Source: Prauserella isguenensis
Lineage (GTDB): Bacteria > Actinomycetota > Actinomycetes > Mycobacteriales > Pseudonocardiaceae
Length of the DNA: 64,000 bases
Direction of reading: 5' to 3'
NCBI RefSeq assembly: GCF_014191605.1
Contig: NZ_JACHWU010000001.1
Coordinates: 1,488,001 to 1,552,000, forward strand
Shown: piece after piece, positions 1 through 64,000 of the stretch
Numbering within the stretch: the first letter of the stretch is position 1
Layout: every line of letters starts with the position of its first letter
Translations under genes and position numbers: made by a program
Notes under the pieces: model-generated
Told to the model about the DNA's origin: nothing
The model's database searches: none
The model's input: only the letters and a program-made list of their open reading frames with translations

Positions 1-300
1 GTCGAATCCCGGTTCGTACAGCGGCGATGTCCAAGTGCCGTACTCGTAACCGTTCTCGGTGCCCACGGGCTCGCTGATGCGCAGGCCCTCGGCGTCGGGG
101 CGGACACCGCCGCGCTCACCCGCGGCGAAGTCGCGGGCGCCGTTCCAGCGGTGGAAGTCGATGGCTTCGTCCTTGGAGGAAGGGTGCGTGGCCTGCGCCC
201 CGCCGAGCGACAGGGCGGGTGCCGAGGCGGTGGCCGTGGGCTGCAGGATCACCGACGCGGTGAGAGCCGCCATCAGCACCGTGGAGAGTCGTCCGCGCAT
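1..300 (-). CDS. Secreted peptidase C39-like family protein (N-terminal part only)
   Basis: The reading frame runs off the left edge of the window, so only the first 100 residues are visible. It begins MRGRLSTVLMAALTASVI, a basic N-terminus followed by a hydrophobic stretch and an Ala-rich region, which is a Sec signal peptide with cleavage probably after about residue 27. The mature start (IDFHRWNGARDF ... YGTWTSPLY) resembles the N-terminal beta-sandwich of actinobacterial secreted proteins annotated as peptidase C39 family. The catalytic Cys/His region would lie outside the window, so enzyme activity cannot be judged. The gene is transcribed out of the window, and a promoter candidate sits immediately upstream. 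Confidence 0.6.
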   Translation of the reverse strand, partial: MRGRLSTVLMAALTASVILQPTATASAPALSLGGAQATHPSSKDEAIDFHRWNGARDFAAGERGGVRPDAEGLRISEPVGTENGYEYGTWTSPLYEPGFD

Positions 301-309
301 GGCGCGTCA

Positions 310-337
310 TTGTTATGGGCGGACAGCGGCCTGTAAA
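310..337 (-). promoter_or_regulatory. Promoter candidate for the secreted C39-like gene
   Basis: On the minus strand a TTTACA hexamer (332-337) is followed after 16 bp by TAACAA (310-315). The -10 element lies only about 10 bases upstream of the ATG at 300, so the transcript would be leaderless or almost so, which is common in actinobacteria. This is read from the sequence only. Confidence 0.35.
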
Positions 338-409
338 CCGCGCGTGGGCCGTTCGGCCCACGTCGTGAGTCCTCCCCTCGCCCTCCGTGCGCGGCTCGGT
401 TCCGTGGGG

Positions 410-464
410 TGCCCCGCCGGGCACCTCAGTGGCGCTCAGTGCCCCCGAGGTGCCCTGCGGGGCA
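410..464 (-). terminator. Hairpin terminator downstream of the acyl-CoA ligase gene
   Basis: An 18-base arm (410-427) pairs with 447-464 with a single mismatch around a 19-base loop. It begins 28 bases past the stop codon of the minus-strand ligase gene. There is no clear U-tract, as usual for high-GC actinobacterial terminators. Confidence 0.5.
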
Positions 465-491
465 TCAAGCCCTGGGTCGGGTGGTGCACGC

Positions 492-2114
492 TCAGAAGTG
501 GGTGATGTCGAGCTTGCCCTCGGCGTGGGCGGCGCGAATGCGCTTCTTGTCGAACTTGCCGACGCTCGTCTTCGGCACCTCGGGCACGAACGTCCAGTGC
601 TCGGGCAGCTGCCACTTCGCCACCTTGCCGCGCAGGAACTCCCGCAGCTCGTCGGCGGTGACGGTGTGGCCCTCCCTGACGACGACAGCCACGAGCGGAC
701 GCTCGTCCCACTTCTCGTCCGGCACGCCCACGACCGCGGCCTCGGCGACGGCCTCGTGCGCCATGACGTCGTTCTCCAGGTCGACCGACGAGATCCACTC
801 ACCGCCCGACTTGATGACGTCCTTCGACCGGTCGGTCAGTGTCAGGTAGCCGTTCGGGGTGATCTTGCCGACGTCGCCGGTGCGCAGCCAGCCGTCGCGG
901 AACTTCTCGGGGTCGGAGCCCTTGTGGTACGCGCCGGCGATCCACGGGCCCGCCACTTCGAGTTCGCCGACGCTCTCACCGTCCCACGGCACCTCGTTGC
1001 CGTCGTCGTCGATGAGCCGAGCCTGCACGGAGGCGGGGAACCGGCCCTGCGTGTAGCGGTAGCGCCATGCCTCCTCACCGGACGTCCCTCGCGGCGGCCG
1101 GGCCACGCTGCCCAGCGGCGACGTCTCGGTCATGCCCCAGGCGTGCAGCACCGGCACGTCGTAGCGCTCCTCGAACGCGTGCATCATCGACGGCGGCGCG
1201 GCCGACCCGCCCACCACGACCTCGCGCAGGTGGGAGATGTCCTGCGGGTTGGCGTCGAGGTGCTGGAGCAGGCCCTGCCAGATCGTCGGCACGGCCGCGG
1301 CCTGCGTCGGCTGCTCGGCCGCCATGATCTCGGCGATCGGCCCGGGCTGGAGGAACCGGTCGGGCATGACCATCGAGGCGCCGACCATGAACGCCGCGTA
1401 CGGCACGCCCCACGACATCGCGTGGAACTGCGGCACGATGACCAGGGTCTTGTCCGTGTCGGACAGCCGCATGCTGTCCGACATGCACACCTGCATCGAG
1501 TGCAGCCAGATCGAGCGGTGCGAATAGACCACGCCCTTGGGCTCACCGGTCGTGCCGGACGTATAGCACATCGCGGCCGCCGAACGCTCGTCGATCTCGG
1601 GCCAGTCGAACTCGGTGGGCTGGGCGGCGAGCAGCTGCTCGTAGTCGTGAACCTGAACGCCCTCGGGCGCCTCGACGGCCGCCGTGTCACCGCCCGAGAC
1701 GACGACGTGACGCACCGTCTTCATCTGGGCGAGGGGCTTGTTCAGCAGCGGAACCAGCGTGCCGTCGACGATGATGACGTGGTCCTCGGCGTGGTCGGCG
1801 ACGTACACCAACTGCTCGGGGAACAGGCGGATGTTCAGGGTGTGCAGCACCGCGCCCATCGCGGGGATCGCCAGGTAGGCCTCGAGGTGCTCGGCGTTGT
1901 TCCACATGAAGGTGCCGACGCGCTGGTCGCCCGTCACGCCGAGGCCGCGGAGGGCGCCCGCCAGCTGCGCGGCACGGTCGCCCACCTCGGCGTAGCTCCG
2001 TCGGCGCGTATCCGATCCGGTCCACGTGACCACTTCGCTCGTGCCGTGCAAGGTGCTGCCGTGCTTCAACAGGGTCGCGATCGAAAGGGGGGCGTCCTGC
2101 ATCGTGCTCAACAT
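492..2114 (-). CDS. Fatty-acyl-CoA ligase (FadD-type AMP-forming synthetase)
   Basis: This 540-residue protein belongs to the ANL (adenylate-forming) superfamily and should activate a medium- or long-chain fatty acid to acyl-AMP and then acyl-CoA in the cytoplasm. Visible motifs are the A3 P-loop YTSGTTGEPKGV near residue 187, the hinge region DRSKDVIKSGGEWISS, and the C-terminal catalytic-lysine segment PKTSVGKFDKKRIR. Length and domain order are normal. The ATG at 2114 follows a GGGAG ribosome site. The gene stands alone, divergent from mihF, with a hairpin terminator behind it. Substrate chain length cannot be read from the sequence; beta-oxidation supply is the likely role. Confidence 0.88.
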   Translation of the reverse strand: MLSTMQDAPLSIATLLKHGSTLHGTSEVVTWTGSDTRRRSYAEVGDRAAQLAGALRGLGVTGDQRVGTFMWNNAEHLEAYLAIPAMGAVLHTLNIRLFPEQLVYVADHAEDHVIIVDGTLVPLLNKPLAQMKTVRHVVVSGGDTAAVEAPEGVQVHDYEQLLAAQPTEFDWPEIDERSAAAMCYTSGTTGEPKGVVYSHRSIWLHSMQVCMSDSMRLSDTDKTLVIVPQFHAMSWGVPYAAFMVGASMVMPDRFLQPGPIAEIMAAEQPTQAAAVPTIWQGLLQHLDANPQDISHLREVVVGGSAAPPSMMHAFEERYDVPVLHAWGMTETSPLGSVARPPRGTSGEEAWRYRYTQGRFPASVQARLIDDDGNEVPWDGESVGELEVAGPWIAGAYHKGSDPEKFRDGWLRTGDVGKITPNGYLTLTDRSKDVIKSGGEWISSVDLENDVMAHEAVAEAAVVGVPDEKWDERPLVAVVVREGHTVTADELREFLRGKVAKWQLPEHWTFVPEVPKTSVGKFDKKRIRAAHAEGKLDITHF

Positions 2115-2414
2115 TGAGACTCCCGTGGTTCTTGCGGTGAACTCGGATTCAGCGCGAGCCTATCCGTAAGCTGCGAGGTGCAGCAGGTGCTGCGGCATAA
2201 CAGTTGCGCGTAGCGGTAGACCACGGCCCGGACGTTTCGGCCCGCATGCCTCGGACGGGGGTTCATCGCGTGTCGATTTCGCGGAAGAAGGGGTCTTGGC
2301 GTTTACTGGGCCCGTGGTAAGAGACGGCCTGGCCAGCGCTTGCTCGGGCAAGCACCTGGGGATCCGGGTTGTCGCCGCTGCACAAGCGGCACCCGAGAAG
2401 AAAGGAAAGGTACG
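2115..2414. promoter_or_regulatory. Divergent control region between the acyl-CoA ligase gene and mihF
   Basis: These 300 bases hold no gene that I can support. Toward mihF there is a weak promoter candidate, TTGGCG (2296-2301), 16 bp, TAAGAG (2318-2323). The predicted mihF leader contains a perfect small hairpin, GCTTGC-TCGG-GCAAGC (2338-2353). An A/G-rich ribosome site (AAGGAAAGG, 2402-2410) immediately precedes the mihF TTG start. Nothing distinctive was seen toward the ligase gene. Confidence 0.35.
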
Positions 2415-2726
2415 TTGGCTCTGCCTACGTTGACTCCGGAACAGCGGCAGGAAGCCCTGGCCAAGGCGGCCGAGGCTCGCAAGGCGCGCTCGGAGCTGCT
2501 TGCGTCGATCAAGGACGGTTCGGAAAGCATCGAGAAGGTGCTGAACCGCGCCAAGGACGACAAGACGGTTGGGAAGACCAAGGTCACCCAGCTGCTGAAG
2601 GCTGTTCCCGGGCTCGGCGCCGTGAAGGTCGCCGCGCTCCTGGAGCAGGCGGGCATCGACCCTGACCGCCGGGCCGCAGGCCTCGGCGACCGTCAGCGCG
2701 AAGCTCTCATCAGCGCTCTCAAGTGA
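2415..2726 (+). CDS. mihF: mIHF-family integration host factor / nucleoid-associated protein
   Basis: A 103-residue basic protein beginning MALPTLTPEQRQEALAKA and ending GLGDRQREALISALK, matching the actinobacterial mIHF/sIHF family, which binds and bends DNA without resemblance to E. coli IHF. The helix-two-turns-helix part (KTKVTQLLKAVPGLGAVK) and the RRxxGLGDRQR tail are recognisable. TTG at 2415 is chosen over an upstream in-frame start because the conserved MALP N-terminus begins there and AAGGAAAGG lies 4 bases upstream. Canonical mihF in relatives usually sits beside gmk and rpoZ; here it is a single-gene unit followed by a terminator, and the middle of the protein differs from the common mIHF sequence. 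It may be a second paralogue. Confidence 0.85.
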   Translation: MALPTLTPEQRQEALAKAAEARKARSELLASIKDGSESIEKVLNRAKDDKTVGKTKVTQLLKAVPGLGAVKVAALLEQAGIDPDRRAAGLGDRQREALISALK

Positions 2727-2734
2727 CGCCTCGC

Positions 2735-2775
2735 GTCCGTGGGTGGCCCGCCGTGACGGTGTGCCGCCCACGGAC
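2735..2775 (+). terminator. Rho-independent-type terminator after mihF
   Basis: Arms 2735-2747 and 2763-2775 form a 13-bp stem with one G-U pair and a 15-base loop, 8 bases after the mihF stop. A short ATTTTC stretch follows about 10 bases later. Confidence 0.6.
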
Positions 2776-2998
2776 CGTCGCGGATTTTCGGGTCTGAATT
2801 TTCCGAACCGGTTCGTTTCCGGTTCGCACATTCATCGACGGTGTTTTCCGCCTCGATGTTCGCCGCCGTTTCGCGGCGGCCCGATGTCCCTTTCGTGTGT
2901 TCGGGACTGCTACCGGAGTCGTCGTGTGCCCGGAGTGGCCGCCTGCCCCTGCCGTGTGCGCGCCGGGGTTCCCCGCTGTTCGCTCACGCCCTGAGGCG

Positions 2999-4144
2999 TC
3001 AGCGCGTGAGCGTGCCGGTGTCGAGTCCCATCGCGCGGGCCAACGTGGCGAACTTCGCCGACGTCTCGTCCAGTTCGGCCTGCGGGTCCGAGTCGGCGAC
3101 GATCCCGCCTCCCGCGTACATCCGCAGCGACGTCGCGCCCGCGTCCGCGCAGCGGATCGACACGGTCCATTCGCCGTCGCCGTCGGCGTCGACCCAGCCG
3201 GTGGCTCCGGCGTAGTAGCGGCGGTCGAACGGCTCCAGTTCGCCGATCAGCCGCCGCGCGGAGTCGACGGGCGTGCCGCAGATCGCCGGCGTCGGATGGA
3301 GCGCCGACGCCAGGTGCAGTGCGGTGGTCGCAGGATCGGCCAGCTCTCCGGTGATGCGCGTGCCGAGGTGCCACATCGCTGGGGTGCGTTCCAGTGCGGG
3401 TTCGGCGGGCACGTCGAGGTCGCGGCAGAACGGGCGGAGCGCTTCCGCGACGGCCTCGGTGAGGATCGCGTGTTCGAGCCGGTCCTTCTTCGAGGTGAGC
3501 AGGGCTTCGGCGTTCGCAGCGTCGGCGACGGCGTCCGCCGAGCGGGGCATGGATCCCGCGTACGGATGCGCCACGACGCGGTTGCCGCGACGGGACACGA
3601 GCAGTTCCGGGCTCGCGCCGAGCAGCGTCCGCCCACCGGGCAGACCCGCGCCGAACACGTAGCCGTGCCGGTGGTCGAGTACCAGGTTGCGCACGATCGA
3701 CGCGACCGGTACCTCGTCGGCGAACTCGACGTCGAGCGCCCGCGCCAGCACTACTTTCCGCAGGTCACGGACGGCCAGTTCGGTGACGGCCGTGCGCACA
3801 GCGTCGGCGTGGATCGGCGGTTCCGGCACGGCTCGCACCGCGGTCGGAGCGCCGATGCGCTGCCGGGCGAGTCTGCGGACGTCGGGGTGGGCCGGGCCCG
3901 CGGTGTGAGTCGTCCGTGGGACGACGAGCCGCGCAGGTGTGCCGGTTGCGGCGTCGTACGGCAGGACACCGGCCGCGATGCCGCCGCCGCGGTCGGCGAG
4001 CGCCGTGGCCACGCGGTCCGCGAGCGCGTCCTCATCGGTTCCGGTGATCTCGTCGTCGGTGCCGCGGGCGAGGATCGTGCGCCGAGCGGTGGCGAACAGG
4101 AAGTCGCCGCGCCGGTACTGCTCGACCAGGCGCGCGGCGTCCAT
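2999..4144 (-). CDS. Isochorismate synthase (chorismate-binding enzyme)
   Basis: A 381-residue member of the MenF/EntC/DhbC/anthranilate synthase component I fold that converts chorismate to isochorismate for menaquinone or catecholate/salicylate siderophore synthesis. Recognisable family motifs are LRKVVLARAL, LLGASPELLVSR, SKKDRLEHAI, MWHLGTRITGEL, LHPTPAICGTP and the C-terminal RYYAGATGWVDADGDGEW. MDAARLV at 4144 is taken as start because it begins 4 bases after the stop of the upstream phosphopantetheinyl transferase gene; an upstream in-frame extension overlaps that gene and looks non-coding. Pairing with a PPTase recalls siderophore loci, but no catechol-activating or NRPS gene is adjacent, so menaquinone supply is equally possible. 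Confidence 0.85.
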   Translation of the reverse strand: MDAARLVEQYRRGDFLFATARRTILARGTDDEITGTDEDALADRVATALADRGGGIAAGVLPYDAATGTPARLVVPRTTHTAGPAHPDVRRLARQRIGAPTAVRAVPEPPIHADAVRTAVTELAVRDLRKVVLARALDVEFADEVPVASIVRNLVLDHRHGYVFGAGLPGGRTLLGASPELLVSRRGNRVVAHPYAGSMPRSADAVADAANAEALLTSKKDRLEHAILTEAVAEALRPFCRDLDVPAEPALERTPAMWHLGTRITGELADPATTALHLASALHPTPAICGTPVDSARRLIGELEPFDRRYYAGATGWVDADGDGEWTVSIRCADAGATSLRMYAGGGIVADSDPQAELDETSAKFATLARAMGLDTGTLTR

Positions 4145-4148
4145 ACCG

Positions 4149-4859
4149 TCAGTGTCCCAGCATGGCCGGCCGCGGGCTCCACCAGTGCTCTGTGACCTCA
4201 AGCTCGTCGGGGGTGAGGACGGCCACCGCGGCGTCGTATCCGTCGCCGGGCTGTAACGAGGCGAGCCTGGCGGTGGCGGGGTCCAGGGCGGGTGCTTCGG
4301 ACGACACGAGACGTACCTGCTCACCGGGGGCCGACAGGGTGAGGCTCGTCAGCGGAATACGCAGACCTTTGCCGGTCGCCTTCATCAGGGCTTCCTTGCC
4401 GGTCCAATAGCGGAAGAACGCACGCGTGCGGTCGTCGTCGGTCAGCTCGGCCACGGCGGCGCGTTCGGCCTCGGACAGCGCGTAGTCGAGGAGCCCGTCG
4501 GCGGCCCGGCGCGTGGTGGACTCGACGTCGAGGCCCAGCTCGGCACCGTCGGCGAGGGCGAGGCCCACGCGGTCGCCGGCATGTGAGATCGACAGCCGGA
4601 GTGTGCTGCCGGGGATGCGCGGCGGGCCGTGCTGCTTGTCGCAGTCGTCGCAGGTCGCGTCGAACACGACGTCGGCCGTGGGGATGCCGAGGCGCTGCGC
4701 GACCTGGGTCTTCGCGAGAACCCGTCCGGTGAGGAACCGCCGACGGTCTTCGGGTGTGCGGTAGGCCGAATACCGGTCCAGTTCGACGTCGGTCAGCAGC
4801 TCCCGGTGGTCGGCGGTGTCGTGCACCGGAACCGCCCACCAGACGGAACACGTGATCAT
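4149..4859 (-). CDS. Sfp/EntD-type 4'-phosphopantetheinyl transferase
   Basis: A 236-residue PPTase that transfers phosphopantetheine from CoA to the serine of carrier proteins. Motifs in order: CDDCDKQHGPP (70-80, the usual Cys/His-containing P1 region), RLSISHAG (88-95), GLDVE (109-113, Mg-binding Asp/Glu) and WTGKEALMKATGKG (152-165, the WxxKEA signature). It is cotranscribed with isochorismate synthase (4-base gap). The prodiginine cluster 20 kb to the right has at least four carrier domains but no redU-type PPTase of its own, so this enzyme is a reasonable candidate to activate them; that is inference. Confidence 0.9.
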   Translation of the reverse strand: MITCSVWWAVPVHDTADHRELLTDVELDRYSAYRTPEDRRRFLTGRVLAKTQVAQRLGIPTADVVFDATCDDCDKQHGPPRIPGSTLRLSISHAGDRVGLALADGAELGLDVESTTRRAADGLLDYALSEAERAAVAELTDDDRTRAFFRYWTGKEALMKATGKGLRIPLTSLTLSAPGEQVRLVSSEAPALDPATARLASLQPGDGYDAAVAVLTPDELEVTEHWWSPRPAMLGH

Positions 4860-4868
4860 GCCGTAAGA

Positions 4869-4992
4869 CTAGCGGCGCGAAGCGCCTCCGTGGGGGGTTG
4901 GTGGTTGGGCGACGGGCGGGCTAGCGGCGCGGAGCGTCTCCGTGGGGGGTTGGTGGTTGGGCGACGGGCGGGCTAGCGGCGCGGAGCGACGC
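4869..4992. repeat. 52-bp G-rich tandem repeat, 2.4 copies
   Basis: Two units, 4869-4920 and 4921-4972, are nearly identical and a third partial unit (4973-4992) follows. Each full unit contains CTCCGTGGGGGGTTGGTGGT and then TGGGCGACGGGCGGG, several G-runs on the + strand that could fold as a G-quadruplex. It lies directly upstream of the PPTase gene start, between divergent genes. Confidence 0.85.
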
Positions 4993-5090
4993 TGCTGTCC
5001 GGCGATCCCTGCACACAGTTTGCGGTTCTCGCAAGAATATTTGCCGATTTCGTGAGGTGGGCGCAGTGTGGGAGCCGGAGGTGGTCGGAC

Positions 5091-6128
5091 ATGACACAGG
5101 AACGGACACAGGCCACGGCGGATACGGGGCGGTACGACGTCGTGGTGGTCGGAGGCGGTGCTGCGGGGCTCAACGCGGCGCTGATGCTGGCCCGTGCGCG
5201 GCGCAGCGTGCTCGTGCTGGATGCCGGGGAGCCGCGCAATGCCCCCGCCGACGCGGTGCACGGGCTGCTGGGCAGGGAGGGCACACCACCCGCCGAGCTG
5301 CTGGCGCGCGGCCGGGAGGAGGTGCGCGAGTACGGCGGCGAGGTCGTGACGGCGAGGGTCGACGACGTGTCGCGCGCCGGGGCGGGCGGGTTCACCGTCA
5401 CCACGGCGGAGGGTCGGGTCGTCGAAGCGCGCCGTGTGCTCGTCACGACGGGACTCGTCGACGAACTGCCGGACGTCCCGGGCGTGCGGGAGCAGTGGGG
5501 CCACGGTGTCGTCCACTGCCCGTACTGCCACGGGTGGGAGGTGCGCGACCGTGCGATCGGGGTGCTCGCGGGCGGGCCCATGTCGGTACACCAGGCGTTG
5601 CTGTTCCGGCAGTGGAGCGACGACGTGGTGTTCTTCGCGCGGGGCACGACGCTGTCCGACGACGACCGGGAACGGCTTCTCGCCCGGGGTATCCGCATCG
5701 TCGAGGGCGAGGTCGCCGCGGTGGACGTCGACGGCGCCCGGATCACGGGCGTGCGATCGGCGGACGGGTCGACGACGACGCGGGACGTGGTCGTGGCCGG
5801 GCCGCGGATGACCGTGCGTGCGGGATTCCTGGCGGGCGTCGGGCTGTACCCGGGTGAGCACCCGTCGGGCGCCGGAGATCACCTGGCCGTCGACGGGCGC
5901 GGGGAGACCGACGTCGCCGGCGTGTGGGCGGCGGGCAATGTCACGGATCCGTCGGCGCAGGTCGGTGGTGCCGCTGCGGCCGGAGCGTTCACGGCCGCGC
6001 AGCTCAACGGTGACCTTGTGCAGGAGGAGACCCGGCTCGCGGTCGCGGCCTACCGCGAGTCGGCCGACCGTGACTCCGCTCCCTCCGACTCCGCTCCCTC
6101 CGACTCCGCCGTCGCGACGGCCGGCTGA
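5091..6128 (+). CDS. NAD(P)/FAD-dependent oxidoreductase, thioredoxin-reductase-like
   Basis: A 345-residue pyridine-nucleotide disulfide oxidoreductase of the small thioredoxin-reductase type. The FAD-binding motif VVVGGGAAGLNAALMLA is at residues 16-32, an LVTTGL ATG-like motif near 118, and the redox CPYC pair near 142 (GVVHCPYCHGWE). The C-terminal FAD motif is GVWAAGNVTDPSAQV. ATG 5091 is chosen over an upstream ATG at 5052 because homology begins after MTQERTQ and GGAGCCGGAGG precedes it. No thioredoxin gene is adjacent, so the physiological partner is unknown. The last 20 residues are low complexity (DSAPSDSAPSDSAV) encoded by a 15-bp DNA repeat. Confidence 0.85.
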   Translation: MTQERTQATADTGRYDVVVVGGGAAGLNAALMLARARRSVLVLDAGEPRNAPADAVHGLLGREGTPPAELLARGREEVREYGGEVVTARVDDVSRAGAGGFTVTTAEGRVVEARRVLVTTGLVDELPDVPGVREQWGHGVVHCPYCHGWEVRDRAIGVLAGGPMSVHQALLFRQWSDDVVFFARGTTLSDDDRERLLARGIRIVEGEVAAVDVDGARITGVRSADGSTTTRDVVVAGPRMTVRAGFLAGVGLYPGEHPSGAGDHLAVDGRGETDVAGVWAAGNVTDPSAQVGGAAAAGAFTAAQLNGDLVQEETRLAVAAYRESADRDSAPSDSAPSDSAVATAG

Positions 6129-6144
6129 CGAGCGGGGCCGGACT

Positions 6145-6194
6145 CAGTGCGGCAACGCCCCGGGCGCAACGGCCTCCGGGGCGTTGCCGCACTG
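6145..6194 (+). terminator. Strong hairpin terminator after the flavoprotein gene
   Basis: A perfect 19-bp inverted repeat (6145-6163 with 6176-6194) around a 12-base loop, 16 bases past the stop codon. There is no U-tract. Confidence 0.7.
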
Positions 6195-6329
6195 CGACTC
6201 CCTGCAGTGTTGAGGTCCACAGCGTTGATGGTGCGTTCCACGGCGGTTCGGACCTCGCTGACGGGACTGCCGTGGTGATGCGTACGTGCCTGTCGCAGGT
6301 TGCTGCCGGCTCCCCTGCGACGTGGAGAG

Positions 6330-6348
6330 GCCCGGCCTTGGGCCGGGC
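6330..6348 (-). terminator. Short GC hairpin downstream of the minus-strand hypothetical gene
   Basis: GCCCGGCC-TTG-GGCCGGGC forms a perfect 8-bp stem 20 bases past the stop at 6369. It probably terminates the minus-strand gene. Confidence 0.5.
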
Positions 6349-6368
6349 GCGGCGTCAGCTGCCGGCGG

Positions 6369-6695
6369 TCAGGATCGGCTGCCCTGCTTGATCGCGAGGG
6401 GAACGCCCGCAAGATCCTCCTCGTTGCAGAGGATCTTCAGGTTGTAGTACGGGTATCCGTCGCGATCGTCGTAATCGAGGTGGATGGCGATGACGTCGGC
6501 GGGTTCGCCTAGCCACTGCTGCGCCTTGCGGAGCCAGGCCGCGCCGCGCTCCAGAGCGGCGGGAAGATCGTCGTCACGGAACTCGACGGGACGGTAGGGC
6601 ACATCGTGGATGTGGTCCTGCGGATCGGTGGGCGTGGGAAGCCCGGGGGCGACGCCCTCGTCGTTGAGTTCCAGGTGGATAGTCTGTTCACTCAC
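6369..6695 (-). CDS. Conserved hypothetical protein, about 108 residues
   Basis: An acidic soluble protein beginning V/MSEQTIHLELNDEGVAPGLPTP and ending LAGVPLAIKQGSRS. No signal peptide, membrane segment or known catalytic motif is visible. The middle part (AWLRKAQQWLGEPADVIAIHLDYDD) looks like a helix followed by a beta-rich segment. GTG at 6695 is used because the sequence upstream in frame is low-quality shadow coding; a GGGG stretch precedes it. I do not recognise the family. It may act with the neighbouring TetR unit but lies in its own transcription unit. Confidence 0.6.
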   Translation of the reverse strand: MSEQTIHLELNDEGVAPGLPTPTDPQDHIHDVPYRPVEFRDDDLPAALERGAAWLRKAQQWLGEPADVIAIHLDYDDRDGYPYYNLKILCNEEDLAGVPLAIKQGSRS

Positions 6696-6763
6696 CCCAC
6701 GAGCGTCCCCCAGTGGCGGCGTCGGGGCAAGCGCCACCCCCTTCGCGCTGGGCCGATGCCCCC

Positions 6764-7369
6764 TCATCGGGGTGGTCGAGGCGGTGCTCCGACGAGGCGC
6801 CGTGCGAGGTCGGCGTAGTGCTCGGCGAGGTCGTTTCTGCCCAGCTCGCCGCCGGGGGAGAACCACCGGGCGACGCCGTTGCACATGTCGAGCAGGGCCA
6901 GTCGAGTCGTCGCGGGGCGGGTGGTGGTGAACACACCGCTGCGCAGCCCGTCGTCGAGGGCGTCCGACCACAGCTTTTCGTAGGCGTCGCGGATGCCGAC
7001 GACGTCCCGGCGGGACGCGGGCGTGAGCGCGTCGACCTCGTTGTCCACCACGCGCGTGCGCATCGGTTCGCGGGCGTGCCGGGTCACGTGCAGCACCACG
7101 AGCCGGTCGAGCCGTTCGACGGGGTCGTCGAGGCCGTCGAGCTCGGCGAGTGCCGCGTCGAGCAGACTCTGCAACGACGAGCGCATGATGTCCGCGAGCA
7201 GCCGTTCCTTCGTCGGCATGTAGTGGTACAGGCTCGCCGACGAGAGGTTGGCGGCCTTGGCGAGGTCGCGGATGCCCGTGCCGTGGAATCCTTTCGTGGC
7301 GAACAGCCGCACCGCCGCACGGTGCACGCGTTCGCGGGCCGGTGTGCCGCCGGGGCCCGTCACAGCCAC
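6764..7369 (-). CDS. TetR-family transcriptional regulator
   Basis: 201 residues with an N-terminal TetR helix-turn-helix: AAVRLFATKGFHGTGIRDLAKAA followed by SASLYHYMPTKERLLADIM. The C-terminal ligand domain is Leu/Ala-rich with a TRLALLDMCNGVARWF segment. It is the last gene of a minus-strand operon and overlaps the upstream acyl-CoA ligase stop by 10 bases, so it is translated with the enzymes it presumably controls. An acyl-CoA or CoA-linked intermediate is the likely effector, by analogy with FadR/KstR2-type TetR proteins; this is inference. Confidence 0.85.
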   Translation of the reverse strand: MAVTGPGGTPARERVHRAAVRLFATKGFHGTGIRDLAKAANLSSASLYHYMPTKERLLADIMRSSLQSLLDAALAELDGLDDPVERLDRLVVLHVTRHAREPMRTRVVDNEVDALTPASRRDVVGIRDAYEKLWSDALDDGLRSGVFTTTRPATTRLALLDMCNGVARWFSPGGELGRNDLAEHYADLARRLVGAPPRPPR

Positions 7370-8901
7370 GTGCCCGCCTTCCGGTCGTACGCGCCGGTGC
7401 GCTGGTCGCCTTCCCGCAGCTTTCCCTTCGCGACGCGCTCCGACGGAGTCATCGGCAGTTCGTCCACAACGGACCAGAACCGCGGCACCTTGAACCGTGC
7501 GAGTTTCGTCTCGCAGAACTCCGCCAGTGCCTCGGGATCGGGTTCGTCGGCCCCGGCGTTCCCGGCGAGCACGACGTACGCCTTGACCTCCTCTCCGCGC
7601 AGCTCGTCAGGGACGGCGACGACCGCTGCGCCTGCGACGCCGGAATGCAGCAGCAGGGCGCGTTCCACCTCGTCCGCGGCGATGTTCTCGCCGCTGCGGC
7701 GGATCATGTCCTTGGTGCGGCCGACGAAGAACACGCGCCCCTCGTCGTCCATGCGAGCGATGTCGCCGGTGTGGAACCAGCCGCCGCGGAACGCCGTCGC
7801 GGTCGCCTCGGGGTCGTCGTGGTAGCGGTGCATCAGTCCGGTCCCGCGGATCAGCAGCTCACCCTCGGTCCCACGCGGCACCGGAGCGGCGTCGGAGTCG
7901 GCGACGATCACCTCGCGATGCGCCGCGGGACGGCCGATGCATCCGGTGCCGACCAGTTCGTCGTGGTCCCGCGGATACATGCGGATGTCGCCACCGGTCT
8001 CGGTCATGCCGAACGCCTCGTACCACGGCACGCCCCAGCGGGCCTCCAACTCGGCGTGCAGTTCCGGTGGGACGGCCGAGGCCGTGATCGCGCGCACGCG
8101 GTGGTCGCGGTCCTCCGCCTGCTCGGGCATGCGCAGCAGCAGCGTCGGCATCAGGCCGAGGCAGTAGAACCACGTGACGCCGTGTTCGCGCACCTTCTGC
8201 CAGAACGTCGAGGGGTGGAACCGGTCCAGCACCACGAGCGTCGCGCCGGACCGCAGTCCCAACGCGACGTTCCACTGTGGATCGATGTAGTGGAACGGCT
8301 GTGCGGTCAGCATGATGTCGTCGGAGGAGATCGCGGGAAACGCCGTCGCCAGGTCGTCGGCGAGCGTCGTCCAGTAGCGGTGCGGCAGGACGCAGCCCTT
8401 CGGCGCACCGGTCGTGCCGGACGTGTACTGGATGTTGGTGGGCGTCTCCGGGGTCGGCGTGAAGTCGGGAGCCGGGCCGGTCGTGGTGAGCCGGTCGGTC
8501 GTCAAGACCTCGCGGATCCCGGTGCCCGGCGCGACGGTCCGGAGCAGGTCGGCGAACTCGCCGGACGTCACGGCCAGCGTCGCGCCCGAGTGGGCGATCA
8601 CGTGACCGCCGTCGAGTTCCCGGTACCCGGTGTTGACGGGCACCATCGCCGCGCCGAGGCGGGCCAGCGCCAGCCACAGCAGGGGGAACTCGGGCCGGTT
8701 GGGCAGCATCACGGCCACGCGGTCACCCGCCGTCACCCCGCGCTCGGCCAGCGCGGCGGCGAGTCCTCGGGTGCGCTGGTCGACGTCGGCGAACGTGAGC
8801 GTCTCGCGGGTGTCGGCCGCGGCGTCGTCGAAGACCCACGCGGGCTTGTCGGGCCAGGTCCTGGCGGCCGTGGTGACGAGTTCGACGAGGTGTGCGCTCA
8901 T
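7360..8901 (-). CDS. AMP-forming acyl-CoA synthetase (CaiC/FadD-like)
   Basis: A 513-residue ANL enzyme. Motifs: NIQYTSGTTGAPKGCVLPH (P-loop, about residues 153-171), YEAFGMTETGGD (A5), GGWFHTGDIARMD (A7), RTKDMIRRSGENIAADEVE (A8 hinge) and the C-terminal MTPSERVAKGKLRE, where the catalytic Lys lies. The sequence resembles crotonobetaine/carnitine-CoA ligase-like members rather than long-chain FadD. The ATG at 8901 overlaps the enoyl-CoA hydratase stop by 4 bases, so the two enzymes are translationally coupled: activation followed by hydration of an unsaturated acid. The substrate is unknown. Confidence 0.88.
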   Translation of the reverse strand: MSAHLVELVTTAARTWPDKPAWVFDDAAADTRETLTFADVDQRTRGLAAALAERGVTAGDRVAVMLPNRPEFPLLWLALARLGAAMVPVNTGYRELDGGHVIAHSGATLAVTSGEFADLLRTVAPGTGIREVLTTDRLTTTGPAPDFTPTPETPTNIQYTSGTTGAPKGCVLPHRYWTTLADDLATAFPAISSDDIMLTAQPFHYIDPQWNVALGLRSGATLVVLDRFHPSTFWQKVREHGVTWFYCLGLMPTLLLRMPEQAEDRDHRVRAITASAVPPELHAELEARWGVPWYEAFGMTETGGDIRMYPRDHDELVGTGCIGRPAAHREVIVADSDAAPVPRGTEGELLIRGTGLMHRYHDDPEATATAFRGGWFHTGDIARMDDEGRVFFVGRTKDMIRRSGENIAADEVERALLLHSGVAGAAVVAVPDELRGEEVKAYVVLAGNAGADEPDPEALAEFCETKLARFKVPRFWSVVDELPMTPSERVAKGKLREGDQRTGAYDRKAGTWL

Positions 8902-9647
8902 CGCGACCGGAACTCCTCGGCGCTCTTCTCCATCTCGGGGGTGTGTTCGGTGAGCAGGGCGTGGGTGACCTCGAGTTCCAGCACGGTCTCGACCGCGGTG
9001 TCGATGCCGTGGTCCAGTGCACGCTTGGCGAGCGTCACCGAGCGGGCCGGTTTGCCCGCCAGCTCCGCGGTCAGTTCGGTGACGTGTGCGTCGAGCTCGT
9101 CGCGCGGCACGACGCGGTTGACCAGGCCCAGCTCGGCGGCGGCCGCGGCATCGACACGCTCGCCCAGCAGCATCAGCTCCTTGGCCTTCAGCGGTCCGAC
9201 CAGCAGCGGCAGCAGCCGGGACGCGGCGCCGGTGACGCTGAGGCCCAGGCCCGCTTCCGGGAACGCGAACACCGCGTCGTCGGCGGCCACCACGAGATCG
9301 CAGCCCAGTGCGAACTCGGCGCCCGCCCCGATCGCGTAGCCGTGCACGGCCGCGACGACCGGCTGCGGCAGGCCGCGGAGCCTGCGCGTGACGTCCTGCA
9401 GCCGCTCCAGCCGCGGGCGGGAATCACCTTCGGGGAGGGGTTCCTTGAGGTCGTGCCCTGCGCAGAACGCCCGTCCGCCGCCGGTCAGTACGACGACGCG
9501 GATGTCGGTACGGGCGGCGACGGCGTCGAGCGCGGCGAGCAGGTCGTCGACGAGCTCAGCGGTCACGGCGTTGAGCCGCTCGGGCCGGTCGAGGCGCACG
9601 ACGGCCACGCCGTCGGCACCGGATGTGTCGAGCTGGACGGTCGGCAT
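8898..9647 (-). CDS. Enoyl-CoA hydratase/isomerase (crotonase family)
   Basis: 249 residues with the crotonase fold. The first oxyanion-hole segment is GGRAFCAGHDLKEPLP near residue 60, and the second is YAIGAGAEFALGCDLVVAADDAVFAFPEAGLGLS near 100-135. The glycine-rich segment and the acidic residue in the second motif fit a hydratase or isomerase. It is the first gene of the hydratase/ligase/TetR operon. A leaderless start is likely: a TAGGGT -10 hexamer lies 7 bases before the ATG at 9647. The specific substrate cannot be assigned. Confidence 0.87.
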   Translation of the reverse strand: MPTVQLDTSGADGVAVVRLDRPERLNAVTAELVDDLLAALDAVAARTDIRVVVLTGGGRAFCAGHDLKEPLPEGDSRPRLERLQDVTRRLRGLPQPVVAAVHGYAIGAGAEFALGCDLVVAADDAVFAFPEAGLGLSVTGAASRLLPLLVGPLKAKELMLLGERVDAAAAAELGLVNRVVPRDELDAHVTELTAELAGKPARSVTLAKRALDHGIDTAVETVLELEVTHALLTEHTPEMEKSAEEFRSR

Positions 9648-9653
9648 GCCGCA

Positions 9654-9682
9654 ACCCTAGCGGCCCGATCAATCGATCGATA
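9654..9682 (-). promoter_or_regulatory. Leaderless promoter candidate for the hydratase operon
   Basis: On the minus strand TAGGGT (9654-9659) is placed so that transcription would start at the ATG (9647). The -35 region is weak (TATCGA, 9677-9682, 17-bp spacer) and overlaps a small palindrome, ATCGATCGAT, that could bind the TetR protein. Confidence 0.35.
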
Positions 9683-9730
9683 GACCAGAAGGGTGGCATC
9701 ACGGCCGTGACCTGTGCTGAACTGCACCTC

Positions 9731-10192
9731 ATGCCGGTACGTGACGCGACACCCGAGGACGTCGAGGACATCTGCCTGCTCATCGAGGAGCACGCCCGGT
9801 ACGAGGGCAAGGACGACCTCGTGCTCGACCGTGGCGACATGGCGAAACACCTCTTCGGCCCCGAACCGAAGGCCTGGGTGGTGATCGCCGAGGCAGAGCC
9901 CGACGGTGCGGCCGGCGAACGGGTGACGGCGGGTATGGCACTGTGCGCTTGGACGTTCCCCAGCTGGGACGCCAAGCCCGGCGTGTTCCTCGACGACCTG
10001 TTCGTCAAGCCCGAGTTCCGCAGGTACGGGCTCGGCAGGGAGCTCATGGCCGAGCTGGGCAGGCGCACCGGCGGCCGGGTCGAATGGGACATGCAGGTCG
10101 GCAACGCCAAGGCCGAGGCCTTCTACGCCTCGCTCGGCGGCAAGCCCGTGGAAGGCTGGGTCAAGTACCGTTGGGTTCCCGACCAGGGGTGA
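9731..10192 (+). CDS. GNAT N-acetyltransferase, spermidine/spermine acetyltransferase-like
   Basis: A 153-residue GNAT protein. The acetyl-CoA-binding motif A is FLDDLFVKPEFRRYGLGREL (Q/RxxGxG type) near residues 86-105, and the C-terminal NAKAEAFYASLGGKPVEGW resembles the N-x-x-A-x-x-FY...EGW segment of SSAT (SAT1) diamine acetyltransferases. The N-terminal CLLIEEHARYEGKDD also resembles that subfamily. ATG 9731 is preferred since homology begins at MPVRDATPED. Polyamine acetylation is the best guess. It lies just upstream of the DtxR-family gene on the same strand. Confidence 0.8.
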   Translation: MPVRDATPEDVEDICLLIEEHARYEGKDDLVLDRGDMAKHLFGPEPKAWVVIAEAEPDGAAGERVTAGMALCAWTFPSWDAKPGVFLDDLFVKPEFRRYGLGRELMAELGRRTGGRVEWDMQVGNAKAEAFYASLGGKPVEGWVKYRWVPDQG

Positions 10193-10229
10193 GGCGCGGT
10201 AGCCGGTTCCGTCGGGAGGAGGCCGTATC

Positions 10230-10922
10230 TTGGAAGGCATGGGAGACGGCTCGAATCGGCGTTCGTCCTCGATCGAGGACTACATGCGCGCGATCTACGG
10301 CCTCGCCGAGCGTGGTGAGGCCGTGACGAACACGTCCCTGGCGGGCAGGCTCGAGGTGAGCCCGTCGTCGGCGTCGGGCATGGTCACCAAGCTGGCCCAG
10401 CAGGGGCTCGTCGAGCACGTGCCGTACCGCGGCATCGAGCTCACCGCCGAGGGGTTGCAGCTCGCCAGGTCGGTGCTGCGCAGGCATCGGCTCATCGAGA
10501 CCTATCTCGTCTCCGAACTGGGCTACACGTGGGACGAGGTGCACACCGAGGCCGACCTCCTCGAACACGTCATGTCCGAACGTCTCGTCGAGCGCATCGC
10601 GGCCAAGCTGGGCGACCCGGTGCGCGACCCGCACGGCGACCCGATCCCCGCGCCGGACGGCAGCGTCGAGGAGATGTCCACGGCGCTGCTCGACGAACTG
10701 CCCGCCGGGGCGGTCGGGGAGATCGCCCGCGTGTGGGACACCGACCCCGAGCTGCTGCGCTTCCTCGCGGAGCGGTCGATCACGATCGGCGACCGCGTGG
10801 AGGTGGTCGAACGGCAGCCGTTCGGCGGCCCGGTCGTCGTCAAGATCGGCCCGGCCCCCGAGGCCGCCACCCACGCCCTCGGCACCACGATCGCCCAGGC
10901 ACTCTCGGTCACCGTCCGCTGA
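10230..10922 (+). CDS. DtxR/MntR-family metal-dependent transcriptional regulator
   Basis: 230 residues. The N-terminal winged helix is IEDYMRAIYGLAERGEAVTN ... LAGRLEVSPSSASGMVTKLAQQGLVEH. The dimerisation/metal domain contains RRHRLIETYLVSELGYTWDEVHTEADLLEHVMS with the His/Glu/Cys-type ligand positions of the family and DPHGDPIP near residue 130. A C-terminal SH3-like FeoA domain follows. TTG 10230 is favoured over ATG 10239 because GGAGGAGG (10215-10222) is spaced 7 bases from the TTG but 16 from the ATG. It probably represses manganese or iron uptake genes, none of which are adjacent. Confidence 0.85.
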   Translation: MEGMGDGSNRRSSSIEDYMRAIYGLAERGEAVTNTSLAGRLEVSPSSASGMVTKLAQQGLVEHVPYRGIELTAEGLQLARSVLRRHRLIETYLVSELGYTWDEVHTEADLLEHVMSERLVERIAAKLGDPVRDPHGDPIPAPDGSVEEMSTALLDELPAGAVGEIARVWDTDPELLRFLAERSITIGDRVEVVERQPFGGPVVVKIGPAPEAATHALGTTIAQALSVTVR

Positions 10923-11005
10923 GACTCCCCGGCGCGTGTTCTGCTTGCGTGTCCTGCGCTCAGACGCGCGTGTTCTGCGCCCGGGTCGCCCGTAGCGCCC
11001 GCGCG

Positions 11006-11362
11006 TCACGTGAAGTGCCCCACGGCTCCCACGGCGAGCACCAGAAACACGGCCGGGAACGCGATGTTGTGGAGCACCCGTGCGCGGACGTGCACGGCGA
11101 CGGCGATCACGAAGAACGCGACGAGGCCGATGGCAGCCGCCGTACCGATCAGTGGAACTCCCGCGAACCCGAGCAGCAGCCCCACGACACCGGCACCCTC
11201 GACGATCGCGAGATGTGGGACCCACCGGGTGTCGAGGCCCACCTCGGCGCAGTTGTCGAGCACGAACCGCGCACGCATCGCCTTGGCGACCACTTCGACG
11301 GTGTTGAGTACCGCGCAGCCGATCGCGGCGGCCAACAGCGTGACGTCGAGCGCTCCGCTCAT
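11006..11362 (-). CDS. DoxX-like small membrane protein
   Basis: 118 residues with four predicted transmembrane helices: about 5-25, 48-66 (AIVEGAGVVGLLLGFAGV), 71-93 and 98-116. The layout fits the DoxX/DoxD-like family of integral membrane proteins, whose members are linked to redox or lipid functions, though most are uncharacterised. It is a monocistronic minus-strand gene with about 170 bases of featureless sequence upstream. No specific function can be inferred from its neighbours. Confidence 0.65.
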   Translation of the reverse strand: MSGALDVTLLAAAIGCAVLNTVEVVAKAMRARFVLDNCAEVGLDTRWVPHLAIVEGAGVVGLLLGFAGVPLIGTAAAIGLVAFFVIAVAVHVRARVLHNIAFPAVFLVLAVGAVGHFT

Positions 11363-11533
11363 GGTCGTCTCCCTCGGGGTGTCCGTTGGTTCTCACCCCT
11401 TCCGACGCCACCGGTGCACGACGTGTGACAGCCGCGGGCGACACCAGGGTGTGGGGCACCTGCGCGCGAGGTCGGTTACGTGCGCACGCCCGCCGGCGAC
11501 ACGCCCTCCGCGGAGCGGCAGCCTGCGTGACGG

Positions 11534-12679
11534 CTACGTGCGCCCGCCGACCGTCGCCAGGTCGGCGAACCGGCGGCGGACGTCGCCCTCGGTCAGGCCG
11601 AAGTCGGCGAGCGAGTAGCGGTGCGCAGGTCGTGCGGTACCCGTCGTGCTCGCAGTGTGCAGCCGCCGCATCGCCTCGCGCGCCTCGTCGCTGAGCGGCA
11701 GGTCGAAGTGTCGGTACACGGTCTGCACCGTGCCGATCGGGTCGGCCACGAAGTCGTCGTAGTCGACGTCGAAGAACCGCCCCTGGTCGTGCCGGTCGCG
11801 GGCCTGTGTGAACGTCTCCAGTCCGCGGGCCCACAGTTCGAGTTGGTCGTGGCCGACGCGGTCGCCGGTGAACGTCTCCGACCAGCCCGCGCTCGCCTGC
11901 GCGTTGAGGCTGCACACCGACGCGATCGCGGTCTCGGGTGCACGGTGCGTCTGAATCACCAGCGCGTCGGGGTACACGTCCAGCAGCTCGTCGAGCGCGA
12001 ACAGGTGGCTCGGGTTCTTCAACACCCAGCGTCGGCCGGCGTCGGGCAGTCCGATCAGCTGCAGGTTGCCGCGGTGCCGCCGGTAGGCGGCGGTCCAGTC
12101 CTGTTCGGACAGCCACTCCGAGTACGACGGCACGTGCGCCAGGCATTCGTACGACACCGAACGCAGCGACTGCCGCAGCAGCTGCCAGCATTCCTCGACC
12201 TGGTCGGCCGACATCGCGTGTACGCCCATGAACTCGGGGTTGTCGACGTGGTACTGCTCGTAGCCGGCCTGGATCCGCTGGAAGACCGGGTTGTCGGGCC
12301 ACGTGTCCGGGTGCGGGCGCGGCTGTGGCACCTCCGTCAGCCACACTTCGAGGCCCTGGCTGGCGGGGTCGGCGGTCAGCAACCGGTGCAGTGCCGTCGT
12401 TCCCGTGCGCGGCAGGCCGGTGACGAAGATCGGCCGCTCGATCGCGACGTCGGCGTGCTCGGGATGCCGTTTCCACGCCGCCTCGCTGAGCAGCCTCGCC
12501 ATCAATGCGCCGCGAAGGAACGCGCGTTTGACCTTGCGCCCCAACGGGGTCAGCGACGCCTCCCGTTCGTAGGCATCGAGCAGCACGGCGAGTCCGTCGG
12601 TGTAGTCGTCGGTGCCGAAGTCGTCGAGCCCGGTGATGCGGCTCGCGGACTCGTGCAGCTCGTCGATGGTGGCGACCAT
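11534..12679 (-). CDS. PAPS-dependent sulfotransferase family protein
   Basis: A 381-residue sulfotransferase of the Sulfotransfer_3 type. The 5'-phosphosulfate-binding loop is FVTGLPRTGTTALHRLL near residues 84-100. A later 3'-phosphate-binding segment is suggested by IQTHRAPETAIASVCSLNAQ. It should transfer sulfate from PAPS to a hydroxyl of a small molecule or lipid, releasing PAP. It is the last gene of the NTF2/DUF1214/SDR/sulfotransferase operon, 13 bases after the SDR. A PAP-hydrolysing CysQ is encoded divergently at the head of the operon, which fits a sulfation pathway. The acceptor is unknown. Confidence 0.87.
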   Translation of the reverse strand: MVATIDELHESASRITGLDDFGTDDYTDGLAVLLDAYEREASLTPLGRKVKRAFLRGALMARLLSEAAWKRHPEHADVAIERPIFVTGLPRTGTTALHRLLTADPASQGLEVWLTEVPQPRPHPDTWPDNPVFQRIQAGYEQYHVDNPEFMGVHAMSADQVEECWQLLRQSLRSVSYECLAHVPSYSEWLSEQDWTAAYRRHRGNLQLIGLPDAGRRWVLKNPSHLFALDELLDVYPDALVIQTHRAPETAIASVCSLNAQASAGWSETFTGDRVGHDQLELWARGLETFTQARDRHDQGRFFDVDYDDFVADPIGTVQTVYRHFDLPLSDEAREAMRRLHTASTTGTARPAHRYSLADFGLTEGDVRRRFADLATVGGRT

Positions 12680-12692
12680 GGCACCGCCTTCC

Positions 12693-13469
12693 TCAGTGGT
12701 GGAACTCGCCAGCGTTGACGTCGAGGCACTGACCGGTGATCGCCCGCGCCATGGGGGAGGCGAGGAACACGACGGCGTCGGCGATCTCGTCGGGTTCGGG
12801 CAGCCTGCGCAGGTCCGTGGTCGCGGCGGTGTCGTCGTAGATCTGCTGCGGGTCGACGCCGCGTTCGCCGGCGAGGTGGGCGAAGTACGCCTGCAGCATG
12901 TCGGCCCAGATGTAGCCCGGCGCCACCGAGTTCACGCGTACGCCCGCCGGCCCGAGTTCCGAGGCGAGGCTCTGCGACACCGACAGCAGCGCGGACTTCG
13001 CCATCTTGTACGCGCCGTAGAGCTGCCGGGAATGCCGCAGCACCGCGGAGTTGATCATCACGACGGAGCCGTCCGGTGCGAGCCGCGGGGCGAAGAGCCG
13101 GGTGAGCCGCAGTGCAGCGAACACGTTGACGTCGAGGCCCGCGCGGAGCCTGTCGATCCGCACGTCGGTCAGGTCGGCCATCGGCGGCATCGTGAAGGCG
13201 TTGTTGACCAGGGCGTCGACGCGGCCGAATTCGGCGACCGTCGAGTCGACGATCCGGGCACACGCATCGTCGTCGGTGATGTCGGCGGGCACGGTGAGCG
13301 CGCGCCCGCCGAGTTCGCGCACCTCGGCCGCCACCTTCGCGAGCCTGTCCTCGTCCCGCGCGACGAGCGCCACGTCGGCGCCCGCGTGCGCGCTCCGCAC
13401 GGCGATCGCCCTGCCCAGTCCGGGGCCCGCACCGGACACGACGACGACCTTGCCGGCGAGGATCGTCAT
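12693..13469 (-). CDS. Short-chain dehydrogenase/reductase
   Basis: A 258-residue classical SDR. The cofactor loop is VVVSGAGPGLGRAIA (GxxxGxG) at residues 8-22; ALVNNAF is the NNAG-equivalent; the catalytic Ser is in MINSAVLRH and the YxxxK pair is YKMAK in LYGAYKMAKSALL. The basic/acidic residues after the second strand (ARDEDRL) leave NAD versus NADP open. The start MTILAGK at 13469 overlaps the upstream DUF1214 gene by ATGA, so translation is coupled. It probably oxidises or reduces a hydroxyl on the same substrate that the sulfotransferase modifies. Confidence 0.88.
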   Translation of the reverse strand: MTILAGKVVVVSGAGPGLGRAIAVRSAHAGADVALVARDEDRLAKVAAEVRELGGRALTVPADITDDDACARIVDSTVAEFGRVDALVNNAFTMPPMADLTDVRIDRLRAGLDVNVFAALRLTRLFAPRLAPDGSVVMINSAVLRHSRQLYGAYKMAKSALLSVSQSLASELGPAGVRVNSVAPGYIWADMLQAYFAHLAGERGVDPQQIYDDTAATTDLRRLPEPDEIADAVVFLASPMARAITGQCLDVNAGEFHH

Positions 13470-14632
13470 CCGAGCATCCTCGTTGCGAACTCCGCCTGTC
13501 TGCGAGCGATCCGGGCCGACCACTGCTCCGGCGTGACGCTCGCGTGGTCGTGGAACGGCAGCCGTGCGGGCAGCTCGTCGACGTCGACGACCTCGACCGT
13601 GGGCCCGTCGGCGGCACCGAGGTCGCGGGAGAGCCGTTGCCAGCGCAGTTGCACGTATCCGCGGTCGTGCCCCAGTCGTTCCAACCAGTTCGCGACGCCG
13701 GGATCGCGTTCACTGATGACGAAGCGGAACATCCCATCAGGGTCCACAGTTGCCTGATCGGCGGTGAGGCTCGTCTGGTGATTGACGTAGTCGAGGGAGA
13801 TGTACCACATGCTCCCGAGTTGAATGCCCTGATACGGCGCGTCCGACCGCGGCACCGTCACGATCATCGCCTTGTCGTCGGGCAGGTCGTAGTGCCCGAC
13901 GGACGAGAACTGCGTCGCGAGGCCGCCCGGCGTACGACGCGGTTCGGTGAGCGTGTTCACCGGCAGCTTCAGGTAGAACCACTCGGGGAAGGCGAGGAAC
14001 GTGCGCAGCCTGCCGAGCAACATCTTTCCCGCGACGCCGTAGCGCTTGGCCACCGCGTCGCGGTCGAGTGGCGGTGGCGCGGTGCCCGCCGTGTCGTCGC
14101 GGTGGATGCGGATCGTGCCACGGCGCTCGGTCCAGTCGCTGTAGACCTCGCGCACGACGAGCATCGCCGCGCCCTCGGGGAGTGCGAAGTAGCCGCGGCC
14201 CTCCCTGTCGCGGCCCGGGCCGAAGCGGATCTCGAACGTACCGTCGGATGCGACGTCGAGCTCACGGTCGTCGAACGCCGTGAGGCTGTCCGGTACCTCG
14301 ACCGGGGTGTAGTCGCCGGCGAGGACCTGGAAGCTGAGGTCGCTGGTCGTGCCGCGCGTGCCGGTGACGACGTACTCGGCGTCGTCGCGGATGTAGGAGT
14401 GGAAGTACAGCGCGTCCGGATTGTCGAGGCCCATCTTCGTGTACGGACCGGTCGACTGGACGAAGAACGGGTGGTCGCGTTGGTAGGCCCTGGCCAGGTG
14501 GAGGCAGGCCTGGATGCCGCCCGCGAGGTAGTCGTATCCCTCGGCGAGATCCGCTTCGCCGCGGACGTGCGGTGCGTCGGCGATGACCTTCTCTGCTTCG
14601 GCGATGGCGTCGGCCAGCGGCTGCGTGATCAC
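13466..14632 (-). CDS. DUF1214-domain protein
   Basis: A protein of 388-390 residues with a C-terminal DUF1214 domain, recognisable in GQYYFALPEGAAML-like and SMWYISLDYVNHQTSL segments and the final QLRWQRLSRDLGAADGPTVEV. The molecular function of DUF1214 is not established. Two in-frame GTG starts exist (14638, 14632). The promoter's -10 hexamer TATCGT (14639-14644) would start transcription at about 14632, so GTG 14632 on a leaderless mRNA fits best. It lies under a perfect KstR-type palindrome and shares the operon with an SDR and a sulfotransferase, suggesting a steroid or lipid-like substrate. Confidence 0.75.
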   Translation of the reverse strand: MITQPLADAIAEAEKVIADAPHVRGEADLAEGYDYLAGGIQACLHLARAYQRDHPFFVQSTGPYTKMGLDNPDALYFHSYIRDDAEYVVTGTRGTTSDLSFQVLAGDYTPVEVPDSLTAFDDRELDVASDGTFEIRFGPGRDREGRGYFALPEGAAMLVVREVYSDWTERRGTIRIHRDDTAGTAPPPLDRDAVAKRYGVAGKMLLGRLRTFLAFPEWFYLKLPVNTLTEPRRTPGGLATQFSSVGHYDLPDDKAMIVTVPRSDAPYQGIQLGSMWYISLDYVNHQTSLTADQATVDPDGMFRFVISERDPGVANWLERLGHDRGYVQLRWQRLSRDLGAADGPTVEVVDVDELPARLPFHDHASVTPEQWSARIARRQAEFATRMLG

Positions 14633-14638
14633 GCCCAC

Positions 14639-14668
14639 ACGATAGAACGTGTTCTACATACTGGTCAA
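14639..14668 (-). promoter_or_regulatory. Promoter with KstR-type operator upstream of the DUF1214 gene
   Basis: Minus-strand TTGACC (14663-14668), 18-bp spacer, TATCGT (14639-14644). Between and over these lies TAGAACGTGTTCTA (14643-14656), a perfect fit to TnnAACnnGTTnnA, the published binding motif of the TetR-family sterol-catabolism repressor KstR. The promoter and palindrome are read directly; the assignment to KstR is inference. Confidence 0.6.
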
Positions 14669-14684
14669 CGGTGCGACCGGACGC

Positions 14685-15161
14685 TCACGCCGTCTCGGCC
14701 CAGAGGTTGGCCGTCAGCCGCAGGCTCGGCACGTCCTTCGTCGACATCATCATCTCGTAGAGGCGCAGGTATCCGGTGTGGGCGATACGCCACGTGCCGT
14801 CGTCGCCGCGCCGGTAGCGGTCCCGGTAGAACGCGGCGCCCTTGATCAGGACGTCGTGTTCCGGTGCGATGACCGTGTCCTCGAACGACCAGGTGCCGGT
14901 CGCCGTATCGCCGTCGATGTCTATCTCCGGCTGGCCCGCGGAATGCGTGGTGATGATGGTGCCGCCGAGGTTCGTGCGCAGGAAGTCGAGGATCGCGTCG
15001 CGGCCGGTGAAGCTCAGCGCCTCGCCGAGTGCGGGACTGCCGTAGTCGGCCGTGGCGTCGGCGGTCAGCACGTCGGCCAGCTCGTCCCAGCGCTTGAGGT
15101 CGACGCACCGCAGGTAGCGGTACTTGGTCTGCTTGATCTCTTCCAGGGTGGCGAGGTCCAT
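14685..15161 (-). CDS. NTF2-like (SnoaL-type) protein
   Basis: A 158-residue alpha+beta cone-fold protein of the NTF2/SnoaL group. The N-terminal helix EEIKQTKYRYLRCVDLKRWDELADVL is typical, followed by strands such as GTIITTHSAGQPEIDIDGDTA and TGTWSFEDTV. Relatives include ketosteroid isomerase-like and aromatic hydroxylase small-subunit-like proteins; a catalytic Tyr/Asp pair cannot be assigned safely. It is the first gene of the DUF1214/SDR/sulfotransferase block but separated from it by 46 bases containing a second promoter. A 16-bp palindrome lies in its upstream region. Confidence 0.8.
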   Translation of the reverse strand: MDLATLEEIKQTKYRYLRCVDLKRWDELADVLTADATADYGSPALGEALSFTGRDAILDFLRTNLGGTIITTHSAGQPEIDIDGDTATGTWSFEDTVIAPEHDVLIKGAAFYRDRYRRGDDGTWRIAHTGYLRLYEMMMSTKDVPSLRLTANLWAETA

Positions 15162-15194
15162 GTCGTTCAGCTTCGCGGTTCGTCAGCCACATGG

Positions 15195-15210
15195 CAAGAA
15201 CATGTTCTTG
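15195..15210. promoter_or_regulatory. Perfect 16-bp palindrome between the NTF2-like gene and cysQ
   Basis: CAAGAACATGTTCTTG is fully symmetrical. Its core AGAAC-AT-GTTCT matches the core of the operator at 14643-14656 (AGAAC-GT-GTTCT), so one TetR-type regulator may control both promoters and the divergent cysQ. Confidence 0.6.
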
Positions 15211-15258
15211 TTCCGACCCCGTTGGCGATCACGGCGGCGGGCTTGCTTTGCTGGGTGA

Positions 15259-16002
15259 ATGACCACAGACGCAGAACTCGCCGGGCAGCTGGCGGTCGAA
15301 GCCGGGAAACTGCTGCTCGACGTGCGTGCCGGCGGTGCGGACCTGGAGCCGAAGGAGCTGGGCGGGCGCGGCGACGCGCGCTCGAACGCGCTCCTGCTCG
15401 AGCGCCTCGCCGCCGCCCGTCCGGGAGACGCCGTGCTGTCCGAGGAGTCGGCCGACAGCAGTGCCCGGTTGTCGGCCGACCGGGTGTGGATCATCGACCC
15501 GCTCGACGGCACGCGCGAGTTCTCGCGGCCCGGCCGCGACGACTGGGCCGTGCACGTCGCGTTGTGGCAGCAGGGCAAGGGCATCACCGATGCGGCGGTG
15601 GCCCAGCCCGATCGCGACACGGTCTACGTGACCGGGGATGTGACACTGGCGCCGCGCGCGGGTGAGGGCAGGATCCTCGTGAGCGCGAGCAGGCCGCCGG
15701 AGTTCGCCGCCGGTGTCGCAGCCGACCTCGGGGCCGAACTGGTTCCGATGGGGTCGGCCGGAGCCAAGGCGATGGCCGTGCTGCGCGGTGAGGCCGACGC
15801 CTACCTGCATGCGGGCGGCCAGTGGGAGTGGGACTCGGCCGCGCCCGCAGGCGTCGTCCAGGCGGCCGGGTTGTTCGCGTCCCGTGTGGACGGTTCGCCG
15901 CTCGAGTACAACGCACCGCACCCGTACCTGCCGGATCTGGTCGTCTGCAGGCCCGAGCTGGCAGGTGACATCCTCGCCTCGATCGCGAAGCACTCCGCCT
16001 GA
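15259..16002 (+). CDS. cysQ: 3'(2'),5'-bisphosphate nucleotidase (CysQ/inositol monophosphatase fold)
   Basis: A 247-residue Mg-dependent phosphatase of the IMPase/FBPase superfamily. The metal-binding signature is [20 protein letters not shown] (DPxDGT) near residues 75-94, preceded by LSEESADS, with the second motif [29 protein letters not shown], a WDxA-like region. Actinobacterial CysQ hydrolyses PAP to AMP, recycling the by-product of PAPS-dependent sulfotransfer. It is divergent from the operon that ends in a sulfotransferase, a functionally coherent pairing. Length is normal. Confidence 0.88.
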
Positions 16003-16026
16003 CGAGACCGGCTTTCGGGAACCGGA

Positions 16027-17835
16027 TCAGTCGGCGAGGGCCGCCAGGATCTGTTCCCCGTACTTGTTCAGCTTGTTCTCGCCGACGCCGCCGACCCGGC
16101 CCAGTTCATCCAGAGTGGATGGATGGTCGACGGCGATCTGCCGCAACGTCGCGTCGTGGAAGATGATGTAGGCGGGAACACCCTGTTCCTTCGCGGTCGC
16201 CCCGCGCCAGTCCCGGAGGCGGTCGAACGCAGGCTTCGCCTCGTCCGGCAGCTCCGCGGGCTGGGCGGCGCGCTTGGTCTTCTCGCGCGTGGCGGTGCGT
16301 TTCGGCTCGCGGCGCAGGTGCACCTTCCTGCCCTGGTACAGCACCTCGTCGCTGGCAGGCGTCGCGACGAGTGTGCCGTACTCTCCTTCGACGGCCAGTA
16401 GGCCGGTCGCGAGCAGCTGCCGGATCACGCCGCGCCACTCGTTGTCAGCCAGGTCGGAGCCGACGCCGAACACGCTCAGCTCGTCGTGCCGGTGCTGCGT
16501 GATCTTCGTGGTGGACTTGCCGCGCAGGATGTCGATGATCTGCCCCGCGCCGAACTTCTGGTTCCGTTCGCGCTTGAGTCGCACGACGGTGGACAGCAGC
16601 TTCTGTGCGGCGACCGTGCCGTCCCACGACTCCGGCGGTGTGAGGCAGGTGTCGCAGTTGCCGCACGGCTCGCCCTCCTGACCGAAGTAGGCCAGCAGCT
16701 GTACCCGGCGGCACTCGACCGTCTCGCACAGTGCGAGCATCGCGTCGAGGTGCGTGGCCAGTTTCCGCCGGTGCGCCTGGTCGCCCTCGGACGACTCGAT
16801 CAGCTTGCGCTGCTGCATCACGTCCTGCAGCCCGTAGGCGAGCCACGCGGTCGACGGCAGGCCGTCCCGGCCCGCGCGGCCCGTCTCCTGGTAGTAGCCC
16901 TCGACGGACTTCGGCAGGTCGAGGTGCGCGACGAACCGCACGTCGGGCTTGTCGATGCCCATGCCGAACGCGATCGTCGCGACGACGATCAGGCCGTCCT
17001 CGCGCAGGAACCGGGCCTGATGGCGTTCGCGGGTCGCCGCGTCGAGTCCCGCGTGGTACGGCACCGCGTCGATGCCGTTGCGGACGAGGAACTCAGCGAC
17101 CTCCTCGACGGACTTGCGCGAGAGGCAGTACACGATGCCCGCGTCGCCGTCGTGCTCGGTGCGCAGCAGGTCGAGCAGCTGTTTGCGTGGTTCGTTCTTC
17201 GGCGCGATGCGGTACTGGATGTTGGGCCGGTCGAAGCTCGCGACATGGTGCAGCGCGTCGTCCAGGCCCAGCCGGGTCGCGATCTCCGCGTGCGTGGCCT
17301 GGGTCGCCGTGGCCGTCAGCGCGATGCGGGGCACGTCGGGCCACTGTTCGTGCAGCCCGGACAACGCGAGGTAGTCCGGGCGGAAGTCGTGTCCCCACTG
17401 CGACACGCAGTGCGCCTCGTCGATCGCGAACAGCGCCAGCGGCGCCCGGTCGAGCAGCCGGCGCGTCGAGTCGAGGTTCAGCCGTTCCGGAGCGAGGTAC
17501 AGCAGGTCGAGTTCGCCTGCGAGCAGTTCGGACTCGGTGAGCCGCCGCTCGTCGGGATCCTGCGTCGAGTTGAGGAACCCCGCGCGCACGCCGAGTGCCC
17601 GGAGCGCGTCCACCTGGTCCTGCATCAGCGCGATGAGCGGCGAGATCACCACGCCGGTGCCCTCCCTGGCCAGCGCCGGAATCTGGTAGCACAGCGATTT
17701 GCCGCCACCGGTCGGCATGAGCACGAGCGCGTCGCCGCCCGCCGTGACGTGGTCGACGATCTTCTGCTGTCCGGGGCGGAACTCGTCATAGCCGAACACC
17801 CGGTTCAGCACGTCGAGCGGGTCGCGGGAAGTCAC
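16027..17835 (-). CDS. recQ: RecQ ATP-dependent DNA helicase
   Basis: 602 residues. Helicase motifs: Q-region FRPGQQ (19-24), Walker A PTGGGKS (41-47), DEAH box (139-142) with the aromatic-rich loop [16 protein letters not shown]-like LTATATQ, and motif [12 protein letters not shown]. The RQC zinc-binding cysteines are visible in CETVECRR and CGNCDTC, followed by a winged helix, and a C-terminal HRDC domain ([15 protein letters not shown] ... EQILAALAD). GTG 17835 is used since homology starts at [19 protein letters not shown]. It is convergent with cysQ. Role: 3'-5' unwinding in recombination and replication repair. Confidence 0.95.
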
Positions 17836-17900
17836 CCGCGCGATCCTACGATGCTGCCCCGGCACGACGTTGCCGGCGGGAGTGCCGTCCCGGGTTCGCC

Positions 17901-18761
17901 TCAGTCGAACCGGGCGAGCGCGCCGGACTCCTGCGCCACCCAGATCGCGTCGTCCGGGCCGGACGCCAGGCCATGGGGTTCCGTGCCCGGCAGGTCGTGA
18001 TGGGTGAACCGGCCGTGAGGGTCGACATGCCCGAGCCGGTTCGACGCCCACTCGGTGAACCAGCAGCCACCGTCGTCGGCGGTGATCACGGCGTGGGGGC
18101 GTGCCGTGGGGTCGGGGAGGGGGAACTCGGCGATCGCGCCGTCGGTGGTGATCCGGCCGACCGCACCCGCTCCGATCTCGACGAACCACAGCGCATCCGG
18201 TGCACCGGCGATACCGACGGGTGCCGCGCCGCGGGTCGGCAGCGCGTGCACGGTGACCTGGCCCGTCGGCGTGACCCGGGCGATCGCGTCGGCCTGGTTG
18301 AGCGTGCACCACAGTGCGCCGTCGGGCCCGGTGGTCACGTAACCCGGCATGGCGTTCGGCACGCCCAGCGGGAACTCCGTCACGACGCCGTCGGTGTCGA
18401 TCCGTGCGAGCGCTCCGACGGTCATCTCCGAGAACCACAGCGCCTCGTCGGGTCCGCGGGTGATGCCGTACGGCATCACCTCACCGAGCGGGAACCGCGT
18501 GAGCACACCGCCGGTGGTGATGCGCCCGATCGCGTGCGCCCGCCCGAGGGTGAACCACAGCGCGCCGTCGGGTCCGGTCGTGATGCTGGTCGGCTGGGCG
18601 GAATCGTCACCGAGTGGGAACGTGCGCTGTTCGCCCGTGGTCGACATCCGGCCGACCGCGCCCGAGCCGGCCATCGTGAACCACACGGCGCCGTCCGGCC
18701 CGGTCGTCACGCCGTACGGCCCCGAACCCGGATCGTCGACGGGGAACTCGGTGATCGACAT
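17901..18761 (-). CDS. Virginiamycin B lyase-like (Vgb) beta-propeller protein
   Basis: 286 residues of about seven repeated blades, each with a G-P-D-G-A-(L/V)-W-F-T signature and an IGRITT-like strand, as in the seven-bladed Vgb propeller. Vgb linearises type B streptogramins by elimination. Residues reported as catalytic in Vgb seem to have counterparts: Tyr16 (GPYG), His223 (RPHAV), Glu261 and His263 (TEPHG). Length is close to Vgb (about 300). It lies 65 bases upstream of recQ on the same strand. Streptogramin resistance is plausible, but many actinobacterial Vgb-like proteins are untested. Confidence 0.75.
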
Positions 18762-18799
18762 GCCTCAACGTTAGGGCACTGCCGCAACCGGTTTTTCCC

Positions 18800-19045
18800 T
18801 CACTCCAGCCGTGCGATCGGGGTGCCCTGTTTGACGACGTCGCCCTCGCCGACCAACAGCCGCACGACGCCCGAGGCCGGAGCCGGTACCTCGACGTCCA
18901 CCTTGTCGACGGCCACCTCGGCCAGCAGGTCACCTTCGGAGACCCGCTGGCCGTCGGACGCGAACCAGGTGGCGAGCACGCCCTCGGCGTCCGGGTCGGA
19001 CTGCGACACCGTGGGAAACGGCACCTCCTGCCGCGACGTGGTCAC
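18800..19045 (-). CDS. Free-standing lipoyl (biotinyl/lipoyl-attachment) domain protein
   Basis: An 81-residue protein that is only a lipoyl domain: hydrophobic strands around EVAVDKVDVEVPAPASG, with the lipoylated Lys in VDKVD at about residue 48, and the closing LLVGEGDVVKQGTPIARLE. In pyruvate/acetoin/branched-chain dehydrogenase complexes this domain is normally the N-terminus of the E2 acyltransferase; here it is alone, without peripheral-subunit-binding or catalytic domains. It starts 3 bases after the E1 beta gene, so the three genes form one operon. It should carry the acyl or reduced lipoamide between E1 and an E2 core encoded elsewhere. Confidence 0.85.
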   Translation of the reverse strand: MTTSRQEVPFPTVSQSDPDAEGVLATWFASDGQRVSEGDLLAEVAVDKVDVEVPAPASGVVRLLVGEGDVVKQGTPIARLE

Positions 19046-19048
19046 CGC

Positions 19049-20104
19049 TCACCTCCCCATGACGCCGAACACGGCGTTGCGGATCCGTTCGCTCGTCGGC
19101 AGCACGGCGTCCTCGAGTCCACGGGCGTACGGGATCGGCACGTCGGGCACGGCCACGCGCACCGGCGGGGCCGCCAGCATGCCGGGGTCGCGTTCGGCCA
19201 CCCTGGCGATGATCTCGCCGGACACACCGAAAGACCGGTAGTCCTCGTCGACGACGAGCAGCCTGCCCGTGCGGCCGACGGACTCGAGGATCGTGTCGGT
19301 GTCGAGCGGCACGAGACTGCGCAGGTCGACGACCTCGCAGTCGATGTCGTCGCCCGCCAGTTCGTCGGCGACGTCGAGCGCGTGGTGTACCGACAGCGAC
19401 AGCGTGGCGATCGTGACGTCCGTTCCGGGACGGGCGATCGCGGCCTTGCCGATCGGCACCTCGTAGTCCTCCTCGGGAACCGGGCCGACCGAACGTGGGT
19501 TCTTCGCCATCCACGGCAGGCCCATGATGCCCTTGTGGAACATGTAGACGACCGGGTTGTCATCGCGGATCGCCGAGGTCATCAGCCCCTTGGCGTCGGC
19601 GGGGTTGCTCGGCGCCACGACCTTCATGCCCGGAAGGTGTGCGAACGTCCCCCACAGGCACTGCGAGTGCTGCGCGCCGTCGGAGTAGCCGCCGCCGACC
19701 GCGGTCGTCAGCACCATCGGCACGCGCACGTTGCCGCCCGACTCGTAGTGGATCTTCGCCATGTGGTTGTAGATCTGGTCCATGCAGACGCCGAAGAAGT
19801 CGACGAACATCAACTCGGCGATCGGACGCATGCCCTCGACGGCGGCCCCGATCGCGGCGCCGATGAATGCGCTCTCGGAGATCGGGGTGTCGACGACCCG
19901 CTGCGGGCCGAACCTGTCGACCAGGCCGGTCGTCGAGCTGAAAATCCCGCCGTAGGCGCCGACGTCCTCGCCCATGACGAACACGTCCTGATCGCGGTCC
20001 ATCTCCGCGGCGACGGCCTCCACCATCGCCTTCGACGTGCTGAGTTTGCGGGTTGTGGCCGGTGCCGAGGTGTGGGAGGCATCGGCGGCATCGGTGAGCG
20101 ACAT
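19049..20104 (-). CDS. 2-oxoacid dehydrogenase E1 component, beta subunit
   Basis: A 351-residue transketolase-like E1 beta subunit. The N-terminal half has VFVMGEDVGAYGGIF and FGPQRVVDTPISESAFIGAAIGAA, typical of PdhB/AcoB/BkdB; the C-terminal transketolase_C domain includes VVDLRSLVPLDTDTI. It forms the alpha2beta2 ThDP-dependent decarboxylase with the adjacent alpha subunit. Start MSLTDA at 20104 is chosen because a strong GAGGAGGAG site precedes it; an upstream in-frame ATG lacks one. Substrate (pyruvate, acetoin or branched-chain 2-oxoacid) cannot be told with certainty. Confidence 0.9.
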   Translation of the reverse strand: MSLTDAADASHTSAPATTRKLSTSKAMVEAVAAEMDRDQDVFVMGEDVGAYGGIFSSTTGLVDRFGPQRVVDTPISESAFIGAAIGAAVEGMRPIAELMFVDFFGVCMDQIYNHMAKIHYESGGNVRVPMVLTTAVGGGYSDGAQHSQCLWGTFAHLPGMKVVAPSNPADAKGLMTSAIRDDNPVVYMFHKGIMGLPWMAKNPRSVGPVPEEDYEVPIGKAAIARPGTDVTIATLSLSVHHALDVADELAGDDIDCEVVDLRSLVPLDTDTILESVGRTGRLLVVDEDYRSFGVSGEIIARVAERDPGMLAAPPVRVAVPDVPIPYARGLEDAVLPTSERIRNAVFGVMGR

Positions 20105-20199
20105 TGCTCCTCCTCGAGATCCGATTCGTGGCGAGTGGGTGCGCGCGGTCACGGCCCCGGGCGATGTCGGTGCGAGCTGTGTTCGCCCGGGCGTGCGCC

Positions 20200-21174
20200 T
20201 CAGGCGAACACGAGGCCGAGCGCTTCTTTCGGGTCCGGCAGCGGGCTGCGTCGGGCGAACGCGATCGCGTCCTCGACCCGCTCGCTCGCGTCGGCGGCGA
20301 CGGACTTCACTGCTGCCTCGTCGAGGACGCCCTCGTCGCGCAGCGTCTGCTCGTAGGTGGGCAGCGGATCGCGACCGGGCACGCCGTCGAGGTCGTGTCG
20401 GTAGGCCTGCGGATCACCTTCGAAATGGCCCCAGAGTCGCAGGGTGTGCACCTCGAGCAGGCTCGGTCCGTCGCCCGCGCGTGCCCGCGCCACCGCCTCC
20501 GACGCCGCACGATGCACACCCTCGACCGAGTTGTCCTCGACGCGGGTGCCCGGGATGCCGTACCCGGCGGCACGGTCGGCGTTGGAGGTGACGCACGTCG
20601 AGGCGCTGCGGGGAACCGAGATGCCCCACTCGTTGTCCTCGATCACGAACACCACCGGCAGTTTCCACAAGGCGGCCAGGTTCAGCGACTCGTGGAACGC
20701 GCCCTGGTTGGCGGCACCCTCGCCGGTGACTGCCACGGCCACGGCGTCGGTGCCGCGCCGCTGGAACGCCATCGCCTGGCCCAGTGCGGGCGGGTAGCCC
20801 TCGGCGATGATGCCCGAGCACGAGAAGTGCACGTCGGGGTCGAACAGGTGCATGTGGCCGCCGCGACCCTTGCCGAGCCCGTCGACCCGACCGAAGATCT
20901 CCGCGGTCATGCGGTGCATGTCCACCCCGTGGGCGATCGCGAAGTGGTGCGGACGGTGCGTGGCCGTGACCGCGTCCGATGACGTCAGGTGGGCGCAGAC
21001 ACCCGCGGCGACGGGTTCCTGTCCGGCCGACAGGTGCATCTCACCGGGGATCGCGCCGGCGCCGATGTCGAACACCGGCTTCTTGTCGGCGTGGTACTCG
21101 CGCAGGATCGCTTCTTCGTAGGTGCGGATCAGCACCATCGTGCGGTACAGGTCCAGCCTCGTTGCCGTGTCCAT
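20200..21174 (-). CDS. 2-oxoacid dehydrogenase E1 component, alpha subunit
   Basis: A 324-residue ThDP-dependent E1 alpha. The ThDP/Mg motif is VTGEGAANQGAFHESLNLAA followed by LPVVFVIEDNEWGIS; the phosphorylation-loop-like segment is TRVEDNSVEGVHRAA. ATHRPHHFAIAHGVD and GKGRGGHMHLFD are the substrate-channel motifs of PdhA/AcoA-type enzymes. MDTATRL (21174) is the likely start. It is 95 bases upstream of E1 beta, in the same operon, with an IclR regulator gene just upstream on the same strand. The sequence leans toward acetoin/pyruvate-type AcoA-like enzymes, but this is not certain. Confidence 0.9.
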   Translation of the reverse strand: MDTATRLDLYRTMVLIRTYEEAILREYHADKKPVFDIGAGAIPGEMHLSAGQEPVAAGVCAHLTSSDAVTATHRPHHFAIAHGVDMHRMTAEIFGRVDGLGKGRGGHMHLFDPDVHFSCSGIIAEGYPPALGQAMAFQRRGTDAVAVAVTGEGAANQGAFHESLNLAALWKLPVVFVIEDNEWGISVPRSASTCVTSNADRAAGYGIPGTRVEDNSVEGVHRAASEAVARARAGDGPSLLEVHTLRLWGHFEGDPQAYRHDLDGVPGRDPLPTYEQTLRDEGVLDEAAVKSVAADASERVEDAIAFARRSPLPDPKEALGLVFA

Positions 21175-21303
21175 GCCCGTCCTCCGCGGTTTTCTCGTTG
21201 GCGCAGTGTCGTCGTCGACGGCGAGTGGGTTCGTCAGCAACTCTTCTCGCCTGCGCGGACCTCGGGCAACGGCGTCGATTTCAGATGCTGATACGGCGGC
21301 CGC

Positions 21304-22056
21304 CTACCGGGTGACGGCGTCGGCGGCCGCGGCACGGCTGACCCGGTGGGCGGCGCGCTGTATCACCCGTGCCGCCGCCCGCGTGGCGCGATATCTACGG
21401 GCGGGCAGCGACACGGCCACGGCGCCGAGCATGCCGGGTCCGTGGACGACGCCGCCGAGACATGCCGTGCCGAGGAGATACTCCTGCCGATCGTCGAACA
21501 CCTCGCCACCGGACGACAGCGTGTGTTCGAGCGTGCGTGCGTCGGTGATCGTGTTCGGCGTGAGGTCGGCCAGCCGGTGTCTGGCGAGGTAGTCGGCACG
21601 CTCGTCGGGCGTGAGCGTGGCGAGGATGCACTTGCCGAACGCCGTGGCGTGTCCCGCTTCGTGGGCGCCCACCCACAGGTCGGCGGGCGGCGTGCGCGGG
21701 CTGTCGACGATGTCGACCAGTTCGATCTCGCCGTCGTTGTAGAGCGCGAGATAGGCAGCGCCGTGGAGCTCGTCCCGCAATGCTCGCAGGATCGGACGGA
21801 CGTGGGTGAGCAGCCGCTGCGAGGCGTGTTCCGGTGCCGCGGGGCGGAGCCGCGCGCCGAGAACGTAACCGTCCTCCAGTTTGCGCAGGTAGCCCTCGTG
21901 GACGAGGGTCCGCAGCAGGTGGTAAGTGGTAGGCAGCGGAACCCCGACGGCGCGCGCCAGGTGTTTCGCCGTGACGGGTCTGCTGCTCGAGCCGACGGCG
22001 TCGAGCAGGTGCAGAGCGCGCTGCACCGAACCGATGAGCGTGGGCCCGTTCGACAC
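21304..22056 (-). CDS. IclR-family transcriptional regulator
   Basis: About 250 residues. The N-terminal winged helix is SVQRALHLLDAVGSSSRPVTAKHLARAVGVPLPTTYHLLRTLVHEGYLRKLEDGYVLG, a textbook IclR HTH; the C-terminal IclR effector domain contains HGAAYLALYNDGEIELVDIVDSP and AFGKCILATLTPDERADYL. GTG at 22056 is chosen because GGAGGTGG sits 5 bases upstream; other in-frame GTG codons nearby lack such a site. It lies 130 bases upstream of E1 alpha on the same strand and probably controls that operon in response to a small acid. Confidence 0.87.
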   Translation of the reverse strand: MSNGPTLIGSVQRALHLLDAVGSSSRPVTAKHLARAVGVPLPTTYHLLRTLVHEGYLRKLEDGYVLGARLRPAAPEHASQRLLTHVRPILRALRDELHGAAYLALYNDGEIELVDIVDSPRTPPADLWVGAHEAGHATAFGKCILATLTPDERADYLARHRLADLTPNTITDARTLEHTLSSGGEVFDDRQEYLLGTACLGGVVHGPGMLGAVAVSLPARRYRATRAAARVIQRAAHRVSRAAAADAVTR

Positions 22057-22210
22057 GAGTGCCACCTCCGCCACGTCGTCGTAGCCGCCGGCCGTATCGA
22101 GCGCCGAGGTGTCCAGGATGTCCCGAGTTCGGTGTGGGCGGCAAGTTCGGCTGTGGGGCAAACCCGCGGCGGATGTCGGTAGCGGTGGCGACGGTGCTCG
22201 GTCCAACGAT

Positions 22211-22249
22211 CGCCGACGAGCGACGCCGACGAGCGACGCCGACGAGCGA
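22211..22249. repeat. 13-bp tandem repeat, three copies
   Basis: CGCCGACGAGCGA occurs three times head to tail in non-coding sequence upstream of the IclR gene. Confidence 0.8.
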
Positions 22250-22360
22250 CGATGGGGAGTCGGACATGGGTTCGAACAGCGCGCCCTGCTGGCCGCAGCG
22301 GCGGTGACCGGGCCCTCGGGCAGCGGCGAACGCCACCCGAGGGCCCTTGCATCGAATCTA

Positions 22361-22390
22361 TGGACAGGTGTGTCCACGAACTGCTAGCGT
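22361..22390 (+). promoter_or_regulatory. TetR-gene promoter with overlapping palindromic operator
   Basis: TGGACA (22361-22366) as -35, 18 bp, TAGCGT (22385-22390) as -10. The -35 hexamer is the left arm of the perfect inverted repeat TGGACAggtgTGTCCA (22361-22376). An autoregulatory site for the TetR protein encoded downstream is the simplest reading. The leader would be about 180 bases. Confidence 0.5.
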
Positions 22391-22572
22391 GGACCGCACG
22401 GCGTTACGGTGCCGGTGAGCGGTTCCATGAGGGGAGGTTCGCCATCCCGGCCGGGTCCGATCCCGGGGCCACACCCAGTTCGTGTGGCCTGGCGCAGCGC
22501 GGCAGGACATCGCAGCAGTAGAGCGAAGCAGTAGAAGCGAGACGCAGCAGTAGGAGCATCCGGGAAAGCAGC

Positions 22573-23169
22573 ATGGCTCGACCACGTAAGCCGTTGGATC
22601 CGGCGCGCCGCGAGGCGTTGCTGCGGCACGCCCGCCGTCACTTCGCCTCAAATGGTTACGAAGCGGCCTCCGTGAGTAAGATCAACCAGGCGGCCGATTT
22701 CCCCCGGAGTTCGTTCTATTACTTCTTCGGCGAGAAGGACGCGTTGTTCGAGGCGGCGTTCTCGGACGGATTGGAGAAGCTGTCGGGCAGGGTCGCGGTT
22801 CCTCATCCGTCCACACTGGATGCGGATTCGTTCTGGCCAACCGTTTTCGGCCTGATCGATTCGATCTCGGAGGCGCAGCACGACGAGGACCTCGCGTGCA
22901 TCCCTGTGCTGTTCCACCTGCCGGATGCGCCGCCGAGTCCATCGCTCGACAAGTTCCGGGACGCCGCGAGGGAGTGGTGTGGCGCGGTCGTTCGCGTGGG
23001 ACGAGGCCTCGGCCTGCTCGACCAGGAGATCCCGGACGACCTGCATCAGGACTTGGTGTGGAACATCGCCTCCACGGTAGACGGGTGGGTGGCACGGAAC
23101 CACGAGAACGCGCACCGGGCCGAGGCGCTCACGCGCAAGCTCGTCGTACGCGTGCTCGGTGGCCAGTAA
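22573..23169 (+). CDS. TetR-family transcriptional regulator
   Basis: 198 residues. The N-terminal HTH reads REALLRHARRHFASNGYEAASVSKINQAADFPRSSFYYFFGEKDALFEAAF, with the SxxSFYYFFG recognition-helix end typical of the family. The C-terminal half has a hydrophobic ligand-pocket pattern (WPTVFGLIDSISEAQ; LACIPVLFHLPD). It is followed after 86 bases by an NmrA-like SDR gene on the same strand, its most likely target. The inverted repeat at 22361-22376 upstream is a candidate operator. Confidence 0.85.
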   Translation: MARPRKPLDPARREALLRHARRHFASNGYEAASVSKINQAADFPRSSFYYFFGEKDALFEAAFSDGLEKLSGRVAVPHPSTLDADSFWPTVFGLIDSISEAQHDEDLACIPVLFHLPDAPPSPSLDKFRDAAREWCGAVVRVGRGLGLLDQEIPDDLHQDLVWNIASTVDGWVARNHENAHRAEALTRKLVVRVLGGQ

Positions 23170-23255
23170 ACGGAGCGGCCGGTCATCGGCACGGTTCCTG
23201 CGCGCGGAACCACGCTCACTGAACGAACAACGGTATACACAGGAGTGGACTAGAC

Positions 23256-24137
23256 ATGGCCAAGACGCTCGTCACCGGTGCCACCGGGTACCTGGGACGC
23301 TATCTGGTCGCGGAGCTGCATCGCCGCGGCCACACCGTGCGCGCTGTCGCCCGGGACCGCTCGCGCGCGGAGCAGCCGGGAAGCTGGGGCGCCCCGTCTC
23401 TGTCGGGCCTCGTCGACGAGTGGGCGATCGGCGAGGTCACCGACCCCACGTTCGTCGCCGATGTGGCCAAGGGTGTCGACTCCGTTGTGTCGTCGCTGGG
23501 GGTGACGACACAGAAGGCCGACCCGTGGGACATCGACTACGACGCCAATCGCGCGATCCTCAAGTCCGCGGAACAGCACGGCGTCGGATCGTTCTGCTTT
23601 GTCAACGTCATCGGCGGCGACCGCTGCACCGCGGAACTCACCAAGGCGAAGACGGCGTTCGTCGAAGAGCTGACGAAGTCGTCGGTGCCGAGCCAGGTGA
23701 TCGACCCGCCCGGCTACTTCTCCGACATGATGCAGATCTTCGCCATGGCTCAACGTGGCCGGGCGTACCTCTTCGACCCGGAACGGAAGATCAACCCGAT
23801 CCACGGTGCCGACCTCGCCGCCGCCTGCGTCGACCGACTCGAAGCCGGTGAGCAGGGCAGGTGGGAAGTCGGCGGTCCGGACATCTTCACGTGGGAGCAG
23901 CTCGCGGAGTGCGCGTTCGACGCTCTAGGCAAGAACCGCCGGATCACGAGGATCCCCCCGGGGGTCCTGCCCCCGGTCCTCGGTATCACTTCGCTGTTCA
24001 GTAAGCGGAAGGCCGACACACTGCGGTTCGTCACCTTCGGGATGTTGAACGACAGTGTCGGCACTCCCACCGGCACCCACCACCTGGCGGAGTTCTTCGC
24101 TGCCCATGCCGCCACGTCGAGTGCCGGCAGCTCGTGA
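23256..24137 (+). CDS. NmrA/atypical SDR-type NAD(P)-binding oxidoreductase
   Basis: A 293-residue Rossmann-fold protein. The cofactor motif TLVTGATGYLGRYLVAELHRRGHTV (GxxGxxG) is at residues 4-28, followed by basic AVARDRSRA, suggesting NADP. No canonical YxxxK pair is obvious, as in NmrA/atypical SDRs. The C-terminal half (INPIHGADLAAACVDRLEAG) matches the substrate-binding region of that group. It is probably controlled by the TetR gene upstream. It borders the prodiginine cluster, but nothing ties it to that pathway. Confidence 0.8.
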   Translation: MAKTLVTGATGYLGRYLVAELHRRGHTVRAVARDRSRAEQPGSWGAPSLSGLVDEWAIGEVTDPTFVADVAKGVDSVVSSLGVTTQKADPWDIDYDANRAILKSAEQHGVGSFCFVNVIGGDRCTAELTKAKTAFVEELTKSSVPSQVIDPPGYFSDMMQIFAMAQRGRAYLFDPERKINPIHGADLAAACVDRLEAGEQGRWEVGGPDIFTWEQLAECAFDALGKNRRITRIPPGVLPPVLGITSLFSKRKADTLRFVTFGMLNDSVGTPTGTHHLAEFFAAHAATSSAGSS

Positions 24138-24287
24138 TCGGTCGGTGAGGTGCGGTTGGTAAGGGACCAGACTCACAACAGCAGGTGAGCTGTCGCGATC
24201 CGGAATGGACACGCGGCGGAAGAACGAGCGGGAGCGCAGAGTCGATCGGAGGTACAGACCGGCCGGGGGCAACAGGAGCAGTGGTTC

Positions 24288-25127
24288 TCACTGCGGGTGG
24301 GGACGTAACGTCCGGTTCTCCGTGCTCGAGGTCCTTCTCTTCGGGCCTGCCGGATCGTAACCCGACAGTCTGTTGTCGACCCGGTCCTTTGCGTCGGTCA
24401 GGATGTCGAAGTACAAATCCCTGACCCGTTGACTCGGCGCCATTCCCATCTCGCGGTCCATCGTGTCGGAAAATCTGTTCAACTCCGCCAATGCCGAAGC
24501 CGACTGGCCCAGGTAGTACAGCGCAATCATGCGGAGCTCGCGATAGTTCTCGTTCAACGGACGCTCGACGGTCAATTGTCCGATCTCGTGCGCCGCGCCA
24601 GCATAGTCCCGATTCTTGATTCGTTGTATCGCCAGTCGCTCGGACACCTGTCGCCGCAGTTCTTCGAGAAGTGTCGCTTCGCTGAGGCAACGTCCGCCGT
24701 CGTTGATTCCCATCAATGCGGGTCCGCTCCACATGTCGAGGACTTCGATACAGCGTTGGATGTCGACATCCGGATCCCGCAGGATTTCTTCAGCCGCACT
24801 ACGGAAAGCCAGCGCATCGACCTGACCTCGTTCCACGTCGAGCAGGTATCCACCGGGGACGGTCTTCAGATGTTCCGGTGACCAGTCGCTTTGCTTCATG
24901 AACGAGCGGCTGCGCGTGACCGCGGCGTGCAGTGCGTTTTTGGGCTCCCGTGGCTGATTGTCTCCCCACAGTTCGCCCATGAGGGTGGAACTACGTACCG
25001 GTTTCCCGGCTTCGAGGGCGAGCAAGGCCAGGCAGCCTTGTACGAGCTTGGAGCGAACATGCCGGTTCTCGACGCCGCTGCGCACCGCAATATTTCCAAG
25101 CAACTGCAACTTTATTTCGTTTTTCAT
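24288..25127 (-). CDS. redD: SARP-family pathway regulator (RedD-like)
   Basis: 279 residues. The N-terminal OmpR-type winged helix (IKLQLLGNIAVRSG ... LVQGCLALLALEAGKPVRSSTLMGELWGDNQPREPKNALHAAVTRSRSFM) is followed by a bacterial transcriptional activation domain with tetratricopeptide-like helices (RDYAGAAHEIGQLTVERPLNENYRELRMIALYYLGQSASALAELNRF). This two-domain layout defines SARPs such as RedD and ActII-ORF4, which bind phased heptamer repeats and recruit RNA polymerase. It is the leftmost cluster gene. Codon use is visibly less GC-rich than in flanking genes, a sign of different origin. Three phased heptamers lie upstream of the biosynthetic operon. Confidence 0.85.
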   Translation of the reverse strand: MKNEIKLQLLGNIAVRSGVENRHVRSKLVQGCLALLALEAGKPVRSSTLMGELWGDNQPREPKNALHAAVTRSRSFMKQSDWSPEHLKTVPGGYLLDVERGQVDALAFRSAAEEILRDPDVDIQRCIEVLDMWSGPALMGINDGGRCLSEATLLEELRRQVSERLAIQRIKNRDYAGAAHEIGQLTVERPLNENYRELRMIALYYLGQSASALAELNRFSDTMDREMGMAPSQRVRDLYFDILTDAKDRVDNRLSGYDPAGPKRRTSSTENRTLRPHPQ

Positions 25128-25487
25128 CGTCCGCTACCCCCAGGTCAGCCTGCATTTCTGCTCGGGTGGTCGCAGTTGCACCGTCGACGGTCGCTGACGA
25201 CGCTCTGGTCCCGCTGAGCACTGTTGTCACCCTATCGCGTGGCGCCAGCTGGCAGTCCTGAAACCGACTACTCCGCAGTGCAAGGTGGTTCATACCTCAC
25301 CGGTGCACTACGGACACGATGTCAATAGTCGAAAGTCCTAATTGTTGCAATAAGGTGTTTCGCGGAGAAGAGGTCTCGGGTTCGAGTGGAGCCGGCGAGG
25401 CTCAACTGTGTCCCTGTTCCGGTGGTCGTGCGCGGTGTGTGACTACCCAGTGGGGCCGGCTGGCTGTCCTGATTCCGTTCGCCCAGC
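25128..25487. other. Intergenic region between the SARP gene and the redV-like gene
   Basis: 360 bases, less GC-rich than the surroundings, containing no supportable gene. A minus-strand TTGACA (25320-25325) is present, but no convincing -10 element stands at normal spacing. I see no clear terminator for the redV-like gene. Confidence 0.4.
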
Positions 25488-26567
25488 TCAGTTCGCAGCG
25501 GACGTACCAGCGGTGGGTGTCGAGAGCACGGCGAGCGGATCGCGCCGCGGCGCTGATGTTCCGACACGTCCGGGAAGCCGATGGCCGATCCTGGCGGCGA
25601 AGAAGGCCCTGCCTGACAGGCCGAGGCGCTGTTCGAGCACCGTTCGCGAATCATCATGTTGAAGCAGGACGGACACGGGGTGCAGTCCCAGGTTCACCCG
25701 GCTCGCCGCGAGCCACATGCGGTGCATGTCCGCTCCCGCCCATATCCAGTCCGACGACGAGCGGACCGTGTTCGGAGCCGTCAGCACGAGGAATCCCGGT
25801 CCCGTCTCGACCGCCGACGCGAGGCCGCGGGCGAGCTTGTCGGCGAGTCCGGCCCGACCGATGAAGGGCATAAGGGCCGGTGATGTCAGGGCTACGACCA
25901 GGTGGTCGATCGGCCAGGGCCGTCGCCCGAAGATCTGGCCGTAACTGAACCCGTCGGACGCGGATGCCGCCACCGCGTCCCGGTGAAGATAGTGGACGGT
26001 CTCCTTCCATGCCTTACGGTGCAGGAAATCGCGCGGCGCGAACTGGCGGGTCAATTCGGCGACCTCGGCAAGCTCGTCGCTGCCCGTCAGTAGTTGCACG
26101 TTCGGAAGCGGTGTCGCCGGCGCCCATTCCGGCCGTGTCCGTGCCGCATCGGCGAGCGCGTCCCGGATGTCGGAACGGATCGGGGTCTCGGCATACGCTC
26201 CGCGATCGGTACGACGCTCGGTGATCAACGCAGCGTCGTTCTTCGAATCCGGGGACACCTCCGCTGGGACCATCCGACCGCGTATGGTCGCCCGGCCGGA
26301 TGCCGCCGGTTCGGCGTCGCAGTCGAGGGCCCACCCGCGTGCTCGCAGCGCAACCGCGAGACCGTACCAGTACGCACCGAGACTGAGCAGCATCTCGTAC
26401 CGGTGGCCCGGAAGCGCGGTCAGTTCCCGGTTCCGGTCGATGCCGAGTTCCAGCACCGTGCCGTCGTCGTTGTCGGTGACCTTCAGCTCCCACGCCTGGG
26501 AATTATGCGATGAAGGACTGTGAACGGCGACGCTGAGCGCCTCTCGAAGAGCATTGTGTTGCTGCAT
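25488..26567 (-). CDS. redV: Nitroreductase-fold flavoprotein, RedV/PigM-like HBM oxidase
   Basis: 359 residues of the Acg-type/nitroreductase-like FMN-binding group. Visible features are the N-terminal FMN-phosphate region SVAVHSPSSHNSQAWELKV, a central ITERRTDRGAYAETPI, and the C-terminal GPGFLVLTAPNTVRSSSDWIWAGADMHRMWLAASRVNLGLHPVS. In prodiginine pathways RedV/PigM oxidises 4-hydroxy-2,2'-bipyrrole-5-methanol to the aldehyde. MQQHNAL at 26567 is the start, with AGGAGAGGT in front. It diverges from the redO operon across a 533-base control region. Assignment rests on fold plus cluster context. Confidence 0.75.
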   Translation of the reverse strand: MQQHNALREALSVAVHSPSSHNSQAWELKVTDNDDGTVLELGIDRNRELTALPGHRYEMLLSLGAYWYGLAVALRARGWALDCDAEPAASGRATIRGRMVPAEVSPDSKNDAALITERRTDRGAYAETPIRSDIRDALADAARTRPEWAPATPLPNVQLLTGSDELAEVAELTRQFAPRDFLHRKAWKETVHYLHRDAVAASASDGFSYGQIFGRRPWPIDHLVVALTSPALMPFIGRAGLADKLARGLASAVETGPGFLVLTAPNTVRSSSDWIWAGADMHRMWLAASRVNLGLHPVSVLLQHDDSRTVLEQRLGLSGRAFFAARIGHRLPGRVGTSAPRRDPLAVLSTPTAGTSAAN

Positions 26568-26713
26568 TCGGACCTCTCCTCGGTTGAGTTCGTGATCACG
26601 TCCGATGGCCGCGCATCGGGTTGGCGGCGTTCGGCCCGGCCCCTTCGACCCTGCCGATTCGCTCCGGCCGATCACGACGCCGGGCGGGCCGCAGGCGCCG
26701 ACAACGGTCGGAG

Positions 26714-26743
26714 CGAAGACAGCGATGGGGCGAAGACAGCGAT
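26714..26743. repeat. 13-bp direct repeat with 17-bp period in the redV-like leader
   Basis: CGAAGACAGCGAT occurs at 26714-26726 and 26731-26743, inside the predicted untranslated leader of the redV-like gene. Confidence 0.75.
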
Positions 26744-26802
26744 CGGGGCGAGGATGTCGGTCAACAGAGCCGAAAGTTCCGCCGGCGGCAGCGCACGGCC
26801 GT

Positions 26803-26831
26803 ATCGTACGGACACGCGTTTTGTAGTCTAA
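26803..26831 (-). promoter_or_regulatory. Promoter candidate for the redV-like gene
   Basis: Minus-strand TTAGAC (26826-26831), 17-bp spacer, TACGAT (26803-26808). The predicted leader is about 230 bases and includes the 13-bp direct repeat. Confidence 0.5.
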
Positions 26832-26837
26832 CGCAGA

Positions 26838-26880
26838 CTTCCGGAAGCTGTTCGTTGTTCGGCAGTTCCCGAACTGTTCG
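26838..26880. promoter_or_regulatory. Palindrome cluster in the redV/redO control region
   Basis: Within 43 bases there are three dyads: CTTCCGGAAG (26838-26847), GTTCGGCAGTTCCCGAAC (26857-26874) and CGAACTGTTCG (26870-26880). TGTTCG also recurs at 26849, 26856 and 26875. The block lies directly upstream of the redV-like promoter and is a probable binding site for a regulator other than the SARP. Confidence 0.5.
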
Positions 26881-26965
26881 CTTCACCGCCATGCCGAGTG
26901 CGGAAACCGTGGCTGTGAGGCGAAATAACTGGTCAGCATGCGTGCACGGGTCGTCGTGGTCGTAC

Positions 26966-27022
26966 CTGTCAGCGTGTTGTCAGGCCGTTTCGCGCGGGTT
27001 GTCATGATCATCTGGGTACCGT
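26966..27022 (+). promoter_or_regulatory. SARP-type operator and promoter of the prodiginine operon
   Basis: Three heptamers on the + strand, CTGTCAG (26966-26972), TTGTCAG (26977-26983) and TTGTCAT (26999-27005), are spaced 11 and 22 bases, the helical phasing used by SARP activators. A TACCGT hexamer (27017-27022) downstream may serve as -10, 11 bp beyond the last repeat (8 bp is the usual distance). The start codon of redO is at 27101. Confidence 0.6.
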
Positions 27023-27100
27023 CCGTCGTGTGCTGACCGACGTCTCAGAGAGTCATTCGCGCCGAAGTGCCGTTACCCCGGAACGGAAGGAGGCGGCAGC

Positions 27101-27361
27101 GTGAGTTCGATTGAGTCGAGCCTCGTCGAGTATGTCTCGGGCAACCTGTTGGAAGGAAGCGTCGAGGGGCTCGACGCGGACACACCGCTACTCGAGCTGA
27201 ACATCCTGGACTCCGTCGAAGTCCTGACCATCGTGCAGTTCATGCAGTCCGAGTTCGGGGTCGCGGTTCCGGTGGGGCGAGTCGTTCCCGAGAACTTCGG
27301 GTCGGTGCGTGCGATGTGCGGACTCGTGGCCGAACTGAAACAGGAGGCGAACGGCGTATGA
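27101..27361 (+). CDS. redO: Prolyl carrier protein RedO-like (PCP/ACP)
   Basis: 86 residues forming a single four-helix carrier protein. The phosphopantetheine attachment site is Ser38 in LELNILDSVEVL. In prodiginine biosynthesis RedO/PigG carries L-proline, which becomes pyrrole-2-carboxylate while bound. GTG 27101 is supported by GGAAGGAGG 7 bases upstream. It is the first gene of the long + strand operon, and its stop overlaps the redN start as ATGA, so stoichiometry is probably linked by translational coupling. Confidence 0.88.
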   Translation: MSSIESSLVEYVSGNLLEGSVEGLDADTPLLELNILDSVEVLTIVQFMQSEFGVAVPVGRVVPENFGSVRAMCGLVAELKQEANGV

Positions 27362-28995
27362 CCACCCCCGCCGACGAAACTCGGACCAAAACCGTCCTCG
27401 GTGTGATTGCGGAACACACCGGCTACTCCCTGGAGGAGCTCGGCGAGGACGCCGTTCTTGAGGACGAACTCGGCATCGACTCGCTGATGCGCGAATGGGT
27501 CCTCGCCGACCTGGAGACGAGGTTCCAGCTACCGAAGTCGCTGGACCGCGAGGCCGCCACGGTCGGGGACATCGTGGCCGGTGTCAGTGCATTGGTAGCC
27601 ACAATGGACGGTATACCACCTGCAACGATGCCGGACCTCCCGGCCGCCGAGGGCCACGCCGTCGGCGCAGCGTCGGGCGTCTGCGCAGCGTCGGGCGACG
27701 GTGAGACGACGAGCGACGGTGACACGACGAAGCCGGGCGAAACGATGAAGGACTTCGGCCCGGACGGCGACGCCGACCTCTTCGCGAAGGCGGCACGGTT
27801 CGCCGACCACCGTCGGCGCCGGGAGACAGATCAACTCTACTGGTACGGAATGCCGTCCTCGGGACGGTTGACCGGACGCGGCGTCTACCACGACATGCAG
27901 GTCGGGCGCAGCGCCGAGTACCTCGTCTTCGCCTCGAACAACTACCTCGGCCTGGCCAACGATCCGCGCGTCGCGGACGCCATTGCGGATGCCGCGCGGT
28001 CGTTCGGTGCCACCAACACCGGCAGCCGGATCATCGGCGGCACGACCGAGCTTCATCTCGAGCTCGAACGGCGACTCGCGGAGTTCAAGGGCCGCGACGC
28101 CTGCATCGTCTTCCCCGGTGGCTACTCGGCGAACCTGGGCACGATCTCCGCGCTGGCCGGTCCCGCCGATCACGTGCTCAGCGACAGCCTCAATCATATG
28201 TCCCTTGTGGATGGAGCACAGCTGGCGGGTGCGCGCCGGTTGTCCTTCGCTCACAACAACATGCAGGCCCTGGAACAGCGGCTCCAGCAGGTCGCCGAGC
28301 GGCCTGGCGGAACGCTCGTGGCCGTCGACGGTGTCTTCAGCATGCACGGCGACGTCTGCCCGCTGCCCGAACTCGTGGAACTGACCCGCCGCTACGGCGC
28401 GCGGCTGCTCGTCGACGATGCCCATTCGACGGGTGTGCTGGGTAGCACCGGTTCGGGTACGGCCGAGCACTTCGGAATGAAGGGCGAGGTCGACCTCGAG
28501 GTCGGCACGATGAGCAAGGCACTCGCGGGCGTGGGCGGCTTCGTGGTCGGCGAGGCCGAAGTCATCAACTACCTGCGCTACTACGCGCACTCCTACGTCT
28601 TCGCCGCGACGACACCGGCGCCGATGGTCGCGGGTCTGATCGCCTCGCTGGAGATCCTCCAGAAGGAGCCCGCGCTGCTCGAAGGGCTGTGGCGCAACAT
28701 CCGCCGGCTCCGCGATCGGCTGCGGGCGGACGGATTCGATCTGGAGAACTCGGAGAGCGCGATCCTGCCGGTCGTGGTCGGTGACGAGGACGTTGCGCTG
28801 CGGTTCGGCCGCGAGGTGCGCGCACGTGGGATGTTCTGCCAGACGGTCGTCTATCCCGGTGTCCCGATCGGACAGGCTCGGCTGCGTATCAGCGTCGGGG
28901 TGGAACACACCGACGCCGACCTCGACGCGGCCGCGGACATCGTGCGCGACTCGGCGGACGCGATCGGCTTCGACCGCAGCGGCGTGGCGGCATGA
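27358..28995 (+). CDS. redN: RedN-like ACP/alpha-oxoamine synthase
   Basis: 545 residues. Residues 1-85 are an ACP (Ser42 in LGIDSLMREWV); residues 150-540 are a PLP-dependent alpha-oxoamine synthase (SNNYLGLANDP, IVFPGGYSANLG, DDAHSTGVLG, Schiff-base Lys387 in GTMSKALAGVGG). RedN/PigH condenses the ACP-bound pyrrolyl-beta-ketothioester with L-serine, giving 4-hydroxy-2,2'-bipyrrole-5-methanol. Serratia PigH has two N-terminal ACPs; here there is one, followed by a roughly 60-residue Gly/Thr/Asp-rich linker whose DNA contains direct repeats. The start ATGA overlaps redO. Confidence 0.9.
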   Translation: MTTPADETRTKTVLGVIAEHTGYSLEELGEDAVLEDELGIDSLMREWVLADLETRFQLPKSLDREAATVGDIVAGVSALVATMDGIPPATMPDLPAAEGHAVGAASGVCAASGDGETTSDGDTTKPGETMKDFGPDGDADLFAKAARFADHRRRRETDQLYWYGMPSSGRLTGRGVYHDMQVGRSAEYLVFASNNYLGLANDPRVADAIADAARSFGATNTGSRIIGGTTELHLELERRLAEFKGRDACIVFPGGYSANLGTISALAGPADHVLSDSLNHMSLVDGAQLAGARRLSFAHNNMQALEQRLQQVAERPGGTLVAVDGVFSMHGDVCPLPELVELTRRYGARLLVDDAHSTGVLGSTGSGTAEHFGMKGEVDLEVGTMSKALAGVGGFVVGEAEVINYLRYYAHSYVFAATTPAPMVAGLIASLEILQKEPALLEGLWRNIRRLRDRLRADGFDLENSESAILPVVVGDEDVALRFGREVRARGMFCQTVVYPGVPIGQARLRISVGVEHTDADLDAAADIVRDSADAIGFDRSGVAA

Positions 28996-30501
28996 CCGGG
29001 ATCGTGAGTGGCCTGCACCGCGAGGTCGTCGAGCTGTCGGCGCCCGAAGCCGGGGTCAGCGGGTCGATCGCGCTGGCGGGCGAGACGCCGTGCTCCTACG
29101 GCGAGCTCTGGTCGCGGGTCGAGGCCGTGGCGGGTGCGCTCGCCGACGCCGGCGCCGGCCCTGGCGAACGGGTCGCGATCTGGCTACCGAAGGGTGCCGA
29201 CTATGTCGCCGCGATCCTCGCGACGCTGCGGCTCGGCGGGTGTTACGTCCCCCTCGACGCGGCCCAGCCCGCGGCCCGTGCCCACGTGGTGCTGAACGAC
29301 GCGGACCCGGCGGTACTCGTCACGTCGTCCGACCTCGTCGCCGGGTTCGCCGCCGACGAGCTTCCCCGGATCGTCGACCCGGCCGGCCTCCAGGCTCGGA
29401 ACGTCCCGGCGTCGCCGGGCAACCCCACGCCCGAGGACGATGCGGCGCTGCTCTACACGTCGGGTTCGACGGGCAAGCCCAAGGGCGTGCGGTTGACGCA
29501 CCGTAACGTCGCCGCGTTCGTTCGCTGGTGCCTCGAGGACTTCCCGACGAGCGACGAAGACCTCGTCGTCAACCACGCTCCGTTCACTTTCGACATCAGC
29601 CTGCACGGACTGTTCGTGCCGCTCGCGGTCGGTGCCTCACTGCTGGTGCTGTCCGATGAGGACCGGACCAATCCGAAGGCGATGGCCGCGGCGATCGAAC
29701 GGGAACGCCCGACCATGTGGTACTCGGTGCCGTTCGCGCTCGACCTCATCGTCAGGGAGGTGCCCGACGCGCTCGGTCCTGACACCTCGCTGCGCACCGT
29801 GCTCTACGCCGGGGAGGAATACCCATCCGCACGGCTGGCCGAGCTCTCGCGCCGGCTCCCCGCGGAAACGGTCATCGGCAATCTCTACGGGCCGACGGAA
29901 ACCAACGTCTGCATCGCGCACGTCGTCGACAGGGACGAGCTGGACGGCACGACGCCGGTGCCGCTCGGCAGTCCGGTCGCGGGCGCCGAGATCTCCCTCA
30001 TCGATGACGACGGGGCGCGGATCACCGAAGCCGGCGACCTCGGCGAGATCGTCGTCACGGGGTCGTGTGTCTCCCCCGGTTATCGAGGCAGGGACCCGCG
30101 TCCCGCGATCGACGACCGGGGAACACGGCAGTACCACACCGGTGACCTCGGCTTCTACGACGAACGGGGCCGGCTGTGTTTCCAGGGGCGCGCCGACCGG
30201 CAGGTGAAACTCGGCGGCTATCGCGTGGAACTCGGTGAGGTCGAGGCCGCACTCGCGCAGCTGCCCGGTGTCCACGAGGTCGCGGTCGAACGGGTGGTGA
30301 CGCAGGAGCGTGCCCAGCTCGTCGCCTTCCTCACCGCCGACGAGCCGGCTCCCGGTCTCATCGACGTCAAACAGCACTGCGCGAGGCTCGTGCCTCGCTA
30401 CATGATTCCCCACCGTGTAAGGAAATTGGACTCCATGCCACGCAATGCCAACGGCAAGGTCGACCACGGCCGCCTCGCCGAACTGTATGCCGAGACCGAG
30501 G

Positions 30502-30509
<8 letters not shown>
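28992..30509 (+). CDS. redM: RedM-like L-prolyl-AMP ligase
   Basis: A 505-residue free-standing NRPS adenylation domain. Core motifs: A3 LLYTSGSTGKPKGV at about 153-166, A5 NLYGPTETNVC, A7 YHTGDLG, A8 GRADRQVKLGGYRVELGEVE and A10 NANGKVDHGRL with the catalytic Lys near the C-terminus. RedM/PigI activates L-proline and loads it on RedO. ATG 28992 overlaps the redN stop (ATGA). Its stop in turn overlaps the redL start region. Length and domain order are normal for the family. Confidence 0.9.
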
Positions 30510-37910
<7,401 letters not shown>

Positions 37911-37914
<4 letters not shown>

Positions 37915-38690
37915 CGTTCGCCGAGCCCGCGGTGATCCGCCCGCCACGTCGGGTGGCGCCAGCGACCGACGTCAGCTACGTGCTGTTCCACCATGCCGGT
38001 GGGGCCAGCAGCGTGTTCCACGAGTGGCACACCCTGCTGGCCGATGCGGGCCGCGTCGTCGCTCCGGACCTGCCGGGGCGGCGTCGCCGGATCCGCGAGA
38101 CGCCGATCCGCGACGCCGAACGGGCGGTGCGGGACCTGGTGTCGCTGCTCGACCAGCAGCACGTCACACCGCCGTACGTGCTGCTCGGCCACAGCATGGG
38201 GGCGGTACTGGCCTACGAGCTCGCGAAGGCGTGGCAGGCATCGGGGCGCCCGGAACCGGAGGCGCTGTACGTGTCGGGCAGCCGCCCGCCGCACCTGTAC
38301 CGCGGTGAACACTGGTGTGCGGGGCTCGACGACGACGCGCTGCGGGCCGAGACTGCCCGCTGGAGCGGCGGATCCCGGATGTCGGTGCAGTCGTCGAGCC
38401 CGCATCAGCTGGCGCTGCTGCGGGCGGATCTCGCCGTGTGTCGCGACTATCGCTGGACGCCGCGCGTGCCGCTGTCGTGCCCCGTTGTGGCCTTCACCGG
38501 CACCGACGACCCCATCGCCACGACACAGCAGATGCGTGGGTGGGCCGATTACACGACGGGACCGTTCACTCACCGTGTCGTGACCGGGCACCACTTCTTC
38601 CTGTACGAGCCAGAAACGTCGGACCACGTCCGGTCGGCGTTGCGAAGTCATTCCGCCGGCCCGCGTACCGATGATGGAGATTCACAGTGA
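37911..38690 (+). CDS. redJ: RedJ-like type II thioesterase
   Basis: A 259-residue alpha/beta hydrolase of the GrsT/TEII type. The N-terminal YVLFHHAGGASSVFHEW, nucleophile Ser in LLGHSMGAVLAYELA, Asp in FTGTDDPIA and catalytic His in VVTGHHFFLYEP are all present. Such enzymes remove stalled or wrong acyl groups from carrier proteins; RedJ performs this or fatty-acid release in undecylprodigiosin synthesis. GTG 37911 overlaps the redL stop (GTGA); an alternative GTG at 37899 exists. Translation is coupled to redL and, via GTGA, to redI. Confidence 0.87.
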
Positions 38691-39715
38691 CCAAACTGCG
38701 CACACTCGCCGATATGCTCGGGGCCAGTTGGATCCCGAGCCTGAGCATGGTCCAGGCCAGGCTCATGCGGCCGTTCTACCGGATGACGTTCCTCGCCGCC
38801 GCGGCTCGTTCGGGGCTGCTGGCCGAACTCCGCGGCGGCAGGCGGCTCGACCGCGCAGGCGTCATCCGGGCGCTCCGGGCCCACGCCCGCCCCGAGCTCA
38901 TCGGGCCCTGGCTCGACATCGGTGTCGAGGTCGGCGTACTCGCCCGTGACAACAGCGGCGCCTACCGTCTCCGCGGGCTGGACGGCCGGCTGCTCGCCAA
39001 GGACCCGTCCGGCGTGGCGGTGGCCGGTCTGCTGGAAGTCGCGCTGTACCACCGGCAGGCGATCATGTCCGCTCCCCGGTTCGCCGTCGAAGGCGGCGGG
39101 CTCAACCACGCCGATCAGGACCCGGCCGTCATCGCGCGGTCCACCCGGCTCGTGCAGCCGCTGATCGAGTCCGCAGTGCGGGACACGGTGCGAGACCACG
39201 AGCCGCGGACGTGGCTGGAGGTCGGCGCCGGTGACGGGCACTACGCCCAGTACGCGGCCGCCGCGGACCCGGTGCTGGAAGTGACGTGCCTGGAAATGCA
39301 GGAAGAGCTCGTCGACACGATGGCACAGCGATTCGCGTCGACCGGGCAGAGAAGCCGGCTGCGGGCCAGGTTCGGCGACATTCGCGACGTCGAGCTCGAC
39401 GAGCAGTACGACGTCGTGACACTGCACAACCTCCTGTACTACTTCCCGGAGGATCAACAGTGCGACGTCCTGGAACGGTGCCGGAAGCTGCTGCGTCCGA
39501 ACGGGACACTGCTGCTCACGACGAGCGTGCCCGGCAAGGTGACCTCGGTGTCCGCGCTCGACCTCTGGTTCCGCTGCTCCGACTTCGGCTCTCCGCTGCC
39601 CGACGAGCACGGCCTCGAAGAAGCCTTGAACACCAGTGGGTTCCGTGACGTTCGGATGTACCGGCCGCTGTCGGCGTTCTCGCTTGTGGCCGTGACAGCA
39701 ACCAACCCAGCCTGA
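38687..39715 (+). CDS. redI: RedI-like SAM-dependent O-methyltransferase
   Basis: A 342-residue class I methyltransferase with an N-terminal helical dimerisation region and a Rossmann SAM domain (motif I TWLEVGAGDGHYAQYAAA, motif II LEVTCLEMQEELVD, LHNLLYYFPEDQQ). RedI/PigF methylates the 4-hydroxyl of HBC to give MBC, and these enzymes are of this length. GTG 38687 overlaps the redJ stop. Position between redJ and redH equals that in S. coelicolor, which supports the assignment over the second methyltransferase downstream. Confidence 0.87.
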   Translation: MTKLRTLADMLGASWIPSLSMVQARLMRPFYRMTFLAAAARSGLLAELRGGRRLDRAGVIRALRAHARPELIGPWLDIGVEVGVLARDNSGAYRLRGLDGRLLAKDPSGVAVAGLLEVALYHRQAIMSAPRFAVEGGGLNHADQDPAVIARSTRLVQPLIESAVRDTVRDHEPRTWLEVGAGDGHYAQYAAAADPVLEVTCLEMQEELVDTMAQRFASTGQRSRLRARFGDIRDVELDEQYDVVTLHNLLYYFPEDQQCDVLERCRKLLRPNGTLLLTTSVPGKVTSVSALDLWFRCSDFGSPLPDEHGLEEALNTSGFRDVRMYRPLSAFSLVAVTATNPA

Positions 39716-39729
39716 CAGGGAGTGCGACG

Positions 39730-42357
39730 ATGACTACGGAGATCAACACCCAGGCCCCTGCCGACATCGAAGGCATCGTGCGGCTGGGTGAGGGATCGCG
39801 CCTGCCGGATCCGGCGGCGCAGCTCGGCGGCAAAGGGCTGCGGCTGGACGCGCTGGCCGCCCGAGGCTTTCCCGTTCCACCCGGATTCTGCTTGACGAGC
39901 GGCCTGCTCGAGGGCGGCAAGCTGACCGACACCGCAGCCGAGGCGCTGGTCCAGGCCTACCGCGAGCTCGGGTCGCCGACGGTCGCGGTCCGTTCGTCGG
40001 CCGCCAACGAGGATCAGGGCGCCGCCTCGGCCGCGGGTGTGTACGAAACCGTGCTGGGGGTGAGGGACGAGACCGAGCTCGTCGAAGCGGCCAGGACGTG
40101 TCTCGAATCGGCCACATCGGAACGCAGTCGCAGCTACCACGGCGATTCCGGCGAGGTCGGAATGGCGGTCGTGGTGCAGCACCTCGTCGACGCCAACGCG
40201 TCCGGCGTACTGTTCACTGTGGACCCCGTCACCGGCGACCGCCGGCACCTGGTCGCCGAGGCGTGCTGGGGAGCGGGTGAAGGCCTCGTCCAGGGACGGG
40301 TGCACACCGACGAGTTCCGACTGGACGCGGAAACCGGTGCGGTCGCCGACCGCACCGTGCGGAACAAGTCGCACAAGGTGGTCGTCAGCCCCGGTTCGGG
40401 CCCCGAGGTGGTCGACGTCCCCAAGTCCAAACAGGACAAGCCTTGCCTGACCAAGTCGCAGCTCGCCGAACTCGGCCGCATCGCACGGACGATCCGCGAC
40501 GACGAGCAGGGCGACGTCGACATCGAGTTCTGCTGCACCGCCGACACGGTGTGGGTGCTCCAGTCGCGTCCGGTCACGGCGGTCGGTGGCAGGCAGGAGG
40601 AGGCGCTGTCGCCGTATCAGTCCCGGGTCCCGGATACGGTTCGGGACGGCACCATGTGGTCGCGCATGGACATCGGCGAGATCTTCAACGGGATCATGAC
40701 GCCGATGGGGCTGAGTTTCTCCCGGTACTACCAGGAGAACGTCCACATCGACTGTGTCCGGAGCACGGGTATCGCCGAGCTCGGCCATTCGGACGTGCAC
40801 ATGGGCTATCTCGGTGGGTACGTCTACCTGAACATCTCCTACACCGCGCACATGCTGCAGCAGGCGCCGCCGCAGCGGGACCAGTCGTTGTTCACCGAGC
40901 GGTTCCGCAGTGAGCAGACCGCCGAGCAGCCGTACGAGAACCCGTTCGGCCAGTTCCCGGGCGGTATGCCGCTGTGGCGCGGCAGCGCCTACTGGGTGGC
41001 ATCGACGCTGCGCGAGATGGCGACGATGCACGCGCGGGCCCGATCGCTGACCGCTTCGCGGCACCGCGAGTACGAACGCGCGCGGGGCGAAGACCTCACG
41101 GCCCTGTCGCGCGCCGAACTCGGCGACCGGTTGCGCCACGCCCTCGACTACTTCCACCGCACGCACGTCGGCTACATGCCGTACTACTTCAACGCGATCG
41201 GCTTCTACCGGATCCTGGACAACCTGTGCGGGTCGTGGTTGAACGGGGCGTCGGCGGCCGAGGTCGTCGACGGGGTCAAGTCGAACATGTCCGCGCTGCG
41301 CACCGTCCGCACCGCCGGTGATCTCGCGGAGCTCGCCCGGGTCGCCGCAGGCCTGCCCGAGGTCAAGAACGTGGTGACCACCCTTCCCGGGTCGGAGGCA
41401 CGGTCGGCGTTGGAAACGACCGCCGAGGGCAAGGCGTTCCTCGAACAGCACGTCGAACCGTTCATGCGCGAGCACGGAACCCGTGGGTCGCAGGAGATGG
41501 AGCTCTCGCACCCGCGGTGGGTGGACGACTGGACCTACGTGATGTCCATGCTGTCCAACTACCTCTCCCAGCCCGGGCTCCTCGACACCGTCGAACACCA
41601 CGTGCAGAACCGCATGGAGCCCGACGACGTCCTGTCCTCGCTGAGTCGGCCTCGTGCGGCCGCGCTCCGGCAGGTGATCAAGGGCTATGCGACGTTCAGC
41701 AGGCTGCGGGAAGTCACGCGGATGCCGATGGTGACCGCCATCTGGATGGTGCGTCGGGTCGTGGTCGAGGCCGCGCGGCGTGCCGTCGAATCCGGACTGC
41801 TCGCGTCGCAGGACGAGGTCTGGTACCTCGACTTCGACCGGCTGCGGCAGTACCTCGCGGGCGAACTGAGCCAGGAGGAGTTCTTCTCCGCCAAGGACGT
41901 GGCCGCGGGCCGCGAACTCCACGAGGCGCGACTGCAGGCGCCCGAACCGCCGCTGACGATCATCGGGACCTGGGACGGACGTGACCAGAGCAAGCGCCGC
42001 GACCGGACCGCGGACGTGCTGGAAGGGTTCGGCACGAGCGCGGGTCGGGCCACCGGTACGGCACGCGTGGTGACCGACATGCACGCCCAGTCCGGGGAGT
42101 TCCAGGCAGGCGAGATTCTGGTGACGACGTTCACCGACGCGTCGTGGACCCCGTTGTTCGCCATGGCGGCAGGCGTCGTCACCGACACCGGGTCGATGTT
42201 GTCGCACTCCTCGATCGTCGCCAGGGAACTGAAGATCCCGTCGGTGGTCAACACCCACTACGGCACCACGGCGATCGCGACCGGCGACGTCGTCCGGATC
42301 GACGGCACGACGGGTGTCGTGGAGATCCTCGAGCGCCGTTCAGAGGCCGCGGAATGA
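39730..42357 (+). CDS. redH: RedH/PigC-like prodiginine-condensing ligase
   Basis: 875 residues with PEP synthase/pyruvate phosphate dikinase architecture: N-terminal ATP-grasp domain (LAARGFPVPPGFCLT, VAVRSSAANEDQGAASAAGVYETVL, GVLFTVDP), a central region specific to this family, and a C-terminal swivelling phosphohistidine domain with His826 in SMLSHSSIVARELKIPSVVN. RedH/PigC (about 890 residues) uses ATP to couple MBC with a 2-alkylpyrrole, forming the tripyrrole pigment. ATG 39730 follows a GGGAG site 14 bases after redI. This is the most diagnostic gene of the cluster. Confidence 0.92.
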   Translation: MTTEINTQAPADIEGIVRLGEGSRLPDPAAQLGGKGLRLDALAARGFPVPPGFCLTSGLLEGGKLTDTAAEALVQAYRELGSPTVAVRSSAANEDQGAASAAGVYETVLGVRDETELVEAARTCLESATSERSRSYHGDSGEVGMAVVVQHLVDANASGVLFTVDPVTGDRRHLVAEACWGAGEGLVQGRVHTDEFRLDAETGAVADRTVRNKSHKVVVSPGSGPEVVDVPKSKQDKPCLTKSQLAELGRIARTIRDDEQGDVDIEFCCTADTVWVLQSRPVTAVGGRQEEALSPYQSRVPDTVRDGTMWSRMDIGEIFNGIMTPMGLSFSRYYQENVHIDCVRSTGIAELGHSDVHMGYLGGYVYLNISYTAHMLQQAPPQRDQSLFTERFRSEQTAEQPYENPFGQFPGGMPLWRGSAYWVASTLREMATMHARARSLTASRHREYERARGEDLTALSRAELGDRLRHALDYFHRTHVGYMPYYFNAIGFYRILDNLCGSWLNGASAAEVVDGVKSNMSALRTVRTAGDLAELARVAAGLPEVKNVVTTLPGSEARSALETTAEGKAFLEQHVEPFMREHGTRGSQEMELSHPRWVDDWTYVMSMLSNYLSQPGLLDTVEHHVQNRMEPDDVLSSLSRPRAAALRQVIKGYATFSRLREVTRMPMVTAIWMVRRVVVEAARRAVESGLLASQDEVWYLDFDRLRQYLAGELSQEEFFSAKDVAAGRELHEARLQAPEPPLTIIGTWDGRDQSKRRDRTADVLEGFGTSAGRATGTARVVTDMHAQSGEFQAGEILVTTFTDASWTPLFAMAAGVVTDTGSMLSHSSIVARELKIPSVVNTHYGTTAIATGDVVRIDGTTGVVEILERRSEAAE

Positions 42358-44696
42358 GCCCGAGGGCACAGGTCGTCGGCACCGCGGTCGTCCCGGCCGC
42401 GGAGGCAGGAGACAAGGCCGAGTTGCTACGGCGCAACCGGATTCCGCCCAACCAGGCGATTTCCGTGGGGCCGCTGCAGCAGCTCGCGCTGCGCGCAGCC
42501 GAGGAGTGTCTGGCAGCGGTCGCGCTCACCGACGAGGACCGTGCCCGGACGGCGGTTTTCGTCGGGGTCACGGGAAACCACGTGCTGCAGCGGCGCAACG
42601 CACTGCGCATCGCCGCCGGGCAGGCGCCCGCATGGGGCGAACACGGTGCGGAACCCGACGCCGCCGTGGACGCTGCCTGCGAGGTGTTCGGTGCCGGCCC
42701 CCACGACAAGATCGGCGAGATGGCGAGCAGTGTGCCGTCGCGGATCGCGATCGCCCACCGGTTGGGCGGGCGGGTGCTGTCACTCGATGCGCACGAGGCG
42801 ACCGGCGCGGTGGGGCTGTGGCATGCGCGGCATTGTGTGACGGCGGGTGCCGCATCGGCGGTGCTGCTGGTCCTCGTCGACGAGGACGAGACGAACGCCG
42901 CGCGTACGGCGTTCTACGCGGATACGGGTCGGCCGGGCGAGTTTCGGCAGGGCAGGGCCGTGGCGATGCTGCTGCGGCCCGAGGGCGCCGACGCCGCGGG
43001 CGGGGCGGTGGTCGACGAGATCCGGTTCGACCGCCGCTCCGGCGGCGGCGTCCACGGCTACGCCGCCGCCGAACCGGAGGACCTGGACACCTGGCTGGAG
43101 GGAATCGTTCCGGACACGGGCGACTTCGCCCTGCGTGGTGACGACTTCCTGCCGGCAGCCGCTCGCTCGCACACGCTCGCGACGGCCCGGCACCGTCCCT
43201 CCGGCAGGACGGCGGCGGGTTCGGTCCGGGTGACGGACACGATGTTGGACCTCGTCGATGCCGCCGAGGACTGCCGTACCGAGCAGGCGGTACTGACGCT
43301 GCTCGGTACGGCCTCGACCGCGCTGGCGGCGGTGATGTACCGGCGGGCGGGTTCGGACGACTCGGAGGCGGCCGCGCCGCGGGACCGCCCCGCGGTGGTC
43401 GTCGACGGTGCGGGCGCCTGGTTCGGCGACCGGCAGGGCCTCGACGGTTTCCGCGAACTGTCGGTGCGGGGGCAGCCGTGCTTCGACGATCTCGGCCACC
43501 GCGTTCCGGCGCACATGCGGAGCGAAGGGCGGATCCGGCTCGGCCGCGCCTACTCGCACAGAGGGGCGAGCACGGAGCTGCCGGACGGGGTGGACCCGGT
43601 CCGCCACGCCGCCCTCGAAACCTGCAGGGAAGCGGTCTCGCGGTCGGCGAGTGACCTGTCCGGCCGTGGTCTCGTCCTGGTCGCGACGCCGTTGGGCCCG
43701 GCGGCAGGGCGGCTCTGCGACGCCGATTCGGACGAGACGGCGTCGGCGCTGGACGCCGTCGCCGGGCGGATCGGTGCCGGGCCGGAGGCCGCCGCGGAAG
43801 CGCGGAAATGGTTGGCCGCGTTCGCCGAGCGGAGCGGCGCCGCGGCGCAGTCGCTGGGCGAACTGCACTCGGCTTCGATCGCCGGTTTCGTCGCGGAGGA
43901 ACTCGGCCTCGACGCGCTGCCGGTGGCGGTGGAGGCCGCGTGCGCCTCCGCATTGGCGGCCGTGGATGTCGCCGTCGGAGCGTTGCGCGCGGGCGACGTC
44001 GACTACGCCGTGGTCTGCGGCGTCGAATTCCCCACGTCGTGCCGGGACCTGGCGTTGTGTTCGGCACTGGGCATGCTCAGCACAACCGCGCTCACCGCGT
44101 TCGGCGCCGCGGCCGACGGGTTCCTGCCCGGCGACGGAGCCGGTGCGCTCGTGCTCGTGCGGTCCGACCGGCTCGGCGCAGCCGGTGCGGGTGGGGCGAC
44201 CACCGGCATCCGGGGAATCGGAGGGTCGTGCGACGCCCACTCGATGCTCGCGCCCTCGGCCGCCGGGCAGACGGCCGCGATGAGCGCGGCGTTGGCTGAC
44301 GCGGACGTGTCCCCGGCGAGCATGGCCTTCATCGAGACACACGGCACCGGCACGTTGCGTGGCGACGCCATCGAACTCGAATCCATCCGCACGGCATACG
44401 GAGCGGGGTCGATCGCTCTCAGCGCCGTCAAGTCGCTGGTCGGGCACACCTTCGCCGCCGCGGGGATCGCCGGACTATTGCGGGCGGTCACCGCGCTGGA
44501 GGACGGCGTCGTACCACCGAGCGCGGGGCTGAGCGACGAAGACGCTGCGCGGTTGGCCGACGACGGGTTTCTCGTGTCGCCGGTACCGCAGCCGTTCCGG
44601 GCCGAACCGGGTGGGCGCACCACAACCGCTGCCGTCAGCTCGTTCGGCACCGGCGGCATCAACTATCACATCGTGGTCGACAGGAGCGAGACATGA
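42354..44696 (+). CDS. redX: RedX/PigJ-like tandem ketosynthase
   Basis: 780 residues containing two ketosynthase-fold halves. The first (about 1-390) is degenerate: where the active Cys should stand, SLDAHEATGAVGLWHA has Glu148. The second (about 400-780) is complete, with Cys530 (EAACASALAA), His663 (ETHGTGTLRGD) and His698 (LVGHTFAAAG). This matches PigJ/RedX, which condenses pyrrolyl-2-carboxyl thioester with malonyl-ACP. The arrangement recalls a KS/chain-length-factor pair in one chain. ATG 42354 overlaps the redH stop, and the stop overlaps redW. Confidence 0.88.
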   Translation: MSPRAQVVGTAVVPAAEAGDKAELLRRNRIPPNQAISVGPLQQLALRAAEECLAAVALTDEDRARTAVFVGVTGNHVLQRRNALRIAAGQAPAWGEHGAEPDAAVDAACEVFGAGPHDKIGEMASSVPSRIAIAHRLGGRVLSLDAHEATGAVGLWHARHCVTAGAASAVLLVLVDEDETNAARTAFYADTGRPGEFRQGRAVAMLLRPEGADAAGGAVVDEIRFDRRSGGGVHGYAAAEPEDLDTWLEGIVPDTGDFALRGDDFLPAAARSHTLATARHRPSGRTAAGSVRVTDTMLDLVDAAEDCRTEQAVLTLLGTASTALAAVMYRRAGSDDSEAAAPRDRPAVVVDGAGAWFGDRQGLDGFRELSVRGQPCFDDLGHRVPAHMRSEGRIRLGRAYSHRGASTELPDGVDPVRHAALETCREAVSRSASDLSGRGLVLVATPLGPAAGRLCDADSDETASALDAVAGRIGAGPEAAAEARKWLAAFAERSGAAAQSLGELHSASIAGFVAEELGLDALPVAVEAACASALAAVDVAVGALRAGDVDYAVVCGVEFPTSCRDLALCSALGMLSTTALTAFGAAADGFLPGDGAGALVLVRSDRLGAAGAGGATTGIRGIGGSCDAHSMLAPSAAGQTAAMSAALADADVSPASMAFIETHGTGTLRGDAIELESIRTAYGAGSIALSAVKSLVGHTFAAAGIAGLLRAVTALEDGVVPPSAGLSDEDAARLADDGFLVSPVPQPFRAEPGGRTTTAAVSSFGTGGINYHIVVDRSET

Positions 44697-45862
44697 TCCA
44701 CCTGCCGATGGCACCCGTGTCGCCCGAGGTGGCCGGGCTCTGCGACTGGGCTCGGTCCGCCGGGGACATGCTGGCTGCCGGCCCCGGCGACCCGGCACAG
44801 GACCTGCGCCGCCGCTTCGCCGAGGCGGGAAAGATCGGGCTGACGGGGCTGACCGTGCCGGAGGAGTACGACGGTGCGGGTCTGTCGGCGACCTCGGCTA
44901 CAGCGATCACCGAGGCGCTGGGTGAGAGCGTGGCCGACGCGGGATTCGTGTTCTCGCTCGCCGCGCACCTGTACGCCTGTGTCGCTCCGATCGCGGAGTT
45001 CGGCACCGCCGAGCAGAAGAGCCGGTGGCTCCCCGGACTCGCCGACGGGTCGCTGATCGGCGCGTTCGCCGTGACCGAGGCCGACGCCGGTTCGGACATC
45101 ATGTCGATGCGGACCTCGGCCACCCAGCACGACGACGGGTGGCACATCGCGGGAACGAAGTCGATGATCACCAACGCGCCCGTCGCGGACGTGGTCCTCG
45201 CGGTCGTCCGCACCGGGGAAGGCCGTTCCTTCTTCAACACGAGTGCCTTCGTGGTGGAGCGTGGAACCGAGGGATTCGATGCCGGAGCGCCGTACGACAA
45301 ACGAGTACTCGCCACGTCCCTGTTGGGAGACCTCTGGTTCGACGACTGCCGGGTCGCCGAGCGCGACATGCTCGGCTCCCGCGGTTCCGGCGGTGCGGTT
45401 TTCTCGACGGGGATGTCGTGGGAACGGGTCTGCCTGTTCGGGCTCTACCTCGGGCAGCTGCGCCGGGTGCTGCGGGAAACCGCCGACTACCTCGAAGGGC
45501 GGACGCAGTTCGGCCAGCCCATCGCGCGATTCCAGGCCGTTTCGCACGAAATCGCCGAGTGTGCCGTCGCGTTGGAGTCGGCGCGCAGCCTGCTCTTCCG
45601 TGCCGCCGCCGCGATGGACGCCGGTGCCACCGACGCCGGCGTGCTCGGCGACATGGCCAAGGTGACCGTCAGCCGCACGGCGGTCGACATCGGACTGCGG
45701 TGCGTCCAGCTGCAAGGCGGCCACGGGGTGACGTCGTCCACCGCCGTCGACGTTCTCCTCGACGCTTTGCCCTCCCGGGTCTTCTCCGGGTCCAACGAAG
45801 TCCAGATCGGCAACATCGCGCGTTCCATCGGAGCCGCGAAGCCGACCAGGGCGGCCGGTTGA
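44693..45862 (+). CDS. redW: RedW-like L-prolyl-PCP dehydrogenase
   Basis: A 389-residue acyl-CoA-dehydrogenase-fold flavoprotein. Motifs: GAFAVTEADAGSD (FAD/substrate loop), MITNAPVADVVL, FGQPIARFQAVSHEIAE and the C-terminal QLQGGHGVTSST ... VFSGSNEVQIGNIARSIG. The usual late catalytic Glu is absent from VFSGSNE; instead Glu244 in MSWERVCLFG is placed as in isovaleryl-CoA dehydrogenase and PigA, whose catalytic base has the same number. It oxidises prolyl-RedO to pyrrolyl-2-carboxyl-RedO. ATGA overlap with redX. Confidence 0.9.
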   Translation: MIHLPMAPVSPEVAGLCDWARSAGDMLAAGPGDPAQDLRRRFAEAGKIGLTGLTVPEEYDGAGLSATSATAITEALGESVADAGFVFSLAAHLYACVAPIAEFGTAEQKSRWLPGLADGSLIGAFAVTEADAGSDIMSMRTSATQHDDGWHIAGTKSMITNAPVADVVLAVVRTGEGRSFFNTSAFVVERGTEGFDAGAPYDKRVLATSLLGDLWFDDCRVAERDMLGSRGSGGAVFSTGMSWERVCLFGLYLGQLRRVLRETADYLEGRTQFGQPIARFQAVSHEIAECAVALESARSLLFRAAAAMDAGATDAGVLGDMAKVTVSRTAVDIGLRCVQLQGGHGVTSSTAVDVLLDALPSRVFSGSNEVQIGNIARSIGAAKPTRAAG

Positions 45863-45915
45863 GCCGCATCGGCGACCGGCTGCACCAATACGGGGTGACA
45901 AGAAAGGAAAAACAA

Positions 45916-46239
45916 TTGCAGGCACTGATAATCCACGACATCGAGCTGTTGCCGGAAACGACTTCCGAGCAGTTCGAGAAGTTCGTGACCACGCGCGACT
46001 ACGTCGAGTGCGCGAACTTCGACTGCATCCGGAGCTTCGTCGTCGTGCGGGCGGACGAGAGCGGCCGTGCCTACCGTGAGCTGATCCAGGTCACGGACAT
46101 GGACGCGTTCATCACGGCCACGAAGACCGAGCGGTTCGCCGAGCTCGAGAAGGACTTCTCCGCGCTCGCCCGGATCACCGGCGAGGAAACGACGTACAGC
46201 ACCGTCGGTACGGGCTACGTCGCTGGGGGCGTGGAGTGA
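45916..46239 (+). CDS. redY: RedY/HapK-like small protein
   Basis: A 107-residue alpha/beta protein of ferredoxin-like fold, with QALIIHDIELLPETTSEQFEKFV at the start and DMDAFITATKTERFAELEKDF later, resembling HapK/PigK and RedY (Pfam REDY-like HapK). The biochemical role in prodiginine assembly is unclear; PigK has been suggested to assist the bipyrrole branch. TTG 45916 is chosen because AAAGGA lies 7 bases upstream; an in-frame GTG at 45895 lacks a site. The 53-base gap from redW is the longest within the operon. Confidence 0.83.
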   Translation: MQALIIHDIELLPETTSEQFEKFVTTRDYVECANFDCIRSFVVVRADESGRAYRELIQVTDMDAFITATKTERFAELEKDFSALARITGEETTYSTVGTGYVAGGVE

Positions 46240-47441
46240 GGTTCGAGGAGCTGGACCGGCAGCGGCAGCAAGCCGCGCGACAGAACGGTCTGACCGGCGA
46301 GGTGGCCGAGACGGTCCGCAACGCCAGGGAGACCTACGAGCAGGACCCGACACAGGGGACGCTCGCGGTGATCTCTCGCATCCGCGGGTTCATCCGACAC
46401 ATTGTCACCGGTGTCATCGCCAAGCACTTCCCGGACGCCCGGCTCGAACACCGCGCCGACTGGGACGAGGACATCTACCGCGACCTGATGGTCATGGCGG
46501 CCCGCCTCGGCGTCGTGCACGTCGACGCCCGCACCGGTGACCTGTGGCTCGAACCGCAGTACCGCGAGCTCGTGCTGACCGGCAAGGACGTGTCCGGCCA
46601 GGCGGCCGAGGACGAGGCCGACTACCGGTTCATGCTCGAGGTCGCCGAACTCGGTTCCAGCGAGGAGCCCCCGAAGTGGCTGCTCGGTGCCGACGCCGGC
46701 TACTTCCCGATCATGGTGCGGTACTTCCGTGAGATCGAGAAGATGGAGATGACCCACCGCGTTCCGATGTCGCGCGGCACGTCCTTCTGCTCGGACCTGG
46801 GTGAAACGGCGTTCCTGAGCTTCACCCACCCGACCTTCGAGCAGCTGATCTCGGACCTGGCGCCCACGAGCTTCCTCGACGTGGGTTGCGGTGAGGGATA
46901 CCAGGTCGCCGCCGCAGCCAAGGCCGCGTCGGTCGAGCGGGCACTGGGCGTCGAGATGGACCCGGAGGTCGCGGCCTCGGCCAACACGCGGCTCGCCGAG
47001 TTGCCCGGGGCCGAGGTGCGCGCGGGGAACGTCAACTCGGTTGCGATCGACGACGAGTTCGACCTGGTCTTCGGCTGCTACATGTTGTTCTACATGGAGC
47101 GCGACGACCAGCTCGCGATGCTGCGCAAGGTCAAGGAGCTGCTCGCTCCGGACGGCGTGTTCGTGCTGTGCCAGTATTTCCCGGACTTCACCGACTTCCA
47201 GCAAGTCATGATCGAGAACGCTGGCGGCGCGGGGATCCAGCACTACATCGGCGACGTCGTCAACTCCTGCATCGATGCCGAAGTGTTGCTCAACCAGATC
47301 CTCGAGCACTTCCGCTCGGGTATCTTCTGGCACGAGTACAAGGCCATGTTGGAGGAGGTCGGTTTCGAAGTGAGTGAGATCCGGCCCGCGGACCCGCTGT
47401 TCTACTCGCACTACGTCGTGGCCCGCCGGAGCGAAACGTGA
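46236..47441 (+). CDS. Second SAM-dependent methyltransferase of the cluster, unassigned
   Basis: 401 residues with a roughly 200-residue N-terminal region of unknown fold (EELDRQRQQAARQNGLTGEV ... DVSGQAAEDEADYRFMLEVAEL) and a C-terminal class I SAM domain (TSFLDVGCGEGYQVAAAA at about 211-228, LGVEMDPEVAA, LVFGCYMLFYMERDDQLAML). It is unlike the RedI-type enzyme upstream, and I know no counterpart in the S. coelicolor red or Serratia pig cluster. GTG 46236 overlaps redY (GTGA). It probably adds a methyl group to a pathway intermediate or the final pigment; site and atom are unknown. Confidence 0.8.
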   Translation: MRFEELDRQRQQAARQNGLTGEVAETVRNARETYEQDPTQGTLAVISRIRGFIRHIVTGVIAKHFPDARLEHRADWDEDIYRDLMVMAARLGVVHVDARTGDLWLEPQYRELVLTGKDVSGQAAEDEADYRFMLEVAELGSSEEPPKWLLGADAGYFPIMVRYFREIEKMEMTHRVPMSRGTSFCSDLGETAFLSFTHPTFEQLISDLAPTSFLDVGCGEGYQVAAAAKAASVERALGVEMDPEVAASANTRLAELPGAEVRAGNVNSVAIDDEFDLVFGCYMLFYMERDDQLAMLRKVKELLAPDGVFVLCQYFPDFTDFQQVMIENAGGAGIQHYIGDVVNSCIDAEVLLNQILEHFRSGIFWHEYKAMLEEVGFEVSEIRPADPLFYSHYVVARRSET

Positions 47442-47869
47442 CGGGGCGGCACGGAGTGGGCGCGGCAGGGCGCAAGGTCAGGACGGCGTTGGGCGTCTGC
47501 TACTTGGTGGCAGGCATCGGCAAGTGTGTGCCGAGCTGGGAAAGCACGGAACAGCGGCTCGGCCAGGCGCTGAAGGCCAACCGGAACACGCCGCTCGAAG
47601 GTCCGACCCGATGGCTGCACGAACGGCACGAGGGCACGAACGCGTTCGTCGCGGCCAGCATGGTCGGTGCGGGCGCGGCACTGCTGTCCGACGACGGCCG
47701 CGTTGTCGACGCGGCCCTGGTGGGCACGCTGCCGATGCTCGGTTCGTTCGCGACACTGCTGCACCGGGCACTGCCTCCGGTGGTGCCGGTCGATGCGGCG
47801 TTCGGAGCGGCTGCGGTGTGGGTGCTGCGGCAGCGCCGGCTGGCGGCCAAGGCGTCCCGTTCGGCGTAG
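47438..47869 (+). CDS. Small integral membrane protein closing the prodiginine operon
   Basis: 143 residues with three or four hydrophobic helices: TALGVCYLVAGIGKCV, NAFVAASMVGAGAALL, DAALVGTLPMLGSFATLL and VPVDAAFGAAAVWVL. A basic N-terminus and RQRRLAAKAS C-terminus suggest cytoplasmic ends. It resembles DoxX-like small membrane proteins only in layout. GTG 47438 overlaps the methyltransferase stop (GTGA), so it belongs to the operon, and a strong terminator follows. It could help pigment localisation or self-protection; no function is established. Confidence 0.7.
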   Translation: MTGRHGVGAAGRKVRTALGVCYLVAGIGKCVPSWESTEQRLGQALKANRNTPLEGPTRWLHERHEGTNAFVAASMVGAGAALLSDDGRVVDAALVGTLPMLGSFATLLHRALPPVVPVDAAFGAAAVWVLRQRRLAAKASRSA

Positions 47870-47870
47870 A

Positions 47871-47930
47871 CCGTCCGCGAATTCTGCCCCTGACCGGCGA
47901 GCGCTGGTCAGGGGCAGAATTCGCGGACGG
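47871..47930 (+). terminator. Perfect 25-bp hairpin terminator of the prodiginine operon
   Basis: Arms 47871-47895 and 47906-47930 are perfectly complementary around a 10-base loop, starting 2 bases after the last stop codon. It has no U-tract. It marks the right border of the cluster. Confidence 0.85.
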
Positions 47931-47971
47931 GTAGCGGCGCCGTGGCGGGAAACCGGGTCCGGCCGTGGTCG

Positions 47972-48075
47972 GTGAAGCCGTGGCGCGTCACGCCGTGGCA
48001 GTGAAGCCGCGGCAGGTGAAGCCGCGGCAAGTGAAGTTGCGGCAAGTGAAGTTGCAGCGGGTGACGTTGCGGCGG
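47972..48075. repeat. 15-bp degenerate tandem repeat, about seven units
   Basis: Units of the form GTGAAGCCGCGGCAG run head to tail from 47972, the last five (48001-48075) being exactly in register and drifting stepwise (GTGAAGTTGCGGCAA, GTGACGTTGCGGCGG). The array ends directly at the stop of the FMN reductase gene. Confidence 0.85.
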
Positions 48076-48076
48076 G

Positions 48077-48628
48077 TCAGGCGGTGGCCTTGGCTGCCAG
48101 CGTGGTGATGACCTTGGTGAGCTGCTCGGCGACCTCGGCGTCGGAGTACGGGTGCGTCTCGGCGAAGCGCGTGGCCGAACCGGGGATGTCGAGCTTGACG
48201 TCGTCGATCACGGTGCCGCCCGCGACGCCCGCGGCCTTCCTGGCCTCGTCGTGCGCCCACACTCCGCCGAACTGGCCGAGTGCGGTGCCGATGACGGCCA
48301 CCGGCTTGCCGGTCATCGCGCCGGCCTGCCACGGACGCGACAGCCAGTCGATGGCGTTCTTGAGCACCGCGGGCATGGTGCCGTTGTACTCGGGCGAGAT
48401 GTAGAGGAACGCGTGCGCGCGCTCGGCCGCGGTGCGCAGGCGGGCGGCGGCGGGAGGCAGCGCCGCGTCGGTGTCGATGTCCTCGTTGTAGAACGGCACG
48501 TCGCCGAGGCCGTCGACGACCGTGACCGTGACGTCGGCCGGTGCGAGCTTCGCCGCGGCCTCCGCGAGCTGCCGGTTGTGCGAGCCGGCGCGCAGGCTGC
48601 CGACCAGGGTCAGGATCTCGACGGACAT
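48077..48628 (-). CDS. NAD(P)H-dependent FMN reductase
   Basis: A 183-residue flavodoxin-like flavoprotein. The N-terminal LTLVGSLRAGSHNRQLAEAA is the FMN-phosphate loop, and FLYISPEYNGTMPAVLKNAIDWLSRP is the family signature (SPEYN). Relatives reduce FMN, quinones or azo compounds with NADPH. MSVEIL at 48628 is the start, preceded by GGGAGG-type sequence. It is divergent from a TetR gene, probably its regulator, and its 3' end abuts the 15-bp repeat array. Confidence 0.88.
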   Translation of the reverse strand: MSVEILTLVGSLRAGSHNRQLAEAAAKLAPADVTVTVVDGLGDVPFYNEDIDTDAALPPAAARLRTAAERAHAFLYISPEYNGTMPAVLKNAIDWLSRPWQAGAMTGKPVAVIGTALGQFGGVWAHDEARKAAGVAGGTVIDDVKLDIPGSATRFAETHPYSDAEVAEQLTKVITTLAAKATA

Positions 48629-48701
48629 GGGTGGGGACCTCCCGACGGCGTGGGGACGTGATGACGGGTACGGATCATGACATCGAACGCTTCGCGTAAC
48701 C

Positions 48702-48713
48702 GGACCAGGGTCC
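48702..48713. promoter_or_regulatory. Inverted repeat between the FMN reductase and TetR genes
   Basis: GGACC-AG-GGTCC lies in the divergent intergenic region and is a candidate operator for the TetR protein. Confidence 0.35.
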
Positions 48714-48787
48714 ACCTGTAGTGGTGTAGGCAACCGGTCATCCGGTCCCGTCCACGCCGCGAAGCGCCGGAGGAGCCGCTATCGTCG

Positions 48788-49408
48788 GTGGGCGTGCCAC
48801 AGCGACGCGTGCTTCCGTTGACACCGATCGGCGAGGAACCGCGACTGCGCGCCGACGCCGTGCGGAACCGTGCCCGGCTGCTGGCCGCCGCCGCGCGACT
48901 CGCCGACGAACACGGCGTCGAACACCTGACCATGGACGCCGTCGCCAGTGCCGCCGAGGTCGGCAAGGGCACGGTGTTCCGCAGGTTCGGCGACCGCATC
49001 GGCCTGTTGCAGGCCCTGCTCGACCACGTCGAGGAGCGATTCCAGTCCGGCTTCCTCGAAGGCGAACCGCCCCTCGGGCCGGGCGCGACCGCGCGTGAAC
49101 GTCTCGGCGCCTTCGGGCCCGCGGCACTGCGGCACGACGCCGCGCATCGCGAGCTGTACCTCGCCGCGGAGGGAAAACCCGAACGGCGGTACCTCACGCC
49201 GTCGCTCCGGGTGCGGCACACGCATCTGGCGATGTTGCTGCGCTCTGCCGGGGTTCAGGCCACGGGCGGCGACCCGGAACTGCTCGCCCACACGCTGCTG
49301 AGCTTCGTCGACTCGGCCCTCACGGCGCACCTCACCTCCCAGCGCGGGCTGCCCCTCGAACGGCTCGAAGCGGGGTGGACCGACCTCGTCGACCGCCTCA
49401 TCGGCTGA
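48788..49408 (+). CDS. TetR-family transcriptional regulator
   Basis: 206 residues. The HTH is RLLAAAARLADEHGVEHLTMDAVASAAEVGKGTVFRRFGDRIGLLQALLDH, with the GTVFRRFGDR recognition-helix end typical of a common actinobacterial TetR group. The C-terminal domain has LLSFVDSALTAHL. GTG starts at 48788 and 48794 are both possible; the best ribosome site (GGAGG, 48769) is somewhat distant. It diverges from the FMN reductase gene, its most probable target. Confidence 0.85.
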   Translation: MGVPQRRVLPLTPIGEEPRLRADAVRNRARLLAAAARLADEHGVEHLTMDAVASAAEVGKGTVFRRFGDRIGLLQALLDHVEERFQSGFLEGEPPLGPGATARERLGAFGPAALRHDAAHRELYLAAEGKPERRYLTPSLRVRHTHLAMLLRSAGVQATGGDPELLAHTLLSFVDSALTAHLTSQRGLPLERLEAGWTDLVDRLIG

Positions 49409-49435
49409 CCGGGACGCGCCGTGTCGTTGACCGGC

Positions 49436-49509
49436 AACACGGGCCTTGGAATCCGCAACACGGGCCCTGGAATCCGCAACACGGGCCCTGGAATCGGCAA
49501 CACGGGCGG
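49436..49509. repeat. 21-bp tandem repeat, 3.5 copies
   Basis: AACACGGGCCCTGGAATCCGC is repeated with 1-2 changes at 49436, 49457 and 49478, with a partial copy at 49499. It lies in the 215-base gap between the TetR gene and phoD; the period is a multiple of three, but no gene reads through it convincingly. Confidence 0.85.
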
Positions 49510-49623
49510 TTGTGCGGAAACGTGCGTGTGGGCGTCGATCGATCACTACCGCGGCGCCATCACGCGTTCACGGTGCGGGGGTTTCCTGTCCGGGCTGAGC
49601 CAACCCCGGTTCCAGGAGGTTCG

Positions 49624-51246
49624 ATGTTCCCGCCACGCAATCGCCGCAACGGCAACCCCGACAACAACCCGTCCGCCGCAGGTCCGGTGTCGCGCCGCGG
49701 CTTCCTCGGTGGCATGGCCGGTGTCGGTGCGGGCGCCGTCCTACTCGGCGCGGGTACCGCCGCCGGGCCCGCGGTCGCCGCGCCGTCCCGTCGTGTGACC
49801 GACCCGTTCCAGCTGGGCCTCGCCTCGGGTGACCCGTTGCCCGACGGCGTCGTGCTCTGGACACGGCTGGCGCCGAAGCCGCTCGACTTCGACGGCGGGA
49901 TGCCCGGCCGCATCGTTCCCGTGCAGTGGGAGATCGCGCTGGACGAGAAGTTCGGCAAGGTCGTCAAGAGCGGCACCGAGCGGGCCCTCCCCGAGGAGGC
50001 GCACACGGTGCACGCCGACGTCCGCGGTCTCGAACCGCACCGCGAGTACTTCTACCGTTTCCGTGTCGGCGGGGAGATCTCGGAGGCCGGGCGTACCCGC
50101 ACCGCGCCCGCACCCGGCACGGCGCCGGAGCTGCACTTCGCGTTCGCGTCGTGCTCCAACTGGGAGCAGGGCTACTTCACGGCGTACCGGCACATGGCCG
50201 CCGAGCGCCCGGACATGGTGTTCCACCTCGGCGACTACCTCTACGAGTACGCCGCGGGTGAGAACGGTGACGTGCGCACCCACGCCGGCGACGAGATGAA
50301 CGAGCTGGGTGAGTACCGCCAGCGGCACGCGCAGTACAAGACCGACGGCGACCTGCAGCTGGCACACGCCATCTCGCCGTTCATCGTCACGTGGGACGAC
50401 CACGAGACCGACAACAACTACGCCGACCTCGTCCCGGAGAACGACGATCCGGACCAGGGCAACGGCAGCCGCGAGGAGTTCGCCAAGCGGCGTGCCGCGG
50501 CGTACCAGGCCTACTGGGAGCACATGCCGCTGCGCCGGTTCCGCAAGCCGGTCGACACGAACCTGCCGCTGTACCGCCGGTTCCGCTACGGCGACACGGC
50601 CACGTTCAGCGTGCTCGACTCCCGGCAGTACCGCGACGACCAGCCGTACAACGACAAGTCACAGGTGTCGGGTCCCGACCAGTGGAAGACCGACATGCTC
50701 GGCGACGAGCAGCACTCGTGGCTGGAGAAGGGCTTCGACGAGTCGAAGTCGACCTGGAACGTCGTGCCGCAGCAGATCTACTTCGCCAGCATGGACGAGG
50801 TCGAGGGCGAGGACCCGGGCGGCTACAACGACGGCTGGGACGGCTACCGCGCCTCGCGTGACCGCATCCTCGGGTACGTCGAGGAGAAGGGCATCGACAA
50901 CGTCGTGGTCCTCACCGGCGACGTCCACAAGCACTGGGTCAACGATCTGCGCCGCGACTTCGAGAATCCGGAGACGCCGATCGTCGCCAGTGAGTTCGTG
51001 ACGACGTCGATCACGTCGAACGGTGACGGCACGGGCACCAACGACCCGGGCGCGGTCATCACCGCCGAGAACCCGCACACGAAGTACCACTGCGACCGCC
51101 GCGGGTACGTGTCGTGCCACGTGTCCAAGGACAGGTACGTGGCCGATTACCAGGTGGTCGACTACGTCTCGCGGAAGGACGCGCCGTTGCGCACCGACGC
51201 GTCGTTCGAGATCGAGGCGGGCACACCGGGCGTGCGGAAGCGCTGA
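49624..51246 (+). CDS. phoD: PhoD-type alkaline phosphatase/phosphodiesterase, Tat-exported
   Basis: 540 residues. A Tat signal, SRRGFLGGMAGVGAGAVLLG, spans about residues 23-42 with cleavage after an AVAAP-like site. The mature part has the PhoD N-terminal domain (FQLGLASGDPLPDGVVLWTRL) and the metallophosphatase core: FAFASCSNWEQGYF, FHLGDYLYEYA, WDDHETDNNYA, SVLDSRQYRDD and TGDVHKHWVND, with the Asp/His/Asn metal ligands of Ca/Fe PhoD enzymes. It releases phosphate from esters outside the cell. ATG 49624 follows AGGAGG; a hairpin follows the stop. Confidence 0.93.
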   Translation: MFPPRNRRNGNPDNNPSAAGPVSRRGFLGGMAGVGAGAVLLGAGTAAGPAVAAPSRRVTDPFQLGLASGDPLPDGVVLWTRLAPKPLDFDGGMPGRIVPVQWEIALDEKFGKVVKSGTERALPEEAHTVHADVRGLEPHREYFYRFRVGGEISEAGRTRTAPAPGTAPELHFAFASCSNWEQGYFTAYRHMAAERPDMVFHLGDYLYEYAAGENGDVRTHAGDEMNELGEYRQRHAQYKTDGDLQLAHAISPFIVTWDDHETDNNYADLVPENDDPDQGNGSREEFAKRRAAAYQAYWEHMPLRRFRKPVDTNLPLYRRFRYGDTATFSVLDSRQYRDDQPYNDKSQVSGPDQWKTDMLGDEQHSWLEKGFDESKSTWNVVPQQIYFASMDEVEGEDPGGYNDGWDGYRASRDRILGYVEEKGIDNVVVLTGDVHKHWVNDLRRDFENPETPIVASEFVTTSITSNGDGTGTNDPGAVITAENPHTKYHCDRRGYVSCHVSKDRYVADYQVVDYVSRKDAPLRTDASFEIEAGTPGVRKR

Positions 51247-51251
51247 TCCAC

Positions 51252-51275
51252 GGGCCGCGCCCGCGGGTGCGGCCC
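51252..51275 (+). terminator. Hairpin terminator after phoD
   Basis: GGGCCGC (51252-51258) pairs with GCGGCCC (51269-51275) around a 10-base GC-rich loop, 5 bases after the stop. The remaining roughly 245 bases before the next gene hold nothing I recognise. Confidence 0.5.
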
Positions 51276-51521
51276 GACGGTGACGACGGCCCGTCGCCGG
51301 TGGGGACCTCGAGTCCTCCGCCGACGGCGGGCCGTTTCGCGTGTGGCCGGCCGAGAATCGCAGCGGCGACTCGGCGCGACAGCGTGCCCGGGGCGGGAAC
51401 CGGCCTCGTGGCAAGAAGTGTGGCCGCTGTCTGCCTCCCCCTGCTCGGCAGACAGCGGCGCAGTAGGCTCACATTAGCGGCGGGCGCGAAATGGGTCAAC
51501 GTTGATGGGAAGCATTAAAGG

Positions 51522-52106
51522 ATGAGCGAGCTGGGGCCGTTGGTGGGGGAGCCGCTGGCGCTGGATCTGGTCAACACGCGGGCGCGGTCGCCGGATCAGG
51601 ACTTCGACTTCCTGTCGGATCTGGTCGGGATGCGGCACTGGCTCTCGTGCGAACGGGATCGACTGTCCACACTGTCCGATTCGCAGCTCCGGTCGCCGAC
51701 GCGTGCGGACCTCGCAGCGGTGCGCGCCCTGCGGGACCACGCCGCGGCCGCGATCGCACGGGCGCGCACGGGCCGGTCACCCGCACCGCGTGACCTGCGT
51801 GCGCTCAACGAGGCGATGTGTGCCGCCCCGGTGCGCCACGAACTCGTCCGGGGCGACCGTCGCGCGGGGCTGCGGGCGAGGAGGGACGGCGAGAGCGGTA
51901 CGCGCATCGCGGCGGCACTCGCCGAGTCAGTGGCGGAGTTGCTGGCCGACGATCGGATCGAGACCGTGCGCGACTGCGAGGCGGACTTCTGCATCCTCCT
52001 GTTCCTGCCCACGCATCCGCGGCGCCGGTGGTGCAACCCGGCGATCTGCGGCAACCGCATGCGCGTGGCCCGTTTCCACGAGCGCCGCAAGGCCGGGGCG
52101 GGCTGA
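51522..52106 (+). CDS. ABATE/CGNR zinc-finger domain protein
   Basis: A 194-residue putative regulator. The N-terminal ABATE-like region is GEPLALDLVNTRARSPDQD; the C-terminal CGNR zinc finger is visible as DCEADFCILLFL ... RRRWCNPAICGNRMRVARF, with four cysteines (CxxxxxC and CxxxxCGNR) for zinc. Such proteins are common in actinobacteria and are thought to bind DNA or RNA. It is monocistronic; the target is unknown. Confidence 0.82.
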   Translation: MSELGPLVGEPLALDLVNTRARSPDQDFDFLSDLVGMRHWLSCERDRLSTLSDSQLRSPTRADLAAVRALRDHAAAAIARARTGRSPAPRDLRALNEAMCAAPVRHELVRGDRRAGLRARRDGESGTRIAAALAESVAELLADDRIETVRDCEADFCILLFLPTHPRRRWCNPAICGNRMRVARFHERRKAGAG

Positions 52107-52141
52107 GCCACCTCGGTCGACTCGCCGAGTGGAGGCGGCCG

Positions 52142-53218
52142 TCACGTCGTACCGCCCACCCCGGTAGCGAACTCGCGTAGGCGGCCGCCCGGAAGCCGGG
52201 ACCGCAGCCGTGGCGTGTTCCGGCGGTGGTCGTCGGAACCGTCGCGCAGCCCCTCGAAGAATTCCGACAGGGCTTCGCGTGCGCTCCAGCGCGGCTGCCA
52301 ACCGAGCTCCTGCTGCGCCCTCGTCACGTCCATGAGCGGCAGCCGGATCACCGTGTCGAACAGCTCCGGCGAGGCCGGGATCGCATGCAGCCGCCACGCC
52401 GTCGCCACCGCGGCCCGCACGACGGACGCGGGAACCCGCAGAGTGGTGGCGTCGAGCAGGTCGGCGAGGACGGCGGCGTCGACCGGGGGTTCGGCCGCCA
52501 CGTTGAACGCTCCCGACACCGGCGTCCGGAGCGCGAGCCGGAACGCCTCCGCGACGTCGTCGGCGTGCACCGCCTGCACCCGCAGTCCGGGCACGTCGGG
52601 CACCACGGGGACGAGCCCGGGCCGGACCAGCCGTCCCGGCAGCAGGGGGCCCGCGAAGATCCTCCGTTGCTCGGCGGAGGCGGCGCGTTGGAAGACGAAC
52701 GCGGGCCTGATGCGCACCACCCGCATCTCGGGATGCCGCCGTTCGAGGTCGTCGAGCACGCGTTCCAGATACGCCTTCTCCCGCGGATAGGAGGCCGACG
52801 GCCATCCGTGGGTCGGCCACGACTCGTCGACCGGCTCGTGGGACGGCCCCGGTGAATAGGTGCCGACCGACGAGGCGTGGAGGAGCACGGGAACGCGGCA
52901 GCGGGTGACCGACTCGAACACGCGCATCGCCCCCAGCACGTTGGTGCGCCACGTCGTGGCCGGGTCGCGGGTCGGCTGGAACGACCACGCCAGGTGGACG
53001 ACGGCGTCGGCCCCGGCGAGCACGGTGTCGAGCCGGGCGTCGTCGGCCGTCGCCAGGTCGAGCGGCACGAGGTCGAACTTCGGCACCGTCAGGTCGGCGT
53101 CCCGGCGGCCGATCCCGGTGACCGAGCCGATGTCGGGATCGGCCGCGAGCGCGTCGACGACGCTCGTGCCGAGGTTGCCCGTCGCGCCGGTCACGACGAC
53201 GCGTTTCGCATGGTTCAT
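52142..53218 (-). CDS. NAD-dependent epimerase/dehydratase family protein
   Basis: A 358-residue extended SDR. The cofactor motif is RVVVTGATGNLGTSVVDAL (GxxGxxG) near residues 6-24, with the catalytic Ser in LHASSVGTYSP and the Tyr-Lys pair in SYPREKAYLE (YPREK). The C-terminal DVTRAQQELGWQPRWSAREAL is typical of sugar or sterol-type epimerase relatives. MNHAKRV at 53218 overlaps the upstream redox enzyme gene as ATGA, so the two are coupled. The substrate is unknown. Confidence 0.85.
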   Translation of the reverse strand: MNHAKRVVVTGATGNLGTSVVDALAADPDIGSVTGIGRRDADLTVPKFDLVPLDLATADDARLDTVLAGADAVVHLAWSFQPTRDPATTWRTNVLGAMRVFESVTRCRVPVLLHASSVGTYSPGPSHEPVDESWPTHGWPSASYPREKAYLERVLDDLERRHPEMRVVRIRPAFVFQRAASAEQRRIFAGPLLPGRLVRPGLVPVVPDVPGLRVQAVHADDVAEAFRLALRTPVSGAFNVAAEPPVDAAVLADLLDATTLRVPASVVRAAVATAWRLHAIPASPELFDTVIRLPLMDVTRAQQELGWQPRWSAREALSEFFEGLRDGSDDHRRNTPRLRSRLPGGRLREFATGVGGTT

Positions 53219-54249
53219 CGCACTGGGCCCTCCGTGTCGGCGTTCTGCGGCGTCAGCGACGTCCGGCCACTGCGCCACGCGTCCAGCAGCCGCTCGGCGA
53301 GCCGGCCTTCGAGGAGGCCCGTCGCCTCGATGCCGAAGGCGACATCGGCCGCGAGTTCCGGCTCGTCACGCAGCAACCCGCCGACGACGTCACGGCGCAT
53401 GATCTGCTCGTGCACCGCGTCGGCCTCCACGTGCTCGGCGAAGAAGTGCACGCACGCCTCGGGCGCCTCGTGCCGCCGCAGCGCCGTGACCAGGCGTGCC
53501 GCGCTCGGAGCCGTGGTGATCTCGGCCGCGGCGAAATGGCCGACGAGCGCACCGCGGAGCCTGCGGTGGAGGCCGAACATCGACATCAGGTTGACGATGG
53601 CGAGCTGCGTACCGGCCGCGACGTCGAGGTAGTGCAGGTAGTCCGGCGACAGGTCCGCCGCGTCGAGCAGCTCGGCGAACAGACGCGAGTGCACGCGGTC
53701 GCCGCGCCCACCGCCGTACTCGTCGAACTCCACCGCCACGAACGCCGCCTTCGCGTCCCCGTGCAGCCTCGGGACGGCCCAGACGTGCGGATCGGCCTCT
53801 TTGAGGTGATAGATCGACCGGTGCACGAAGAACTCACGCAGCTGTTCCCACGTCCCTTCGCGCGCCAGGTGGTGCGAGACGCCGTCCCCGGGGACCTCCT
53901 CGACGAGCAGGTCCTCGAGCAGCCCGTCCACGTCGTCGGTGCCGGACGTGCCATCCCTTAGCGCGTCGAGGAACACCGCTTCCAGCTCCGCGCGGAAGGC
54001 CAGCAGAGCGGGGTCCCATTCCCAGTCGGGCGAGACACCGCGGAAACCCCGGTAGTGCAGCTCGTAGCAGGTGTGCAGCGCCATGGCGAGGTCGTCACCG
54101 AACGGATCGGCCGACCGGGCCGCCCCCGACGGCAGCGCTCGCGGACCCGCACCCGAGAGCGCGTCGACGACGGCGGTCGACAGCGAGCCACGCGGACGCG
54201 GCAGGGGCGCGGACAGGGCGGCGGCTGGTTCGGTGACGGTCGGCTGCAT
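53215..54249 (-). CDS. Iron-containing redox enzyme family protein (haem-oxygenase-like fold)
   Basis: 344 residues, mainly helical, of the haem-oxygenase-like diiron oxidase/iron-containing redox group. Candidate metal ligands are in CYELHYRGF, EFFVHRSIYHLKEADPH, FDEYGG and VHFFAEHVEADAVHEQIM. These proteins are predicted diiron oxygenases or oxidases on small or carrier-bound substrates. MQPTVTEP at 54249 is the start. It diverges from a methyltransferase/CDGSH gene pair and is coupled to an epimerase-like SDR downstream; the set looks like a functional module. The exact reaction is unknown. Confidence 0.8.
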   Translation of the reverse strand: MQPTVTEPAAALSAPLPRPRGSLSTAVVDALSGAGPRALPSGAARSADPFGDDLAMALHTCYELHYRGFRGVSPDWEWDPALLAFRAELEAVFLDALRDGTSGTDDVDGLLEDLLVEEVPGDGVSHHLAREGTWEQLREFFVHRSIYHLKEADPHVWAVPRLHGDAKAAFVAVEFDEYGGGRGDRVHSRLFAELLDAADLSPDYLHYLDVAAGTQLAIVNLMSMFGLHRRLRGALVGHFAAAEITTAPSAARLVTALRRHEAPEACVHFFAEHVEADAVHEQIMRRDVVGGLLRDEPELAADVAFGIEATGLLEGRLAERLLDAWRSGRTSLTPQNADTEGPVR

Positions 54250-54448
54250 ACGGGGTCCTTCCGACGGGGCCGCGGACGGTGACACCGGTGGTGGCGGTGG
54301 CGGACATCGCAGGGCGGGCGTCCGGCTGCGCTGCGGTGCACCTCGAGGCGATTGCCGTTTCCTCGCCCGCCGAAACGCGATGCGGGCGAAACTCACGCGT
54401 CCGCCGCACGGGTCGTTTCGCGGCGCGGCTTCCGGCAACCCCGGTGCC

Positions 54449-55108
54449 ATGCGGGTCTTGAGAGTTCCGGGCGTGTACCGCCCGCAAGGTGATACGTGGC
54501 TCCTACGGCGCGCGCTGCGCGATGCCCGGCTCTCGGAGCCCCCGGCGCGCGTGCTCGACATCGGCACCGGAACGGGCGCCCTGGCGGTGGCCGCGGCCGC
54601 GGAGGGGGCACGGCAGGTGACGGCCGTGGATGTCTCCCTCCCCGCGCGGCTGAACGCCCGCCTCAACGCGCGCCTGCGAGGACTGCCCGTCCGGGTGGTC
54701 GGTGGTGATGCGCTGTCCTGTGCCTACGAGCAGCCGTTCGACCTGGTGCTGGCGAACCCGCCGTACGTGCCCTCGGAATCACGTGAGGTTCCGACCCGGG
54801 GTGCCGCGCGTGCGTGGGACGGGGGAGGTGACGGCCGCGCGGTCATCGACCGGCTGTGTGACCGCGCGCCGACCCTGTTGGCGCCACGCGGGACGCTGCT
54901 CATGGTGCAGTCCGAGTTGTCCGATGTGGATTCCACAGTGCAGCGGCTGCGCGGGCTCGGGCTGAAGGCCGCCGTCGTCGACAGGGACACGTTGCCGTTC
55001 GGCCCGGTGCTCCGTGCCCGTGCCGACATGCTGCACCGGAAGGGTTTCCTCATGCCGGGACAGCGCTACGAGGAGTTGGTGGTCGTCCGTGCCGACAGGA
55101 CCGAGTGA
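54449..55108 (+). CDS. PrmC/HemK2/MTQ2-like protein methyltransferase
   Basis: A 219-residue class I methyltransferase. SAM motif I is RVLDIGTGTGALAVAAA near residues 31-47, and the N-methyltransferase signature DLVLANPPYVPS near 99-110 is that of glutamine-N5 (PrmC/MTQ2) and N6-adenine enzymes. The short N-terminus fits the MTQ2 type rather than PrmC, whose N-terminal helical domain is missing. ATG 54449 begins with MRVLRVPGVYRPQGDTWLL, typical for the group. The CDGSH gene overlaps its end. Confidence 0.82.
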   Translation: MRVLRVPGVYRPQGDTWLLRRALRDARLSEPPARVLDIGTGTGALAVAAAAEGARQVTAVDVSLPARLNARLNARLRGLPVRVVGGDALSCAYEQPFDLVLANPPYVPSESREVPTRGAARAWDGGGDGRAVIDRLCDRAPTLLAPRGTLLMVQSELSDVDSTVQRLRGLGLKAAVVDRDTLPFGPVLRARADMLHRKGFLMPGQRYEELVVVRADRTE

Positions 55109-55304
55109 ACATCGAGCGCAGGACCGGCGGGAGGTCACGGCCGTCCGTGACGGGCCGCTGCTCGTGGAGGGCCCGGTGCGGATGACGCTCGAGGACGGCA
55201 CCGTCGTCGACTCCGACCGGTTCGTGGTGGCGATCTGTGCGTGCCGCCGCAGCCGGACCTACCCGTTCTGCGACACCAGCCACCGCCGCCGCGTGCGGCG
55301 CTGA
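55089..55304 (+). CDS. CDGSH iron-sulfur domain protein
   Basis: A 71-residue small protein. The [2Fe-2S]-binding signature is present as ICACRRSRTYPFCDTSH: Cys-x-Cys, Cys and His in the CDGSH arrangement, with DT replacing DG. The N-terminal GPLLVEGPVRMTLEDGTVV is a beta-hairpin region usual in bacterial members. GTG 55089 overlaps the methyltransferase gene by 20 bases. Such proteins act in iron or electron handling; pairing with a diiron-type enzyme across the divergent promoter fits an electron-donor role (inference). Confidence 0.85.
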   Translation: MPTGPSEHRAQDRREVTAVRDGPLLVEGPVRMTLEDGTVVDSDRFVVAICACRRSRTYPFCDTSHRRRVRR

Positions 55305-55310
55305 ACGCGC

Positions 55311-55982
55311 TTACACGTTGCGCAGCACCGAGACGACGACCCCGAGGATCACCGCGTCGTCGCCGTCGATGACGTCGTAGTCGTCGTTGCGCGGTTCGAG
55401 CAGCACATGCCCGCCCCGGTTGCGGTACACCTTCACGGTCGCCTCGTCGTCGAGCATCGCGGCGACGATCTGACCGGAGTGGGCCTCCTGCTGGCGGCGT
55501 ACCACAACGATGTCGCCGTCGCAGATCGCCGCGTCGATCATCGACTCGCCGCGTACCCGCAGGCCGAAGACCGTGCCACGGCCGGTCAGTTCCCGAGGGA
55601 GGGAGAGCATGTCGTCGGTGTGCTCCTCGGCGAGGATCGGCGTTCCCGCAGCGATGTCGCCGACGACCGGTACCGGCACCGAGTCCTCCGTGGACTCGGA
55701 ATCGGCGGTTCCGCGCAGGAACGTGCGTACATCGATCGGGCGCGATACGGACGGGCTGCGGCGCAGGAATCCCTTGTCCTCGAGCGCTGCGAGGTGTTTC
55801 GAGACCGAGGAGGACGAGCGCAGGCCGACGGCGTCGGCGATCTCCCGGGTGGTGGGCGCGTAGCCGTCGGCGACGACCCGGTCCCGGATGGTCGCCAGGA
55901 TGTGCTGCTGCCGTTCGGGCAGCGCGGACGGGTCGAGGTCACCGAAGAGGTCGTGGTCGCCGTGCATCGTCACGCGCTGCAT
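55311..55982 (-). CDS. lexA: LexA-family repressor
   Basis: 223 residues. The winged helix is PERQQHILATIRDRVVADGYAPTTREIADAVGLRSSSSVSKHLAALEDKGFLRR; the latent-protease domain has the self-cleavage Ala112-Gly113 (DIAAGTPI), nucleophile Ser147 (GESMID) and Lys184 (ATVKVYR). Spacings between cleavage site, Ser and Lys (34 and 37) equal those of E. coli LexA. The recognition helix (LRSSSSVSKHLAALED) differs from the usual actinobacterial LexA, and no CGAAC-N4-GTTCG box was found upstream. It may be a second paralogue. A TACGAT at 55981-55986 might place the start at GTG 55973 on a leaderless mRNA. Confidence 0.85.
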   Translation of the reverse strand: MQRVTMHGDHDLFGDLDPSALPERQQHILATIRDRVVADGYAPTTREIADAVGLRSSSSVSKHLAALEDKGFLRRSPSVSRPIDVRTFLRGTADSESTEDSVPVPVVGDIAAGTPILAEEHTDDMLSLPRELTGRGTVFGLRVRGESMIDAAICDGDIVVVRRQQEAHSGQIVAAMLDDEATVKVYRNRGGHVLLEPRNDDYDVIDGDDAVILGVVVSVLRNV

Positions 55983-56490
55983 CGTAACCGCCGGTGATCG
56001 CGTCCGGACGTGGTGCCGCCGGGTCGCGGCTGCTGTGGTGCCGAAGCGTCCGCCATGGGACGTGCCCGACTGGGCACGCAGAGTGGCCGAGGCTGCATTC
56101 TATGCATGGCGGCGGAATGTTAAGCCCGGTGCTTGATCGAATCGTGTTCGACTCCGCAGAGGAGTTTCATAATCGAACCCGAGTGGTTTCTTCTCACCGG
56201 CTTCCGGTGATCTTTCAACAGTTTGACTCAGTCCACTCTGTAGTTTCTCACCTGGGAAAACTACTCGCTAGGTACGTCCGATCGGGTGATGCACGGTCGG
56301 GCGAATCTGACTACTGTGAATGGCGCTGGTCGCGAAGTCGGGTAGGCGGCCGGCGAACGTGAGTGGGCGAACATCGATCCATTGTCGGTCGAATGTTTCG
56401 CTTTCCGAAGGTGTTCGTGGATACTCGTTCGCTCGTCACGAGTCGTTCGGTTCCGCGACACTTCATGGCCAGAGGGGGAGAACTACATCT
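55983..56490. other. Intergenic region between lexA and the STAS gene
   Basis: 508 bases without a supportable gene. The middle part (about 56100-56330) is clearly less GC-rich than the surroundings and probably holds the STAS-gene promoter, but no pair of hexamers is convincing. A GGGGGAG ribosome site (56474-56480) lies 10 bases before the STAS ATG. Confidence 0.45.
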
Positions 56491-57792
56491 ATGAGTCATG
56501 AGATCGTGATCGGCTCGGGGCGCGGGAACGCGGAGAACGGGAATTCGGGGAACATCGGGTCGGCGCGGTCCGGCCCGGGGCACGCAGAGCCGAGGCACGT
56601 GACGTCGGTACGGGCAGAGCCGGGCCGCACAGGGTCGGGGCACACAGAGCCGGGGCACGGCGGGGCACTGCACGAGAAGCTGCGGGGGCACGACCGAACG
56701 GGGAGCGGGAAAACCGGGAACGAGAACGCGCCGACGTACGAAACCGCGGTGAACCACGGCACGGTGCAGCGCGGAACCGCGGGGTCGACGGACGCGAGGG
56801 TCGAGTACCGGACGTCCGGGTATGGCGGCGAGGAGCCGGTGGGCCAGCACGTACGGGTGCGCCGGGTCCGGCACGGTCGAGGCGTTCAGATCTGCGAGAT
56901 CGAAGGGGAACTCGACCTGCTCACGGCCCCGATCGTGCGCCGCGAACTGGACAGTGCGGCCGAACAGGGGCGGCACCGGTTGGTGGTCGACATGTCGGGC
57001 GTCGAGTTCTGCAGCGTGGCCGGCGTGGAGTTGCTGTTGCGTGCGGCGCGGCGCGCCGGCAACCGGGGCGGCGGACTCGCCGTGGTCGCGGGCAGGCAGG
57101 TGCGGCGCGTGGTGCAGCTGGTCGCGCCGGAAGGCCCGGTCGCGTGGTGCGATTCGGTGTGCGACGCCGTGCACCACGTCGCCGGTGACCGGAACGTGGC
57201 CGCCGGCGGGTTGGCGGACGTCGACCTCGACAGCACGCAGCGGGGACTGCGCAGGTACGTGGAGCTCGTCGCGGCGGGACTCGGACTCGAAGCGGCCGCG
57301 GCGTGGTCGGACGTCGACGACATCACGGCCACCGCGTACGTCGCACTCGATCGCGAACTGCCCGGCATGGAGGGCCGGGAGGCGGCGCTCGTCTGGGACG
57401 GGCGCACCGGCTGGGCACTCGGTGCGGAGACGCATTCGGGCGAGGACCTCGTGATGCGCGCGTGGTACGGCACGGAGCTGCTGCCGGAGCCGGCCGCGGT
57501 GGTGCGTTTCGTGAAAGCACTGACGGCCGGTGACCGGGTCGGCCTCCCCGGTCCGCCCGAGCCGAGCGGACATCCGCACGCGGCTCAGATCGTGCGCGCC
57601 CGGTTGCAGGCCGCCGCGTGGTCGACCAGGGAAGCGCACGTGCCCGAGGTCGACGTGCCGGTACAGAGCACGACGACGCCACCCGGCACGACGCCACACG
57701 GCACGACGCCGCAGGACGCGGTCACGCCGCGGAACGCGGCCGTGCCGCGGCAGGGTAGGGCGACACCGCTGCGCGGCGAAGGGGTCGGCTGA
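56491..57792 (+). CDS. STAS-domain (anti-sigma antagonist-like) protein with DUF6292-like tail
   Basis: 433 residues. Residues 1-110 are low complexity, rich in G/R/T/N/E (repeated GPGHAEP, GSGHTEPGHGG). A STAS domain follows (about 120-215: CEIEGELDLLTAPIVRREL, VVDMSGVEFCSVAGVELLL), then a DUF6292-like domain (RGLRRYVELVAAGLGLEAAAAW ... GMEGREAALVWDGRTGWALGAET), and a Thr/Pro-rich tail. STAS proteins bind anti-sigma factors and are usually switched by phosphorylation of a Ser in FxDSSG; here that position is Val176 in FCSVAG, so phospho-control may be lost. No anti-sigma kinase is adjacent. Confidence 0.82.
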   Translation: MSHEIVIGSGRGNAENGNSGNIGSARSGPGHAEPRHVTSVRAEPGRTGSGHTEPGHGGALHEKLRGHDRTGSGKTGNENAPTYETAVNHGTVQRGTAGSTDARVEYRTSGYGGEEPVGQHVRVRRVRHGRGVQICEIEGELDLLTAPIVRRELDSAAEQGRHRLVVDMSGVEFCSVAGVELLLRAARRAGNRGGGLAVVAGRQVRRVVQLVAPEGPVAWCDSVCDAVHHVAGDRNVAAGGLADVDLDSTQRGLRRYVELVAAGLGLEAAAAWSDVDDITATAYVALDRELPGMEGREAALVWDGRTGWALGAETHSGEDLVMRAWYGTELLPEPAAVVRFVKALTAGDRVGLPGPPEPSGHPHAAQIVRARLQAAAWSTREAHVPEVDVPVQSTTTPPGTTPHGTTPQDAVTPRNAAVPRQGRATPLRGEGVG

Positions 57793-57841
57793 ATCCCGCC
57801 GACCTCGACGTCTCGGTCGGTTCGCCGCCGTCGGTCACGAT

Positions 57842-57879
57842 GTCTCCCGCCCCGGTGGATTTCCACCGGGGCGGGAGAC
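57842..57879. terminator. Bidirectional hairpin terminator between the STAS gene and fgd
   Basis: A perfect 18-bp inverted repeat (57842-57859 with 57862-57879) separated by 2 bases, which must open to a slightly shorter stem. It lies between convergent genes and is followed by the 12-bp palindrome ACGTTCGAACGT (57878-57889). Confidence 0.7.
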
Positions 57880-57901
57880 GTTCGAACGTGAGGCAGGCGG
57901 T

Positions 57902-58906
57902 TCAGGCCCGGGAGCGCAGCCGCGGCAGGACGTCTTCACCGAGCTGTCCGAGGAAGCGTTCCTGGTCGTGTCCGGGGCCGTGGAACACGAGGTGGTTGAA
58001 GCCGGCGTCGAGGTACGGCTGGATCTGCTCCATGGCCTGATCGGGATCGGATGCCACGATCCAGCGCTTGGCGACCTGTTCGATCGGCAACTCGTCGGCC
58101 AGGCGCTCCATCTCCTCCGACGAGGTGACGCTGTGCTTCTGCTCCGGGGTGAGCGACAGCGGTGCCCAGAACCGGCAGTTCTCCAGCGCCCGGTCCGGGT
58201 CGCGGTCGTAGGACATCTTGATCTCGATCATCCGGTCGATGCCCGTCGCGTCGCGTTCGGCGGCCGCCGCGCCGTCGGCGACCGCGGGCTGGAGCTTGTC
58301 GGTGTAGAGCTCCATACCCTTGCCGGAGGTGCAGATGAATCCGTCGCCGGCGCGGCCCGCGTACTTGGCCACGACCGGTCCGCCCGCGGCGATGTAGACC
58401 GGGGCGGGCGTGTCCGGGCGGTCGTAGATCTTGGCGTCGACGAGCGTGTAGTAGTCGCCCTCGAACGAGACGTTGTCCTTCGTCCACAGCTCTCGGATCA
58501 GCCGCACGGACTCGCGCAGCCGGGCGAAGCGCTCCTTGAACTCGGGCCACTCGCGGCCGGACACGGCGATCTCGTTCAGTGCCTCGCCGGTGCCCACGCC
58601 GAGGACGACGCGGCCGTTCGACAGCAGCGACATGGTGGCGAACGCCTGCGCGATCACGGCCGGGTTGTAGCGGAACGTCGGGGTCAGCACGCTGGTGCCC
58701 AGGTGCACACGGTTCGTGCGCTCGGCGACGGCCGACATCCACGACAGCGCGAACGGGGCGTGACCGCCTTCGTGGCGCCACGGCAGGAAGTGGTCCGACA
58801 CCCAGGCCGAATCGAGGCCGACTTCTTCGGCGCGTACCGCGAACTCGACCAGGTCCCGCGGTCCGAACTGCTCCGCGGACGCTTTGTAACCGACTTTCAG
58901 ATCCAT
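57902..58906 (-). CDS. fgd: F420-dependent glucose-6-phosphate dehydrogenase
   Basis: A 334-residue luciferase-like monooxygenase-fold enzyme with close similarity to mycobacterial Fgd1 over its whole length: [18 protein letters not shown] at the start, [88 protein letters not shown] and [12 protein letters not shown]. It oxidises glucose-6-phosphate while reducing coenzyme F420. Start MDLKVG at 58906 follows a GGAAAGG site. The presence of Fgd implies F420 biosynthesis elsewhere in the genome. Confidence 0.95.
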
Positions 58907-59036
58907 CGAGAGCCTTTCCGACCTAGAGAACCGGGTGTGTGCTGGCACGTCCAACGTAATGATCTTCGCGGCGTTCCGCCCGAAACGCATGTCACATCCG
59001 GCGCCTCGCGCGGCGCAGCCCGTGGATGCCCGGTCG

Positions 59037-59942
59037 TCACGGCAGCAACCCTGCTTCCCGGGCGAGTGACACGGCGTGCGTGCGGTTGGCCGCACCGAGT
59101 TTGCGGGCGATGCTGCGCAGGTAGGCCTTGACGGTGTTGGGACGCAGGCCCAGCTCCGCGGCGATGTCGCCGTTGGCGGCGCCGGTGGCGACGAGCTGCA
59201 GCACGTCGAGTTCGCGCGCCGACAACGTGCCGTCGGCGACCGGCTCAGCCGCGTCGTCGCCCGCGGTCGTGATCCGGTGCAGCCGTTGCGAGACCTGCCG
59301 GAGCCGGTCGCGGGTGTGCGGGTCGTCGATCAGCGCGATCGCCTCGTCCAGTTCCCGGCGCGCATCGGCTACCGCACGGTGATCGCGGGCGGCGGCCTCG
59401 TCGTGGGCGGCCGTGCGCCTGCGGACCTCGACGGCGACGGCGAGGTCGCGTTCGATACGGCGGGTGTGTTCGACGGCCCGTGCCACGATGCGGTCGCCGA
59501 TCGCCACGTCGTCACGCTGCGCCAGGTACAGCAGACCGACGACCGTCTCGCCCGCGCGGATCGGTACGGCGAACACGGTCTCGATGCGTTCGGGGGCGAC
59601 GGCGCGGTCGTAGGCGTGGACGATGTGGCCGGTGTTGAAGTAGTCGCGCACCACCAGTGGTCTGCCCGTCGCGAACACCTTCCCGCCGAGGCCGTAGCCG
59701 GCGCGGACCTGCAGATCGCGCAGGGTGTGGCCGAGGTGCCCGTCGAGGTGCCGGATGGTGATCGCGTCCCGGGCCCCCGGCGCGAGGCCGCCACCGAACG
59801 TCAGATCCACCGGGCACGCACGGCGCAGGGAACGCACGCTCGGGGCCAGCAGCCGGTCGAGTTCCGTGAGCAGATCGCCGGGGACGGCGGCGGAAGTCCC
59901 GCCGCGGGCGCCACCGGGAAGGGCGGGGTGCGTGCCGGGCAT
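59037..59942 (-). CDS. GAF-domain LuxR-family transcriptional regulator
   Basis: 301 residues. A GAF-like sensor domain occupies about residues 25-190 ([57 protein letters not shown]), a helical linker follows, and the C-terminal LuxR HTH is [44 protein letters not shown]. This domain order is typical of actinobacterial regulators of acyl-CoA or acetate metabolism genes. ATG 59942 follows AGGAAGG. It is divergent from the acetyl-CoA-synthetase-like gene, its likely target. Confidence 0.87.
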
Positions 59943-60151
59943 GGCCACCACCTTCCTCGCACGGGTCGTCGTCCGGGCACGGGCGCCGGGCCCGTTACCC
60001 ACGAAAGAACGTAGCCCGAACGGCCCTTCGTGGCGATCGTCTGGTGCGACCGGGATGTCCCGGGAACGCGCGTCCCGTACCGGACGTGCACGGCGCGCGG
60101 TGAAACGCAGCGCGACACTGGAAGCGCACGACAAAGGAGTCGAGGAGAACC

Positions 60152-61789
60152 ATGGGCACCACTTCTGCGGCGACCGAGGCCGAGTACAGCCGGCCCGAGT
60201 ACCGCGCCGACGACGCGTGCGCGGCCGAGCTGCTCTGCGATCGGCATCCGTCCGACGCGGTCGCGTTCCGGGGCGTCGAACAGGACCTGACCACCCGCGA
60301 CCTCACGTTCGGCGAGTTGACGGAACAGTCGCAGCGGGTCGCGGCGGTGCTGGCGGGCATGGGCATCGGGCGGGGCGACGCCGTCGGCGTGTTGATGAGC
60401 AAGTCGGCGGAGTTGCCCGCCGTGCTGCTCGGAATCTGGCGCCTCGGCGCGGTGCACGTGCCGCTGTTCACGGCGTTCGCCAAGCCGGCGATCGACATGC
60501 GGCTCGACGGCAGCGGCGCACGTGTGGTCGTCGCCGACGCGGACCAGGCGCCCAAGCTCGCCCCGGAGCCGGGGCAGGATGCCGGGCGGCGGGTCGTCCA
60601 GGTCGGCGGCGACGCGCCGACGACACCCGGCTGGGACCGGTTCGCCGACCTCATGGCCGCGGCGCCCACGGAGCCGCGGATCGAGCCGGCCCGCGTGGGC
60701 GGCGACGGCACGCTGATCCTGCTGTTCACGAGCGGCACGACCGGTACCCCCAAGGGCGTGCCGGTGCCGGTGCGGGCGCTCGCGTCGATGGAGCGGTACC
60801 TGCTCGACGCCCTCGACGTGCGCCCCGACGACGTGTTCTGGAACGCCGCCGATCCGGGCTGGGCGTACGGGTTGTACTACGCGATCCTCGCACCGTTGGC
60901 GCTGGGCAGGTCGAGCATCCTGCTGCACGCCGGGTTCTCGCCCGCGCTCACCTGGCGGATCCTCGACCGGTTCGGGGTCACGAACTTCGCCGCGGCGCCG
61001 ACGATCTACCGCGCGCTGCGGGGCGAACCGTCGACCGACGCCGTGTCGGTACGGCTGCGCTGCGCGTCGTCGGCGGGTGAGCCGTTGACGCCGGAGGTGG
61101 TCGGCTGGGCGGCCGACGCGCTCGGCGTCGAGGTGCGCGACCACTACGGCCAGACCGAACTGGGCATGGTCGTCGGCAACGCGTGGCGGCCCGAACTCAA
61201 GGCCGACATCACGTCGGGGTCGATGGGGTATCCGCTGCCCGGCTGGGCCTGCGGGGTGCTCGCCGACGAGGTCGACGAGGTCGTGCCGGACGGTACCGTC
61301 GGCAGGCTCGCCGTCGACACCCACGCCAGCCCGTTCATGTGGTTCACCGGCTACGCGAACGCGCCGGAACGCACCGCGCAGCGGTTCAGCGCCGACGGCC
61401 GCTGGTACATCACCGGCGACACCGCGTACCGGGACGCCGACGGCAGGCTGTACTTCTCGTCCCGCGACGACGACGTGATCATCATGGCCGGTTACCGCAT
61501 CGGCCCGTTCGACGTCGAGTCCGTGCTGGTCGGACACGAGGCGGTGCTCGAGGCGGCCGTGATCGGCGCACCCGACGAGCTGCGCGGCGAGGTGCTGGAG
61601 GCCTACGTCGTGCTCAAGCCGGGCACCGAGGAGTCGCCGGAGCTGGAACAGGAGCTGCAACAGCTGGTCAAGCGCGAGTTCGCCGCGCACGCCTACCCGC
61701 GCAAGGTGCACGTCGTCGGAGAACTGCCGAAGACGCCGAGTGGCAAGATCCAGCGGTTCAAGCTGCGGGAGGAGCGCGCCGGGAAGTGA
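60152..61789 (+). CDS. Acetyl-CoA synthetase-like AMP-forming acyl-CoA synthetase
   Basis: A 545-residue ANL enzyme of the AcsA/medium-chain acyl-CoA synthetase type. Motifs: LLFTSGTTGTPKGVPVPV (P-loop), WNAADPGWAYGLYYAILAPLALG, RDHYGQTELGMV (A5), GRWYITGDTAYRD (A7), SRDDDVIIMAGYRIGPFDVESVL (A8) and PKTPSGKIQRFKLR with the catalytic, acetylatable Lys. It makes short- or medium-chain acyl-CoA; acetate or propionate use is plausible. It is divergent from the GAF-LuxR regulator gene. Confidence 0.88.
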   Translation: MGTTSAATEAEYSRPEYRADDACAAELLCDRHPSDAVAFRGVEQDLTTRDLTFGELTEQSQRVAAVLAGMGIGRGDAVGVLMSKSAELPAVLLGIWRLGAVHVPLFTAFAKPAIDMRLDGSGARVVVADADQAPKLAPEPGQDAGRRVVQVGGDAPTTPGWDRFADLMAAAPTEPRIEPARVGGDGTLILLFTSGTTGTPKGVPVPVRALASMERYLLDALDVRPDDVFWNAADPGWAYGLYYAILAPLALGRSSILLHAGFSPALTWRILDRFGVTNFAAAPTIYRALRGEPSTDAVSVRLRCASSAGEPLTPEVVGWAADALGVEVRDHYGQTELGMVVGNAWRPELKADITSGSMGYPLPGWACGVLADEVDEVVPDGTVGRLAVDTHASPFMWFTGYANAPERTAQRFSADGRWYITGDTAYRDADGRLYFSSRDDDVIIMAGYRIGPFDVESVLVGHEAVLEAAVIGAPDELRGEVLEAYVVLKPGTEESPELEQELQQLVKREFAAHAYPRKVHVVGELPKTPSGKIQRFKLREERAGK

Positions 61790-61801
61790 CGGAGGAGCCG
61801 A

Positions 61802-61820
61802 GCCCGCCGCGGCGGCGGGC
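61802..61820. terminator. Short dyad between convergent ligase and amidase genes
   Basis: GCCCGCCGC (61802-61810) and GCGGCGGGC (61812-61820) are complementary arms around one base; a bidirectional terminator is plausible in this 39-base convergent gap. Confidence 0.4.
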
Positions 61821-61828
61821 CCGGCCGG

Positions 61829-63310
61829 TCACGACAGCCGTGGCAGGTGCCCGTCCCACGGCGCGGCGACCTCGAGGGCGCGCGCGAGCCGGAGCAGCAA
61901 CGCCTCGCTGGACAGCCTGCCGACGAACTGGACGCCGAGTGGCAACCCGTCCGGCGTGAGATGCAGCGGCAGGCTGATCGCCGGGCGGCCGGTCATGTTG
62001 GCCAACTGGGTGTACGGAACCCAGCCGAGGTTGCGCCGGACCACCTGGTCGACGATCCCCGTGCGGCGCAGCACGCCGAAGCTCCTCGTGCGCATCATCG
62101 CCTCGGCCAGCCACTGCATGGGTGCGGGCATGGCCAGCGAGCCGGTGCGGATGGGCGGTTCGCCCAGTGTCGGCGTGAGCAGCAGGTCGTGGCCGGTGTG
62201 GAAGCGGGCGAGCGCGGCGACGTGGTCGCGGCGGCGTTCCTGCGCGGCCTGCAGTTCGACGGCGGAGAACCCGCGGCCCAGTTCGGCCATCATGCGGGTG
62301 TCCGGTTCGAAGTCGTCGTCGCCCGCTCCGGTCTCCCGTTTGATGCGTGCGAGCTCGTCGGCCTGGTGGACGAACCAGACGGTGAGAAAGTCCTCCCCGA
62401 GCTGCCGGTCGTCGTAAGGCGGCTCGACCTCTTCGACGTGGTGGCCGAGCTCGGTCAGCAGTTGTGCGGCGTGTTCGACGGCTCGCACGGCCTCGGGGTG
62501 GACGTCGTCGCGCAGCGAGGAGGCTGCCGTGTAGCCGATCCGCAGCGGCCCGGTCGGTTCGTCCAGCTGCGACAGCAGCGGCCGGTCGGGGACGGCCGGG
62601 GTGTACGGGCTCATGTCATCGGGACCCGCCAGCAGGTCGAGCATCGCGGCGCTGTCGCGCACGGTGCGCGAGATGACGCCCTGGGTGGCGAGTCCGCCCA
62701 GCGGTTCGCTGTCGTCGGGACCCGAGGGGACCAGACCGCGTCCGGGCTTCAACCCGACCAGACCGGTGCACGCCGCGGGGATGCGGATCGAACCGCCGCC
62801 GTCGCTGGCCCCGGCCACGGGCACGATCCCGGCCGCGACGGCGGCCGCCGAACCGCCCGACGAACCACCGGGTGTCCGGTCGAGCGCCCACGGGTTCCGG
62901 GTGGGCCCGAACAGTGCGGGTTCGGTGACGCCCTTGGACCCGAACTCCGGGGTGTTGGTCTTGCCGAACACGACGAGGCCCCCGTCGAGCCACCGCTGCA
63001 CCACTGTGCCGGTCCGCTGCGCCCTCGTGCCCGCGAGCGCGCGGCAGCCGTCCGACGTCGGTTCGCCTGCAAGCTGCTGGTGCAGGTCCTTGAGCAGGAA
63101 CGGCACCCCGGCGAACGGCCCGTCGAGCCGTTCGGTGACGCGGGCGTCGGCATGCTCGTCGAGGCGGGTGCAGATCGCGTTGATGCGGGGGTTCACCGCG
63201 TCGGCACGGCTCCGCGCCGCGGCCAGCAGGTCGCCGGGTTTCGTCTCACCCGAGGCGACCAGTTCCGCGAGCCCCAGCCCGTCGCGCGCGAGGTAGTCCT
63301 GCTCGTCCAC
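61829..63310 (-). CDS. Amidase-signature family hydrolase
   Basis: 493 residues. The Ser-cisSer-Lys triad regions are all present: Lys in VPFLLKDLHQQL, the Gly/Ser-rich TPGGSSGGSAAAVAAG, and the nucleophile region GASDGGGSIRIPAACTGLVGLKPGRG. It hydrolyses an amide; GatA function is unlikely because gatB/gatC are not adjacent. GTG 63310 is preferred over an ATG at 63349 because GGAGGAGGAG lies 6 bases upstream and homology starts soon after. The substrate is unknown. Confidence 0.87.
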   Translation of the reverse strand: MDEQDYLARDGLGLAELVASGETKPGDLLAAARSRADAVNPRINAICTRLDEHADARVTERLDGPFAGVPFLLKDLHQQLAGEPTSDGCRALAGTRAQRTGTVVQRWLDGGLVVFGKTNTPEFGSKGVTEPALFGPTRNPWALDRTPGGSSGGSAAAVAAGIVPVAGASDGGGSIRIPAACTGLVGLKPGRGLVPSGPDDSEPLGGLATQGVISRTVRDSAAMLDLLAGPDDMSPYTPAVPDRPLLSQLDEPTGPLRIGYTAASSLRDDVHPEAVRAVEHAAQLLTELGHHVEEVEPPYDDRQLGEDFLTVWFVHQADELARIKRETGAGDDDFEPDTRMMAELGRGFSAVELQAAQERRRDHVAALARFHTGHDLLLTPTLGEPPIRTGSLAMPAPMQWLAEAMMRTRSFGVLRRTGIVDQVVRRNLGWVPYTQLANMTGRPAISLPLHLTPDGLPLGVQFVGRLSSEALLLRLARALEVAAPWDGHLPRLS

Positions 63311-63451
63311 GGCTTGCTCCTCCTCCGTCGTACCGGTCGAGACGATCATGCACCGGCCCGCGGAACACGCGACGCGGGACTCGTGGTGGCCCTACCGTAC
63401 GGCCGGAGCCGGGTGGTGCGGTTCCCCGCCGTCGAGAGGGGCAGGCGGAAC

Positions 63452-63994
63452 TCAGTCGTCCAGGTGGCCCTCGCGGCGGGCTTGCTCCACGATGCGGCGG
63501 ACGTACTCGACGTCCCCGCAGTCCTGGTCCAGGAGTTCGGTACGGCGCGCCGCCCACTTCTCACCGAGGTCGTGACGGGTGCGCTCGGCGACCTCGGTGC
63601 GGGCGGCCGCCAGGATGCTGAGCTCCTCCTCCGCGAGGTGGTGCGCGACCAGGTTGCTCAGCTTCTCGACGGCTTCGACGAACGTGGGCGTGTCGGTGCC
63701 CTTGAGGTCCAGCACCCGGAGCAGTGCCTCGTTGCCCTCGGCGTGTTCCTCCTCGCCGTGCTCGACCTCGTGTTGCCCGATGTCGTCGGCCTTGCGCCGC
63801 AGCACCGGGTAGACGATCTCCTCCTCGGCGATGCTGTGGGCCACGTGCACCGCGGCGAACGCGCGCCGCAACTCGTCCCGGTTCCCGTCGCCCATGCGCA
63901 GCTGCCGGAGGAGCTGCTCGAACCGCCGATGGTCGTCGATGATGAGGTCCACGACGTCGCCGTGGCTCGGCCTGCCCAGATCGATCATGCTCAC
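63452..63994 (-). CDS. Hemerythrin-domain protein
   Basis: 178-180 residues, helical, with diiron hemerythrin-like His/Glu motifs: DDHRRFEQLL, HVAHSIAEEEIVYPVL, HGEEEHAEGNEALL and LVAHHLAEEELSIL. Such proteins bind O2 or NO, or act in oxidative-stress sensing. It starts at the right edge of the window: GTG 63994 or ATG 63988. A further upstream start outside the window cannot be excluded, because only six bases remain. Confidence 0.85.
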   Translation of the reverse strand: MSMIDLGRPSHGDVVDLIIDDHRRFEQLLRQLRMGDGNRDELRRAFAAVHVAHSIAEEEIVYPVLRRKADDIGQHEVEHGEEEHAEGNEALLRVLDLKGTDTPTFVEAVEKLSNLVAHHLAEEELSILAAARTEVAERTRHDLGEKWAARRTELLDQDCGDVEYVRRIVEQARREGHLDD

Positions 63995-64000
63995 GGCGTC

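What the first reader, a model, noticed from the sequence alone, without database searches (positions are those of the whole stretch)
24288..47930. Prodiginine-type tripyrrole cluster with a compact variant gene set
The order redO-N-M-L-J-I-H followed by X-W-Y on one strand, with a SARP and a RedV-like flavoprotein beside it, matches the logic of undecylprodigiosin assembly. The RedH/PigC-like ligase (His826), the ACP-oxoamine synthase and the KS-KS protein are diagnostic together. Domain motifs were read directly; the pathway is established for S. coelicolor and Serratia. Product identity in this strain is inference.
Basis: partly seen in the sequence, partly recalled or inferred. Interest (0 to 1): 0.85.

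Follow-up and report, generated by a model that had tools for sequence, protein, structure and literature searches.

The report
Compact, altered red-pigment gene cluster
A 26-kilobase gene island encodes a prodigiosin-like pigment pathway of a distinct compact type, shared with two propionibacteria (one of them known for its red colour), in which one classical enzyme domain has decayed and an extra methyl-adding enzyme has been gained, so the product is probably a modified prodigiosin.

Summary
Confirmed: the window holds an unbroken single-strand prodiginine-type operon (redO-N-M-L-J-I-H-X-W-Y, then a second methyltransferase and a DUF6041 protein), with a SARP and an Acg-type nitroreductase beside it; RedH His826 is in place. 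Comparison within the genus bounds an accessory island at about 22,221-48,071, which also holds a TetR and an NmrA-type NAD(P)-binding gene.

It is not a plain undecylprodigiosin cluster. RedH scores below NCBI's RedH and PigC cut-offs and forms its own deep clade with two Arachnia genomes. One of these, by CTGCAG count and length, is A. rubra DSM 100122T, a species reported as red-pigmented. All three lack redP/redR homologues; in all three the RedK domain fused to RedL has lost its active site (42 of 42 other RedK copies keep it); and all three gain a methyltransferase whose two relatives found elsewhere sit beside ACP-oxoamine synthases.

Best reading: a compact prodiginine pathway fed by primary fatty-acid synthesis, with an altered third ring. 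Either the NmrA protein replaces RedK, or ring C stays oxygenated and is methylated. Product, methylation site and expression are untested, and A. rubra's redM reads as frameshifted. Novelty: new variant of a known kind, giving a testable explanation for A. rubra's pigment.

The parts
22221..48071 (.). Accessory island holding the whole unit
   Evidence: G005 and G006 (same genus) align to window up to 22,220 and again from 48,072/48,075; G002 resumes at 48,076; G004 lacks 24,147-48,307
22573..23169 (+). TetR-type regulator
   Evidence: PF00440; 42% homologue beside the NmrA gene in A. rubra, none in [P.] massiliense, last 49 residues kept in G004
23256..24137 (+). NmrA-type NAD(P)-binding protein (candidate RedK substitute)
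   Evidence: PF13460/PF01370/PF05368; 64-67% identical gene next to the cluster in both Arachnia genomes
24288..25127 (-). SARP activator
   Evidence: PF03704 BTAD, 72.7 bits; about 42% homologues in both Arachnia clusters
25488..26567 (-). Acg-type FMN nitroreductase, RedV-like (ORF open to 26,675; likely start 26,567)
   Evidence: PF00881, NF047509 below its cut-off; 38% to the gene in the S. griseoaurantiacus cluster and in [P.] massiliense; only a 24.5% match in A. rubra
27101..27358 (+). RedO peptidyl carrier protein
   Evidence: PF00550; Ser in ILDS motif
27358..28995 (+). RedN: one ACP + alpha-oxoamine synthase
   Evidence: PF00155; 66-68% to Arachnia RedN, 54% to S. griseoaurantiacus RedN
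28992..30509 (+). RedM prolyl-type adenylation enzyme
   Evidence: PF00501, TIGR01733 over cut-off
30511..37914 (+). RedL: acyl-AMP ligase-ACP-KS-AT-ACP-oxoamine synthase, plus decayed RedK domain
   Evidence: domains; catalytic residues; start at 30,511 or 30,517
37117..37911 (+). Decayed RedK (SDR) domain at the C-terminus of RedL
   Evidence: aligns to fused RedK of S. griseoaurantiacus but lacks the stretch with the YxxxK site
37911..38690 (+). RedJ type II thioesterase
   Evidence: best PDB hits 3qmw/3qmv, 162 and 161 bits; RifR 119 bits
38687..39715 (+). RedI O-methyltransferase (MBC half)
   Evidence: 37-38% to Streptomyces RedI; profile with PigF-type rows hits 7clf; the single sequence had no PDB hit at 1e-10
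39730..42357 (+). RedH tripyrrole ligase, His826
   Evidence: NF052632 1006 bits, below cut-off 1350; own clade; residues
42354..44696 (+). RedX KS-KS protein
   Evidence: PF00109/PF02801; NF053555 PigJ 237 bits, below cut-off 900; residues
44693..45862 (+). RedW L-prolyl-PCP dehydrogenase
   Evidence: NF045652 419 bits, below cut-off 650
45916..46239 (+). RedY/HapK-like protein (TTG start)
   Evidence: PF11639 50.9 bits; start by ribosome-site-like sequence and homologue alignment
46236..47441 (+). MT2: second SAM methyltransferase with a ~200-aa N-terminal part without Pfam family
   Evidence: PF13649; 45-46% in both Arachnia clusters
47438..47869 (+). DUF6041 protein, like the N-terminal domain of PigB
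   Evidence: PF19507; NF053556 positions 4-123, 69.5 bits, below cut-off 850

Best explanation
The island encodes a compact prodiginine-type pathway. RedO/M/W turn proline into pyrrolyl-carrier; RedX and RedN extend it with malonate and serine to the hydroxybipyrrole; RedI methylates it to MBC. RedJ frees a fatty acid from a general (not cluster-borne) acyl carrier; RedL activates it, adds malonate and condenses it with an amino acid (glycine in the known pathway) to give the third-ring precursor. The RedK domain that should reduce and dehydrate this ring is decayed, so ring C is finished differently: by the NmrA-type protein, by the added methyltransferase MT2, or both. RedH joins the two halves. 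Shown: gene set, order, catalytic residues, missing redP/redR, decayed RedK, conserved MT2 and NmrA. Inferred: all chemistry, expression, chain length, methylation site.
For: Operon and domains; catalytic residues; same order in two Arachnia genomes; RedH clade; RedJ nearest to solved RedJ; no RedP homologue and only the KS domains of RedL/RedX as RedR matches in window and both Arachnia regions; RedK decay in 3 of 3, intact in 42 of 42 others; MT2 relatives beside ACP-oxoamine synthases in 2 of 2 non-cluster cases; island boundaries. Roles of RedJ, RedL, RedK, RedM/O/W and RedX/N as given in PMC12654105 (passages).
Against: RedH, RedX and RedW all score under their NCBI cut-offs. RedQ was not searched for by its own sequence; only the six-frame intergenic stretches were scanned for an ACP motif, none found. 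Two FabH genes over cut-off lie elsewhere in the genome, so a distant RedP-like feed is not excluded. A. rubra redM reads in two frames and its RedL ACP1 has LGIGS for LGxDS. NmrA survives in G004 without the cluster, so it may have a job of its own. No promoter-like site found before redO by a sigma-70 scan.
Confidence: 0.77

Rival explanations
1. Ordinary 2-alkyl prodiginine: the NmrA-type protein has taken over RedK's reduction and MT2 decorates some other position (N- or C-methyl, or the chain).
For: NmrA is in the same broad SDR superfamily (22% to a RedK domain, E about 1e-4), is adjacent in 3 of 3 compact clusters and is among their best conserved proteins (64-67%).
Against: NmrA lacks a YxxxK site in the alignment, stands in G004 without the cluster, and is not in the operon.
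Confidence: 0.4
2. Ring C is never reduced: the RedL product tautomerises to a 4-hydroxy-2-alkylpyrrole and MT2 methylates it, as RedI does on the bipyrrole half, giving a doubly methoxylated prodiginine.
For: Loss of RedK and gain of MT2 go together in 3 of 3; MT2 relatives travel with ACP-oxoamine synthases that are 38-46% like RedL's.
Against: MT2 shares only the 123-column SAM core with RedI; its nearest solved relatives are mixed, not clearly O-methyltransferases; the structure model was too poor to use.
Confidence: 0.27
3. The pathway is not a tripyrrole pathway: this RedH lineage joins MBC to a different nucleophile.
For: RedH is a separate deep clade below both curated cut-offs; A. rubra also has a second RedH-like gene beside amine-forming enzymes.
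Against: A complete RedL with intact condensing and oxoamine synthase sites is in the operon in all three; no amine-forming genes were seen among the island's genes.
Confidence: 0.12
4. A decaying, silent cluster.
For: Decayed RedK domain; cluster absent in G004 with a TetR remnant; A. rubra redM in two frames.
Against: In the window every operon ORF is open with high third-position GC and catalytic residues are kept; the RedK decay is shared by lineages only 41-68% identical, so the rest has long been maintained.
Confidence: 0.1

Closest known systems
   Same: RedO, N, M, L, J, I, H, X, W, Y, DUF6041 and nitroreductase homologues; RedK fused to RedL occurs there too
   Different: Those have RedP/RedR and an intact RedK; RedN has two ACPs; RedX/W/Y lie apart; no MT2 in the 40 kb read
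Serratia-type pig clusters (here Pseudoalteromonas xiamenensis, Thioclava, Methylocystis plasmids)
   Same: MBC half and ligase; 36-37% RedH identity
   Different: They use PigD/PigE/PigB-type genes for ring C; the window has RedL instead
RedH-bearing clusters without RedL (L034, L036, L079, L060, L071, L073), probably tambjamine-type (label recalled)
   Same: RedN/M/I/H homologues; RedN with a single ACP in the three Nocardia loci
   Different: No RedL-type oxoamine synthase in the stretch held
Arachnia clusters ([Pseudopropionibacterium] massiliense L028/G833; A. rubra G860)
   Same: Same operon order, MT2, NmrA, SARP, decayed RedK
   Different: They add a phosphopantetheinyl transferase; TetR only in A. 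rubra; nitroreductase clear only in [P.] massiliense

Membership tests
Prodiginine biosynthetic clusters (red/pig) | MBC-half gene set (RedM, O, W, X, N, I) | tested here: met
Prodiginine biosynthetic clusters (red/pig) | RedH/PigC-family condensing ligase with catalytic His | tested here: met
   His826, SRMDIGEIF and VAVRSSA kept; clade beside actinobacterial RedH
Prodiginine biosynthetic clusters (red/pig) | Monopyrrole-forming enzyme (RedL) with working sites | tested here: met
   KS, AT (HAFH), two ACP and oxoamine synthase motifs
Prodiginine biosynthetic clusters (red/pig) | Tripyrrole product | not testable with these tools
   needs culture or expression
Undecylprodiginine-type red cluster | RedK reductase with active site | tested here: not met
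   YxxxK absent in window and both Arachnia RedL; present in 42 of 42 other RedK copies
Undecylprodiginine-type red cluster | Dedicated chain enzymes RedP and RedR | tested here: not met
   no RedP match; RedR matches only KS domains of RedL/RedX
Undecylprodiginine-type red cluster | Dedicated acyl carrier RedQ | tested here: inconclusive
   RedQ itself not searched; no ACP motif in five intergenic stretches
NCBIfam NF052632 RedH equivalog | score over curated cut-off 1350 | tested here: not met
   1006 bits, 980 bits in the six-frame search
NCBIfam NF052631 PigC equivalog | score over curated cut-off 1300 | tested here: not met
   774 bits

The most novel reading that the evidence does not exclude
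A third lineage of prodiginine biosynthesis in which ring C is left oxygenated: RedK has been discarded and an oxoamine-synthase-associated methyltransferase caps the 4-hydroxypyrrole, giving a doubly methoxylated tripyrrole; the same compound class is the unexplained red pigment of the human oral bacterium Arachnia rubra.
Probability: 0.22. Interest if true: 0.78.

Novelty: new variant of a known kind. Interest (0 to 1): 0.57.

Why it matters
It separates a compact prodiginine lineage from red and pig, with a natural experiment on ring C: 42 RedK-keeping relatives against 3 that lost RedK and gained a methyltransferase. It offers a testable gene cluster for the red colour reported for A. rubra, which PMC6920887 (passages) sets apart from haemolytic granadaene producers because no haemolysis was seen. 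It also marks a methyltransferase family tied to ACP-oxoamine synthases, useful for finding further clusters.

Tried and rejected
Structure route: models of MT2 (mean pLDDT 50.2) and the RedL C-terminal domain (54.0), each from two sequences, were too poor, so no fold search was run. The first MT2 alignment held only 60 residues of the second sequence and was replaced. G796, a family member with a 440-bit RedH-model match, was read and rejected: apart from that ligase-like gene only generic adenylation and dehydrogenase matches lie around it. The matches in 109 of 150 relatives are at most 33% identical over full length and 231 bits against 1973 for self; taken as PEP-synthase-like. Single ACP in RedN was considered as a mark of the compact type and dropped: three Nocardia loci share it. 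A cluster insertion beside a resident NmrA gene in the genus was considered and found less likely: NmrA is beside both Arachnia clusters and has no match at 1e-30 in five other genus members. Plasmid search gave only pig-type or PEP-synthase-like matches under 60% identity. Genus name of the window was not established; Pseudonocardiaceae is a guess from genome sizes and genus counts.
Full report
What is there. The operon runs from redO (27,101) to a DUF6041 gene (47,869); successive genes overlap by 1-4 bp or lie 1-53 bp apart. Family scans give an adenylation enzyme, a FAAL-ACP-KS-AT-ACP-oxoamine synthase protein, a type II thioesterase, two methyltransferases, a PPDK_N/PEP-utilizer ligase, a KS-KS protein, an acyl-CoA dehydrogenase-type RedW and a HapK-like RedY. 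RedH His826, SRMDIGEIF and VAVRSSA, the KS, AT, ACP and oxoamine synthase sites of RedL, and the second KS of RedX are in place. The AT carries HAFH, which by recalled knowledge means malonyl-CoA.

How far it is from known clusters. RedH scores 1006 bits against NF052632 (cut-off 1350) and 774 against NF052631 PigC (cut-off 1300); RedW 419 (650) and RedX 237 on PigJ (900) are also below. RedH is 47% and 45% identical to two Streptomyces proteins and 36-37% to three PigC-type proteins. 3 of 394 class members (own included) match the RedH model at 1e-150, two over cut-off; 2 of 390 family members at 1e-120, own and G796.

Relatives. One scan of 84,980 species gave 62 loci; the closest, 59% over the core, is [Pseudopropionibacterium] massiliense, placed in Arachnia by the NCBI taxonomy; the rest are 40-49%. 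In the family of that genome 2 of 198 members match at 1e-120: itself and G860, which has two RedH-like genes. In both, the order SARP, NmrA, O-N-M-L-J-I-H-X-W-Y-MT2-DUF6041 recurs, with SARP and NmrA rearranged. Identities to the window (massiliense/G860): N 66/68, M 48/48, L 48/49, J 46/47, I 52/58, H 57/56, X 43/44, W 56/54, Y 49/41, MT2 45/46, DUF6041 61/64, NmrA 64/67, SARP 42/42, O 44/48. Both add a phosphopantetheinyl transferase gene; the window genome's only PF01648 match lies at window 4,302-4,538 on the - strand, outside the island.

G860 is A. rubra DSM 100122T. Its contig is 3,316,972 bp; the published genome is 3,316,958 bp with 2,690 modified CTGCAG motifs (PMC8638593, part 1 of 2 of the text read). 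G860 has 1,345 + 1,345 = 2,690 CTGCAG. PMC6920887 (passages) says red pigmentation was reported for this species without haemolysis; Saito et al. 2018 was seen as a title in reference lists only. Searches of the open library listed no paper that I could see tying Arachnia to prodiginines; most listed papers were not opened and subscription papers are not held. Against this link: A. rubra redM reads as two ORFs in different frames, and its RedL ACP1 has LGIGS.

Tree. With 69 rows the window and the two Arachnia RedH form one clade (SH-aLRT 100) on a stem of 1.24; without PEP-synthase rows and the second A. rubra gene it is sister to 50 actinobacterial rows (support 91) when the 13 proteobacterial rows are outside. 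Both are quick trees and warn of long branches; one locus (L064, 575 aa) was left out for length.

RedK. Of the 62 loci, 24 have RedK fused to RedL, 18 a separate RedK, 6 have no RedL-type oxoamine synthase, 13 have none in the stretch held, and L028 has RedL with no detectable RedK. All 42 RedK copies keep the Gly motif and Y..SK. In the window, L028 and A. rubra the RedL tail aligns to the second half of RedK but lacks the stretch with STxxVYG and YNRSK; the Gly motif survives only in the window. RedK is given as the enzyme that reduces and dehydrates the keto-pyrroline (PMC12654105, passages). The only Pfam trace in the window tail is adh_short at E 0.085.

Chain supply. No RedP match and no RedR match beyond the KS domains of RedL and RedX. 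RedP and RedR do appear in five Actinomadura loci whose flank reaches far enough. RedQ was not searched by itself; no ACP motif lies in the five intergenic stretches. Two FabH genes over cut-off lie elsewhere in the genome. PMC4147253 (passages) tabulates RedJ activity on AcpP as well as RedQ substrates, though its text says RedQ is preferred; a feed from general fatty-acid synthesis is thus possible, not shown.

MT2. It has a SAM domain after about 200 residues with no Pfam family. 3 of 394 class genomes match at 1e-15: own, G425 and G407. In both others the gene directly follows an ACP-oxoamine synthase and an EryCIII-like glycosyltransferase, with an FtsX-like permease (my reading; no Pfam hit in G407) and, in G407, a KS. 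MT2 and RedI share only a 123-column SAM core. So MT2 probably acts on an oxoamine-synthase product; the atom is unknown.

Island. G005 and G006 match the window to 22,220 and again from 48,072/48,075, with an 8-kb block 89-90% alike between them in the gap; G002 resumes at 48,076. G004 keeps NmrA at 94% and the last 49 residues of TetR, then joins at window 48,308: it looks like a deletion that spared NmrA. G003's contig ends there and G001 was not fetched. NmrA has no match at 1e-30 in G001, G002, G003, G005, G006. Island GC is 69.1% against 70.2% and 71.1% in the flanks.

Verdict. Observation confirmed; interpretation partly supported; a compact, altered variant of a known pathway, with chemistry still to be shown.

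Noticed in passing
G860:C1:2947990-2950578 and upstream (loci L104-L105; joined-frame 19,423-25,743): A. rubra has a second RedH-like gene (35% to window RedH, catalytic motifs kept) beside an aldehyde dehydrogenase-family gene and a class III aminotransferase: looks like a tambjamine-type branch sharing MBC.
   Followed up: partly
L124 9110-13649; L126 7187-15190: A small unassigned cluster in two unrelated actinobacteria: EryCIII-like glycosyltransferase, ACP-oxoamine synthase, MT2-family methyltransferase, permease-like protein, and a KS in one.
   Followed up: partly
window 49434-49507: A 21-bp tandem repeat whose relatives give 46-76 matches in six of seven genus genomes and 3 in G001 (counts include other matches to the same 1.8-kb query).
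   Followed up: no
L128-L131: G005 and G006 carry an 8-kb block (lipase-like, MFS-like, FAD enzyme, two SDR, IclR-like, read by eye) where the window has the island.
   Followed up: partly
window 4302-4538: The only PF01648 phosphopantetheinyl transferase match of the genome at E 1e-3 lies in this window but outside the island.
   Followed up: no
L032, L037, L048 and 21 other loci: RedK is fused to RedL in 24 of 42 prodiginine loci and separate in 18.
   Followed up: yes
L104-L105, joined-frame 32,239-33,769: A. rubra redM reads as two overlapping ORFs in different frames, a real frameshift or a sequencing error.
   Followed up: partly
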